Positions 1-64,000 of a stretch of DNA of 64,000 nt are shown here, piece after piece. The DNA is from Tragulus kanchil (Eukaryota > Chordata > Mammalia > Artiodactyla > Tragulidae). The notes beneath the pieces were generated by a model, which made no database searches, was not told the origin of the DNA, and saw only the letters and a list, made by a program, of their open reading frames with translations. Where the stretch lies: contig JAIOJX010000024.1 in assembly GCA_022376925.1 (NCBI GenBank), positions 168,237,608 to 168,301,607 on the forward strand. The letters run 5' to 3'. The stretch's first letter is position 1, and every line of letters begins with the position of its first letter. The translations under genes and the position numbers were made by a program.

Positions 1-524
1 TCTTTGCCACTGCTTCCTCCCTCTATGTTCTAAATGCAAAACTTTCTCCTATCTACCACTACCCCCTAGATAAATATTTCCTACCTTCCTGTCTCCACTA
101 TTCTCTTCCAGCTGCACTAGACAATACAACACACTAATCTTGGCTACGTAACCCTATAAAATCCTTCCAAGACGAATCTGTTCCTTCTCATTACCCATAC
201 ACTCTCCACCTCCTCACCCCCAACACATGTCTTAGTTAAAAATTGCTTTCAATGAAATAGTCCAAGCCAGGACCTTGCCCCAGATCTATTTATTCAGGCA
301 CTATTTTAATTAATTCAGAGCTTAATGGGCAAGTATCATCTTTGATTGTGTTGTTTGCCAGAAAAATTTCCTATGCTTTATCTCTGTAAGACTGGTTAGA
401 TGTGGTTATTGCTATGTATGTATGTATATCTTACGACTATGTTAGAAAACATCTGCATGCTTTTATGACTATCAACCGTCAGGGATATACCTCTTGTTCC
501 TCAGATGCTAGTATTTGAACTAAT
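1..524. other. unique AT-rich flank, no gene seen
   Basis: No repeat family, long frame or RNA gene recognised. It is the 5' flank of the L1. The border near 525 is approximate, because the L1 5' end has no clear target-site duplication here. Confidence 0.5.
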
Positions 525-817
525 ATCATGGAACACCATAGCAAACCAGACATAGAGCCTACACCCCCTGACCAATCATCAAACCAAGGATCCTCCGAGC
601 AGAAGCCCTGATTCCAAGACCCCACACTATCAAAGAACATACAACACTAGAGATTATTCACCTGTAAACAAGACCTAACACCACCCAAGACACAAACCAC
701 TGAACCCTTCTACAAGGACAGAAACCCAAAGGAAGGGAGAATTCAACCAAGAAGCCTGATAGGAAAAAGAACTCCATACACACAGACACACACAAAGAAA
801 CAAAAGCTAACCTAATA

Positions 818-1712
818 ATGAAACGACAGAGAAACACTGCACAAATGAAGGACCAAGCTAGAGAAACACCGCTTCAAATGACAGAGGAGGAGATAGACAA
901 ATTATCTGAAAGAGAATTCAGAAAAGCGATATTAATGAGGATGCAAAACACTGAAAACAGAATATTAGAGGAAATTAGTGCATTGAGAAGAGACATGCAA
1001 GAAATGAAAAATAAGCAAATAGAGACAACCAACTCAATTGCTGAACTCAAAAACACTATAGAAGGTCTCAACAGTAGAGTATCAGAGGCTGAAGAACGGA
1101 TAAGTGAGCTGGAAGACAGAATGGTGGAAATAAGTGCTGAAGAACAGAATAAAGCTGAAAGAATCAAAAGAACTGAGGAATAGCATCAGAGACCTATGGG
1201 ACAATATCAAACGCACCAACATTAGAATTATAGGAGTTCAACAGGAAGAAGAGGGGAAGAAAGGCTACCAAAAAATTCTTGAAGAGGTTATAGTGGAAAA
1301 ATTCCACAGCATGGGAAAGGAAATAGTCAACCAAGTCCAAGAAGCACAAAGAGTTCCATACAGGATATACCCCAGAAGAAACACACCAAGGCACATTCTA
1401 ATCAAACGAACGCAGACTAAATATAAAGACAGATTACTAAAAGCAGCTAGGAGCAAACAACAAATAACATATAAAGGAAACCCCATACGTCTAACTGCAG
1501 ATCTTTCAACAGAAACCCTGCAGGCCAAAAGAGAATGGCAAGACACATTTAAATGGCTAAAAGAGAATAACCTCCAACCAAGAATTCTCTACCCAGCAAG
1601 AATCTCATTCAGAATTGATGGCGAAGTCAAAAGCTTCACAGACAGACAAAAACTAAAAGAATTCTGTACCACAAAACCAGCCCTACAACAAGTGTTAAAG
1701 GGCCTGATATAG
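818..1712 (+). pseudogene. L1 ORF1 (ORF1p RNA-binding chaperone), frameshifted
   Basis: ORF1p is the trimeric nucleic-acid chaperone that coats L1 RNA in the ribonucleoprotein particle. The first frame (818-1183, 121 residues) is an acidic, heptad-rich coiled coil typical of the N-terminal half. The second frame continues to a stop at 1712 and carries the RRM and C-terminal domain, including the L1 family string RDLWDNIKRTNIRI. The two frames join near 1180, where a small insertion puts a TAG stop in the first frame. The same frameshift occurs in the duplicate at 2146-2780, so it belongs to the element and is not a random read error. The start at 818 fits the usual position after the 5'UTR. 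Defective; the family call is certain. Confidence 0.9.
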
Positions 1713-3205
1713 ACAATAAATACAAGAGTAGGAGAAGTCCTACAAATCAAACCCCAAACTTCTAAGAAGATGACAATAGGAACATTTGTATCAATAATTA
1801 CTTTGAATGTAAATGGATTAAATGCTCCAACCAAACGACACAAGCTGGCTGAATGGATTCAGAAACATGACCCATATATATGCGGTTTACAAGAGACCCA
1901 CTTCAGACCTAGAGACACTCATAGACTGAAAGTGAGAGGTTGGAAAAAGATACTCCGTGCAAAAGGAAATCAAAAGAAAGCTGGAGTAGCAATCCTCATA
2001 TCAGACAAAATAGATTTTAAAGTAAAGAAGATTCTAAGAGACAAGGCAGGCCACTACATCATGATTAAGGGATCGATCCAAGAGGAAGACGTAACAGTCA
2101 TGAATATCTACGCACCCAACACAGGGGCCCCCAAAAGACAGTAAGAGTATCAGAGGCTGAAGAACGGATAAGTGAGCTGGAAGACAGAATGGTGGAAATA
2201 AGTGCTGAAGAACAGAATAAAGCTGAAAGAATCAAAAGAACTGAGGAATAGCATCAGAGACCTATGGGACAATATCAAACGCACCAACATTAGAATTATA
2301 GGAGTTCAACAGGAAGAAGAGGGGAAGAAAGGCTACCAAAAAATTCTTGAAGAGGTTATAGTGGAAAAATTCCACAGCATGGGAAAGGAAATAGTCAACC
2401 AAGTCCAAGAAGCACAAAGAGTTCCATACAGGATATACCCCAGAAGAAACACACCAAGGCACATTCTAATCAAACGAACGCAGACTAAATATAAAGACAG
2501 ATTACTAAAAGCAGCTAGGAGCAAACAACAAATAACATATAAAGGAAACCCCATACGTCTAACTGCAGATCTTTCAACAGAAACCCTGCAGGCCAAAAGA
2601 GAATGGCAAGACACATTTAAATGGCTAAAAGAGAATAACCTCCAACCAAGAATTCTCTACCCAGCAAGAATCTCATTCAGAATTGATGGCGAAGTCAAAA
2701 GCTTCACAGACAGACAAAAACTAAAAGAATTCTGTACCACAAAACCAGCCCTACAACAAGTGTTAAAGGGCCTGATATAGACAATAAATACAAGAGTAGG
2801 AGAAGTCCTACAAATCAAACCCCAAACTTCTAAGAAGATGACAATAGGAACATTTGTATCAATAATTACTTTGAATGTAAATGGATTAAATGCTCCAACC
2901 AAACGACACAAGCTGGCTGAATGGATTCAGAAACATGACCCATATATATGCGGTTTACAAGAGACCCACTTCAGACCTAGAGACACTCATAGACTGAAAG
3001 TGAGAGGTTGGAAAAAGATACTCCGTGCAAAAGGAAATCAAAAGAAAGCTGGAGTAGCAATCCTCATATCAGACAAAATAGATTTTAAAGTAAAGAAGAT
3101 TCTAAGAGACAAGGCAGGCCACTACATCATGATTAAGGGATCGATCCAAGAGGAAGACGTAACAGTCATGAATATCTACGCACCCAACACAGGGGCACCT
3201 CAATA
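1071..3205 (+). repeat. direct duplication 1 (offset 1068), likely assembly overlap
   Basis: Bases 1071-2137 repeat at 2138-3205, near identical. The junction lies in mid-ORF2 endonuclease and re-enters mid-ORF1, with microhomology around GACAGTA. It yields a second ORF1 C-terminal half (2202-2780) and a truncated ORF2 start (1770-2144). No L1 mechanism makes this arrangement. Confidence 0.9.
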
Positions 3206-6200
3206 CATAAGACAGATACTTTCAGACATAAAAGAAGACCTTGACACTAACACAATAATAGTAGGAGACTTTAACACTCCTCTCACACCAATGGATAGAT
3301 CATCCAAACAGAAAATTAATAAAGAAACACAAGCCTTAAATGCCACACTAGAAAAGATGGCCCTCATCGATATATTTAGGACATTCCATCCAAAAGCAGA
3401 AGAATACACTTTCTTCTCAAGTGCTCACGGAACATTCTCCAGGATAGACCACATCTTGGGCCACAAATCTAACCTCAGTCAATTCAAGAAAACTGAAATT
3501 CTATCAACCATCTTCTCGGACCACAATGCAATGAGACTAGAGATCAACTACAGGAAAAAAACCGCTAAAAATACAAACACATGGCGATTAAACAACACAT
3601 ACCTAAAAAACAAACTGATTACTGAGGAAATCAAAGGAGAAATTAAACAATTCCTAGAAGAAAATGACAATGAACATACAACCATGCAAAACCTATGGGA
3701 TACCGCAAAAGAGGGAAATTTATCGCAGTACAATCCCACCTCAAGAAACTAGGAAAATATGAAGCAGATGACCTAACCCTCCACTTAAAACTATTGGAAA
3801 AAGAAGAACAAAAACATCCCAAGCCAGCAGAAGACGAGAAATTATAAAGACTAGAGCAGAAATAAATGAGAAAGAAATGAAAGAAACTATAGTACAGCAA
3901 AATAAAACAAAAAGCTGGTCCTTTGAAAAGGTAAACAAAATTGACAAGCCCCTGGCCAGACTCATCAGAAAAAGAGAGAGAAGAACTGGATCACCAAAAT
4001 CAAAAATGAAAAAGGAGAGATTACAACAGATAATGCAGATATCCAAAGGATTATAAGAGGCTATTATGAACAACTATATAGCAACAAACTGGACAACCTG
4101 GAAGAAATTTCTTGGAGAAGATTAATCTCCCAAGACTGAGCCAGGAAGAAACAGAAACTTTGAACAACCCAATCACAAGCTCAGAAATTGAATTTGTGAT
4201 TAAAAATCTACCCCAAAATAAAAGCCCAGGGCCAGATGGCTTCAAAGCTGAATTCTACCAAACATTTAAAGAAGAGCTAATGCCTGTCCTTCTAAAACTC
4301 TTCCAAAAAATTATTGCACAGGAAGGAAAACTTCCAAACACATTCTACGAGGCCACCATCACCCTGATACCAAAACCAGGCAGAGACAACACAAAAAAAG
4401 AAAATTATAGGCCAATTTCACTGATGAGCTTAGATGCCAAGATCCTCAACAAAATCCTAGCAAACAGAATTCAACGACACATCAAAAAACTCATACATCA
4501 CGATAAAGTCAGGTTCATCCCAGGCATGCAAGGATTCTTCAATATCCGCAAATCAGTCAATGTGATACACCATATCAACAAACTGAGAGACAAAAATCAC
4601 ATGATCATCTCAGTAGATGCAGAAAAAGCCTTCGACAAAGTACAACATCCATTTATGTTCAAAACTCTTCAGAAAATGGGCATAGAAGGAACCTATCTCA
4701 ACATAATAAAAGCCATCTATGAGAAGCCCACAGCAAACATCATCCTCAACGGTGAAAAACTGAAAGCATTCCAAGATCAGGAACAAGACAGGGGTGTCCA
4801 CTTTCACCACTATTATTCAACATAGTCCTGGAAGTTCTAGCAACAGCAATAAGAGAAGAGAAAGAAATAAAAGGAATCCAGGGGCTTGCCTGGTGGTCCA
4901 GTGGGTAAGGACACCGCCTTGCAGTGCAAAGGGTGCCGGTTCGATCCCTGGCCTGGGAGGATCCTGCGTGCCACGGAGCGGCTGGACTGATGTGTCCAAT
5001 TGCCGAGCCGGAGCTCTGGAGCGCATGCGCCCAGAGCTGGCGCTCTGCAACGACAGATGCCACCGCGATGGGAAGCCCACAGGAGCCAAAGACGGATGAA
5101 AACAGAGAAATGAAAGATCAATCGAAGTGGCCCACCCATGCCCCTCCCTCCCCACCCCCCTCAAAATAAATAAATAAATAAATGTTTTTAAAAAAAGGAA
5201 TCCAGATTGGAAAGGAAGAAGTCAAGCTCTCTCTTTATGCAGATGACATGATATTATACATAGAAAATCCCAAAGACACCATTACAAAGCTACTAGAGCT
5301 AATCAACAAATTCAGCAAAGTCGTGGGATACAAAATCAATACACAGAAATCACTGGCATTCCTATATACAAATAATGAAAAATCAGAAAACGAAATCGAA
5401 GAGGCAATCCCATTCACCACTGCAACCAAAAGAATCTAATATCTAGGAATAAACCTACCCAAAGAAACAAAAGAATTGTACACAGAAAATACAAGACACT
5501 CATGAAAGAAATTAAAGAAGACAAACAGATGGAGAGATATTCCATGTTCCTGGGTCAGAAGAATCAATATTGTGAAAATGACCATACTACCAAATATCAT
5601 CTACAGATTCAATGCAATCCCTATCCAACTACCAATGATATTTTTCACAGAACTAGACCAAAGAATAACACAGTTCATATGGAAACACAGAAGACCTCGA
5701 ATAGCCAAAGCAATCCTTAGAAAGAAAAATGGAGCTGGAGGAATCAGCCTCCCTAACTTCAGACTATACTACAAAGCAACAGTCATCAGTATGGTACTGG
5801 CACAAAAACAGAAATATCGACCAATGGAACAAGATCACGAACCCAGAGATAAACCCACACACCTATGGGTACCTTATTTTTTGACAAAGGAGGCAAATCT
5901 ATAAAATGGGACAAAGACAGCCTCTTCAACAAGTGGTGCTGGGAAAATTGGACAGCTACATGCAAAAAAATGAAGTTGGAACATTCCCTGACACCATACA
6001 CAAAGATCAACTCAAAATGGATTAAAGGCCTAAATGTAAGACCAGAAACCATCAAACTCTTAGAGGAGAATATAGGCAAAACCCTCAAGGGCATCAATCA
6101 AAGCAAGATCTTCTCTGACCCACCTACTAGAATAGCGGAACTCAAAAGAAAAATGAACATGTGGGACCTAATGAAACTGAAAAGCTTTTGTACAGCAAAA

Positions 6201-6887
6201 GAAATTACAAAAAAGCTAAACAAACAACCCACAGAATGGGAGAAAATCATAGCAAATGAAACAACAGACAAAGAATTAATCTCCAAAATCTACAAGCAAC
6301 TCAGACAACTCAGCACCAGAAAAACGAACAACCCAATCAAAAAATGGGAAAAAGATCTAAAGAGACACCTCTCCAAAGAGGACACACAGATGGCCCAAAA
6401 ACACATGAAATGATGCTCAACCTTGCTTATTATTAGAGAAATGCAAATTAAAACTACAATGAGATATTACCTCACACCCGTCAGAATGACCATCATCAAT
6501 AAATCGACAAACAATAAATGCTGGAGAGGGTGCAGAGTAAAGGGAACACTCTTGCATTGCTGGTGGGAATGTAAATTGATACAGCCACTATGGAAGACAG
6601 TCTGGAGATTTTTTTAAAAACTAAAAATAGAAGCACCATACAACCCAGCAATCCCACTCTTAGGCTTATATCCTGATGAAATCAAAACTGAAAGAAGCAC
6701 CTGTACCCCAATGTTTATTGCAGCTCTGTATACAATAGCCAGAACATGGAAGCAACCTAGATGCCCATCGACGAATGAATGGATAAAGAAGCCCTGGTAC
6801 ATATATACAACGGAGTACTACTCAGTTGTCAAAAGAAATGCAGAAGACTCAGTCCTAATGAGGTGGCTGGAGCTAGAACTATCATAA
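2838..6887 (+). pseudogene. L1 ORF2 (endonuclease / reverse transcriptase), multiply broken
   Basis: ORF2p nicks target DNA and reverse transcribes L1 and SINE RNA at the nick. Frame 2838-3752 is an APE-like endonuclease with LNVNGL, QETH, GDFNT and SDHNAMRL motifs, all intact. Frame 4112-4825 holds the N-terminal part of the reverse transcriptase, including [13 protein letters not shown]. After a SINE insertion the frame resumes at 5182 with the catalytic YADD box ([11 protein letters not shown]). Later frames at 5572-5904, 5865-6413 and 6423-6617 carry the C-terminal region, with a cysteine/histidine knuckle at about 6513-6579 and a tail ending in TAA at 6887. Frames change near 3750-4110, 5440-5570, 5870, 6413 and 6617. 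No protein could be made, but the motifs suggest a relatively young L1. Confidence 0.92.
4882..5192 (+). mobile_element. CHR-like tRNA-Glu SINE inserted in L1 ORF2
   Basis: The head resembles tRNA-Glu, with an A-box-like TGGTCCAGTGGGT and a B-box GGTTCGATCCC. The body and tail end in AAATAAATAAAT. Flanking target duplications AAAAGGAATCCAG lie at 4869-4881 and 5193-5205 and are identical, so the insertion is recent and postdates the L1. Confidence 0.95.
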
Positions 6888-7264
6888 AAAGTGAAGTCAG
6901 TCAAAAAGAGAAAGACAAGTACAGTATACTAAGACATATATATGGAATCTAGTAGGACGGTCATGATAACACACACAGTGAACCCATGGAAAAACAGACA
7001 GAGAATAGACATATGGACATTGTGGGGAATGAACAGTGGGTGGGAGGTGTGGAGGGAGTCACATGGAAACCTATACTGTCATGTGTGGAAAAGACAGCTA
7101 GTGTCACTGTGCTAAGGGGACAGGAGTGCTCACAATGGCGTGGGGCGACGGCCCGGAGGGGTGGGATGGGAGCACCTGGGACGGTGGAGGGGACCAGGGA
7201 TATGCATACGACTGATCTGGGAACATGCATGTCTATGAACAACAAAACTCTGTAAAACCTTTAA

Positions 7265-7270
7265 AATAAA
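7265..7270 (+). promoter_or_regulatory. L1 polyadenylation signal
   Basis: AATAAA follows the L1 3'UTR motif ACAACAAAACTCTGTAAAA, and further AATAAA-like words and a long A run follow to 7358. Confidence 0.7.
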
Positions 7271-7362
7271 GAATTAAAAAAATAAAAAATTAAAATAAAT
7301 AAATGAAAGACCAATTTTAAAAGACCAAAGAATAAAAAAAAAAAAAAAAAAAAAAAAATTCC

Positions 7363-7907
7363 AGCAAAAATTCTGCCCACCAATTAGGCATGCTGAAAAA
7401 GTTAACAGAAAATACTACAGCCATAAAATAGAAGACAACCAATCGAGTCTTTTCTCACATGGGTTATTTTGACAACCAGACTACTTTTCTCCAAGAGAAG
7501 TGTTTTGTGTTTTGCTATTTCAGTAGCCCGCATTAATTCTAAGACAGTACTAGACAAATCATGACCTTTTATTAAGTCCTTATTTACTCTTCAAAGACTT
7601 TAAACATGGTTGAACCAGAATAAATAAAGTGCATTTCAATGAAAGCAATAAATGCTTACTGGGTACATTACTGTGTCACTCTACTGGTAGGTCAGCCTTA
7701 CAGTGACTTCACCATACAACGACTGCCTCAAAGAGGCCTCAAACTGTGAGAGAAACTGCTACCACAATACCTGAGAGAACCTTCAGCCCTCACCCAAAGT
7801 TTAGGGATGCCTAATACAGCAGCTAGAGGCCACTTAAAGTAAAAGCAAACTGCCCAATACAACTCCAGAACACCCAAGGGCAGCTGTTTTTAAACACAGT
7901 TCAAAGG
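7363..7907. other. unique sequence, no gene seen
   Basis: AT-rich single-copy-looking DNA between the L1 and a Bov-tA SINE. Stray AATAAA words occur, but there is no supported exon. Confidence 0.5.
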
Positions 7908-8112
7908 GCTTCCCTGGTGGCACTAGCGGTAAAGAACCCGCCTGCCCAAGCAGGAGACACAAGAGACGTGCGTTCAGTCCCTGGGTCAGGAAGACCCCCT
8001 GGCGGAGGGCACGGCAACCCACGCCAGGGCTCAAAGCTGGAGAATCCCATGGACAGAGGAGCCTGATGGGCTACAGGCCATAGGGCTACGAATAGTTGGA
8101 CACAACTAACTG
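7908..8112 (+). mobile_element. Bov-tA SINE
   Basis: Diagnostic head (GGGCTTCCCTGGTGGC), then the Bov body (GGAGAATCCCATGGACAGAG), and an end resembling AGTTGGACACAACTAACTGA. The duplicated copy is at 8990-9192. Confidence 0.93.
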
Positions 8113-8989
8113 ACGTGACCTAACTCATCTCCTCCAAGAGCCCTTTCCTGGCCGTTCCAGGGCAAAATGGTCTGCCTCCCGTGTGATCTCAGCACCACTG
8201 AACACTGACCACACAGCTGGGGTCTCAGTTCCACTCCCAGAGCGGTCCCCTGTGCACTGGGTTTTGTCCCCTGTCCCACCTGATCATCCTAAGGCTTGCC
8301 GGGACAAATTCAGGAGCAAAGAAGGTGTACGGACCAGTGCCACGAGGAACAACGTGTGAGAGGAACTGTGGGCACTCACAAGCACCCCACAAGCCGGACC
8401 ACAGGCCATCTCTATGCTGTTCATGAATAAGTAAAGGTGTTATTTTCGGATTTTGGAAAGAAATTAGGTAAAATTTAAATGAAGAGACTCAAACCAGAGT
8501 AAGACTGAATGTAAAGAGATAAACATCAGGTCTGGACTGTGAGGGTTATTTTGACAACCAGACTACTTTTCTCCAAGAGAAGTGTTTTGTGTTTTGCTAT
8601 TTCAGTAGCCGCATTAATTCTAAGACAGTACTAGACAAATCATGACCTTTTATTAAGTCCTTATTTACTCTTCAAAGACTTTAAACATGGTTGAACCAGA
8701 ATAAATAAAGTGCATTTCAATGAAAGCAATAAATGCTTACTGGGTACATTACTGTGTCACTCTACTGGTAGGTCAGCCTTACAGTGACTTCACCATACAA
8801 CGACTGCCTCAAAGAGGCCTCAAACTGTGAGAGAAACTGCTACCACAATACCTGAGAGAACCTTCAGCCCTCACCCAAAGTTTAGGGATGCCTAATACAG
8901 CAGCTAGAGGCCACTTAAAGTAAAAGCAAACTGCCCAATACAACTCCAGAACACCCAAGGGCAGCTGTTTTTAAACACAGTTCAAAGGG

Positions 8990-9192
8990 CTTCCCTGGTG
9001 GCACTAGCGGTAAAGAACCCGCCTGCCCAAGCAGGAGACACAAGAGACGTGCGTTCAGTCCCTGGGTCAGGAAGACCCCTGGCGGAGGGCACGGCAACCC
9101 ACGCCAGGGCTCAAAGCTGGAGAATCCCATGGACAGAGGAGCCTGATGGGCTACAGGCCATAGGGCTACGAATAGTTGGACACAACTAACTG
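8990..9192 (+). mobile_element. Bov-tA SINE, second copy of the 7908 element
   Basis: Same insertion seen again through duplication 2. It should not be counted as an independent insertion. Confidence 0.9.
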
Positions 9193-10110
9193 ACGTGACC
9201 TAACTCATCTCCTCCAAGAGCCCTTTCCTGGCCGTTCCAGGGCAAAATGGTCTGCCTCCCGTGTGATCTCAGCACCACTGAACACTGACCACACAGCTGG
9301 GGTCTCAGTTCCACTCCCAGAGCGGTCCCCTGTGCACTGGGTTTTGTCCCCTGTCCCACCTGATCATCCTAAGGCTTGCCGGGACAAATTCAGGAGCAAA
9401 GAAGGTGTACGGACCAGTGCCACGAGGAACAACGTGTGAGAGGAACTGTGGGCACTCACAAGCACCCCACAAGCCGGACCACAGGCCATCTCTATGCTGT
9501 TCATGAATAAGTAAAGGTGTTATTTTCGGATTTTGGAAAGAAATTAGGTAAAATTTAAATGAAGAGACTCAAACCAGAGTAAGACTGAATGTAAAGAGAT
9601 AAACATCAGGTCTGGACTGTGAGGTGGGCTCCGGGTCTCATTTCCTTGAAAGCAATAAAGCGAGCAGAGCCGCAGTCTGTCGCGTCCAGAAAGCCCTGAT
9701 CCGAAGCTCTACGTCGAGGCTCCCTCTCTGCGTCAAAATGGCTGAGGTCACCCAGGCAACACGGGGCGGTACTCTCTCACTGACACGACTTTTAGGGGCA
9801 CACCTCCCGACTGTGACTGTAGAGAACAGCAGGAGGGCCGCTGTCACTCGGAGAAGGGGCCATGACACTACACGGCAGCGTGTCCTTGGGAGAGACTCCT
9901 CTCATTCAAAAGCTGGTTTTACCTGTATCTGTTTTCCCAGCCGAGGTGTCCAGTCCAAGCCAATTTCACTTCGGCATTCCTTGACAAGCCAGACTCCTTA
10001 AGAGGTGCAAACCATCGCTACATTTGTTCATATCCTACACAAAACTGAGTGCAAACCTAAGCATGCAGCAGATACTACACAAAGGCTGTTTGATGCCGAG
10101 CTGATAGATG
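9193..10110. other. unique sequence, no gene seen
   Basis: 9623-9900 is richer in CpG than its surroundings and has a 125-residue open frame (9624-10001) with no recognisable family. I see no splice or domain support for an exon. 8113-8542 is the first copy of 9193-9622. Confidence 0.4.
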
Positions 10111-10111
10111 T

Positions 10112-10346
10112 GCCGCTGTCCTGTGCTAAGTCACTTCCGTCGTGTCTGACTCCCTGAGACTCTACGGACTGTGGTCTGTCAGGCTGCCCTCTCCGTGCCA
10201 TTCTCCAGACAGGAGCACTGGAGTGAGTCGCCACGCCCTCCTGCAGGGCAGGTCCCGACCCGCGTGTCTAACTTGCGTCTCTTTCGTCTCCTACACGGGC
10301 AGGTGGATTCTTTACCACGAGAGCCACCTGGGAAGCCCTGGTTGAT
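10112..10346 (-). mobile_element. Bov-tA SINE
   Basis: Reads as the reverse complement of the family: CGTGTCTGACTC near the left end, the ATTCTCCAG core, and a right end resembling GAGCCACCTGGGAAGCCC. Confidence 0.92.
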
Positions 10347-11413
<1,067 letters not shown>

Positions 11414-11606
11414 CCCGTGTTCGTTGCTGAGTCATGTCTGACTCTTTGCAACCCCGTGGACTGTGGCCTCCAGGGTGCTCTGACCGTGGCATTCTCCAGG
11501 CAAGAGTACCAGAGTGGGCTGCCTTGCCCTTCTCCAGGGGATCTTCCTGACTCAGGGATCAAACCCAGGTCTCCTAGTTTGATTATTTACCATCCGAGCC
11601 ACCATA
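11414..11606 (-). mobile_element. Bov-tA SINE
   Basis: Reverse-oriented family core (CATGTCTGACTCTTTGCAAC, CTCCAGGGGATCTTCCTGAC, CATCCGAGCCACCAT). The head end is degraded. Confidence 0.9.
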
Positions 11607-11881
11607 CCTCAGCCCTCAGTTGGCAACTAAGTCCCAACTCTGAATAACATAACATCTGGATAAGAATAGCTTAATACTTCTCTAGCAAGTCATCTGAAGA
11701 GATCCTACTAATCACTTTTAGCAGCATAATAAAAAGTCTGCAATAGAGAGGGCCTGTTCAATTTCAAGTAGCTTCGTATTAAAGAAGAGAAGAAATAATC
11801 TTTTGGGGAGATGCAATACTGAGATTACACTGAATCCTTAAAATGGCACCCCTTTAAGAAAATGTATTCATTATCTTATCC
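11607..11881. other. unique sequence, no gene seen
   Basis: AT-rich with no recognised feature. Confidence 0.5.
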
Positions 11882-11955
11882 AAACAGTTAATTCAAAAAA
11901 AAAAAAAATCAAAACGAGGAACAAAGTTTAATTCTGGCCTACTGACTTCAGTAAC

Positions 11956-12265
11956 TTTATTTATTTATTTATTTGAGGGGTGGGGTGGGGAGGGAGGGGA
12001 GCAGGCGGGCCACGTCTATTGGTCTTTCATTTCTCTATTTTCATCCGTCTTTGTTCTTTGGCTCCTGTGGGCCTCCCATCGCGATGGCCTCTGTTGTTGC
12101 AGAGCACCGGCTCTGGGCGCATGCGCTCCAGAGCTCCGGCTCGGTGATTGGACACATGGGTCCAGCCGCTCCGCGGCACGTGGGATCTTCCCAGGCCAGG
12201 GATGGAACCGGCGCCCCCTGCACTGCAAGGCGGTGTCCTCACCCACTAGACCACCAGGGAAGCCC
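11956..12265 (-). mobile_element. CHR-like tRNA-Glu SINE
   Basis: On the minus strand it has the tRNA-Glu-like head, the CHR-like body and an ATAAATAAATAAA tail. Target duplications CTTCAGTAAYTTTA lie on both sides (11946 and 12266). The duplicate copy is at 13059-13368. Confidence 0.93.
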
Positions 12266-12269
12266 CTTC

Positions 12270-12986
12270 AGTAATTTTAGAAACCAGATTAAAGATTACG
12301 AATTCTAGCCAACCATGAAAAACGGTCATTTTTAGATGTATGATAAAAAAGTATCTATCACTAGAGACTGTAAGGATATTTCACGTCCAGTAAACAAGTA
12401 CAAAGGCTTCTGTCTGTATTTCGGTTTTCAAGATACTTCCCCTATCATCAATTATAACCAAATCTTTTGGTTCTGTTCTGTCAATTTTCAGAACACGATA
12501 TTTTGTTTCTGCATGACTGCTCCCAACTAGAAAGTATCTCTATAAAGAAAAAGAAAAGTCATTAGTCTTTTAGAGCAGTTTGCCTTATACACATTTTATA
12601 ATCACTTTAGTCTTTCTTCATTAGATACATTACATCAGGTTACTGTTTTAAAAGAAATATTTGTTTCTGTTAAGTACGACTAACTGGAAGATTTTAAAAA
12701 GGCCGATTCTAAAAAGGTCAACTTAAAACTTACATATTCATCATGGCGTCGTGATAAGCAGTAGGAGATTTACAATGTACCCAGTAACCAGGTCAGACAA
12801 ATTTAATTCTGTTACACAGAGATTAGCCTAACTGATTGGAGACTGATGTTTAAACTTTACCAGGAAACAGCAGCTCTGGTTAGAATTAGAAAGCTCAACA
12901 TATAATTAGGAATACTTAGACAATTATAACTATTAAAATTTTGATATTTTATGAAATAAACCTTTATAAATTTTCCATTGAAGACT
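12270..12986. other. unique AT-rich sequence, no gene seen
   Basis: No element recognised. It is repeated at 13373-14092 as part of duplication 3. Confidence 0.5.
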
Positions 12987-13058
12987 AAACAGTTAATTCA
13001 AAAAAAAAAAATCAAAACGAGGAACAAAGTTTAATTCTGGCCTACTGACTTCAGTAAC

Positions 13059-13368
13059 TTTATTTATTTATTTATTTGAGGGGTGGGGTGGGGAGGGAGG
13101 GGAGCAGGCGGGCCACGTCTATTGGTCTTTCATTTCTCTATTTTCATCCGTCTTTGTTCTTTGGCTCCTGTGGGCCTCCCATCGCGATGGCCTCTGTTGT
13201 TGCAGAGCACCGGCTCTGGGCGCATGCGCTCCAGAGCTCCGGCTCGGTGATTGGACACATGGGTCCAGCCGCTCCGCGGCACGTGGGATCTTCCCAGGCC
13301 AGGGATGGAACCGGCGCCCCCTGCACTGCAAGGCGGTGTCCTCACCCACTAGACCACCAGGGAAGCCC
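13059..13368 (-). mobile_element. CHR-like SINE, second copy of the 11956 element
   Basis: Identical insertion and target site repeated by duplication 3. Confidence 0.9.
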
Positions 13369-14128
13369 CTTCAGTAATTTTAGAAACCAGATTAAAGATT
13401 ACGAATTCTAGCCAACCATGAAAAACGGTCATTTTTAGATGTATGATAAAAAAGTATCTATCACTAGAGACTGTAAGGATATTTCACGTCCAGTAAACAA
13501 GTACAAAGGCTTCTGTCTGTATTTCGGTTTTCAAGATACTTCCCCTATCATCAATTATAACCAAATCTTTTGGTTCTGTTCTGTCAATTTTCAGAACACG
13601 ATATTTTGTTTCTGCATGACTGCTCCCAACTAGAAAGTATCTCTATAAAGAAAAAGAAAAGTCATTAGTCTTTTAGAGCAGTTTGCCTTATACACATTTT
13701 ATAATCACTTTAGTCTTTCTTCATTAGATACATTACATCAGGTTACTGTTTTAAAAGAAATATTTGTTTCTGTTAAGTACGACTAACTGGAAGATTTTAA
13801 AAAGGCCGATTCTAAAAAGGTCAACTTAAAACTTACATATTCATCATGGCGTCGTGATAAGCAGTAGGAGATTTACAATGTACCCAGTAACCAGGTCAGA
13901 CAAATTTAATTCTGTTACACAGAGATTAGCCTAACTGATTGGAGACTGATGTTTAAACTTTACCAGGAAACAGCAGCTCTGGTTAGAATTAGAAAGCTCA
14001 ACATATAATTAGGAATACTTAGACAATTATAACTATTAAAATTTTGATATTTTATGAAATAAACCTTTATAAATTTTCCATTGAAGACTAAAACCGACTT
14101 TAATATAACAACTATAAAAACCCACCTC

Positions 14129-14444
14129 GGGCTTCTCTGGTGGTCCAGTGGGTAAAGACACCGCCTTGCAGTGCAAGGGGCGCCGGTTCGATCCCTGGCC
14201 TGGGAAGATCCCACGTGCCGCGGAGTGGCTGGACGGATGTGTCCAATTACCGAGCCAGTGCTCTGGAGCGCATGCGCCCAGAGCCGGTGCTCTGCGACGA
14301 CAGTGGCCACGGCGATGGGAGGCCCACAGGAGCCATAGAACAAAGACGGATGAAAATGGAAAAATGAAAGACCAGTGGAAGTGGCCCGCCCATTCCCCTC
14401 CCTCCCCACCCTCCAAAAGATTAAAAAAAAAAAAAAAAAAAAAA
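14129..14444 (+). mobile_element. CHR-like SINE, first of three head-to-tail
   Basis: Full tRNA-Glu-like head, body and A tail. It is preceded by AAAAACCCACCTC, a string that recurs before each of the next two copies. Confidence 0.95.
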
Positions 14445-14453
14445 CCCACCCCA

Positions 14454-14770
14454 GGGCTTCCCTGGTGGTCCAGGGGGGAAGGAAAACGCCTTGCGGTGCC
14501 GGGGGCGCCGGTTCGATCCCTGGCCTGGGAAGATCCCACGTGCTGCGGAGCGGCTGGACCGATGTGTCCAATTACCGAGCCAGTGCTCTGGAGCGCATGC
14601 GCCCAGAGCCGGTGCTCTGCGACAACAGAGGCCACCGCGATGGGAGGCCCACAGGAGCCAAAGAACAAAGACGGATGAAAATAGAGAAATGAAAGACCAA
14701 TAGAAGTGGCCCGCCCATTCCCCCCCCCCCCCCCCCTCCAAAAGATTAAAAAAAAAAAAAAAAAAAAAAA
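14454..14770 (+). mobile_element. CHR-like SINE, second of three head-to-tail
   Basis: Head at 14454 directly follows A-run plus CCCACCCCA. The body is diverged (GTCCAGGGGGGAAGG in the A box), a long C run lies at 14719-14736, and an A tail follows. It is distinct from its neighbours by point differences. Confidence 0.95.
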
Positions 14771-14778
14771 CCCACCTC

Positions 14779-15066
14779 AGGGCTTCCCTGGTGGTCCAGT
14801 GGGTAAGGACAACGCCTTGCAGTGCAGGGGGCGCCGGTTCGATCCCTGGCCTGGGAGGATCCCACGTGCCGCGGAGCGGCTGGACTGATGTGTCCAATCA
14901 CCGAGCCGGAGCTCTGGAGCGCATGCGCCCAGAGCTGGTGCTCTGCGACCACAGAGGCCACCGCGATGGGAGGCCCACACGGGCCAAGGAACAAAGATGG
15001 ATGAAAATAGAGAAATGAAAGACCAATAGAAGTGGCCCGCCTGCTCCCCTCCCTCCCCACCCCACA
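14779..15066 (+). mobile_element. CHR-like SINE, third of three head-to-tail, tail lost
   Basis: Head follows A-run plus CCCACCTCA. The element ends at the CCCTCCCTCC pyrimidine tract without the AAATAAAT and poly(A) tail seen in the first two copies. CACACCTCAAAG follows. Confidence 0.93.
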
Positions 15067-15692
15067 CACCTCAAAGCCCCATAAAATATTTAAACGAGTA
15101 TATTTTCCGAAATGGCTTTTTATAGATAAGCTACAGGAAATAATAATCTTTCCTTTCTGAAGCATTTCCTTGGAGCATTATACTTGAACACACTAGTCTT
15201 CTTAACTGAATCCTGAGAATAAAATGAATAAGAAAAATACAGAAAAATCATCATCCTACTATTCAAAGAAAATGCTTTTCAGAAAACCTAACCTAGATGA
15301 ATGATTTTTAAACTGTGCTTAAGAAAATATGTAAAACTCCATTTGGAAAAATAAATTTCAAGTATTTTGCTTCAAAGAAGTCCTTTTTAAAGTGGCCCTT
15401 TCAACACTGCAAAAAATTAAGAACACACTGCCACCATCAAGTGGCATCTAACCATCTTATCAGTCACATAAGACACAGATACACAAAGCAATTAAAATAA
15501 CAAGATTTTGTAGATCAGTGGCCAAACTGAAGTATTGAGACCACAGGCACTTAGAGCAGGAAAGATTAATATTGGGTACTACAGACACAGAAAATGGCAG
15601 AGGAATTAGGACTGAAATTGAGTCTTAAAGGCAGGAAAGATTTTTTAAGGTAAGATTTTATAATTGAAGATATGTAGAACAAAATTCACATT
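15067..15692. other. unique AT-rich sequence, no gene seen
   Basis: No repeat or exon recognised. Confidence 0.5.
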
Positions 15693-15886
15693 GGACTCTT
15701 TATGACCCCATGGATTGTAGCCCACCAGGTTCCTCTGCCTATGGAATTTTCCAGGCAAGAATACTGGAATGGGTTGCCATTTCCCACTCTAGGGGATCTT
15801 TCTGACCTAGGAATCGAACTCATATCTCTTGCATCTCCAGCACGGGCAGGTGGATTCTTTACCACTTGCCCCACCTGGGAAGCCCA
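15693..15886 (-). mobile_element. Bov-tA SINE
   Basis: Reverse-oriented Bov-tA body (ATTTTCCAGGCAAGAATACT, GGGTTGCCATTTCC) ending in CACCTGGGAAGCCC. Confidence 0.93.
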
Positions 15887-16042
15887 ATAACAGAAAATGA
15901 GCACTTGGTTATACTCTTTTCACGCTAAAGCTGTGGAAATAGATGAGTTTTTGAATTGTGAAGTATATATCTGTTTCCAAAGGTATGATCTAGACTTCCA
16001 GATTATAAAGAACAAAACTGTATGTTAAAAGATGATGGGTTA

Positions 16043-16199
16043 GGGACTTCCCTGGCTAGCGGATGGTTAAGACTCCATGATTCCACTGCAAGGGGCATAG
16101 GTTTGATTCCTGGTCAGGGAACTAAGATTCTGCATGACGCACAGAGAGGCCAAAATCAATAAATAAGTAAAACACTTTAATTAAAACAAACAAAAAAAG
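16043..16199 (+). mobile_element. short tRNA-Glu SINE of the CHR group
   Basis: Begins GGACTTCCCTGGCTAG and carries the B-box-like GGTTTGATTCCTGG. It ends in AATAAATAAGTAAAA and an A-rich tail. Target duplications GATGATGGGTTAG at 16031-16043 and about 16200-16212 bracket it exactly. Confidence 0.93.
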
Positions 16200-16325
16200 G
16201 ATGATGGGTTAGCCCACACTTAAGGGGAAAACTAACCAAAACACTGAATCCCTCATCTTCTAGGGAGAAGTAGTCTCTAGATGATAGTACCAGGCGTCAT
16301 GAAGACGAAATAGCACAATTACAAT

Positions 16326-16508
16326 GAACTGGTGAACTCAGCTAGTGAAGAATCTGCCTGCAGTGCAGGAGCCCAGGGTTCGATCCCTGGGTCAGGAAGA
16401 TCCCATGGAGAAGGAAACGGAAGCCCCCTCCAGCATGCCTGTCTGGAGAATCCCAAGGACAGAGGAACCTGGCAGGTCACAGTCCAGAGGGTCTTAGCAA
16501 CTAAACCA
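16326..16508 (+). mobile_element. Bov-tA SINE
   Basis: Degraded head, then B-box GGTTCGATCCCTGG, the GGAGAAGGAAACGG body and the GGAGAATCCCAAGGACAGAG core. Confidence 0.92.
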
Positions 16509-17667
16509 CCAAACCCCACGGTAAACTAACCAAGCCATCCAGTGATCAGGATGCACTAGGGGCGCGGCTGGAAGAGCGGGAACAGGTGAGAGGGAGGAAG
16601 TCCAAGTCCTCAGACTGGCCTGGGTGACTTCCTCCCTAAGATCCTACCCCCCGCAGAGAGGGAAGCGGGGTCACCAGTCCAATACACTCAACCGCAGAAG
16701 AATGGCTTGTAAACTGCGTGTCTTTGTTACCAGAAAACGGAAGCACCTTCCTGAGAACTTGCGGAAAAACCGGTTCCCGGGAAAGGAAACGGCAGTGCTG
16801 AGACCTTGACGGGGAAGGAGCCGGGCAGGTTTGTTAGAGGAACAAGATGAACCAAGGAGATGCTCCTAAAACACCTAGCACAGTGAAGAGTGACCAACAC
16901 ACAGAAAGGCACTTGATAAGGGCTCCTTTCCTTTGCTTTACTTTTGACGATGTCAGCAAGTCTATGCCATTGTATTTTAGAAAACAACTCTAAAAAGGGG
17001 TTGGGGGGAGAGAGAACCCATAGGGGAAAAAAGCATGTGCAGGGCCAGAATGGAACCGGAGCGTGAAAATACACAAATTTTCAGTATCAGTGCTCAGTCT
17101 CTGTCCTCGGGGGAGAGAGCGTGTAAATTAACCACCGTGAACAGCACGCGTGACAGAGGTCTGAAGTGGACGCGCTCACAGCACAGAAGGGGCACTTGAC
17201 CCAGTGGCTGGGCTGGGGGTGGTCAGAGCCAGCTGCCCAGATGGGCCGCTGCTGTCCTGATGCTGAGTGTGGCCTTGAAGGACCTCGAGACAGGACTCGA
17301 CGTCCTGGGCCAACAAAGAGCTGGTGTCACCCACCCCTCCTCCGGCCCCCAGCAGAGCGCTTCCGCTCACATCTGAATGTGGCACTTCCTTCTGAGCGCC
17401 CTGCTATGTGCGTCTGGGGCAAGTGTGCCCCTTCACCTATTACAAGCAGCTCTGGGGTCCGGGGTTAGCCCCTGAGCCCCTGTGGGCTCTCATTCTAGCC
17501 CAGTAGCACCATCTGGTTCCACAGGCACTGAGTAAATATCAAATCAAAGAACAACCGCTCACTGCAGACTAGCCATTCAATCTACTGGGTAGTTACCCAG
17601 TATTTTACAGTGTTTATACTAACCCATCTTTCTTGGTTAACTATACAGAAAGGCAGCCCTTCTAAGA
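16509..17667. other. unique sequence, moderately GC-rich, no gene seen
   Basis: Open frames of 60-115 residues occur on both strands, but none resembles a known family. No polyadenylation signal or convincing splice pair frames them. Confidence 0.4.
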
Positions 17668-17802
17668 CAACCGCTTCATGGCATTCTCCAGATAAGAATG
17701 CTGGCGTGAGTTACCATTCTCTTCTCCAGGGAATCTTCCCAACCGAGGGGTCAAAGCCCCGTCTCTTGTATTGCAAGGGGATTCTTTACCATCTGAGCTA
17801 TG
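17668..17802 (-). mobile_element. Bov-tA SINE fragment
   Basis: Reverse-oriented 5' portion only: ATTCTCCAGATAAGAATGCT through TTTACCATCTGAGCTA. Confidence 0.88.
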
Positions 17803-18353
17803 TATAACAGAATCATTCAGTCAGGAGGCCCACCACAGCTTTAAGAGAGGCGAAATCTCTGAGCCAAAGTCCCAGAATGTCAACTGATCCTAGGACATCT
17901 AAAGATGAACTACAGTAGGACCATGACTTGGCAGTTTGTAACACAAAGATCGAATTCCTGGGATGCGAGTAGACAAACGCACTCTTGGCCTTTGGAGCAC
18001 ACCCACGGGAGGGCGGGTCTGCACCCCTCTCATCCAGGCCCTTCCAAGAAATCTTCACTCCATGAAACAGAGGAATCAAGGCAAAAATCCACAGAATTCA
18101 GGAGCAGATTGGAGTGGGGAGAAAGAGACAGGGAGCAGTTAAGCTATCCACATTCTCTATTAAAGTGGTCTAAGAATCCTGAAAATGTTCCGCGCAGAGA
18201 AGAGCGATCGCTTGTTGAAATCAGTTATGTGGGGGGAAAAGAAGAACTCTCCTGCACTGCCCTCTGGTGGCGGGGTCGTGGAATTTCAGGCCAAATTTTT
18301 AAGAGATTAACTTTCCCAGAAAGGCCTTATTTCTACTTGGTCTAATTGCTATA
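17803..18353. other. unique sequence with one CTCF-like motif
   Basis: No repeat or gene recognised apart from the motif at 18256. A 146-residue frame (17905-18345) has no family signature. Confidence 0.4.
18256..18273 (-). promoter_or_regulatory. candidate CTCF-binding motif
   Basis: On the minus strand it reads CGCCACCAGAGGGCAGTG, very close to the vertebrate CTCF core consensus (CCASYAGRKGGC). Occupancy cannot be judged from sequence. Confidence 0.55.
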
Positions 18354-18556
18354 TAGACATATATATATATACACACACATATATAAACACACGGAGGAAT
18401 AAATAGCAACCTACTCCAGTATTCTTCCCTGGAGAATCCCAATGACAGTGGAGCCTGGCAGGCTACAGTCCATGGAGTCAAAAAGAATTGGACACAACTG
18501 ACCGACTAGATACACACACACACACAAATATATCTGTACACACACACACGTATACA
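18354..18556. repeat. TA/CA dinucleotide repeats around a SINE fragment
   Basis: (TA)n with (CA)n at 18358-18395 and (CA)n at 18511-18556, split by a Bov-tA 3' piece. SINE tails often seed such microsatellites. Confidence 0.8.
18409..18510 (+). mobile_element. Bov-tA SINE 3' fragment
   Basis: CCTACTCCAGTATTCTTCCC through AATTGGACACAACTGACCGA. The head is missing. Confidence 0.9.
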
Positions 18557-19012
18557 GACACATATACATATGTATATCCTTAGGCTTTATTATATTTAGT
18601 ATCATGCTTCAAAATTAATTTCAGCATTTCAGTGCTTAAAAATACCCCTGAAATATCTTTTCCTTAAAATCTTCTCTATTGCTGATTATTTTCTAATGTT
18701 TTTATTTTAAAATTTTTTCCAAACCTACAGCAAAATAAACAGAACGGTAAAACAAAAACCAATATTCTACTCAGCTAGAGTATTACTCACAAATAACTAA
18801 CATTGTGCTACATGTTTCCCCCTCCTTCCTTCTTGAGATAAGCTTTTTCTTCCTTTTGACTCACATGAAAAACAAGTTGCAGGTATCGTAACACATCATC
18901 CCTAAAGCCCTCAACTTGTATTTCCTAAATACAAAGACATCTTCCCACATAATCATAGCAACCATTTATACAACGTTACCTATAATCCATCAAATTTCTC
19001 CAAATGTGCCAA
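18557..19012. other. unique AT-rich sequence, no gene seen
   Basis: No feature recognised. The part from 18726 is repeated from 19842 on. Confidence 0.5.
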
Positions 19013-19024
19013 CAGTATCCTTTA

Positions 19025-19237
19025 CGTGCTAAGCGGATTCAGTCGTGTCCGACCCTTTGCGATCCTACGGACTGTAACCCTCCAGCTCCTCTGTCCACAG
19101 GATTCTCCAGGCAAGAATACTCAAGTGGGTTGCCATTCTCTTCTCCAGATTTTCCCTACCCAGGGATCGAACCTGTGTCTCTTAAGTCTCCTGCTTTGGC
19201 AGGTGGGTTCTTTACCGCTAGTGCCACCTGAGAAGCC
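19025..19237 (-). mobile_element. Bov-tA SINE with target duplication
   Basis: Reverse Bov-tA flanked by CAGTATCCTTTA on both sides (19013 and 19238). The copy made by duplication 4 is at about 20141-20353. Confidence 0.94.
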
Positions 19238-20140
19238 CAGTATCCTTTATAGCTGGCTTTAAGATTTAAAAAAAAAAACAAAACAAAACAACACCCCATG
19301 GAATCCAGTTAAGGATTCTGCACTGCACTTGTCGCCAGTTCTTTAAAAAATATCTTTTAATCTAGAACAGTCCTCCTGCCTTTATTTTCAGAGACTCTGT
19401 GTTTCACAACACGTTTAGAGAGTCCATAATTTTAGCACCAATTTTCCTGGTCTCCTGTTGACATCACTCACCTGGCCATTTACTAGTGAATGTCTCCTAT
19501 GTGCCAAGCCTTAGACTAGACACCAAGGGGCGACGATAAATTGAAGCTACATTTTACGCAGATAACTTGCTAGTGGATTAGACTGAGGGAAAGGAGGAAT
19601 CAATCCAATTAATTGTGCTTGATGAGCAGCTAGCTAGATGGTGGTGCCACTTACTGACGGGAAGAAGTAGATCTGAGGGAAAAACAAGACCTCTGCCGAC
19701 AACATTCCCAGAGGAATCAAGTAGCAGCTGGAGTGCGGAGCTCAGAGAAGAGACACAGTAAATGGCATTTAAGGTGACGTCATGCGACTGGACTAACCAA
19801 CTAGGGAGAGCAAAGACACCTTAAAATCTATGTGCTACAAATACAGCAAAATAAACAGAACGGTAAAACAAAAACCAATATTCTACTCAGCTAGAGTATT
19901 ACTCACAAATAACTAACATTGTGCTACATGTTTCCCCCTCCTTCCTTCTTGAGATAAGCTTTTTCTTCCTTTTGACTCACATGAAAAACAAGTTGCAGGT
20001 ATCGTAACACATCATCCCTAAAGCCCTCAACTTGTATTTCCTAAATACAAAGACATCTTCCCACATAATCATAGCAACCATTTATACAACGTTACCTATA
20101 ATCCATCAAATTTCTCCAAATGTGCCAACAGTATCCTTTA

Positions 20141-20353
20141 CGTGCTAAGCGGATTCAGTCGTGTCCGACCCTTTGCGATCCTACGGACTGTAACCCTCCA
20201 GCTCCTCTGTCCACAGGATTCTCCAGGCAAGAATACTCAAGTGGGTTGCCATTCTCTTCTCCAGATTTTCCCTACCCAGGGATCGAACCTGTGTCTCTTA
20301 AGTCTCCTGCTTTGGCAGGTGGGTTCTTTACCGCTAGTGCCACCTGAGAAGCC
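20141..20353 (-). mobile_element. Bov-tA SINE, second copy of the 19025 element
   Basis: Same insertion with the same target site, repeated by duplication 4. Confidence 0.9.
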
Positions 20354-21360
20354 CAGTATCCTTTATAGCTGGCTTTAAGATTTAAAAAAAAAAACAAAAC
20401 AACACCCCATGGAATCCAGTTAAGGATTCTGCACTGCACTTGTCGCCAGTTCTTTAAAAAATATCTTTTAATCTAGAACAGTCCTCCTGCCTTTATTTTC
20501 AGAGACTCTGTGTTTCACAACACGTTTAGAGAGTCCATAATTTTAGCACCAATTTTCCTGGTCTCCTGTTGACATCACTCACCTGGCCATTTACTAGTGA
20601 ATGTCTCCTATGTGCCAAGCCTTAGACTAGACACCAAGGGGCGACGATAAATTGAAGCTACATTTTACGCAGATAACTTGCTAGTGGATTAGACTGAGGG
20701 AAAGGAGGAATCAATCCAATTAATTGTGCTTGATGAGCAGCTAGCTAGATGGTGGTGCCACTTACTGACGGGAAGAAGTAGATCTGAGGGAAAAACAAGA
20801 CCTCTGCCGACAACATTCCCAGAGGAATCAAGTAGCAGCTGGAGTGCGGAGCTCAGAGAAGAGACACAGTAAATGGCATTTAAGGTGACGTCATGCGACT
20901 GGACTAACCAACTAGGGAGAGCAAAGACACAGAGTCCTCCTCCCCACCCCCCAAAACACCACCTAGCCAGAAATACTCCAAACAAAACGACTTAGAGGCT
21001 GAACATAAAGAAGGAACCTGCTGGAAAGAGCGAGAGGAAGCACCGGTGAACAGGAAAAGCCCAGGACAGCTGGCGGCGTCACAGCCGTGGGAGGAAACGA
21101 ACTCGAGAAGGGAGCAGCGGTCACTGCCCCACCAAGTGCTGCTGAGGGGTCCACAGAGACGGGGCTTGACGACAGGAGCTTGTGAGTAGCCTTTCTAGGG
21201 GTCAAGGGGCGTCTCCATGACAAAGTGGGGGCCAAACCCACAGCAGAGCTGAGTGACGAGCAAATGGGTAGTTTTCTGGGCAAAGACAGAGGCATGGAGG
21301 CCTCCTCCTGAACACCTTACTAAAACCACAGGCAAGTTCTATTTTTTATTTTTTAATTTT
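20354..21360. other. unique sequence, no gene seen
   Basis: 20931-21300 is somewhat GC-rich and holds a 110-residue minus-strand frame without recognisable family. 20354-20930 repeats 19238-19819. Confidence 0.45.
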
Positions 21361-21363
21361 GGC

Positions 21364-21620
21364 CTTTTTTTAAAAAAATATTTTATTCATTTACTTTCAT
21401 CCATCTTTATTCTTTGGCCCGTGTGGGCCTTCCATCACAGTGGCCCCTAGTCGCAGAGCGCCGGCTCTGGGCGCATGTGCTCCAGAGCGCTGGCTGGTTC
21501 TGGGACACGCCGGTCCAGCTGCTCTGCGGCACGTGGGATCTTCCCGGGCCAGGGATCGAACCGGCGCCCCTGGCACCGCATGGTGGACTCTTTACCCACT
21601 GGACCACCAGAGAAGTCCCA
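21364..21620 (-). mobile_element. CHR-like tRNA-Glu SINE
   Basis: Older, more diverged member on the minus strand: head at the right end (GGACCACCAGAGAAGTCC), body through CCGGCTCTGGGCGCATG, and a short tail at the left. Confidence 0.9.
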
Positions 21621-21704
21621 CAATCAAGTTTTTATGGTCATTTTCTTTACATAAAAGCCTCAAGGGCAAGAGAAAGAGTAAAGTAGATTTAAAAAAACAT
21701 CATT

Positions 21705-23465
21705 TGAGAGCTTCCCAGCTTTTCCAATGAGCTGGGCTCGTTTCATTTGGGCGGCCAGAGTCCTGGAGCCTCATCCTCAGCATCCGTCCTTCCAGTGAAT
21801 ATTCAGGGCTTATTTCCTTTAGGACTGACTGGTTAGGTCTCCTTGCTGTCCAAGAGACTCTCACGAGTCTTCTCCAACACCACACTTCGAAAGCATCAAT
21901 TCTTCAGTGCTCAGCCTTCTTTATGGTCCAATTCTCACACTCTTACATAACTACTGGAAAAACCAAAGATTTGACTAGCTGGACCTTTGTCAGCAAAGTG
22001 ATATCTCTGCCTTCTAATGCGCTAAGTTTGTCATAGGCTTCTTTCCAAGCAGCAAGCATCTTTTCATTTCATGGCTGCAGTCACTGTCCACAGTGATTTT
22101 GGAACCCAAGGAAATAAAATCTGTGACTGTTTCCACCTTTTCCCTTTCTATCTGCCATGAAGTCATGGGATCAGGTGCCATGATCTTAGTTTTCTGACTG
22201 TTGAGTTTGAAGCCAGCTTTTTCACTCTCCTCTTTCACCCTCATCAAGAGGCTCTTCAGTTCTTCGCTTTCTGCGATTAGAGTGGCATCACCTGCGTATC
22301 TGAGGTTGTGGCTATTGTTCCAGGCAGTCTTGTGCTTCATTCAGCCCAGCAGTTCACAGGATGACTCTTCAGGAAGGGTGACAATGCACAGCCTCGTTGT
22401 GCTCTTTTCCCTATGCTAAACCAATCAGTATGTCTGGTTTTTACAGTTGCTTCTTGACCCACGTACAAGTTTCTCAGGAGACAGGTAAGGAGGTCTGGGA
22501 TTCTTACCTCTTTAAGAATTTTCCACAGTTTGTTGTGATCCACACACTCAAAGGCGTTAGCACAGTCAATGAAGCAGAAGTAGATGCTTGTTTTTCTTTT
22601 TCTTTTTTTAAATTTTGGCCTCTTTTATTGTTTTTCTATTTATTTGTTTTTCATCCATCTTTGTTCTCTGGCCTGTGTGGGCCTCCCATCGCGGTGGCCT
22701 CTCTCAGTGCAGAGCGCCGGCTCTGGGCACATGCGCTCCAGAGCACTGGCTCATAACTGGGCACATGGGTCCAGCTGCTCCGCGGCACGTGGGATCCTCC
22801 CAGGCCAGGGATCGAACCGGCGCCCCTTGCCCTGCCAGGCGGTGTCCTTACCCACTGGACCACCAGGGAAGCCCAGAAGTACATGTTTTCCTGGCGTTCC
22901 CTTGCTTTCTCCATGATCCAAGGAGTGCTAACCATGCGATCTCTGGTTCCTCTGCCCCTTTGAATCCCAGCTTGTACATCGGGAAGCTCTCGGTTCACAC
23001 ATTGCTGAAGCCTAGCTTGAAGGATCTAGAGCACAACCTTTCTAGCACATGAAGGGAGTGCAATTGTGTGGTGGTCTGAGCATCCTTTGTCATTGCCCTT
23101 CTTTGGGATTGAAATGAAAATGGACCTTGGCTACTCCTTTGGCCACAGCCAAGTCTTCCAAATTTGCTGATCAGCTGAGTGCAACTCTTTAACAGCATCA
23201 TTGTTCAGGAGTTTGAATATTAATAGCTCGGCTGGAATTCCATCTCCCCGCTAGCTTTGTTCACAGCCTAAGGCCCACTTGACGTCACACTCCAGGATGT
23301 CTAGCCCCAGGTGCGTGACCACACCATTGTGGTTATCCAGGTCATTAACAGATTTTTTTGTACAGTCCTTCTTTGTATTCTTGCCACTTATTCTTCATCT
23401 CTTCTGCTTTCGTGAGGTCCTTACCATGCCACGTATCCATGGGCTCAAAAAGGTTCCCCCCAGGA
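21705..23465 (-). pseudogene. BovB (RTE) LINE reverse transcriptase remnant
   Basis: Read on the minus strand, this is the BovB polymerase. The frame 22337-22543 holds the DHNKLWKILKEV and LRNLYVGQEATV strings. The frame 22014-22340 holds the catalytic box region and the following SEELKSLLMRVKEE segment. The active-site box reads YAGD instead of YADD, so one catalytic aspartate is lost. Frames are also broken by stops and by a SINE at 22590-22876. BovB spreads ruminant SINEs by supplying reverse transcription; this copy is dead. The left border is near the TTTTCCAATGAG string, and the 5' side of the element fades out near 23465. Confidence 0.9.
22590..22876 (-). mobile_element. CHR-like SINE nested in BovB
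   Basis: A reverse-oriented copy interrupts the BovB sequence. Near-matching target duplications (AGAAGTAGATG left, AGAAGTACATG right) bracket it. Confidence 0.92.
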
Positions 23466-24962
23466 ACCCTTCCTCAAGAAGCAACTGAAGGAGGTATAAC
23501 ACTAAAATGAGGGCATAACTCAAGTGAGAGAAGAAAAAAAAAAAAATCCAGGATCTGAGAAAGTAAGGGAATCATCACAGTGAGCTTACGGGATGGTGGT
23601 CCGCGGAGACGCCAGGACGCCAGCCAAGCCAGAGGCCTTGGGAGCCACCGCTCCAGACGCGAGCCTCTGCTTCCGGAAGAGGAGGCCAGGACGGACACCG
23701 AGCCCGTGTGCACCTGCTGGGAAGGGACTTAGCTACCTGCAAAGCTGGGGCGAAGCCACTGTAAGTTCTTAGCAATAAGTAGGGATTGTAGGAAGAAGGA
23801 AAAGTCATCTCAGATATCCAAAGTCTGACATTCAAATGGTGAAGGTGAGAAAGGAGATACATAGATGCCCAAAAGCAACCCGGAAGGAAAGGCAGCCGTG
23901 ACTGGAGTGTGTAGGACTTCCACAAAGCAGGCGCCAAGAGCTGGCCCGCCGGCGGGCACGCACCGCGGGGGAGGGCATCGGCGCTGCCTGGAGCACGGCG
24001 CTGCGAGGGGAGACCTGCTGAGGGGCCGGGGTCAGCCAGGACCGAGGCAGAGGATGAGGACGCCAGAAAAAGGTGCCTTAACATCCCCAGAAGGACAGAA
24101 GGTGATCTGAGCTGACTCTCTTCTCCAAGAAAAAGCTGAAAATCTCAGCATGCAGCTTAAAGAGTGGTGACTTGATTTACAGAGGAAATGTGTCTCTAAA
24201 ATACGTACGCGAAGTCTACATGGAATACAAAAGGTAAACCACTTAAAAGGAAATGCAATATTGACTAATATTATCATCTCCTTTTATAATGACAGGCTAA
24301 TTAATCACTTCCTTCTAAAACAGCTAAGGGAAAAAAATCAGCTTTCGTGAATGAGGAGACATTTTAGCTTGTCTGACAGCTTCAATTAATGTTGAACTTT
24401 GAACTTTCTGAAATAAAGGTACTGTTCCTAAAAGACTGTCACAAAGTTACTTCTCACAATCTAACAGTTTGCAGGCCTGCCACCTGGCTGAGCCCAGCAA
24501 TCCCACAGCCAGCGACACAGCCCCGGAAGGGAAAGCAGGCTGACAGGGACAGGAAGCTTGCCAAGTTCATTTCTCACAGCGTCAGGGCTTCACTGATGGG
24601 GAAACACTAAACCCCCCTCTAGAAACAAGTGGCAACTTTGTCACCTCCAATCCCATTTTCTAAATCAGTCGTCATCACCAAGACTCCCTTTCCAACTTGA
24701 CATCAAGTGGTTCCCAGTTCCAGGCCCTTAGTGGACGCATCCTGGGATGTCCTCTCCTGTCCTCTAATTTTCAAAATCAAGGCTAATTAAGTGAATTGCA
24801 TTCCTCACAAAGTGGTTCATATGTATTAATTCTATTTCATGTGATGGGGTGGAAAGAAGGGAGAAGCTACCTTAAAATCCTTTTAGAACAAAGCAGGAGT
24901 TAAAGAAACAAACACAAACACCCATACATATATAATTTGGAGCTAGCAAGAGTAAAAACTAT
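23466..24962. other. unique sequence, GC-rich in part, no gene seen
   Basis: 23580-23760 and 23930-24060 have raised CpG density. A 169-residue minus-strand frame (23575-24084) has low-complexity alanine, proline and serine content and no family signature. 24100-24962 is AT-rich. Confidence 0.4.
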
Positions 24963-27114
24963 CTTAACAACTTCATACCCAAAAGCCACGTATGCAGAGC
25001 CAAGAATCTACCGCAGTTCTGCTCAACGACCAATTTTAAAGTTAACCACCACATGTTCATTCTTTGTTATAAGACACTTACCGCAGTGGTTACGACCAAA
25101 GGGTGTCTACCGCGTGCGAAGCCAAGGCTAGACCCTAGAAATCACCTACAGTAAACGTGTTTCTTCCAGCATCATGTCAGGTTGGTAAATCCCCTGTGGG
25201 AAACTTCTAGTTACACTGGGGTGTATGAGCGTCAGGGGAGACACAGCCTGAAGTGACCTGTAGCCCGGTCACAGCGTGCCACAGCAAAGCGCGAGGGCGC
25301 TAAGCGACAGGCACAGCAGGTGAGGCTCAGGAAGGCGCAGGGCCACACCTAAAGCCTGTGATCCACAAACCCACCTCCCTTCCTCCTCAAGGAGCTCTCA
25401 GAAGCCAAGCACAGGCGACACCAGCAACAACCTACCCTCAGCAGCAGCTCTGCTCAACGACCGTTCTAAAGGAAGGCTCAGGACAAAAGGGCCCCGGGTG
25501 GCCCATTGTGTCTCTGTCCCCTGGTGTGTCTTATAACACCGTCATAGCCACGTGATACGCGCTCCCGCCACCCGAAACAAGAATCGCCATTGCTTTCAAA
25601 CACCTGCCAACAATAACTTTGGTTCATCATTCTGAGAATGCATACCCAACAACAGAAAAACAGGAACCTGTTTTCAATGACCGCTTTAACAAGGAGCCAG
25701 TGGTGCTCACACTGGGGGAGTCAGTCAGAAAAAAGGAAAAGAACACACACCACTCGATGTCCCGGACTGCGGGTCCCTGGAAATGGATGCTGATGAAACT
25801 CCAACTATTAGAAAACAAAACGGTGGTTACCAGAAGAGAAAGATGGGGGAAGGATAGCTTAGGAGGTGGGGATTGAAGGCAACAATAATAAACATAAAAC
25901 AGGTCATCACAAGGCCCTGCGGTAGCGGAAGGCGGTTCTACACAAAACTCCGCAACAACCTCACGAGACAAGAATCTGAAGATGAACAGATACACGCAGA
26001 TCTCACAAAGACACTGTCTGCAACAAAAAATTGAACAAAAATTTTACTAAACTACTTAACAACTTCATCCAAAGCAGTATGCAGAGCCAAGAATCTACCG
26101 AGTTCTGCTCAACGACCAATTTTAAAGTTAACCACCACATGTTCATTCTTTGTTATAAGACACTTACCGCAGTGGTTACGACCAAAGGGTGTCTACCGCG
26201 TGCGAAGCCAAGGCTAGACCCTAGAAATCACCTACAGTAAACGTGTTTCTTCCAGCATCATGTCAGGTTGGTAAATCCCCTGTGGGAAACTTCTAGTTAC
26301 ACTGGGGTGTATGAGCGTCAGGGGAGACACAGCCTGAAGTGACCTGTAGCCCGGTCACAGCGTGCCACAGCAAAGCGCGAGGGCGCTAAGCGACAGGCAC
26401 AGCAGGTGAGGCTCAGGAAGGCGCAGGGCCACACCTAAAGCCTGTGATCCACAAACCCACCTCCCTTCCTCCTCAAGGAGCTCTCAGAAGCCAAGCACAG
26501 GCGACACCAGCAACAACCTACCCTCAGCAGCAGCTCTGCTCAACGACCGTTCTAAAGGAAGGCTCAGGACAAAAGGGCCCCGGGTGGCCCATTGTGTCTC
26601 TGTCCCCTGGTGTGTCTTATAACACCGTCATAGCCACGTGATACGCGCTCCCGCCACCCGAAACAAGAATCGCCATTGCTTTCAAACACCTGCCAACAAT
26701 AACTTTGGTTCATCATTCTGAGAATGCATACCCAACAACAGAAAAACAGGAACCTGTTTTCAATGACCGCTTTAACAAGGAGCCAGTGGTGCTCACACTG
26801 GGGGAGTCAGTCAGAAAAAAGGAAAAGAACACACACCACTCGATGTCCCGGACTGCGGGTCCCTGGAAATGGATGCTGATGAAACTCCAACTATTAGAAA
26901 ACAAAACGGTGGTTACCAGAAGAGAAAGATGGGGGAAGGATAGCTTAGGAGGTGGGGATTGAAGGCAACAATAATAAACATAAAACAGGTCATCACAAGG
27001 CCCTGCGGTAGCGGAAGGCGGTTCTACACAAAACTCCGCAACAACCTCACGAGACAAGAATCTGAAGATGAACAGATACACGCAGATCTCACAAAGACAC
27101 TGTCTGCAACAAAA
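24963..27114 (+). repeat. direct duplication 5 (offset 1092 falling to 1086), likely assembly overlap
   Basis: 24963-26029 repeats at 26055-27114. Several small deletions cluster in the first 50 bases of the second copy, then a long stretch looks identical. Filler of about 25 bases lies at 26030-26054. Confidence 0.92.
24990..25689. other. unique sequence before the array, no gene seen
   Basis: The short string TCTGCTCAACGACC recurs at about 25018 and 25449. No gene or repeat family recognised. Confidence 0.4.
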
Positions 27115-27130
27115 TGACATTTTAAAACTA
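25780..27130 (+). repeat. L1 3'UTR-derived start of array (with its duplicate)
   Basis: 25780-26029 and again 26866-27130: CAACTATTAGAAAACAAAAC, GGTTACCAGAAGAGAAAGA and downstream strings match the L1 3'UTR segment of later units. Confidence 0.65.
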
Positions 27131-27169
27131 TGGTCATTCAGAATCAAAATTTAATTTAAAAAAATGACA

Positions 27170-27420
27170 AAGACACGCCAGATTCTGGGTGATTGTGCTG
27201 GCTGGCACACCACACCCTGACAGCCCAGGAACTGTCACTAGGCCCTGGTGTTTCTGTAGTAACTGGTACGGGCATAAGAAATCCTGCCACTTTATGGGTT
27301 GTTTCCCAAAACAGCACCTTGGACAACAAGGCTGACAGTCACACACCATTCATAAGGACAGCAGGGTTGTCAAGGGGTCATCTGCTGTCACTCAATGTCC
27401 TGAAGAAGGTAATCCCCCCC
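27170..27420. repeat. array segment A1
   Basis: Begins GTGATTGTGCTGGCTGG and ends near CACTCAATGTCCTGAAGAAG. The CTCF-like core is decayed (CTGCCACTTTATGGG). Confidence 0.65.
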
Positions 27421-27629
27421 CCTCACAAAAAAAGAAACCGCAAGGCCCACTTTCAAGGAGCCAATATCAATAAGTAGATTTTATTACAACCAATAGAAAG
27501 CTAAAAAGAACCCATGGAATAGTGAGTAAAATCTCCAGGTCATGGAGTAGGCAAATAAAAAACAAAGAGGCCAAAATTAAAAAAAAATAAAACACTCAAA
27601 CAAAAAAAAGAAAGAAAAAAACCGTACCA

Positions 27630-28520
27630 AGTCTCAGTTCACCCCAGAGGACTGGCCATCATCAATGACTTTTCAAAAACACATGGTGGAGCAGGTCAGA
27701 GGAAAGGACAGCCTCCTAGGTGTGGCAGGAGGAAACTGGTGACAGTCCCTGCACAGAACGGCCCGCAGGAGCCTTAAAGGGAAAACTAGAGCTACCTACA
27801 AGCCAGCATCAAACCCCTAAGAGAATATCAGGAGAGAACAAAACGCAAAAGAAACACGCATCTGAAGGTGCAGAGAGGCACTGTCACAACCACAAAGACC
27901 TAGAAACGAAGCGTCCATCGAGAACGAATTCACAAAGAGGAGCTGCTACGTGTCCACTCACGGAGCATGGCGCAGCCCTGAAATGGAACGAAATCACACC
28001 AACATGGAGCTAGTCCTGAGCACGATGCGAGAGGTAACTCAGCACAAAAATACAGAGAGCATACGGCATCACTTGGGTGTTAATTGCTCCCTTATGTGGA
28101 CACACTGCGGTCCCAGGGAAGAATGCCGGAGGGGGCAGTCATTCCCTTCTCCAGGGGAATAATTCCGAGCCAGAGACAACCCATTTCAGAAGCGCAAGCT
28201 AAAAATGGATACACAGAAATCAACCAACCAAGAAGGAAGAGCCTTAATGACTAGAAAATAAAGCTCTCTTGAACAAAGAAGGAAGATGCAGGGCAGGGAT
28301 AAATTGGCAGGGTGTGATTAACGAGTAGAAACTATTACCTGTGAAATACATCATCAGTAAGGACCTCGGGATATCCAGTGAGGTCTACTACACTTGCTGG
28401 AATAACCGCTAAGGGAAAATAATGGGAAGCTACACCGATGGGCATATATTTATATGTATACACAGAAAAGTCTGGTACACATACAGCACACACGTCATTG
28501 TATATCGTTCTTTCTCCAAG
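27630..28520 (+). repeat. L1 3'-end-derived array sequence
   Basis: GGCCATCATCAATGACTTTTC through ORF2-tail-like sequence and a 3'UTR-like end (AAACTATTACCTGTGAAATA). All frames are broken. Confidence 0.6.
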
Positions 28521-28544
28521 CACGCTGATGCATTACCAAGAAGT

Positions 28545-28774
28545 GAGGAGACCTATGTAGTGCAGAGCTGCATCGGACACATTACAGTCTAACTGGTGCC
28601 CCCAAACCGAAGCTTCCATGGGGGCTCTGTTTGCCAGAGGCAGCTCAGATGAGCTGTGCAGGAGTGCTGCCGCCCTGTGCGAGGCGAACGTGATAACCAC
28701 TACTCTACAGAAACAACTGCTGCCGCCGGGTGGACATTCACCGCAGCTGCAACTTAAAGGAGATGCAACAGGCA
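28545..28774. repeat. array segment D1
   Basis: Shares AAGAAGTGAGGAGACCTA and ACCGAAGCTTCC with the D segments at 36020 and 50235. The core CTGCCGCCGGGTGGACATT is at 28719; a second partial GCTGCCGCC lies at 28666. Confidence 0.6.
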
Positions 28775-28911
28775 GAAGGGTTGAGTGCAGGGCGTCTCAC
28801 AAACAGCTGAGAAAAGAAGACGAGCAAAGGGCCAAGGAGAGAAGGAAAGAGATACCCATCTGAATGCAGAGCTCCAGAGAATAGCAAGGAGACATAAGAA
28901 AGCCTTCTTAA

Positions 28912-29085
28912 TGTTAATGTGCTGTGGGTTAAGGGATCTTACATGGGGGCTAGGCAACGGCCTGGAGGGGTGGGACAGGGGGATGGGATATATGTATGAC
29001 TAATCTGGGATTATACGTATCTGTAAACAACAAAACTCTGTAAAAGAAAAAAGCAAAATAAAACTGGCAAAAAAAAAAAAAAAAG
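28912..29085 (+). mobile_element. truncated L1 3'UTR insertion in BovB
   Basis: GGCCTGGAGGGGTGGGACAG through AACAACAAAACTCTGTAAAA and a poly(A) run match the end of the L1 at 525-7362. Target duplication of roughly GCCTTCTT / GGCTTCTT. A typical short 5'-truncated L1 insertion, absent from the matching D2 unit. Confidence 0.85.
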
Positions 29086-29689
29086 GCTTCTTCAAAGAAC
29101 AGTGCAAAGAAACAGAGGAAAACAACAGAATGGGAAGGACTAGAAATCTCTTCAAGAAAATCAGAGACAGCAAGGGAACATTTCACACACCACTAGGAAC
29201 CAGAAAGGACAGGATCCATCAGAGACTAACAGAAGCAGAAGATATTAAGAAGAGGTGGCACAAGTACAAAGAGGATCTGTACAATCCCACGGATAACCAC
29301 AAGGGTGAGATCACTCACCTAGGGCCAGACACCACGAAGCAAAGTCAAGAGGGCCGTAGAAAGCATCACTACGAACAAAACTGGTGGAGGTAACGGAATT
29401 CCCTCTGAGCTATTTCGAAACCTAAAAGACGATGCTGTTAAAGTGCTGCACTCAATATGCCAGCAAATTTGGAAAACTCAGCAGGGGCCACAGGAACGGA
29501 CAAAGTCACACTGAATTCCAAATCCAAAGAAGGACATGCCCAAAGAATCTTTAAGCTAGAACTGCCCCTTTCACCTGCTAGCAAGGCCATGCCCCAAATC
29601 CTTCAAGCCAGGCTCCGGCAGTACGTGAGCCGAGAACTTCCAGATGCACAAGTTGGATTTAGGAAAGGCAGAGGAAACTTAAAAATAAT

Positions 29690-29982
29690 TGAAATGAAAG
29701 TCGCTCAACCACGCCTGAATCTTTGCAACCCATGGAGGAGCCATGGAATTCTCCAGACAAGGATACAGGCGTGGGTAGCCCTTCCCCTCTCCAAAGGATC
29801 TTTCTGACCCACGGATCAAATCCACGTCTCCCACACTGCAGGCAGATTCTTTACCATCTGAGCCATCAGGGAAGCTCAAGAATACTAGAGTGGGTAGCCT
29901 ACCCCTTCTCCAGGGGAGCTTCCCAATTAAACCAGGGTCATCTGCATTACAGGTGGATACTTTACCAGCTGAGCTGAAGGGC
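29690..29982 (-). mobile_element. Bov-A2 dimeric SINE in BovB
   Basis: Two reverse-oriented Bov-A monomers in tandem, each ending in a CATCTGAGCCATCAGG- or CAGCTGAGCTG-like head. BovB strings GGCAGAGGAA and GGCAGAGGGA lie either side, consistent with a target duplication. Confidence 0.85.
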
Positions 29983-32177
29983 AGAGGGACCAGGAGTCAA
30001 ACTGCCAACATCCGCTGGATCACAGAAAAAAGCAAGAGAATGCAAGGAAAAACATCTACTTCTGCTTCATCGACTATGCTAAAGCCTGTGGCTGTGTGGA
30101 TCACAACAAACTGTGGACAATTCTTAAAGGAGAACGCCGGCCACCACAGGGGACTCCAGAGAAACCTGTATGCAGGTAGGGAAGCCACCGCTGGAATGGG
30201 ACAGGGGACATCAGACAGGTTTACAATCGAGCAAGGAGGCCATCGAGGCTGCATATTGTCACCCTGTTCATTTAATCTGTACGCTGAGTACATCATGTGA
30301 AATGTCAGGCTGGATAAAGCCCAGGCTCGAACCAAGACTGCCAGGAGAAACATCAACAACCTCTGAAATGCAGATGACACCACTACATAGAAGAAAGTGA
30401 AGAGGAACTAAAGAGCTTCTGGATGAAGGTGAAAGAGGAGAGTGAAAACGCTGGCTTAAAAGTCAACACTCAAAAAACAAAGACCATCACATCTGTTCCC
30501 ATCACTGCAAGGCAAACAGATAGGGGCGGGGAAGATGGAAGCAACAACAGACTTGATTTTCTTGGGCTCCAAATTCACTGTGAATGCTGACCACAGCCCA
30601 TGAAATTAAAGACGCTTGCTCCCTGCAGGAAAAGCTATGACAAGCCTAGACAACGTATTCAAAAGCAGGGACATCACTTTGATGACAAAGGTCCATTTGG
30701 TCAAAGCTCTGGTTTTCCAGGAGTCATGCACCGCTCTGGGAGTGACCGTACGGAAGGCTGAGCGCCCAGGAACGGAGGCTTTCCACTGGTGGTGCTGGAA
30801 GAGGCTCTCGAGAGGCCCTGGACGGCAAGGACATCAAACCAGCCAATCCTAAAATATAGCCACCCTGAATATTCAACTGGACCAACTGAAGCTGAAGCTC
30901 CAATCATCTGGCCACATGATGCAAAGGGCCAACTCACTGGAAAAGACCCTGACGCTGGGAAAGACTGAGACCAGGAAGGGACTAAAACGAGAGGGTTGGA
31001 TGGCTTCATTGACGCAACGGACATTTTGGAAAAGAAAATAGGTGCCTACCCCTTCTCCAGGGAGCTTCCCAATTAAACCAGGGTCATCTGCATTACAGGT
31101 GGATACTTTACCAGCTGAGCTGAAGGGCAGAGGGACCAGGAGTCAAACTGCCAACATCCGCTGGATCACAGAAAAAAGCAAGAGAATGCAAGGAAAAACA
31201 TCTACTTCTGCTTCATCGACTATGCTAAAGCCTGTGGCTGTGTGGATCACAACAAACTGTGGACAATTCTTAAAGGAGAACGCCGCCACCACAGGGGACT
31301 CCAGAGAAACCTGTATGCAGGTAGGGAAGCCACCGCTGGAATGGGACAGGGGACATCAGACAGGTTTACAATCGAGCAAGGAGGCCATCGAGGCTGCATA
31401 TTGTCACCCTGTTCATTTAATCTGTACGCTGAGTACATCATGTGAAATGTCAGGCTGGATAAAGCCCAGGCTCGAACCAAGACTGCCAGGAGAAACATCA
31501 ACAACCTCTGAAATGCAGATGACACCACTACATAGAAGAAAGTGAAGAGGAACTAAAGAGCTTCTGGATGAAGGTGAAAGAGGAGAGTGAAAACGCTGGC
31601 TTAAAAGTCAACACTCAAAAAACAAAGACCATCACATCTGTTCCCATCACTGCAAGGCAAACAGATAGGGGCGGGGAAGATGGAAGCAACAACAGACTTG
31701 ATTTTCTTGGGCTCCAAATTCACTGTGAATGCTGACCACAGCCCATGAAATTAAAGACGCTTGCTCCCTGCAGGAAAAGCTATGACAAGCCTAGACAACG
31801 TATTCAAAAGCAGGGACATCACTTTGATGACAAAGGTCCATTTGGTCAAAGCTCTGGTTTTCCAGGAGTCATGCACCGCTCTGGGAGTGACCGTACGGAA
31901 GGCTGAGCGCCCAGGAACGGAGGCTTTCCACTGGTGGTGCTGGAAGAGGCTCTCGAGAGGCCCTGGACGGCAAGGACATCAAACCAGCCAATCCTAAAAT
32001 ATAGCCACCCTGAATATTCAACTGGACCAACTGAAGCTGAAGCTCCAATCATCTGGCCACATGATGCAAAGGGCCAACTCACTGGAAAAGACCCTGACGC
32101 TGGGAAAGACTGAGACCAGGAGGGGAAGGGGCGACTAAAACGAGAGGGTTGGATGGCTTCATTGACGCAACGGACAT
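29901..32177 (+). repeat. direct duplication 6 (offset 1147 to 1145), likely assembly overlap
   Basis: 29901-31024 repeats at 31048-32177, cutting from inside Bov-A2 into the BovB 3' part. The last 60 bases of the first copy lack GGGGAAGGGGC-type sequence present in the second. Filler of about 20 bases lies at 31025-31044. Confidence 0.92.
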
Positions 32178-32299
32178 GAGTGTGAGTAAATTCCGGGAGA
32201 TACCGAAGCACGGAGAAGGCTGGCCTGCCGCAATCCACACGGTGACCAACAGTCAGACGTGACCGAGTGACCGAACAACAACCAAACACCAGCAGCTTA

Positions 32300-33310
32300 A
32301 GGGGGCTTCATATTCACAAGGAGAGCTGGGCTTTAAGGCACCTATTCTAAAAACTGGATGGATGTCGCTAAAAAAAAAAAAAAAAACTTTACAAAGGAGA
32401 GAGTTTCATCAAGATAATACCAAAAGGCAGATACGACTCACACTGTCTTTTTAAAAATTCACATGAGCTAATGCAGACAATCACAAATGATGAGAGACAT
32501 GCAAATCAAGATTACAACGAGGGATCATCTCACAGCACTCAGAAGAGTCAGCATCCAAATGTCTGCAACAATAAACGCTAGGGTGACGGTGGAGAAAAGG
32601 GGACCCGCTTGTGTTTCAGGTCGAATATAAGCTGGAAAAAGCAAAATAGACAACAGGCAACTGTCTTTAAATGGGAATAACAGAGCCACCACCCATTTAA
32701 AAGAAGCCCCCTTCCTAAGAGGAGAGTCACGGATAATTATACATTTAAAACAAACTTCCACCCAAACATGCGCTAACACCACCACCACTTCCAACAGCCA
32801 AGATCTGGAAGTAGGGAAAATGTGCAGAAACAGATGAACAAAGAAAGAAAATGTGGGACACGTTCACGATGGTGTATTACCTGGTCATGAGAAAGAATGA
32901 GGCAGTGTCAACTGTGGTAACATACACGGACCTCACTGTAATCCTACTTGTGAAGCTATTTAGAAAAAAATAACAAAACAAAACAGGAGAAAGCACTCAT
33001 AGGAGGAATAAGAAAACTGATGCCCATGAACCAACGGAAAGAGACAGAGTCACAAAATTAGAAAACTGAGGATTACCACAAGAGAAATGTGGAGAAGCTA
33101 TCAATTATCAGGCTAGGATGAACAAATCCACAATAATACAGAGAAAAGAGCTAATGAACAAGGACCTTCAGGTGATCAACGAAGGTCTATTCAACAACTC
33201 TGTGATAACCTCTATGAGAAATGAACCTCAAGATGAACAGATATAGAAACTTAGAGAGAGTCTTCTCGATATCTACAACAAAAATTACATTTTAATAATG
33301 ACTCCATTAA
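32300..33310 (+). repeat. L1 3'-end and 3'UTR-derived array sequence
   Basis: Linker GGCTTTAAGGCACC and ATCAAGATAATACCAAAAGG, then ORF2-tail-like GACATGCAAATCAAGATTAC and ACAATAAACGCTAGGG. The 3'UTR-like part is at about 33000-33300. Coding frames are lost. Confidence 0.7.
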
Positions 33311-33325
33311 AAAATAAACATTAGG

Positions 33326-33640
33326 GCTTCCCCTGGTGGTCCAGTGGGTAAGGACACCGCCTTGCAGTGCAAGGGGCGCCGGTTCGATCCCTGGCCTGGG
33401 AAGATCCCACGTGCCGCGGAGAGGCTGGACCGGTGTGTCCAATGACCGAACTAGAGTTCTGGAGCGCATGCGCCCAGAGCCAGTGCACTGCAGCGAGAGA
33501 GGCCACCGCGATGGGAGGCCCACACGGGCCAAAGAACAAAGACGGATGAAAACAGAAATGAAAGACCAATAGAAGTGGCCCGCCCGCTCCCCTCCCTCCC
33601 CACCCCACCCCCGCCCAAAGTAAATAAATAAATAAATCTT
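33326..33640 (+). mobile_element. CHR-like tRNA-Glu SINE
   Basis: Full element with head, body and AAATAAAT tail inserted in array L1 3'UTR. Target duplications AAATAAACATTA flank it (about 33313 and 33650). Confidence 0.95.
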
Positions 33641-35656
33641 TAAAAAAAATAAATAAACATTAAATTAATTCAGACAACTACAAATAAGGAGACGCAGGTT
33701 CGGGGGGATTGTGCTGGCATATTCCACACTCATTTACAACCAAGAAACACCACTTCCACTAAGGCTCTCATTTCTGTAGTTCCTGGAAACAGGCATAACG
33801 AACCCAGTGACATCTGATTTCCCAAACATCAACTTGAACAATAAGGCTTAGAGTCACACAATATTCTTGAGGACACAGAACTGTCAAGGACATCTGCTGT
33901 CACTAAATGTCCTGAAGAAGGTTATAAAAAAAAAAAAAGGTAAAAAAAAACCATTAACACATGGCCCTTTTCCTTCAGATCATGGAGGAGGCAAGTCAAA
34001 ACTACCAGATCTCAGCGCACCCCAGATGAGTGGCCATTACCAATGACTTTTCAAAAATACATGGTGCAGTGGGCCGAAAGAGGACTGAGTGCTCCTAAGG
34101 ACCAGGTGGGATCAAACTGGTGACAGTCCCTATAGAGAACAGTCTGCGGGTACCTCGGGAAAAAGAAGAAAAAACTATAGAGTTACCTATAAGAAATACC
34201 TAAGAAAATATCAGGGGAGATCGAAAATTCAAAAACTAACCCTGCATCTGAAGGTGCAGAGAGACACAGTTACAACCGCCAAGGCCTGGAAAGAAACAAA
34301 GTGTCCATCGAGAAGAATAAATTCACAAAGAGGACCTGGTACATGTCCCCCAGGGAACAGGACTCAGGCATGAAATGGAATGAACAAAACACCACTGGCC
34401 GCAACCAATGTGGAATCAGTTCTAAACACGATGAGAGCAGGTATCCCATAATATCACTTGCATGGTTCTTCATTGCTCCAATGTGTGAATGAGGCTCTGC
34501 TGCCTCGGGGAAGACTCCTGGAGGCTGCAGTCACTGTCTTCTAGGACCTCTTCTGACCGAACTAGAGTTCTGGGCGCATGCGCCCAGAGCCAGTGCACTG
34601 CAGCGAGAGAGGCCACATGGGAGGCCCACACGGGCCAAAGAACAAGACGGATGAAAACAGAAATGAAAGACCAATAGAAGTGGCCCGCCGCTCCCTCCCT
34701 CCCACCACCCCGCCCAAAGTAAATAAATAAATAAATCTTTAAAAAAAATAAATAAACATTAAATTAATTCAGACAACTACAAATAAGGAGACGCAGGTTC
34801 GGGGGGATTGTGCTGGCATATTCCACACTCATTTACAACCAAGAAACACCACTTCCACTAAGGCTCTCATTTCTGTAGTTCCTGGAAACAGGCATAACGA
34901 ACCCAGTGACATCTGATTTCCCAAACATCAACTTGAACAATAAGGCTTAGAGTCACACAATATTCTTGAGGACACAGAACTGTCAAGGACATCTGCTGTC
35001 ACTAAATGTCCTGAAGAAGGTTATAAAAAAAAAAAAAGGTAAAAAAAAACCATTAACACATGGCCCTTTTCCTTCAGATCATGGAGGAGGCAAGTCAAAA
35101 CTACCAGATCTCAGCGCACCCCAGATGAGTGGCCATTACCAATGACTTTTCAAAAATACATGGTGCAGTGGGCCGAAAGAGGACTGAGTGCTCCTAAGGA
35201 CCAGGTGGGATCAAACTGGTGACAGTCCCTATAGAGAACAGTCTGCGGGTACCTCGGGAAAAAGAAGAAAAAACTATAGAGTTACCTATAAGAAATACCT
35301 AAGAAAATATCAGGGGAGATCGAAAATTCAAAAACTAACCCTGCATCTGAAGGTGCAGAGAGACACAGTTACAACCGCCAAGGCCTGGAAAGAAACAAAG
35401 TGTCCATCGAGAAGAATAAATTCACAAAGAGGACCTGGTACATGTCCCCCAGGGAACAGGACTCAGGCATGAAATGGAATGAACAAAACACCACTGGCCG
35501 CAACCAATGTGGAATCAGTTCTAAACACGATGAGAGCAGGTATCCCATAATATCACTTGCATGGTTCTTCATTGCTCCAATGTGTGAATGAGGCTCTGCT
35601 GCCTCGGGGAAGACTCCTGGAGGCTGCAGTCACTGTCTTCTCTAGGACCTCTTCTG
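33443..35656 (+). repeat. direct duplication 7 (offset 1111 falling to 1099), likely assembly overlap
   Basis: 33443-34553 repeats at 34554-35656. The second copy begins in mid-SINE. Within its first 170 bases it shows about a dozen small deletions relative to the first copy (for example GGAGCGC to GGGCGC, CACCGCGATG to CACATG), then becomes nearly identical. This is edge decay, not natural divergence. Confidence 0.93.
33690..33930. repeat. array segment A2
   Basis: GGATTGTGCTGGCATATTCC through CACTAAATGTCCTGAAGAAG. The CTCF-like core is lost (GTGACATCTGATTT). The duplicate is at about 34800-35030. Confidence 0.65.
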
Positions 35657-36015
35657 AGCCAGGGGTCGAGCCCACTTCAGAGGCAGAAGCTAAAACCTGA
35701 CGTCAGGAAACCAGTCGGCCAAAAAGTTACAGACTCATAAGCCTAGGAAACAAAATTATCTTGAACAAAGGGGAAGCATGAGGGGAAGGATTAAACTGGG
35801 AGGTTGGGATGAACAAACAGAAACTATTACATATGAAATACACAACCAACAAAGACCTTTGTATATCCAAGGAGGTGTGCCGGACTTGCTGGAAGGATCG
35901 CTAAGGGGAAATACTGTGAGGATATACAAGTAGGTATACGCACAAGTGTCAATGAAAGCTCGCTAAGCAGAGCACACATATATCATCGTTTGTCGCTGTT
36001 GCTCTAGCCAACACT
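33985..36015 (+). repeat. L1 3'-end-derived array sequence (duplicated in part)
   Basis: Parallels 27630-28520 closely in order (CACCCCAGATGAGTGGCCAT, GGTGACAGTCCCTATAGAGA, TCTGAAGGTGCAGAGAGACA) and ends in 3'UTR-like sequence at 35750-35990. Confidence 0.65.
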
Positions 36016-36019
36016 GTAA

Positions 36020-36194
36020 GTTACCAAGAAGTGACGAGAGCTGCGTCTGGCACGTTACCGTCTTAACGGACACCCCCAAACCTAAGCTTCCGCGGAGGCG
36101 CTGCTCGCCAGACGATCCGTGCAGGAGTGCTGCCGCCGTGTGGACATTTGCCGCAACTGCAACTTAAAAGGAAAACTGCAACAAGGCGGAAGGG
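36020..36194. repeat. array segment D2 with CTCF-like core
   Basis: AAGAAGTGACGAGAGCTGCG through CGGAGGCGCTGCTCGCCAGA. The core TGCTGCCGCCGTGTGGACA is at about 36129-36147 and CAACTGCAACTTAAAA follows. It matches segment D3 at 50235 very closely. Confidence 0.65.
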
Positions 36195-36860
36195 CTGTGT
36201 GAGGCGGCCTCACAAATGGCTGAGAAAAGACGAGCAAAGGGCCAAGGAGAGAGCAAGAGACACCCAACTGAATGCAGAGCTCCAGAGAACAGCAAGGAGG
36301 CATAAGAAAGCCTTCTTCAGTGAACAAAGCAAAGAGACAGAGAACAGCCGAATGGGAAAGACAACAGATCTCTTCAAAAAAAGAGATACCAAGGCAACAT
36401 TTCCTGCAACAATGGGAATAATAAAGTACGGAAATGACATGGAACTAACAGAAGCGGAAGATATTAAGAAGAGGTGGCAGGGGCTTCCCCTGGTGGCGCA
36501 GTGGGTAAGGACACCGCCTCGCAGTGCAAGGGCCGCCGGTTCGAGCCCTGGCCTGGGAAGATCCCACGTGCCGCGGAGCGGCTGGACCCATGTGTCCAAT
36601 CACCGAGCCGGAGCTCTGGAGCGCATGCGCCCAGAGCCGGTGCTCTGCGACGACAGAGGCCACCGCGATGGGAGGCCCACACGGACCACAGAACAAAGAC
36701 GGGTGAAAACAGAGAAATGAAAGACCAATAGAAGTGGCCCACCCGCTCCCCTCCCTCCCCAACCCGACCCCCGCCCAAAATAAATAAATAAATCTTTAAA
36801 AAAAAAAAAAAAAAGAAGAGGTGGCAGGAATACACAGAGGAACTGTACAAAAAAGGCCTT
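36195..36860 (+). pseudogene. BovB 5' remnant, split by a SINE
   Basis: CTCACAAATGGCTGAGAAAAG through AACAGAAGCGGAAGATATT, then AATACACAGAGGAACTGTAC after the SINE. It is the same BovB start as at 28775 and 50415, in the same place relative to segment D. Beyond 36860 the BovB is deleted. Confidence 0.85.
36480..36812 (+). mobile_element. CHR-like tRNA-Glu SINE nested in BovB
   Basis: Full-length copy with A tail. Target duplications AGAAGAGGTGGCAG at about 36467-36480 and 36815-36828 are perfect, so the insertion is young. Confidence 0.96.
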
Positions 36861-38040
36861 ACTTTAGTAAGTGTTAGTGAAATTAACACTTTCACTTTAA
36901 AGGGACCAACATTAACAGGGATGACTCCGCTATAAGATACCCGTCCTCAAAAATTTTCCTGGGTAGGTATTCTAAAAAAAAGAAAACATTTTTTTTTTTT
37001 ACAAACTTAATCAAGCCAATATCAAGAGGTAGAAATTATTCACACTATTTTAAAAAGGAAAAGTACATGAAATTATGCATAAAATCACAAATTATGGGGG
37101 AATGGAATATACATATGACTAATCTGGAATTATACATATCTGTCAACAACAAAGCTCTGTAAAATCAAGAAAACAAAATTTAAAAAAACTTGTGACTGTG
37201 TAAAAAAAATCACCATTAGAGACATGGAAATCAAAATTACAACAAGCGATCACTTCGCAGCAGTCAAAATGATCATCATCAAAATGCCCACAAAGAATAA
37301 ACGCTAGCATTGAGGTGGAGAAAAGGGGCCCTTCCCAAATGCTGGTGGCATATAACACTAATAGCCCAACAGAGAATAATACAAAACTGTCTTCAAAAGG
37401 TATAAAAGATCTATCATCAATTTCAGAGTCCGATCCTAACAGGATAGTCAGCAACACCCAGAACTCTAAAAGAAACGTCCACCTAAACAGGCCCTACGAC
37501 AGGACTTCCAATAGGCAAGAGCTGGAAGCAGATAACACATCCAAGGAGATATCAAGGCTAAAGAACAAGGGGCCCGTGGCCACGGTGGCATATTACTCAG
37601 TCGTGAAAAAAATTAAGACAGTGTCTGCTGCAGCAACACACGTGGACCTAGCTGGAGTCAGACTGAGTGACGTCAGTGGAAAAAAAGACACATGTCACTT
37701 ATTTGTGGAATCTGAAAATTGATGCTCATGAACCAACTTAAAAAAGAGAGAAACATATTCACGAAATTAGAAAACAAAATCATTGTTACCAAAAGAGAAA
37801 GAAGGAAGGAGGAATTAGCAGATGGGATTTGCAAATCATAATAATACATGTAAAATAGGTAATCAATAAGGATCTGCTGTGGAGTATGGCAGGTCTACAG
37901 CAGTCGATAGTAATGCATATGAAAAAGAAAACCCGAATATAGATAGATATAATAGAACTGAAAAACATACCCTGCACCTTCCACAACACAACATTTTAGA
38001 ACAACATTCTTCATTAAAAAAATAAAAATTAGATAAATTT
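36861..38040 (+). repeat. L1 3'-end and 3'UTR-derived array sequence
   Basis: A linker with GGGACCAACATTAACAGGGA and a fragment of recent-type L1 tail at 37090-37160. Then GACATGGAAATCAAAATTAC, AGAATAAACGCTAGC and a 135-residue fortuitously open frame (37315-37722) running through ORF2-tail-like sequence. Confidence 0.65.
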
Positions 38041-39420
38041 AAAAACAGGAAGCAATGAAAAACAAGCATGTGGGTGCATGTGCTGGCCTCTCCCACAGTA
38101 ATCTATCAGCCAGGAGCACCACTGCCAGGAGGCCCAGCATTCCCTGGTAACTAGAGTTGTGCTTGAAGAAATCCTGCTGCCTTCTGTCTGTTTTCCAAAA
38201 TAGCAACATCAAAATCAATGCTTACAGGCATGCCGTGTTCACAAGGAATTCAGTCCTGTAAATGACACTTGCTGTCACTAAATGTTCTGAGGTGGGTAAC
38301 CGAAAAATATTCAACACCATTAGAGACATGGAAATCAAAATTACAACAAGCGATCAATAAGCAGCAGTCAAAATGATCATCATCAAAATGCCCACAAAGA
38401 ATAAACGCTAGCATTGAGGTGGAGAAAAGGGGCCCTTCCCAAATGCTGGTGGCATATAACACTAATAGCCCAACAGAGAATAATACAAAACTGTCTTCAA
38501 AAGGTATAAAAGATCTATCATCAATTTCAGAGTCCGATCCTAACAGGATAGTCAGCAACACCCAGAACTCTAAAAGAAACGTCCACCTAAACAGGCCCTA
38601 CGACAGGACTTCCAATAGGCAAGAGCTGGAAGCAGATAACACATCCAAGGAGATATCAAGGCTAAAGAACAAGGGGTCCGTGGCCACGGTGGCATATTAC
38701 TCAGTCGTGAAAAAAATTAAGACAGTGTCTGCTGCAGCAACACACGTGGACCTAGCTGGAGTCAGACTGAGTGACGTCAGTGGAAAAAAAGACACATGTC
38801 ACTTATTTGTGGAATCTGAAAATTGATGCTCATGAACCAACTTAAAAAAGAGAGAAACATATTCACGAAATTAGAAAACAAAATCATTGTTACCAAAAGA
38901 GAAAGAAGGAAGGAGGAATTAGCAGATGGGATTTGCAAATCATAATAATACATGTAAAATAGGTAATCAATAAGGATCTGCTGTGGAGTATGGCAGGTCT
39001 ACAGCAGTCGATAGTAATGCATATGAAAAAGAAAACCCGAATATAGATAGATATAATAGAACTGAAAAACATACCCTGCACCTTCCACAACACAACATTT
39101 TAGAACAACATTCTTCATTAAAAAAATAAAAATTAGATAAATTTAAAAACAGGAAGCAATGAAAAACAAGCATGTGGGTGCATGTGCTGGCCTCTCCCAC
39201 AGTAATCTATCAGCCAGGAGCACCACTGCCAGGAGGCCCAGCATTCCCTGGTAACTAGAGTTGTGCTTGAAGAAATCCTGCTGCCTTCTGTCTGTTTTCC
39301 AAAATAGCAACATCAAAATCAATGCTTACAGGCATGCCGTGTTCACAAGGAATTCAGTCCTGTAAATGACACTTGCTGTCACTAAATGTTCTGAGGTGGG
39401 TAACCGAAAAATATTCAACA
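37211..39420 (+). repeat. direct duplication 8 (offset 1104), likely assembly overlap
   Basis: 37211-38314 repeats at 38315-39420. Differences: CACTTCG versus CAATAAG near the second copy start, and GGGCCC versus GGGTCC. Confidence 0.92.
38060..38314. repeat. array segment A3
   Basis: GTGCATGTGCTGGCCTCTCC through CACTAAATGTTCTGAGG. The CTCF-like core is decayed (CTGCTGCCTTCTGTCTG). The duplicate is at about 39164-39420. Confidence 0.65.
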
Positions 39421-40845
39421 CTTGGCCCACTTTCAAGGAGCCAGTTTCCACAAGTCAATTTTATTACCACCATTTGGAAACAGAAAACTGCACAGCACAT
39501 GGTGCATGAATTCACTATTTCTTAGGGACATGCAAAACAATTAAAATGAGGTCTCATCACCTACAATCTGATGGGCCATCATCAGTAAATCTTCAAACAA
39601 CTGACGGTAAGGAGGGCACTGAGGAAAGGAAAGCCCCCAAGGCAGCATGAGACGGCACGGTGCACAGCCCCAACCCAGAGCAGCATGCAGCTGCCTTTAA
39701 AGGAAAACTGGAGCTACCTGTGACACAGCGGAGCCACACCCAAGAGAAAACCCAGAAAGAACCAGACTGCAAAAAGAAGCATGCAACCAAGGCTGCAGTG
39801 GGGCACCAGCTACAACTGCAAACATCCCGAAACAAGCACCTGAGCATGAACACGCCGAGAGGACCTGCTGCATGTCCACCACGGACCACGACTCAGCCAT
39901 GAAACTGAATGCAGTGACACCAGTGGCAGCAACCTACATGGCCTGCATCCTCACCACGCTGAGCGCGCTACCCAGGAGCAAAAGACTGATGTCAAATGAT
40001 ATCACCAACAGGTGACATTTAAAAATTCATACCAGGAAACCAATCAGCCAGAGAGACAGACTCACAAAACTTGAAAATAAAATCAGCAGCAGTCAAGGGG
40101 AATGATGTAAGGAAGGGACAAATGAGAAAGTTGGTACTCGCAAACAGAAACTATTACATATGAAATACATAATCAGCAAGGACTTAACTATACCAAGGGA
40201 GGTCTACTCAACAGTCTGTAATAACCTCTATGAGAAAAGCATCAGAAGATCGAAAGTGATGTGTACATGTGCAAATGTAAAGATTCTATACACATACAAC
40301 ATGCAGAACACTGAAGAGCACTGCTGCTCAGCGCAAAACTTTACCTACAACTAAAACACAAAAAAAGAAGTGACACAGACATAGTTCTAACCATACTCAG
40401 AGAGATACCTAAAAAAAAAAAACATCTTGACATCTCTTTCAGGTGGAATCTAAAAACCAATCAAGAAAACTTCTGATCAAAGAGAAACAATCACAGTATA
40501 GAAATAAAATTATCATTAGGGAAGGAGAAAGATGTCACAAAGGGGTAAATCAGGAAGCTGGATGAACATATAGAAATCATTACACGTAAAATACACGAGG
40601 AAGTTTGGATTAAAAAATAGAAACTATTACATACAAAATATGTGATAAACAAGGACTTAGGAGTAACAATTAAGGTCAACTCCACATTCTGTAGCAAGCT
40701 CCAGGGAAAATAATTTGAAGATCAATAGAATATGTATTTGTATAAATAGAAAAGTTTCTGTACACATCCAACATTACTGGTACACCACACACGCACAAAT
40801 AAAAACTGCTATGCCACACACAAAAAAAAACCCTAAACATTGCAT
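39421..40845 (+). repeat. L1 3'-end and 3'UTR-derived array sequence
   Basis: GGCCCACTTTCAAGGAGCCA, then ORF2-tail-like and two successive 3'UTR-like stretches (40050-40330 and 40490-40790). No intact frame. Confidence 0.65.
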
Positions 40846-40849
40846 TAAG

Positions 40850-41025
40850 AAATAAGAAGGGACAATACTCAACTTTTGGGGTGTTATTTCTGGGACATTT
40901 CCATCTAATTTCCAGCCCGAAACCACGATGTCCACCCAGGCCTGGTTGTCCAAGTACCCAGTCAGACTTGGGAAAATGCTGCCGCCTTGTGGCCACTTCC
41001 CGCAACAGCAGCGTTAAACCGTCAA
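40850..41025. repeat. array segment B1 with strong CTCF-like core
   Basis: ACCACGATGTCCACCCAGGC leads to the core at 40979-40996, which on the minus strand reads TGGCCACAAGGCGGCAGC, a close match to the CTCF consensus. CAACAGCAGCGTTAAAC follows. Confidence 0.7.
40979..40996 (-). promoter_or_regulatory. candidate CTCF-binding motif (array B1)
   Basis: One of the best-preserved array cores. The orientation is the same as all other array cores. Confidence 0.5.
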
Positions 41026-41049
41026 GCAGAAGGGAGAGAGGACCCTACC

Positions 41050-41372
41050 CGCTTCAGTATTCTTGCCTGGAGCATTTCACGCACAGAGCAACCTGGGGAG
41101 GTCCAGTCCGTGGGTCGCAAAGAGTACGAAATGACTGAGCAACCAACACACGCACACAGGAAGCTGGGCTTCCCTGGAGGCTCAGGTGGTAAAGAATCTC
41201 CCTGCAATGCGGGAGGTCTAGGTTCCACACCTGGGTCAAGAAGATCCTGCGGAGAAAGGAAGGGCCACCCACTCCAATACTGTCGCCTGGAGAATCCATG
41301 GACAGGGAGACCTGGTGGGCTACAGTCCACGGGGTGGCAAAGAGTCAGGCATAACTGAGCGACACACATCTC
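41050..41372 (+). mobile_element. Bov-A2 dimeric SINE
   Basis: First monomer 41050-41160, second from GGGCTTCCCTGGAGGCTCAG to ATAACTGAGCGACACACA. It occupies the same position in the unit as the Bov-A2 at 46590. Confidence 0.88.
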
Positions 41373-42560
41373 ACTTTAAGCGACGAACGTTCCCAAGCAT
41401 GACTGGGCTATAAGATAAGTTATCAAAAATCCTTCTAAAATGTTTCTCTTACAAAGGGCTCATCATGACAATATCAAAAGGTAGATACCAGTCTCACCAT
41501 TTTTTCACAAACTGCATGACATCATGCACAAAGTCACAAATAATGAGAGGGGTGGACATCAAAATTAGGATGAGGGATCCCTTTGCCGCAGTGAAAATGG
41601 CCATCATCAAAATGCCAACAATAAATGCTAGAGTTGGGGTGGAGAAAAGGACACCCTCTCAAATGGCTGTGCTATATAAACTTAACCAACACAAGAGAGA
41701 ACAATAGGGAACTCTCTTTAAAAGGCAAAAATAGAGCTACCATCCGTTTCGGACTCCCATCCTAACAGGATATTCGAAAACAACCAGATTTCTGAAAGAA
41801 ACCGGCACCAAAGGTGCACTATGGCAGCCCTTAAATACCACCAGCTGGAAGCAACTAAAATGTCCAAGGATGATGAATGCTAAAGAAGAAGGGGCTGAGG
41901 TCCACGACGGCACGTGACTCAGTTGCGGAAGAGAAAGAGAATGAACAGTGCATGTGTGTGTGTGGCTGAGTCCCGTCACTTCACACCTGAAACCATCACA
42001 AAGTCTTAAACGGCTCTGCCCCAATACAAAATGTTTTCAGGGCTAAAAATAAATAAAAAATAAAGAAAATAAAAAATGAATTAAAAAATCAGATGTTCAG
42101 CTTGAATGCTTTCAACAACAACAAAAAAAGATGAGACAGTGTCTACTGCAGCTTGACATATGGACCTAGGTGTAATCTTACAGAGTGATGTCAGTCAAAA
42201 GGCAAAAAAAAAAAAAAGAGACAAATATCATTTCTCTGTGGAATCTGAAAACTGATGCCCATAAGCCACCTGACAAAAGAGAAACAGATTCACAAAATTT
42301 GAAAAAAAAAATCATTGTTACCAAAAGGGAAAGGTAGGTGCGAGGAATTAGCTACCGGGATTAACAAATCCACAATAATGCACATAAAACAGGTAATCAA
42401 CAAAGGTTTCTGAGCAGGGTAGGTCAGAAGAACATTCTGTAGGAACTCACATGAAGAAAGAACCCAAAGGTAAATACATATACACAGAGAGAATAGAAAA
42501 ACGGTCTCTACACCTCCAAACCAACATAGCACTTTTTTCAAGCATATATGACTACTCATT
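41373..42560 (+). repeat. L1 3'-end and 3'UTR-derived array sequence
   Basis: Linker ATGACTGGGCTATAAGATAA, ORF2-tail-like at 41540-41900, and 3'UTR with CATCACAAAGTCTTAAACGG at 41990. A second 3'UTR-like stretch is at 42130-42530. Confidence 0.7.
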
Positions 42561-42639
42561 ATATGATACAGATGGCATTTTGCATTGGAAGGAAAAACCT
42601 TGAATTATTTTCAAGCGGCGCCGGGATACCTGGTTACCT

Positions 42640-43014
42640 CCTTGAGAACATACACTCAGACCGCTGGCCCTAGGCTCACAGCAGGCTCGGCAGGCAGGGG
42701 CGTGGCTCGGCGGGACGGGGCGCCGTGGACCGAGGGCCCCGCCACGGCCGCCGCCCGGGTGCGGGGGACGGAGGCCACCGCGCTGCGCTGAGGACAAGGG
42801 ATGGCGGCAGCTGTCCTCGCTCCCGGGTCAGCTCTCGGGCCTCCGCTGGGTGACGTCCCGCCGCAAGCCATCCGCGCCTTAGTTTCCCCTTTGAAAAAGA
42901 GCAAGACGAAAGCACCTGCCGCCTCTGTGATCAGGAGAGACAGGCACGCGGCGAGGAGACGCGCTTCACACGCTCCGGGCCGGCGCGCGGCAGGCGCTCC
43001 ATAGCCGCTGCCCT
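42640..43014 (+). other. GC-rich island built on a MIR SINE
   Basis: 42690-42830 is extremely CpG-rich. 42830-43003 follows the MIR order: GGGTGACGTCCC, CCTTAGTTTCCC near 42880, CTGCCGCCTCTGTGATCAGG, and GCGGCAGGCGCTCCATA at the end, with many A/T to G/C changes. The open frames here are chance results of GC richness. It is repeated at 43724-44098. Confidence 0.65.
42830..43003 (+). mobile_element. MIR SINE, GC-shifted
   Basis: See the island entry. The MIR core and 3' landmarks are in the right order and spacing. MIR is ancient in mammals. Confidence 0.65.
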
Positions 43015-43118
43015 CCTGGCCGACTCCGTGCGACCCCGCCAACTGCAGCCCCCCAGGCACCTCAGTTCCGGGGTCGTCAGGCGAGGGCACTGGAGTGGGT
43101 GAGCATTTCCTTCTCCAC
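43015..43118 (-). mobile_element. Bov-tA SINE fragment
   Basis: CGACTCCGTGCGACCCCGCC through GGGCACTGGAGTGGGTGAGC and TTTCCTTCTCC is the reverse Bov-tA body, also GC-shifted. Repeated at 44099-44202. Confidence 0.82.
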
Positions 43119-43190
43119 CAACACGAGATTTTACAACAACTTTCTCCATTAGAAAATAAATATTAATCTGATTTAAAAGACCCCGATAAG

Positions 43191-43380
43191 GGCTTCCCTG
43201 GTGGTCCAGTGGGTAAGGACACCGCCTTGCAGTGCAAGGGGCGCCGGTTCGAGCCCTGGCCTGGGAAGATCCCACGTGCCGCGGAGCGGCTGGACTGATG
43301 TGTCCAGTGCGGAGCTCTGGGCGCATGCGCCCAGAGCCGGCGCTCTGTGACGACAGAGGCCACTGCGATGGGAGGCCCCA
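43191..43380 (+). mobile_element. CHR-like SINE, decayed first copy
   Basis: Same insertion as 44275-44600 but with losses near the duplication junction (AATTACCGG region and later). The tail is replaced by filler. Confidence 0.88.
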
Positions 43381-44274
43381 GGCAAAAAGATGAAGCCATA
43401 AAAGGTCACAAAAAAAAATTGTTAAAAAGGAAGAAACTACGGGATTAACAAATCCACAATAATGCACATAAAACAGGTAATCAACAAAGGTTTCTGAGCA
43501 GGGTAGGTCAGAAGAACATTCTGTAGGAACTCACATGAAGAAAGAACCCAAAGGTAAATACATATACACAGAGAGAATAGAAAAACGGTCTCTACACCTC
43601 CAAACCAACATAGCACTTTTTTCAAGCATATATGACTACTCATTATATGATACAGATGGCATTTTGCATTGGAAGGAAAAACCTTGAATTATTTTCAAGC
43701 GGCGCCGGGATACCTGGTTACCTCCTTGAGAACATACACTCAGACCGCTGGCCCTAGGCTCACAGCAGGCTCGGCAGGCAGGGGCGTGGCTCGGCGGGAC
43801 GGGGCGCCGTGGACCGAGGGCCCCGCCACGGCCGCCGCCCGGGTGCGGGGGACGGAGGCCACCGCGCTGCGCTGAGGACAAGGGATGGCGGCAGCTGTCC
43901 TCGCTCCCGGGTCAGCTCTCGGGCCTCCGCTGGGTGACGTCCCGCCGCAAGCCATCCGCGCCTTAGTTTCCCCTTTGAAAAAGAGCAAGACGAAAGCACC
44001 TGCCGCCTCTGTGATCAGGAGAGACAGGCACGCGGCGAGGAGACGCGCTTCACACGCTCCGGGCCGGCGCGCGGCAGGCGCTCCATAGCCGCTGCCCTCC
44101 TGGCCGACTCCGTGCGACCCCGCCAACTGCAGCCCCCCAGGCACCTCAGTTCCGGGGTCGTCAGGCGAGGGCACTGGAGTGGGTGAGCATTTCCTTCTCC
44201 ACCAACACGAGATTTTACAACAACTTTCTCCATTAGAAAATAAATATTAATCTGATTTAAAAGACCCCGATAAG

Positions 44275-44604
44275 GGCTTCCCTGGTGGTCCAGTGGGTAA
44301 GGACACCGCCTTGCAGTGCAAGGGGCGCCGGTTCGAGCCCTGGCCTGGGAAGATCCCACGTGCCGCGGAGCGGCTGGACTGATGTGTCCAATTACCGGAG
44401 CTCTGGAGCGCATGCGCCCAGAGCCGGCGCTCTGCGACGACAGAGGCCACTGCGATGGGAGGCCCACACGGGCCAAAGAACAAAGATGGATGAAAATAGA
44501 GAAATGAAGGACCAGTGGAAGTGGCCCGCCCACTCCCCTCCCTCCCCAACCCGACCCCGGCCCAAAGTAAATAAATAAATAAATCTTTAAAAAAAAAAAA
44601 AAAA
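44275..44604 (+). mobile_element. CHR-like tRNA-Glu SINE
   Basis: Full head, body and AAATAAAT-poly(A) tail. A decayed partial copy of its 3' part recurs at 45433-45742 by duplication 10. Confidence 0.93.
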
Positions 44605-44621
44605 GAAAGAAAGAAAGAGGG

Positions 44622-44942
44622 ACGGCTTCCCTAGTGGCTCAATGGTGAAGAGCTCGCCTGCCAATGCAGGAGACACGGGTTGGATCCCTGATCCAAGAAG
44701 ATCCCACAGACTGCAGAGCAGCTAAGCCCGTGAGCCACAACTGTTAAGCCTGTGCTCTAGAGCCTCAGAGCTGCAACTATGGAGTCCGTGAGCCCTAGAG
44801 CCCGAGTTCCACAACAAGAGAAGTCACTGCAGCAAGAAGTCTGCTCACCTCCACTAGAGAGGAGCCTCCACTCCCCGCAACTAGAGAAGAGCCTGTGGCA
44901 GCAGTGAAAACCCAGAAGAGCCAAAAATAAATAAATAAATAA
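44622..44942 (+). mobile_element. long CHR-1-like tRNA SINE
   Basis: GGCTTCCCTAGTGGCTCAAT head, repeated AGCC(C)GTGAGCCACAACT modules, and an AATAAATAAATAAA tail. The duplicate is at about 45760-46080. Confidence 0.88.
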
Positions 44943-45270
44943 AATGCATTTCTTTATTAAAAAAGGGGGGGGGAAAGAAGATGTGATAAAGGGGTAATTA
45001 CTGGATGAACAAACCAAAATCATTAAATATAAAATAATGAGGAAGTTTAGATTAACAAATAGAATCTATTACATATAAAATATGTAATCAGCAAGGACCC
45101 AGGTAAACCAATTAAGGTCAGCTCAACATTCTCTACTGAGATCTATGGAAAATAATTTGAAGACCAGTAGATATACGTATGTATATGCATAAGTTTCTGT
45201 ACACATACAATATTGCACGTCATTGTTACATCGCCAGTAAACTTAAACATTGAACTAAAAAGAAGAATAA
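44943..45270 (+). repeat. L1 3'UTR-derived array sequence
   Basis: AAACCAAAATCATTAAATAT through TGAAGACCAGTAGATATACG matches the 3'UTR-like parts of other units. Repeated at 46081-46408. Confidence 0.65.
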
Positions 45271-46408
45271 ATGACTAGACACAAGTTTTGGCCACATTTC
45301 TTGCGTGGGACACACTTGGTCTAATTTGCAACCACACCGATGTCACTGCGGTCTGGTTGCCAGAGGTCCCAGGTGGGGCTTGGGAAATGCTGCCGCCTTG
45401 TGGCCATTTCCTGCAGAACTATGGAAAGGCTCCCAGTGGGTAAGGACACCGCCTTGCAGTGCAAGGCGCGGTTCGAGCCCTGGCCTGGGAAGATCCCACG
45501 TGCCGCGGAGCGGCTGGACTGATGTGTCCAATTACCGAGCCGGAGCTCTGGAGCGCATGCGCCCAGAGCCGGTGCTCTGCGACAACAGAGGCCACTGCGA
45601 TGGGAGGCCCCCAGGAGCCAAAGAACAAAGATGGATGAAAATAGAAATGAAGGACCAGTGGAAGTGGCCCGCCCCCTCCCTCCCAAACCCGACCCCGGCC
45701 CAAAGTAAATAAATAAATAAATCTTTAAAAAAAAAAAAAAAAGAAAGAAAGAAAGAGGGACGGCTTCCCTAGTGGCTCAATGGTGAAGAGCTCGCCTGCC
45801 AATGCAGGAGACACGGGTTGGATCCCTGATCCAAGAAGATCCCACAGACTGCAGAGCAGCTAAGCCCGTGAGCCACAACTGTTAAGCCTGTGCTCTAGAG
45901 CCTCAGAGCTGCAACTATGGAGTCCGTGAGCCCTAGAGCCCGAGTTCCACAACAAGAGAAGTCACTGCAGCAAGAAGTCTGCTCACCTCCACTAGAGAGG
46001 AGCCTCCACTCCCCGCAACTAGAGAAGAGCCTGTGGCAGCAGTGAAAACCCAGAAGAGCCAAAAATAAATAAATAAATAAAATGCATTTCTTTATTAAAA
46101 AAGGGGGGGGGAATGAAGATGTGATAAAGGGGTAATTACTGGATGAACAAACCAAAATCATTAAATATAAAATAATGAGGAAGTTTAGATTAACAAATAG
46201 AATCTATTACATATAAAATATGTAATCAGCAAGGACCCAGGTAAACCAATTAAGGTCAGCTCAACATTCTCTACTGAGATCTATGGAAAATAATTTGAAG
46301 ACCAGTAGATATACGTATGTATATGCATAAGTTTCTGTACACATACAATATTGCACGTCATTGTTACATCGCCAGTAAACTTAAACATTGAACTAAAAAG
46401 AAGAATAA

Positions 46409-46575
46409 ATGACTAGACACAAGTTTTGGCCACATTTCTTGCGTGGGACACACTTCGGTCTAATTTGCAACCCCACACCGCGATGTCACTGCGGTCTGGT
46501 TGCCAGAGGTCCCCGGGTGGGGCTTGGGGAAATGCTGCCGCCTTGTGGCCATTTCCTGCAACAGCAACTTGAAAA
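46409..46575. repeat. array segment B2 with strong CTCF-like core
   Basis: ACCGCGATGTCACTGCGGTC leads to the core at 46536-46551 (TGCCGCCTTGTGGCCA), then CAACAGCAACTTGAAAAC. The first copy, with small losses, is at 45271-45413. Confidence 0.7.
46534..46551 (-). promoter_or_regulatory. candidate CTCF-binding motif (array B2)
   Basis: Minus strand reads TGGCCACAAGGCGGCAGC. The copy at 45389-45406 is the same site duplicated. Confidence 0.5.
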
Positions 46576-46589
46576 CTGTTGCGGGAATG

Positions 46590-46915
46590 GATACCCACCC
46601 CAGTATCCTTCCCAGTAGAGAAGTCCTCGCACGGAGCAAGCAGCCGGGGTAAATCCAGCCCATGGGTCACAGAGGGTCAGAAACAACTGAGCAACTGAAG
46701 CACACACAGGAGACTGGGCTTCCCTGGGGACCCAGACAGTAAAGAGTCTGCCTGCAACGCAGGCGACCTCGGCGCCACACCTGGGTTCAGTAAGTTACCC
46801 TAGGGAAGGAAAGGCTAGCAACTCCAAAATCCTGCCTGGACAATTTCAGGGACAGGACAGCCTGACGGGATACATTGCATGGAGTGGCAAAGGGTCAGAC
46901 ACAACTGAGTCACTA
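46590..46915 (+). mobile_element. Bov-A2 dimeric SINE
   Basis: Two diverged Bov-A monomers, the second starting at GGGCTTCCCTGGGGACCC. Same site in the unit as 41050. Confidence 0.85.
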
Positions 46916-47085
46916 ATGCTTCCACTTTAAGGGACTAGCATTGCAAGGACGGCTGGGCTGTAAGATGCCAGTCCTCAAAAATCCTTCTAAAATTTTTTTC
47001 GTACAAAGGGCTGAATTTCATCAAGACAATATCAAGAGGTAGATGCTACTGACACGATTTTATTAAAAACTACATGAAATGATGG

Positions 47086-47440
47086 GGCTTCCCTGGTAGC
47101 TCAGTGGTAAAGAGTTCGCCTGCCAATGCAGGTGACACAGGTTCGATCCCTGATCCGGGAAGATCCCACACGCTGCGGAGCGACGAAGCCCGTGAGCCAC
47201 AACTGTGGAGCCTGTGCTCTAGAGCCTCGGAGCCGTAACTACTGAGCCCATGTGCCGTAACTACTAAAGTCTGCCTGCCCTGGAGCCCGAGTTCCACGAG
47301 AGAAGTCACCACAACAAGAAGCCTGCTCACCTCAACTAGACAGTAGCCTCCACTCCCTGCAACTAGAGAGAAGCATGCAGCAGCAGTGAAACCCCAGAAT
47401 AGCCAAAAGTAAATAAATGAAATGCCTTTCTAAAAAAAAA
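47086..47440 (+). mobile_element. long CHR-1-like tRNA SINE
   Basis: GGGCTTCCCTGGTAGCTCAG head, B-box GGTTCGATCCCTGATCC, internal ACTACTGAGCCCATGTG modules and an AAATAAATG tail. Confidence 0.93.
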
Positions 47441-49375
47441 AAAAGCACATTTAAAAACAAAAGCTACACGTAATGATGCACAAAAGCACAAAGTATTAGA
47501 GACATGGAAATCAAAATTACTAAGAGCGATCCCTTTGCAGCAGTCAAAATGAACGTCAGCAAAATGTCAACAATAAATGCTAGAGTTGGGGAGAAGAGGA
47601 GACCCTCTCAAATACCTGCGATATATAAACTTAATAACCACAAAAGACTACAATAGGGAACCACCTTTAAAAGGTTAACACAGAGCTACCATCTATTTCA
47701 AGAGTCCCACCCTAACCGGATATTCGAAAACAACCAGCTTTCTAGAAGAAACAGGTAGTAAACGTGCACGACAGCAGCCCTTGCCACAGCCAGCAGCTGG
47801 AAGCAACTGAAATGTCCAAGGATGATGAAAGCAGAGGAAGCAGGGGCTCACGTCCACATGGCGCGTGACTCCGTCATGAAGGAGAATAAGCGTGAACAGT
47901 ACACGTACGTATGTGGCTGAGTCCCTCTGCTGCACACCTGAAACTATCACAAACTGTCAATCAGCTATGCCCAATACAAAACGTTTTGGGATTAAAAAAG
48001 CAAGTAACTAAAAGCTTTAAAAAATAAATAAAATAGATGTTGTTTGAATGCGTAAAAAAAAAAGAAAGAAAAAGAATGAGACGGTGTCTACTGCAGCAAC
48101 ACACATGGATCTAGGTGTTTATCTTACAGAGTGCTGTCAGTTCAGAAAGAAGAAGAGACTAATATCATTTATCAGTAGAATCTGAAAACCGACGCCCGTG
48201 AATCACCTGACAAAAGAGAAACAGATTCATGAAAGTAGAAAACAGCACCATTGTTACCAGAAGGAAAGGTGGTGGTGAGGAGTTAGCCACAACTGTGGAG
48301 CCTGTGCTCTAGAGCCTCGGGCCGTAACTACTGAGCCCATGTGCCGTAACTACTAAAGTCTGCCTGCCCTGGAGCCCGAGTTCCACGAGAGAAGTCACCA
48401 CAACAAGAAGCCTGCTCACCTCAACTAGACAGTAGCCTCCACTCCCTGCAACTAGAGAGAAGCATGCAGCAGCAGTGAAACCCCAGAATAGCCAAAAGTA
48501 AATAAATGAAATGCCTTTCTAAAAAAAAAAAAAGCACATTTAAAAACAAAAGCTACACGTAATGATGCACAAAAGCACAAAGTATTAGAGACATGGAAAT
48601 CAAAATTACTAAGAGCGATCCCTTTGCAGCAGTCAAAATGAACGTCAGCAAAATGTCAACAATAAATGCTAGAGTTGGGGAGAAGAGGAGACCCTCTCAA
48701 ATACCTGCGATATATAAACTTAATAACCACAAAAGACTACAATAGGGAACCACCTTTAAAAGGTTAACACAGAGCTACCATCTATTTCAAGAGTCCCACC
48801 CTAACCGGATATTCGAAAACAACCAGCTTTCTAGAAGAAACAGGTAGTAAACGTGCACGACAGCAGCCCTTGCCACAGCCAGCAGCTGGAAGCAACTGAA
48901 ATGTCCAAGGATGATGAAAGCAGAGGAAGCAGGGGCTCACGTCCACATGGCGCGTGACTCCGTCATGAAGGAGAATAAGCGTGAACAGTACACGTCGTAT
49001 GTGGCTGAGTCCCTCTGCTGCACACCTGAAACTATCACAAACTGTCAATCAGCTATGCCCAATACAAAACGTTTTGGGATTAAAAAAGCAAGTAACTAAA
49101 AGCTTTAAAAAATAAATAAAATAGATGTTGTTTGAATGCGTAAAAAAAAAAGAAAGAAAAAGAATGAGACGGTGTCTACTGCAGCAACACACATGGATCT
49201 AGGTGTTTATCTTACAGAGTGCTGTCAGTTCAGAAAGAAGAAGAGACTAATATCATTTATCAGTAGAATCTGAAAACCGACGCCCGTGAATCACCTGACA
49301 AAAGAGAAACAGATTCATGAAAGTAGAAAACAGCACCATTGTTACCAGAAGGGAAAGGTGGTGGTGAGGAGTTAG
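47195..49375 (+). repeat. direct duplication 11 (offset 1090 to about 1088), likely assembly overlap
   Basis: 47195-48284 repeats at 48285-49375, beginning inside the SINE. Differences are small indels (GCCTCGGAGCCG versus GCCTCGGGCCG). Confidence 0.92.
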
Positions 49376-49620
49376 CATGAGGGATTAACAAATCCACAAT
49401 ACATATAAGACACGTAAAAAAGAAAGGCTGCTGACCAAGGGAGGTCTACACAAAATTCTGTAGGAACCGACATGAAAAAAGAACCCAAAGATAAATATAT
49501 AGAGAGAGGACTGAAAAACATTCTCCACACCTCCACACCAACACAACATTTTAAAACAACTTCCTCCATTAAAAAGAAATATTAAACTAATTAAAAAAGA
49601 AACAGTAAGTAATGAGACAT
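47441..49620 (+). repeat. L1 3'-end and 3'UTR-derived array sequence (duplicated)
   Basis: GACATGGAAATCAAAATTAC, ACAATAAATGCTAGAGTTGG, CTGAAACTATCACAAACTGT, then 3'UTR-like sequence. The second instance continues to 49620. Confidence 0.7.
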
Positions 49621-49624
49621 TGGG

Positions 49625-49806
49625 GACTTCCCTGGCGGCTCAGAATGAATGGATCTGCCTGGTATGCAGGAGACACGGGTCAGTTTGGGAAGCTCCGCAG
49701 AAGAAGGGAATGGCAACCGACCCCAGGATTCTTGCCAGGACAGTTTTACAGACAGAGGAGCCTGGCATCCAAGGGGCCACAAAGAGTCGGACATAACTCA
49801 AAGACT
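49625..49806 (+). mobile_element. Bov-tA SINE
   Basis: GGACTTCCCTGGCGGCTCAG through AAAGAGTCGGACATAACTCA with internal losses. Confidence 0.9.
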
Positions 49807-49909
49807 AACACCTGCAAGCTAGTGAAGACTAACATCTTCACTTCAAGACTATCACCTTTACAGGGCTATAACATATTATTTGGGGCTATCATAAGACCAG
49901 AAAAAAAAT

Positions 49910-50234
49910 CCTAAAAGTAATGAGACATTGGTTTAAGAGTGTTAGTGCTAGCATCTCCCACATTAATTTACAGTCAAGGAACAGCACTACCATTAAGGCT
50001 TTCGGAGGAAATGGGAATGAACAAATAGAAACTATTACATATGAAATACATCCTCCACAAGGCCCTCGGGACATCAAGGCAGGTCCACTAGACGGTCTGG
50101 CATAATTGCTATTGGAAAATAAACGGAAGATACACAGACATGAAGGTATACAGATATGTATATGTGTAGGCGTAAACGTCCTCTACACATACAGCACATA
50201 TACCGCTGTATGTCAGTTTTACTCCGCGCAAAAT
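49910..50234. repeat. array segment A4, truncated, plus L1 3'UTR-like part
   Basis: TAATGAGACATTGG and TGCTAGCATCTCCCACATTA match the start of A segments. The sequence then jumps after AAGGCT into 3'UTR-like sequence, so the CTCF-like core is deleted. Confidence 0.6.
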
Positions 50235-50410
50235 CACATTACCGAGCAGTGATGAGACCTAGGCAGTGGGGTGCGGCATCCGGCACGTTACCGTCTAACT
50301 GACATCCCCGAAACAGAGCTTCCGCGGAGGCGCTGCTCGCCAGACGGTCCGTGCAGAAGTGCTGCCGCCGTGTGGACATTTGCCGCAACTGCAACTTAAA
50401 GGAACTGCAA
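50235..50410. repeat. array segment D3 with CTCF-like core
   Basis: CTTCCGCGGAGGCGCTGCTC and the core GCTGCCGCCGTGTGGACAT at 50361-50379 are nearly identical to D2. Confidence 0.65.
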
Positions 50411-50545
50411 CAAGGTGGGAGGGTTGTGTGCGGAGGCCTTACAGACAGCTGAGAAAAGAGGAGTATTGCTGGCCAAGGAGAAAAGGAAACATATACCCAT
50501 CTGAATGCAGGGTTGCAACGACGAGCAAGGAGAGATAAGAATAAA
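50411..50545 (+). pseudogene. BovB 5' remnant
   Basis: GGCCTTACAGACAGCTGAGA and CCATCTGAATGCAGGGTTG. Third instance of the BovB start directly after a D segment; the rest is deleted. Confidence 0.75.
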
Positions 50546-51268
50546 CACGGCGATGGAGAGATGAAACTGGTAAAAGTCCCAACACAGAATGGTATGCAGT
50601 TGCTTTTGGGAAAACAAGAGCAACCTATGATTCAACGGTCACATGCCTAAGGGAATATCCAAAAAACCAGAATTCACAGAAGGACCATGCATCCAAAGCT
50701 GCACTGCATCACCAGGTACAACAGCGAAGACCTGGAGGCCAACAAAGTGCTCAGTGAGAATGAATGCACAGACAGCGCCGCAGCAAGACCCGCCTCCAGC
50801 CCTGGACACAACGGAAAAACACCAGCTGCAGCAACCTACAGGGAAGTCAATGATTCTCAGAAAAGTAACTTTAAAAAAAATAATAAAAGACTTATCACTT
50901 GATATCTCTTAAAAGTAGAGTCTAAAAATTAACCAAGAAAACAAATGACCAAAGAGAAACAGTCACAAGTAGAAAATGAAATTACTGTTAGGAAAGGGGT
51001 AAGCTGCGGGAATGGGTAGTAGGAAATTCAACGAACAAATAAAAATCATGATATGCAAAATACATGAGGAAGTTTGGATTAAAAAAACCAAATCATGAAA
51101 CATAAAATATATACTCAACAAGGACCTAGGAATACCAATTAAGGGCTACTCAACATCCTGTAGTAAGCCCTATGGAAAATAATTTGAAAATCAATAGATA
51201 CTCATACATCCCAACACTGTATATCATGTCAGTCGAAAAAAAACCTAAACACTGAATCAAAAAAGCAA
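50546..51268 (+). repeat. L1 3'-end and 3'UTR-derived array sequence
   Basis: GATGAAACTGGTAAAAGTCC, an ORF2-tail-like part to 50880, then 3'UTR-like to about 51230. Confidence 0.65.
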
Positions 51269-51269
51269 G

Positions 51270-51430
51270 AAGTGACAAAACACAAGTTTTGGGGTGTTGC
51301 TGCTAGCATATTCCAGTCTAATCCAACCGCAAACCACGATGTCCACTGAGGGCTGGCGGCCAGAGTGCCCAGTTTGGCTTGGGAAATGCTGCCGCCTTGG
51401 GGCCGTTTCCCACAACAGCAACTTTAAAAC
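51270..51430. repeat. array segment B3 with CTCF-like core
   Basis: AACCACGATGTCCACTGAGG leads to the core GCTGCCGCCTTGGGGCC at 51389-51405 and CAACAGCAACTTTAAAAC. The duplicate is at 52390-52550. Confidence 0.68.
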
Positions 51431-51557
51431 GGCTCCCCCGTTCCTTCCGTCCGCTTTGAGACCAGGGGCTGCAGCCCACCTCCCCCTCTGTCCCCGCGGA
51501 TGCTCCAGGGAGGAACGCCGCCGTGGGCGGCCATGCCCGTCTCCACCGGCAGGGGGA

Positions 51558-51832
51558 GCCGGCGCGCGCCCTGGGCCCCGCGGCGCCGGGGCGGAGGCTG
51601 GAGGGCGGCCGGGCCGGGAGCTCCCGCTGCCCCGCTGCCGGCGGGGGTCCGCTCCAAGTTCGGCCTCGTATGGTGACCCCCGGGAGCGGGGCCCCGGGTG
51701 GCCTCAGGAGGGATGAGGCGGCCCGGGTCGGAAACGGAGCAGCTCACAACTCCCGTGCTGATCAGGAGTGGGAGCCAGCCCGTGCACAGCCGCTGGACTC
51801 CAACCTGGGCGGCACAGTGAGACCTTGTCTCT
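51558..51832 (+). pseudogene. RN7SL-like: 7SL (SRP) RNA pseudogene, GC-enriched
   Basis: 7SL RNA is the scaffold of the signal recognition particle. Landmarks appear in the correct order: GCCGG start, GGAGGCTGGAGG, GTCCGCTCCAAGTTCGGC, TATGGTGACCCCCGGGAGC, then GGTCGGAAACGGAGCAG (the helix 8 tetraloop and SRP54-binding loop), ACTCCCGTGCTGATCAGGAG, and CCAACCTGGGC...GAGACCTTGTCTCT at the 3' end. Length is about 275 versus about 300 for the human RNA. The Alu-domain half is strongly shifted to G/C with short gaps; the S-domain half is far better kept. A short A-rich tail follows. Candidate target duplication AACGGCT near 51429 and 51858 would include about 125 bp of GC-rich sequence upstream of the RNA start. 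Most likely a retropseudogene; an old functional paralogue is unlikely. Confidence 0.8.
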
Positions 51833-51859
51833 TAAAAGAAAAAAACACTAGAAGAGAAC

Positions 51860-51955
51860 GGCTGCCCGCGCTACCATTCTTCCCTGGAGAATTCTATGGA
51901 CAGAGGAGCCTGGGGCGCTACATCCCATGGGGTGGCAAAGAGTCCGACACCTGAA
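51860..51955 (+). mobile_element. Bov-A 3' fragment
   Basis: CTACCATTCTTCCCTGGAGA through GGTGGCAAAGAGTCCGACAC. It sits where B1 and B2 carry Bov-A2. Repeated at about 52979-53074. Confidence 0.85.
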
Positions 51956-52677
51956 CGATAAACACGTTCGTCCCTTAAAGGGACACATCACGAGGATGGC
52001 TGGGCTGTAAGATGCCATCATCAAAACTCCTTCTAAAATTTTTTTCACACGAAGCACTGAATTTCATCAAGACAATATCAAGAGGTAGACACTACTCACT
52101 ATGTTTTTTGGGTTTTTTTTAAGTACATGAAATGATGCACAATGTCATAAATTATTAGAGACATGGAAATCAAAATTACACTAAGGGCTCACTTTGCAGC
52201 AGTCAAATGTCCATCGTCAAAATTTCCCCAAAATCAAAAACCCCAATAGGAATACCAATTAAGGGCTACTCAACATCCTGTAGTAAGCCCTATGGAAAAT
52301 AATTTGAAAATCAATAGATACTCATACATCCCAACACTGTATATCATGTCAGTCGAAAAAAAACCTAAACACTGAATCAAAAAAGCAAGAAGTGACAAAA
52401 CACAAGTTTTGGGGTGTTGCTGCTAGCATATTCCAGTCTAATCCAACCGCAAACCACGATGTCCACTGAGGGCTGGCGGCCAGAGTGCCCAGTTTGGCTT
52501 GGGAAATGCTGCCGCCTTGGGGCCGTTTCCCACAACAGCAACTTTAAAACGGCTCCCCCGTTCCTTCCGTCCGCTTTGAGACCAGGGGCTGCAGCCCACC
52601 TCCCCCTCTGTCCCCGCGGATGCTCCAGGGAGGAACGCCGCCGTGGGCGGCCATGCCCGTCTCCACCGGCAGGGGGA

Positions 52678-52952
52678 GCCGGCGCGCGCCCTGGGCCCCG
52701 CGGCGCCGGGGCGGAGGCTGGAGGGCGGCCGGGCCGGGAGCTCCCGCTGCCCCGCTGCCGGCGGGGGTCCGCTCCAAGTTCGGCCTCGTATGGTGCCCCC
52801 CGGGAGCGGGGCCCCGGGTGGCCTCAGGAGGGATGAGGCGGCCCGGGTCGGAAACGGAGCAGCTCACAACTCCCGTGCTGATCAGGAGTGGGAGCCAGCC
52901 CGTGCACAGCCGCTGGACTCCAACCTGGGCGGCACAGTGAGACCTTGTCTCT
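52678..52952 (+). pseudogene. RN7SL-like: 7SL RNA pseudogene, second copy
   Basis: Same locus seen through duplication 12. It has GGTGCCCCC where copy one keeps the GGTGACC expected for 7SL, so copy one is probably the better read. Confidence 0.78.
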
Positions 52953-53259
52953 TAAAAGAAAAAACACTAGAAGAGAACGGCTGCCCGCGCTACCATTCTT
53001 CCCTGGAGAATTCTATGGACAGAGGAGCCTGGGGCGCTACATCCCATGGGGTGGCAAAGAGTCCGACACCTGAACGATAAACACGTTCGTCCCTTAAAGG
53101 GACACATCACGAGGATGGCTGGGCTGTAAGATGCCATCATCAAAACTCCTTCTAAAATTTTTTTCACACGAAGCACTGAATTTCATCAAGACAATATCAA
53201 GAGGTAGACACTACTCACTATGTTTTTTGGGTTTTTTTTAAGTACATGAAATGATGCAC

Positions 53260-53875
53260 AATGTCATAAATTATTAGAGACATGGAAATCAAAATTACAC
53301 TAAGGGCTCACTTTGCAGCAGTCAAATGTCCATCGTCAAAATTTCCCCCAACAATAAATGCCAGAGGAGGGGTGGAGAAAAGGGAACCCTCTCAAATGCC
53401 TGTGGCATACAAACTAAACAGCCGCAAGAGAACAATTGTGAACTATTTTTAAAAGGTAAAAACAGGGCTAAAAAAAAAAAAAAAAACAGGGCTACCATCC
53501 ACTTCAGAGTCCCACCCTAACAGGATATTTGAAAATGACCAGATTTCTAGAAGAAACAGGCACCAAAAGTGCACAACAGCAGCCCATACAATACCACCAG
53601 CAGGAAGCAACCGAAATGTCCAAGGACGATTAAAAGCAAAGGAAGAAAGGGCGGAGGTCCGGACGGCACAGGACCCCACCATGAGGGAGAGTGATCAGTA
53701 CACCTGTGCGACTGCCGAGTCCCTCTGCTGTATGCCTGCAACTATCACAAATTGGTTATCAGCTATACCTCAATACAAAATGTTTGGGGATTAAAAAAAT
53801 AAAAACATAACAAATTTTTAAAATAAAGAAAATAATAAATAAATAAAATTAGTTGTTCAGTTTGAATGCTTAAAA
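53260..53875 (+). repeat. L1 3'-end and 3'UTR-derived array sequence
   Basis: GACATGGAAATCAAAATTAC, ACAATAAATGCCAGAGGAGG, CTGCAACTATCACAAATTGG and AAATAAATAAAATTAG tail. Includes an A run at 53471-53485. Confidence 0.72.
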
Positions 53876-53888
53876 AAGGAGAGAATCA

Positions 53889-54118
53889 GGGCTTCCTGGG
53901 TGGTCCAGAGGGTGGAGAGTCCGCCTTGCAGTGCAAGGGGCACCGGTTCGATCCCTGGCCCGGGAGGATCCCACGTGCCGCGGAGCGGCTGGACCGCTGT
54001 GTCCCCTTACGAGGCAGCGCACGCGCCCAGAGCCAGTGCTCTGTGGCGAGGGGGCCACTGCGATGCGAGGCCCACACAGGCCGAAGAATAAAGATGGATG
54101 AAAATAAATACATAAAAA
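53889..54118 (+). mobile_element. CHR-like tRNA-Glu SINE
   Basis: Older copy: GGGCTTCCTGGGTGGTCCAG head and B-box GGTTCGATCCCTGGCC. The middle is shortened and the tail replaced by AATAAATACATAAAA. Confidence 0.9.
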
Positions 54119-54239
54119 ATCAATAAAAAGAGCCCCCCCCCTCAAAGAATCAGACAGTTCTACTATAGCAACATGCATGGACCTACGTGTCATCAGACTG
54201 AGGGGTGCCAACTACAAAAAAAACAAAAAGACAAATACC

Positions 54240-54550
54240 ATTTATCAGTGGAATCTGTACACTGATGCCCATGAACCACCTGGCAACAGAGACACAGATT
54301 CACAAAATTAGAAAACAAAATCATTGTTACCAGAAGGGAAAGGTGTGGGGAGGAGTTAGCAGGTGGGATTAACGAATCCACAACAATACATATGAAACAG
54401 CTCATCAACAAGAGTCTGTTGTTGAACAAGGGCTATCCACACAACATTTTGTAGGAACCTAAATGATAAAAGAACCCGAAATAAATAGATACATATTAAA
54501 ACTGAAAAGCATTATCTACACCGCCAACCAACATAGCATTTTTGTCTTAT
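54240..54550 (+). repeat. L1 3'UTR-derived array sequence
   Basis: ACAGATTCACAAAATTAGAA, CATTGTTACCAGAAGGGAAA, CACACAACATTTTGTAGGAA. Repeated at about 55303-55614. Confidence 0.7.
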
Positions 54551-54574
54551 ATTAACACCAAAACCATTTTGCAT

Positions 54575-54740
54575 TGGAGGATAGCCAGTTAACAATGTTG
54601 TGATGTTTTCAGGTGAACAGTGAAAAGAGTCAGTCGTACATATACATGTTTCAGTTCTCCCTCAAAACCCTCTCCCTCCCAGGCTGATGCATAGCATTGA
54701 GCAGAGTACAATAGGTTTTTGTTGATGATCCATTTTAAAC
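54575..54740 (-). mobile_element. L1 3'-end fragment, antisense
   Basis: CAGTTAACAATGTTGTGATG, AGTCGTACATATACATGTTT and AGCAGAGTACAATAGG match the artiodactyl L1 3'UTR in reverse. Repeated at about 55638-55803. Confidence 0.75.
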
Positions 54741-54819
54741 ATAGCAGAACCAACACAACGTTTTAAAACAACGTTAAAAAAATAAAAACTAAACTAATAG
54801 AAAGGGAAGTTAACGTAAT

Positions 54820-55080
54820 GAGACACGCACTCAGGGGTGTTTGTGCTGGCACCTTTCACACTAATTTACAGCCCAGAAACACGCCTCTACTAAGGCTCTG
54901 CCTTCTGTGGTAACCAGAGTGGGGCATGGGGAAATTCTGCCACCTTGTGGCCGTTTTCCAAAACAGCAACTTCAAAATCAATGCTTATAGGCACGCAATG
55001 GTCACAAGGACGACAGGGCTATAAATTACACCTTCTGTCACTAAATGTCCCGAAGAGGGCAATCAAGAAAAAAAAAAAAA
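54820..55080. repeat. array segment A5 with strong CTCF-like core
   Basis: GGGTGTTTGTGCTGGCACC through TGTCACTAAATGTCCCGAAG. The core is at 54936-54953. It is repeated at 55884-56145, and from its middle at 57070-57245. Confidence 0.72.
54936..54953 (-). promoter_or_regulatory. candidate CTCF-binding motif (array A5)
   Basis: Minus strand reads CGGCCACAAGGTGGCAGA, the best consensus match in the array. The same site is seen at 56000-56017 and 57105-57122 through duplications. Confidence 0.55.
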
Positions 55081-55964
55081 AAATTCAACTCCTGGCCGAT
55101 TTTCGAGGAGCTAATTTAAATAGTTCAATTTTATTTCCACTGATAAGAAACAGAAGCTGAAAATAAAATGATAAAAAAATCATAAAAATCAATAAAAGGC
55201 CCCCTCAAAGAATCAGACAGTTCTACTATAGCAACATGCATGGACCTACGTGTCATCAGACTGAGGGGTGCCAACTACAAAAAAAACAAAAAGACAAATA
55301 CCATTTATCAGTGGAATCTGTACACTGATGCCCATGAACCACCTGGCAACAGAGACACAGATTCACAAAATTAGAAAACAAAATCATTGTTACCAAAAGG
55401 GGAAAGGTGTGGGGAGGAGTTAGCAGGTGGGATTAACGAATCCACAACAATACATATGAAACAGCTCATCAACAAGAGTCTGTTGTTGAACAAGGGCTAT
55501 CCACACAACATTTTGTAGGAACCTAAATGATAAAAGAACCCGAAATAAATAGATACATATTAAAACTGAAAAGCATTATCTACACCGCCAACCAACATAG
55601 CATTTTTGTCTTATATTAACACCAAAACCATTTTGCATTGGAGGATAGCCAGTTAACAATGTTGTGATGTTTTCAGGTGAACAGTGAAAAGAGTCAGTCG
55701 TACATATACATGTTTCAGTTCTCCCTCAAAACCCTCTCCCTCCCAGGCTGATGCATAGCATTGAGCAGAGTACAATAGGTTTTTGTTGATGATCCATTTT
55801 AAACATAGCAGAACCAACACAACGTTTTAAAACAACGTTAAAAAAATAAAAACTAAACTAATAGAAAGGGAAGTTAACGTAATGAGACACGCACTCAGGG
55901 GTGTTTGTGCTGGCACCTTTCACACTAATTTACAGCCCAGAAACACGCCTCTACTAAGGCTCTG

Positions 55965-58177
55965 CCTTCTGTGGTAACCAGAGTGGGGCATGGGGAAATT
56001 CTGCCACCTTGTGGCCGTTTTCCAAAACAGCAACTTCAAAATCAATGCTTATAGGCACGCAATGGTCACAAGGACGACAGGGCTATAAATTACACCTTCT
56101 GTCACTAAATGTCCCGAAGAGGGCAATCAAGAAAAAAAAAAAAAAAATTCAACTCCTGGCCGATTTTCAAGGAGCTAATTTCAATAGTTCAATTTTATTT
56201 CCACTGATAAGAAACAGAAAACAGCACATGAAACGGTGCACAAATTCACCACGTTTGGGAGGCATGCAAATCAAAACTACAAGGAGGGCTCACATCGCCA
56301 AAGTCTGAAGAGGCACCATCAATAGATCTTCAAAGAAGCTATCGTGGAGAGGGCCTGGAGAGAAGGAAAGCCTCCTAAGCTACAAGTGGGATGAAACTGA
56401 CAGCACTCCCTTCAGAGAACAGTAGGCAGGTGCTTTAAAGGGGAACCTAGAGCTACCTATGTTCCAGCAGTCTCAGGCCTACGAGAATAGCTGGGGGAAA
56501 ACCAGAATTCAAAGAGAAACATGCTTCCAAACCTCACTTCAGCACCAGTTACAACAGCAAAGACCTGGAAGCCAGCAAAGTTTCCACTGAGAGATGAATG
56601 CCGTAAAGAGGAAGCAGTTGTCCATAATGTAACAAAACTCAGCCATGAAATAGACTGAAATAATATCAGTGCAGCAACCTACATGAACCTATTTGTATGC
56701 ATACAGAGACAGGATACTTAGGAAAAAAATAAAATAAAAAGAATTCGTGAGACTCGAGCTTTTGGGTGTTTGCGCTGCATATTCCACTGCACATGAGTGT
56801 AAAGAGAAAAACACTGTTTTGAGTTGTCCCTAGGCATTTTCAGTATTCTTCCCTGCTCACACCAACAGTGTGGACATTTAGATAACAAGTAAGCTTAGGC
56901 ATCTTGCCATAAATTCTTGGCTTTCTTTTCCTAGAGCCCCTTTAAAACAGCCACTTAGAGAGTAGCCCTCAAATAGTTAGTGACACCACCCCAACCACCT
57001 TAAACAGACTAGGGCGCCTGCTGCCTGCTTCTATCTCTTGTTTGCATGTGACCTGAGATGGAGGACGGCCCTTCTGTGGTAACCAGAGTGGGGCATGGGG
57101 AAATTCTGCCACCTTGTGGCCGTTTTCCAAAACAGCAACTTCAAAATCAATGCTTATAGGCACGCAATGGTCACAAGGACGACAGGGCTATAAATTACAC
57201 CTTCTGTCACTAAATGTCCCGAAGAGGGCAATCAAGAAAAAAAAAAAATTCAACTCCTGGCCGATTTTCAAGGAGCTAATTTCAATAGTTCAATTTTATT
57301 TCCACTGATAAGAAACAGAAAACAGCACATGAAACGGTGCACAAATTCACCACGTTTGGGAGGCATGCAAATCAAAACTACAAGGAGGGCTCACATCGCC
57401 AAAGTCTGAAGAGGCACCATCAATAGATCTTCAAAGAAGCTATCGTGGAGAGGGCCTGGAGAGAAGGAAAGCCTCCTAAGCTACAAGTGGGATGAAACTG
57501 ACAGCACTCCCTTCAGAGAACAGTAGGCAGGTGCTTTAAAGGGGAACCTAGAGCTACCTATGTTCCAGCAGTCTCAGGCCTACGAGAATAGCTGGGGGAA
57601 AACCAGAATTCAAAGAGAAACATGCTTCCAAACCTCACTTCAGCACCAGTTACAACAGCAAAGACCTGGAAGCCAGCAAAGTTTCCACTGAGAGATGAAT
57701 GCCGTAAAGAGGAAGCAGTTGTCCATAATGTAACAAAACTCAGCCATGAAATAGACTGAAATAATATCAGTGCAGCAACCTACATGAACCTATTTGTATG
57801 CATACAGAGACAGGATACTTAGGAAAAAAATAAAATAAAAAGAATTCGTGAGACTCGAGCTTTTGGGTGTTTGCGCTGCATATTCCACTGCACATGAGTG
57901 TAAAGAGAAAAACACTGTTTTGAGTTGTCCCTAGGCATTTTTCAGTATTCTTCCCTGCTCACACCAACAGTGTGGACATTTAGATAACAAGTAAGCTTAG
58001 GCATCTTGCCATAAATTCTTGGCTTTCTTTTCCTAGAGCCCCTTTAAAACAGCCACTTAGAGAGTAGCCCTCAAAAAGTTAGTGACTCCACCCCAACCAC
58101 CTTAAACAGACTAGGGCGCCTGCTGCCCTGCTTCTATCTCTTGTTTGCATGTGACCTGAGATGGAGGACGGCCCTTC
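55965..58177 (+). repeat. direct duplication 14 (offset 1105), likely assembly overlap
   Basis: 55965-57069 repeats at 57070-58177. The last 100 bases of the first copy carry errors relative to later copies (CAAATAGTTAGTGACACC versus CAAAAAGTTAGTGACTCC; GCTGCCTGC versus GCTGCCCTGC). Confidence 0.93.
56220..56750 (+). repeat. last L1 3'-end-derived array unit
   Basis: GGCATGCAAATCAAAACTAC, CATCAATAGATCTTCAAAGA, TACAACAGCAAAGACCTGGA, GAAATAGACTGAAATAATAT: ORF2-tail-like. The array fades near 56760 (57850 in the second copy). Confidence 0.7.
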
Positions 58178-58300
58178 CCCTGGTTCAGCCACCTGCCCTG
58201 GCCTGCACCTCTGAGACACGTGAGGAATGGGCCACAGTTCAAATGTAAGTGACTATGTTTAACTGGTAAACAAGCTGTGAAAGATGTGCGCAATGGATGA
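57850..58300. other. unique sequence after the array, no gene seen
   Basis: Includes an OCT-like ATTTGCAT-type word (TTTGCATG near 58144). No repeat family or exon recognised. Confidence 0.4.
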
Positions 58301-58760
58301 GCACTCAGCAGTAAGAAGAAACAAACTACTAATACCCACAGCATGGACGAACATCAAAGCAAAAGACACTGGACTCAGGACAGTATGTGCTGTACAATTC
58401 TACTCATTGAAAATTCTTGAATAGGCATATTTAATATCACATTTAAAAAATAGAGTATTCGTTGGTAGGAAGGGAAACGCGGCAGTTGGCTGGAGAGCGA
58501 CACGAGGGAACTTTCTGTGGCGACACAGGGGTGTGGTTATACGTGTATGCTTCTGTCCAAACTCTACAGCTGAGACCTGTGCATTTCAATTCATGTAATT
58601 TTTTTTTAAAAAAGTAAAATAGTATGTGGTGGGTGGGAAGTGGAACAAGTTGTAGATAAGAGAGGATGACAGAACGTGGATGATTTTGGAGCTGGGTGAC
58701 GACTAGATGGGAATTTACCATTCTGTTTATTATTCTACTTTGTAATTTGCTTTAAGTTTC
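58300..58760 (+). mobile_element. old mammalian L1 (L1M-type) 3' end
   Basis: ACTAATACCCACAGCATGGA, GACACTGGACTCAGGACAGT, CACGAGGGAACTTTCTGTGG and GGTGTGGTTATACGTGTATG follow the order of L1M 3' ends. Repeated at about 59420-59880; its tail again at 60769. Confidence 0.75.
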
Positions 58761-59678
58761 TATAATAAAAAGGGAAAGAAACAAAACAGACATTATCCAT
58801 AAACCCTATATTTATCTGATTCACTCGAAACAATGACTCTGTCAAATTGCTGTAAAAAGGTCTAATCGTTCACCCTCAGTTTCTACATGTAATTTGTGGC
58901 CCTCAGAATCTGATTCCCCCCTCAATAGAAAAGAAATACTTAGGAAAAAATAAAATAAAAAGAATTCGTGAGACTCGAGCTTTTGGGTGTTTGCGCTGCA
59001 TATTCCACTGCACATGAGTGTAAAGAGAAAAACACTGTTTTGAGTTGTCCCTAGGCATTTTCAGTATTCTTCCCTGCTCACACCAACAGTGTGGACATTT
59101 AGATAACAAGTAAGCTTAGGCATCTTGCCATAAATTCTTGGCTTTCTTTTCCTAGAGCCCCTTTAAAACAGCCACTTAGAGAGTAGCCCTCAAAAAGTTA
59201 GTGACTCCACCCCAACCACCTTAAACAGACTAGGGCGCCTGCTGCCCTGCTTCTATCTCTTGTTTGCATGTGACCTGAGATGGAGGACGGCCCTTCCCCT
59301 GGTTCAGCCACCTGCCCTGGCCTGCACCTCTGAGACACGTGAGGAATGGGCCACAGTTCAAATGTAAGTGACTATGTTTAACTGGTAAACAAGCTGTGAA
59401 AGATGTGCGCAATGGATGAGCACTCAGCAGTAAGAAGAAACAAACTACTAATACCCACAGCATGGACGAACATCAAAGCAAAAGACACTGGACTCAGGAC
59501 AGTATGTGCTGTACAATTCTACTCATTGAAAATTCTTGAATAGGCATATTTAATATCACATTTAAAAAATAGAGTATTCGTTGGTAGGAAGGGAAACGCG
59601 GCAGTTGGCTGGAGAGCGACACGAGGGAACTTTCTGTGGCGACACAGGGGTGTGGTTATACGTGTATGCTTCTGTCCA

Positions 59679-61828
59679 AACTCTACAGCTGAGACCTGTG
59701 CATTTCAATTCATGTAATTTTTTTTTAAAAAAGTAAAATAGTATGTGGTGGGTGGGAAGTGGAACAAGTTGTAGATAAGAGAGGATGACAGAACGTGGAT
59801 GATTTTGGAGCTGGGTGACGACTAGATGGGAATTTACCATTCTGTTTATTATTCTACTTTGTAATTTGCTTTAAGTTTCTATAATAAAAAGGGAAAGAAA
59901 CAAAACAGACATTATCCATAAACCCTATATTTATCTGATTCACTCGAAACAATGACTCTGTCAAATTGCTGTAAAAAGGTCTAATCGTTCACCCTCAGTT
60001 TCTACATGTAATTTGTGGCCCTCCAGCCACACACTAACTATGCCGGGCGCCAATTACCAGCCCCCACTATTCAATAGCACCATCATAACCTTTCTTTGCC
60101 TCATTTTTCCCCTTCACCAAATAATAATAGTAGTAGCAGCAATATTTGCCCCGAGTTTTATGAGGATTAAATAATAAAATATACAGAGTGTTTCAACCCG
60201 TGCAAGAGCATTAGTTATTATTCTCATGAATACAACCTGCTACCATTTCTTTCTAATTCCTTGGAGCTATTGAGTCGCCAGTAACTAAATGGCAGCTAAG
60301 GGGTGCATAGTTTCCTCTTCTCAGAACAGGAGCCACTGAAGTTTCTGAGCAGAGAAGCTCTATAATATAAATTGTGCTTTAGAAAGAACATTCACATTTC
60401 AGTCCGTCCTCATGCATGCTGGGCTTAGTGGGCTGAAATGTATGTGTTCTAAATAGAGTAGGTATGTTTCTAACTAGGGATACTGAACAGCATTCCTACA
60501 GAGAGCAGGAGGTTTTGTTTCAAAATGATACTTCTGTGTGGCTCTCTTCAGTGGACAACTGAAGATATTTGCAAACACACTATATTAGATAAGTTCATCT
60601 TCTGATCCGGATCTAATCAAATGAAGCAGTCACCAAAATTAACTTAGGGTCAACACTGTTTCTACATAAATGATGACCTGCAGCAAACAAGCTCTTAGGA
60701 GCCTGTTCTAACCAAGATACTGTTAGGATAACCACCTTCTTAAACCTTCGATAGAGCCTCAAGTTTCAACTCTACAGCTGAGACCTGTGCATTTCAATTC
60801 ATGTAATTTTTTAAAAAGTAAAATAGTATGTGGTGGGTGGGAAGTGGAACAAGTTGTAGATAAGAGAGGATGACAGAACGTGGATGATTTTGGAGCTGGG
60901 TGACGACTAGATGGGAATTTACCATTCTGTTTATTATTCTACTTTGTAATTTGCTTTAAGTTTCTATAATAAAAGGAAAGAAACAAAACAGACATTATCC
61001 ATAAACCCTATATTTATCTGATTCACTCGAAACAATGACTCTGTCAAATTGCTGTAAAAAGGTCTAATCGTTCACCCTCAGTTTCTACATGTAATTTGTG
61101 GCCCTCCAGCCACACACTAACTATGCCGGGCGCCAATTACCAGCCCCCACTATTCAATAGCACCATCATAACCTTTCTTTGCCTCATTTTTCCCCTTCAC
61201 CAAATAATAATAGTAGTAGCAGCAATATTTGCCCCGAGTTTTATGAGGATTAAATAATAAAATATACAGAGTGTTTCAACCCGTGCAAGAGCATTAGTTA
61301 TTATTCTCATGAATACAACCTGCTACCATTTCTTTCTAATTCCTTGGAGCTATTGAGTCGCCAGTAACTAAATGGCAGCTAAGGGGTGCATAGTTTCCTC
61401 TTCTCAGAACAGGAGCCACTGAAGTTTCTGAGCAGAGAAGCTCTATAATATAAATTGTGCTTTAGAAAGAACATTCACATTTCAGTCCGTCCTCATGCAT
61501 GCTGGGCTTAGTGGGCTGAAATGTATGTGTTCTAAATAGAGTAGGTATGTTTCTAACTAGGGATACTGAACAGCATTCCTACAGAGAGCAGGAGGTTTTG
61601 TTTCAAAATGATACTTCTGTGTGGCTCTCTTCAGTGGACAACTGAAGATATTTGCAAACACACTATATTAGATAAGTTCATCTTCTGATCCGGATCTAAT
61701 CAAATGAAGCAGTCACCAAAATTAACTTAGGGTCAACACTGTTTCTACATAAATGATGACCTGCAGCAAACAAGCTCTTAGGAGCCTGTTCTAACCAAGA
61801 AACTGTTAGGATAAGTACCTTCTTAAAC
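59679..61828 (+). repeat. direct duplication 16 (offset 1089 to about 1085), likely assembly overlap
   Basis: 59679-60745 repeats at 60768-61828. Homopolymer changes (T9 versus T6, A and G runs) lie near the second copy start. Filler of about 22 bases lies at 60746-60767. Confidence 0.92.
60090..60225 (+). mobile_element. MIR SINE
   Basis: TTTGCCTCATTTTTCCCC, then GTTTTATGAGGATTAAATAA, then CAAGAGCATTAGTTATTATT, in MIR order. Repeated at about 61177-61310. Confidence 0.75.
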
Positions 61829-62310
61829 TCTTCTAAGATAGTCCACGTTCCACTTACGGTGCCTCATAGGGCACTATAGCATAAGAAAGAGTATTATGCA
61901 AGTTTCTAGCACATGCAGTCTAGCTCTCATAAAGTGTAATTCAAACACAGACCCTAATATCACTATTACTCCAATTTATAAAAGCTCTGTTTTCTTTTCC
62001 AGCCATACAAACAACAAAGTACGTATTTTTACAAACACCATTCCCTAAATTTTAGGGAGCTAGTAACCTAAGAACGGAGTCTGTTTATTCTACGAGTAAC
62101 TAGGCTCATTGGCGAGTTGACGAAATAAAAGAAAACGTGTTGGAAAAGTCAAGTGAAAAGCAATATGTTACCCAAACAAATCAACTGTCTTTAAACAAAA
62201 CACGTTTTTCTTTCCTTTGCAATCAAGAGAAGTATGTCAGCAATAAAAGCGCACGTAATTAACATCAATCTCATCTCTTATGCCATGGTCAAAAATAGTC
62301 TCTGCACTCC
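60226..62310. other. unique AT-rich sequence, no gene seen
   Basis: Partly repeated by duplication 16. No element or exon recognised in 61829-62310. Confidence 0.45.
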
Positions 62311-62319
62311 TGCCTGTAT

Positions 62320-62650
62320 GGTAACCAGTGAACTGCAGAACTTGCTGTGAGGCGCGCTCAGTGAAGCACCCAACTCCGCTCGTGGCAGATGGAAATGAGG
62401 TTTATTTAGGCTGGCGCCTGCGACCACCCGCAAGGAACTAAGTTTCCTGCGAGGGCCCCACTGGAGGTAAAGGGCGGTTTTTAAAGGCTGAACCAAGCAA
62501 TGGCGCAAGACGCTCCCCTTTGATTGGGATTGGCTACACATGCGCATTCCCTCTTAACCATCAGAATAGTCTAGGGGCCTCTTCGTAAATTGCAGTCAAT
62601 GACGATTTAACAGAAAACAATGCTAACAGAGAGGAATCTTACAGATGTCA
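62320..62650 (-). mobile_element. LTR-like sequence (possible solo LTR)
   Basis: On the minus strand, features occur in LTR order: AGCCAATCCC (CAAT box), CCTTTAAAAACC (TATA-like), AATAAACCTCATTT (polyadenylation signal), then a GC-rich R/U5-like stretch ending near CAGCAAGTTCTGCA. No internal retroviral genes are adjacent. The borders and family are not resolved. Confidence 0.45.
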
Positions 62651-62799
62651 CTAATCAGTAACCACCAGTAAACCATTTTGCATTCCCTTTTACAAACTCT
62701 TAAGATTTCCTGAGAGTTTGGAAGAATTTCCGCATAAAGCCTCAAGAACGTTCTCTGAGCTATCACAGACACCTGCTGCCAGTGTGCTCCGACCGTGGC

Positions 62800-63470
62800 T
62801 CCCAAAGTGGAAATGTCTGCATGCAAAAGCACTGGTGCCCAGGGCGCGGTAACGGGGCGAAGGCCGCCCCCGCAGGCCCCCCACCCCCCGACTGGGACAC
62901 ATTCCCCTCCGCGGGGATTAGGGAGCTGGGAAAGTAAGGGGGAGCCGGGGGAACGACGCTTCTCACCCGCACCCACTCGGCCGCCGTCCTCCCTCCCGCG
63001 CCCCGCTGCACAGGGGACTTACAGCTCCGGTCTCGACAGGGCCAGCTTCTGAAGCGAGCTGATAACGGGGGGCAGCAGCCGCGGGCACGGCTCGAGCCAG
63101 TGGGGCCCCCTCTGCAGGACACCAGGCCGCGGCCCAGACTGCGGCAGCCTCTGAACTGCCCCAGAAGATTCGAAGAGAAGACGCGTTGGACGCCGCACGC
63201 CAGGTTCAGCCGGGAAAAACGCTGCCCGGACGCTAAATACAGGAGACTAGCTAATAAGGTTCAGGTGTTTCCGGACCCCACGCCCCGCCTCCAGGCAAGC
63301 CCCGCCCAGGCACGCGGGGGCGGGACTGCGACGTTACCAAGGAGAGGCGGTGCACTTCCCCGGAGCCTGCGTGCTGCCCGCGAGGAAGCAGAGGGCGCCA
63401 TCTTTGGTGCGGGCAAGAGAAAAAGTGGGCGGGGAACGGGGCTGCGGGTTTCGTTGAATCTCTTGTTGGT
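62800..63470. promoter_or_regulatory. CpG island / candidate promoter
   Basis: Dense CpG and G+C in an otherwise AT-rich window. GC boxes near 63316 (GGGGGCGGGAC) and 63428 (GGGCGGGG), a YY1-like GCGCCATCTTT at 63395-63405, and a plus-strand CTCF-like AGCAGAGGGCGCC at about 63388-63400. There is no TATA box. Open frames across it are GC-driven. Direction is unknown; the splice donor at 63022 favours a minus-strand transcript. Confidence 0.65.
63017..63024 (-). promoter_or_regulatory. candidate 5' splice site of a minus-strand first exon
   Basis: On the minus strand the sequence GGAGCTGTAAGTCCCC has GTAAGT, a perfect intron-side donor, leaving the CpG island leftward. The exon side is weak (GCT). 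Single-site evidence only. Confidence 0.35.
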
Positions 63471-63694
63471 GTAGTTACTTCTCTTTGGCTAATCTGCGAC
63501 TGAATTGCTTCTTTTGAAGCCGGTCTCCGAGTTGCAGATAGATTCATTCCCTAGTTGGTCTGGTTTTTTCCCTACCTACTTCTGCTTCTGCCTTTATGTT
63601 CCTGAAAAGCTACTGTGTTCTTTCATGGAGTATCTGTTTTTCCCTCCAGTCTCTTTGTTGTCTATTTTTACCCTTAGGAGAATCAACAAAATCC
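63471..63694. other. T-rich unique sequence, no gene seen
   Basis: Short overlapping open frames (63505-63723, 63596-63787), no family recognised. Confidence 0.4.
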
Positions 63695-63815
63695 TTATTG
63701 TCGGGGATTATGTATACCTGTAAACAAGAAAACTCTGTAAAACGTATAACAATAACCGCTGTACACCAAGCTAATGCAATGTTGTAAAACAAATATACCC
63801 CAATTAAAAAAATTT
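63695..63815 (+). mobile_element. L1 3' end fragment
   Basis: GTAAACAAGAAAACTCTGTA, CGCTGTACACCAAGCTAATG, CAATGTTGTAAAACAAATAT and an A-rich end match the artiodactyl L1 3' terminus. Confidence 0.75.
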
Positions 63816-64000
63816 TTAAATCCTTGTTGTCCAGGGGGCCCTCAAGTTAGAAATTTCCCCAAAATGTTTTTTTAAAACAAAACCTTGCATTCCTTTTACA
63901 AACTCTTAAGATTTCCTGAGAGTTTGGAAGAATTTCCATAAAGCCTCAAGAACGTTCTCTGAGCTATCACAGACACCTGCTGCCAGTGTGCTCCGACCGT

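Follow-up and report, generated by a model that had tools for sequence, protein, structure and literature searches.

Homotype false duplications are formed by overlapping sequences at contig boundaries and originate from the assembly graph (Rhie et al. 2021, PMC8081667). In the passages of that account concerned with them, the same locus lies twice in tandem at a piece boundary, the copies differ in consensus quality, a scaffolding gap separates them, and the size often equals that of a corrected read. Ko et al. (2022, PMC9516828) also quantified false duplications in the zebra finch, the hummingbird and the platypus. According to the relevant parts of that study, falsely duplicated regions were richer in errors than correctly assembled ones, most cases were separated by gaps, and diagnosis relied on read depth, k-mers and discordant read pairs. 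The same authors describe pairs whose connecting sequence no reads support (Ko et al. 2022, PMC9516828), so a gap would appear to be typical of homotype false duplication rather than defining.

The stretch of DNA analysed here (the window; 64,000 bp) appears to behave like a serial homotype false duplication. Its copies are direct, tandem and near-identical (97.4–99.8% identity), lack haplotype-level divergence (7 differences in about 8,750 mid-unit columns), and are placed at putative piece boundaries with unequal consensus quality (31 differences per kb at unit edges versus 0.9 per kb inside, with a polarity towards the junction). As far as the published descriptions go, the window differs from the account in PMC8081667 in having no gap, a nearly constant unit of about 1.1 kb and 17 duplications in series, and from the cases in PMC9516828 in having been read from sequence alone. 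Long reads are usually longer than these units. Among the papers listed by a literature search we saw no description of such a series, from which we make no claim that it is unreported.

Seventeen direct pairs and their tiling

Duplicate sequence was located by self-BLAST, in which matches of more than 150 columns were listed, and by a 14-mer lag scan (lags of 150–8,000 bp, a minimum of 60 14-mers in common per cluster, words occurring more than 30 times skipped). The 17 direct duplicate pairs proposed by a sequence-only reading of the window all exist: pairs 1–16 are complete and were recovered by BLAST, and the lag scan found 17 of 17, including pair 17, which is cut by the window end. The scan gave 24 clusters, comprising the 17 pairs, three clusters within a SINE family with units of about 310 bp, and four skip-one matches of the same tiling. 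Matched stretches of the complete pairs cover 1,039–1,140 alignment columns; chance can be excluded because they are kilobase-long and near-identical. The remaining self-matches in BLAST were SINE or older repeat copies of lower identity. Twelve of the 17 starts originally proposed lie no more than 3 bp from those of BLAST; at four others BLAST begins 7–26 bp earlier (24956, 29893, 42343 and 54074).

All pairs lie on the forward strand. At nine of the 16 complete junctions, 3–49 bp belong to neither copy: pair 1 (copies 1071–2134 and 2138–3203, lag 1067), pair 4 (18726–19819 and 19842–20930, lag 1116, 22 bp between copies), pair 5 (24956–26028 and 26049–27114, lag 1093, 20 bp), pair 6 (29893–31024 and 31041–32177, lag 1148, 16 bp), pair 9 (42343–43378 and 43428–44465, lag 1085, 49 bp), pair 10 (44290–45415 and 45433–46560, lag 1143, 17 bp), pair 12 (51127–52238 and 52247–53358, lag 1120, 8 bp), pair 15 (57815–58904 and 58936–60023, lag 1121, 31 bp) and pair 16 (59679–60749 and 60768–61833, lag 1089, 18 bp). 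Judged by eye and without a shuffle control, several of these extra stretches resemble degraded continuations. The other complete pairs are pair 2 (7461–8544 and 8543–9624, lag 1082), pair 3 (11882–12989 and 12987–14092, lag 1105), which carries a SINE along, pair 7 (33443–34556 and 34554–35657, lag 1111), pair 8 (37211–38317 and 38315–39421, lag 1104), whose copies differ by four substitutions and no indels, pair 11 (47192–48287 and 48282–49376, lag 1090), pair 13 (54074–55155 and 55150–56219, lag 1076) and pair 14 (55965–57074 and 57070–58177, lag 1105). Pair 17 (62677–64000) was proposed to start at 62677; exact words run from 62686 on, at a lag of 1,204–1,206 bp, and its second copy begins at about 63882 (exact words from 63892).

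The start-to-start lag of the 16 complete pairs is nearly constant (mean 1,103 bp, SD 23, CV 2%, range 1,067–1,148), which bears out the proposed repeat length of just over 1 kb. That of pair 17 (1,205 bp) lies 4 to 5 SD above it, a point against the reading as unmerged overlaps. Piece length had been put at 1.8–6.8 kb, and the 15 pieces with both ends measured span 1,814–6,833 bp. Node-to-node spacing, with overlaps discounted, ranges from 743 to 5,739 bp (CV 61%, 16 spacings).

Both BLAST and the lag scan showed four stretches present three times, at the end of one piece, in the interior of the next and at the start of the one after. These are 43206–43379, from 44290, and 45433–45615; 54901–55155, about 55965–56219, and 57070–57320; 56714–57074, about 57815–58177, and 58936–59296; and 58560–58904, about 59679–60023, and 60768–61106, all on the forward strand. 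They sit exactly where node spacing is smaller than the overlap. The corresponding node-node overlaps are 223, 261, 360 and 378 bp, with no larger one among the 16 spacings. Duplicated sequence amounts to 17,655 bp in the 16 pairs and about 110–120 bp in the truncated 17th, so that about 46.2 kb of the 64 kb is distinct; the earlier estimate of about 17.7 kb false and a true locus near 46 kb thus holds. Rfam at gathering scores gave no match in the window, and exact scans found no match of a SINE stretch in viral contigs or of a window stretch in genome contigs, records from which the window's own genome may be absent.

Probable unmerged overlaps and the candidate software

Several features support the proposal that overlapping assembly pieces were left unmerged: the order of the tiling, an overlap that hardly varies beside pieces of variable length, differences that concentrate at unit edges, junction-facing tips that lack bases, and the 3–49 bp at nine junctions that neither copy accounts for. 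The window is almost certainly such a set of long-read assembly pieces, by whatever software, and not one continuous genomic sequence. It would consist of 18 consensus pieces in succession, linked by 17 joins, the last 1.1 kb or so of each piece being the first 1.1 kb or so of the next. The step that aligns and collapses overlaps would have failed or been skipped, so that each overlap was written twice, and the tips would be poor because few reads reach piece ends. Piece boundaries are those suggested by the tiling, and both copies of each pair would represent one locus. Consensus units of one long-read layout seem likelier than independent contigs, since the window contains no N (0 of 64,000 bases) and its 17 pairs share a direct orientation and follow in order.

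If the pieces do overlap in this way, there is no biological duplication here and nearly 28% of the stretch (about 18 kb of 64 kb) is false. Were the whole assembly built so, errors would follow in its size, gene models, exon counts and tandem-duplication calls, and a search for recent duplications would be overwhelmed. Constant lag, three-copy tiling and missing junction-tip bases form a signature that is computable from sequence alone, so that such assemblies could be screened without reads.

As to the software, a program of the wtdbg/wtdbg2 type with 1,024-bp nodes is our best guess, held at about an even chance. In wtdbg/wtdbg2, layout units overlap by one node, by default 1,024 bp, and neighbouring nodes may overlap by up to 256 bp. 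The overlap of about 1,103 bp and the node-node overlaps of 223–378 bp would approximate these two values with a fuzzy margin; such a margin is needed for the match, since the overlap, although constant, is about 80 bp above the node length. The normal wtdbg2 pipeline collapses overlaps, whereas those of the window would be uncollapsed. Node positions in wtdbg2 fall in 256-bp bins set per read, and blurring of the bins is to be expected; the node spacings showed no 256-bp quantum (periodicity of 240–300 bp, P = 0.81, n = 16), so the software claim gains nothing from them. In the descriptions of wtdbg2 consulted, contigs are laid out as overlapping read sequences and the consensus is made in a second step by a separate program, wtpoa-cns (PMC9915519; commands in PMC9668749).

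The same artefact could have arisen through chunked polishing, gap filling or a custom concatenation with overlaps of about 1 kb, with no wtdbg-type graph involved. This route is itself a form of unmerged overlap and competes with the software claim alone; we consider it quite possible, if on balance doubtful. Other tools with chunk overlaps of about 1 kb exist, all signs of unmerged overlaps fit it equally, and it is consistent with spacings that lack a 256-bp quantum. Chunks of fixed size should, however, give a constant piece length, and here the piece length varies widely while the overlap hardly does; the smallest node spacing, 743 bp, would also fit a graph that limits node overlap.

Differences between the copies

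Differences were counted in the 16 complete pairs, the 17th being left out as incomplete. There are 96, of which 63 are indels (31 of them homopolymer length changes) and 33 are substitutions. From the outermost bin (within 50 bp of the unit edge) to the innermost (beyond 300 bp), their density falls from 31.3 through 10.6, 4.4 and 2.5 to 0.9 per kb. BLAST extension past the true breakpoint could add differences at the edges, though no reason is seen why it should favour one copy. The indels are polarised: in the left half of the unit copy 2 is the shorter in 39 of 42 (39:3), and in the right half copy 1 is the shorter in 17 of 21 (4:17; Fisher P = 5e-9, with events treated as independent). 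Among the 15 pairs with indels, 12 follow this polarity, one opposes it and two are ties (sign P = 0.003). It is thus the junction-facing tip of each copy that has the missing bases. Trimming indicates that roughly the outermost 60 bp account for the effect: Fisher P was 1e-4 after removal of 40 bp (10 pairs for, 3 against; sign P = 0.09), 0.014 after 60 bp (8 for, 3 against, 1 tie; sign P = 0.23), 0.11 after 80 bp (7 for, 4 against) and 1.0 after 100 bp (7 for, 4 against).

These distributions bear on whether neighbouring pieces came from different parental haplotypes and were left unmerged for that reason. The 7 mid-unit differences noted above (3 substitutions and 4 indels, about 0.8 per kb across the middle halves of all 16 units) could be heterozygous sites, but such a density seems too low to block merging. 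Haplotype differences would also be expected to spread evenly, and most of those observed lie near unit edges. Haplotype overlap was rejected as the main cause on this concentration, and we regard it as improbable.

Real tandem duplications of about 1.1 kb, formed by some unknown process, are extremely improbable. The copies are indeed adjacent, direct and near-identical, with no N between them, but a constant length, ordered three-copy tiling, indel-heavy edge differences and missing tip bases are all unexpected from such events. Real duplicates diverge mainly by evenly spread substitutions, and here indels outnumber substitutions (63 versus 33) and differences concentrate at the edges. One would have to suppose that a replication or repair process lays down tandem copies of about 1.1 kb at staggered sites whatever their content, and that the tip errors reflect an assembler's trouble with true copies, a combination that we find scarcely credible.

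Repeat families at the junctions

Borders had been said to fall within LINE-1 ORFs, BovB and SINEs. The LINE-1 and SINE parts of that statement stand, for pair 1 and for three of the 16 junctions, respectively; BovB was not confirmed, as Pfam returned no family for two ORF pieces that we take to be BovB from their appearance, although this part, too, looks right. The SINE and the BovB/ART2-like pieces resemble those of an artiodactyl, probably a ruminant. A satellite array was rejected, each unit pairing with its own neighbour apart from the four short tiled third copies. SINE or LINE transposition was likewise rejected: just three junctions in 16 involve this SINE family, and pair 1 breaks in the middle of a LINE-1.

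In pair 1, copy 1 ends inside LINE-1 ORF2, in the endonuclease, and copy 2 restarts inside LINE-1 ORF1. In copy 1 the ORF2 match breaks off at residue 123, where the junction falls, while in copy 2 ORF2 reads through, collinear with residues 6–292 of human ORF2p. A real duplication would show the same break and continuation.

The SINE family offers relatives against which the tips at three junctions can be compared. Of 16 matches, five tested copies and one duplicate (13075) were set aside, leaving 10 references; columns beyond 275, where further differences of pair 7 fall, were unused. In 22 of the 28 columns that differ, the other SINE copies speak against the junction-facing tip: 6 of 6 in pair 7, 6 of 6 in pair 9 and 10 of 16 in pair 10. 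The remaining six columns of pair 10 side with the tip, and some of the SINE majorities are just 5 of 9. The junction of pair 7 lies within a SINE, and the start of its copy 2 is without bases present in other SINE copies. Copy 1 of pair 9 ends within a SINE and departs there from the SINE majority, and copy 2 of pair 10 starts in a SINE, with some bases that are found in other SINE copies.

Number, spacing and nesting of the direct pairs

The sequence-only reading had listed 17 direct pairs, each formed by two adjoining copies of about 1.1 kb. Sixteen of these were recovered by self-comparison of the window, and all 17 by a 14-mer lag scan of the window (lags 150 to 8,000 bp; clusters of at least 60 shared 14-mer words). 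The scan returned 24 clusters: the 17 pairs, four skip-one matches inside the pair series, and three matches between members of one SINE family of ~310 bp. The two copies of a complete pair start 1,067-1,148 bp apart (lag mean 1,103, SD 23; 16 pairs). Pair 17 (62677-64000), which is cut by the window end, has a lag of about 1,205 bp, clearly above the other 16. With overlaps discounted, the spacing between nodes, the shared overlap regions, ranged from 743 to 5,739 bp (CV 61%). The window contains no N.

The series runs piece, overlap, overlap, piece, repeating, where a piece is a proposed consensus stretch between joins, copy 1 of a pair being the end of one piece and copy 2 the start of the next. 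Both ends were measured for 15 pieces, whose lengths run from 1,814 to 6,833 bp. Neighbouring nodes lie less than one overlap length apart in four of 16 spacings, and there a stretch occurs three times: at 43206, 44290 and 45433; at 54901, 55965 and 57070; at 56714, 57815 and 58936; and at 58560, 59679 and 60768. In all four, the first copy closes piece i, the second lies inside piece i+1 and the third opens piece i+2. Overlapping pieces necessarily produce three-copy stretches in this order; for four independent real duplications, the same nesting would need an accident. Judged from the sequence, the pairs are almost certainly an assembly artefact of unmerged overlaps, and they are filed as no real genomic feature. 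Distinct sequence in the window amounts to ~46.2 kb (64,000 minus 17,655 minus some 110-120), in agreement with the earlier estimate of a true locus near 46 kb.

Differences between copies and bases at the junctions

When the copies of each complete pair were aligned globally (16 pairs, 17,533 columns), they showed 96 differences: 33 substitutions and 63 indels, 31 of the latter being homopolymer length changes. By distance to the nearest unit edge, differences per kb fell from 31.3 (0-50 bp) to 10.6 (50-100), 4.4 (100-200), 2.5 (200-300) and 0.9 (beyond 300). Of the 42 indels in the unit's left half, 39 had the base missing from copy 2, the piece start; of the 21 in the right half, 17 had it missing from copy 1, the piece end. 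Fisher's test gives P 5e-9 if the events are treated as independent, though they are clustered by pair. Indels occur in 15 of the complete pairs, all except pair 8 (37211-39421); counted by pair, 12 of the 15 were for this direction, one was against and two tied (sign P 0.003). Trimming the edges by 20, 40, 60, 80 and 100 bp gave Fisher P values of 4e-7, 1e-4, 0.014, 0.11 and 1.0, and pairs for and against dropped to 10:3, then 8:3, then 7:4. The indel-direction signal is an effect of the tips, the piece ends facing the junction between copies. The tips are error-rich, probably because fewer reads reach piece ends.

Nine of the 16 junctions hold 3-49 bp found in neither copy, and the other seven have 2-6 bp common to both. 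Some of the extra bases, most clearly in pair 9 (42343-44465), resemble, by eye and without a control, a degraded continuation of the left piece and, after it, a degraded lead-in to the right piece.

LINE-1 and SINE references outside the pairs

Because local alignments may extend past the true breakpoint, a reference outside the pairs was sought. In pair 1 (1071-3203) the ORF2 reading corresponds to human ORF2p residues 6-292, uninterrupted through copy 2 and past it. In copy 1 the match ends at residue 123, at the junction, after which the sequence goes back to ORF1 domains already read. This shows that copy 1 is cut in mid-element; the LINE-1 break alone does not separate false from real duplication. 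The region 704-6410 is a long LINE-1 in which domains of both ORF1 and ORF2 are present; its ORF1 reading changes frame near 1134-1183, within the duplicated unit.

Three junctions lie inside the SINE family. With 10 other SINE copies as reference, none of them under test, the copy departing from the majority was the junction-facing one in 6/6 columns for pair 7 (33443-35657), 6/6 for pair 9 and 10/16 for pair 10 (44290-46560), with majorities as thin as 5/9 in several columns. The six remaining columns of pair 10 run in the opposite direction, five of them being one 5-base gap in copy 1. A third reading of this locus, at the end of the preceding piece and itself a tip, also lacks the five bases, inside a longer gap; two of three readings therefore agree against the copy 2 tip. 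The start of copy 2 (45433-45690) seems to carry some bases and a 5-base block as in other SINE copies, absent from the two other readings, which suggests that its consensus took in reads of a different SINE.

Proposed assembly origin and other sequence features

Overlapping consensus pieces were almost certainly written consecutively, with the overlap left uncollapsed. An overlap that stays constant while piece length varies points to a graph in which units would have one fixed-length node in common. The chances that the software was of the wtdbg/wtdbg2 type are about even. In wtdbg/wtdbg2, units share one fixed-length node, with nodes of 1,024 bp and a neighbour overlap of up to 256 bp; the window values of 1,103 and 223-378 bp are near, not equal. 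A 256-bp quantum was searched for in the node spacings of the window and was not found. The two-step design of these programs, layout then consensus, appears in passages of PMC9915519, and both steps also appear among the printed commands of PMC9668749.

Homotype false duplications at contig boundaries are described by Rhie et al. 2021 (PMC8081667). Ko et al. 2022 (PMC9516828) measured false duplications and report that the pairs are mostly, not always, separated by gaps. The window series works like these cases, but it is gapless, nearly constant at ~1.1 kb in length, and serial.

The stretch 14117-15075 holds three head-to-tail copies of one SINE; all have similar AAAACCCACC-like leads, which would fit successive insertions into the same A-rich site. 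ORF pieces in 29442-30300 and 40909-41358 look like parts of BovB, its reverse transcriptase and 3' end; no Pfam families were found in the two candidate BovB ORF pieces at 29442-29804 and 30025-30297. The repeats suggest an artiodactyl source, probably a ruminant. The stretch 63001-63500 is CpG-rich (G+C 0.64, CpG observed/expected 0.83) and is possibly a promoter. G+C and CpG values are similar in 42501-43000, in 51501-52000 and in the second copy of each.
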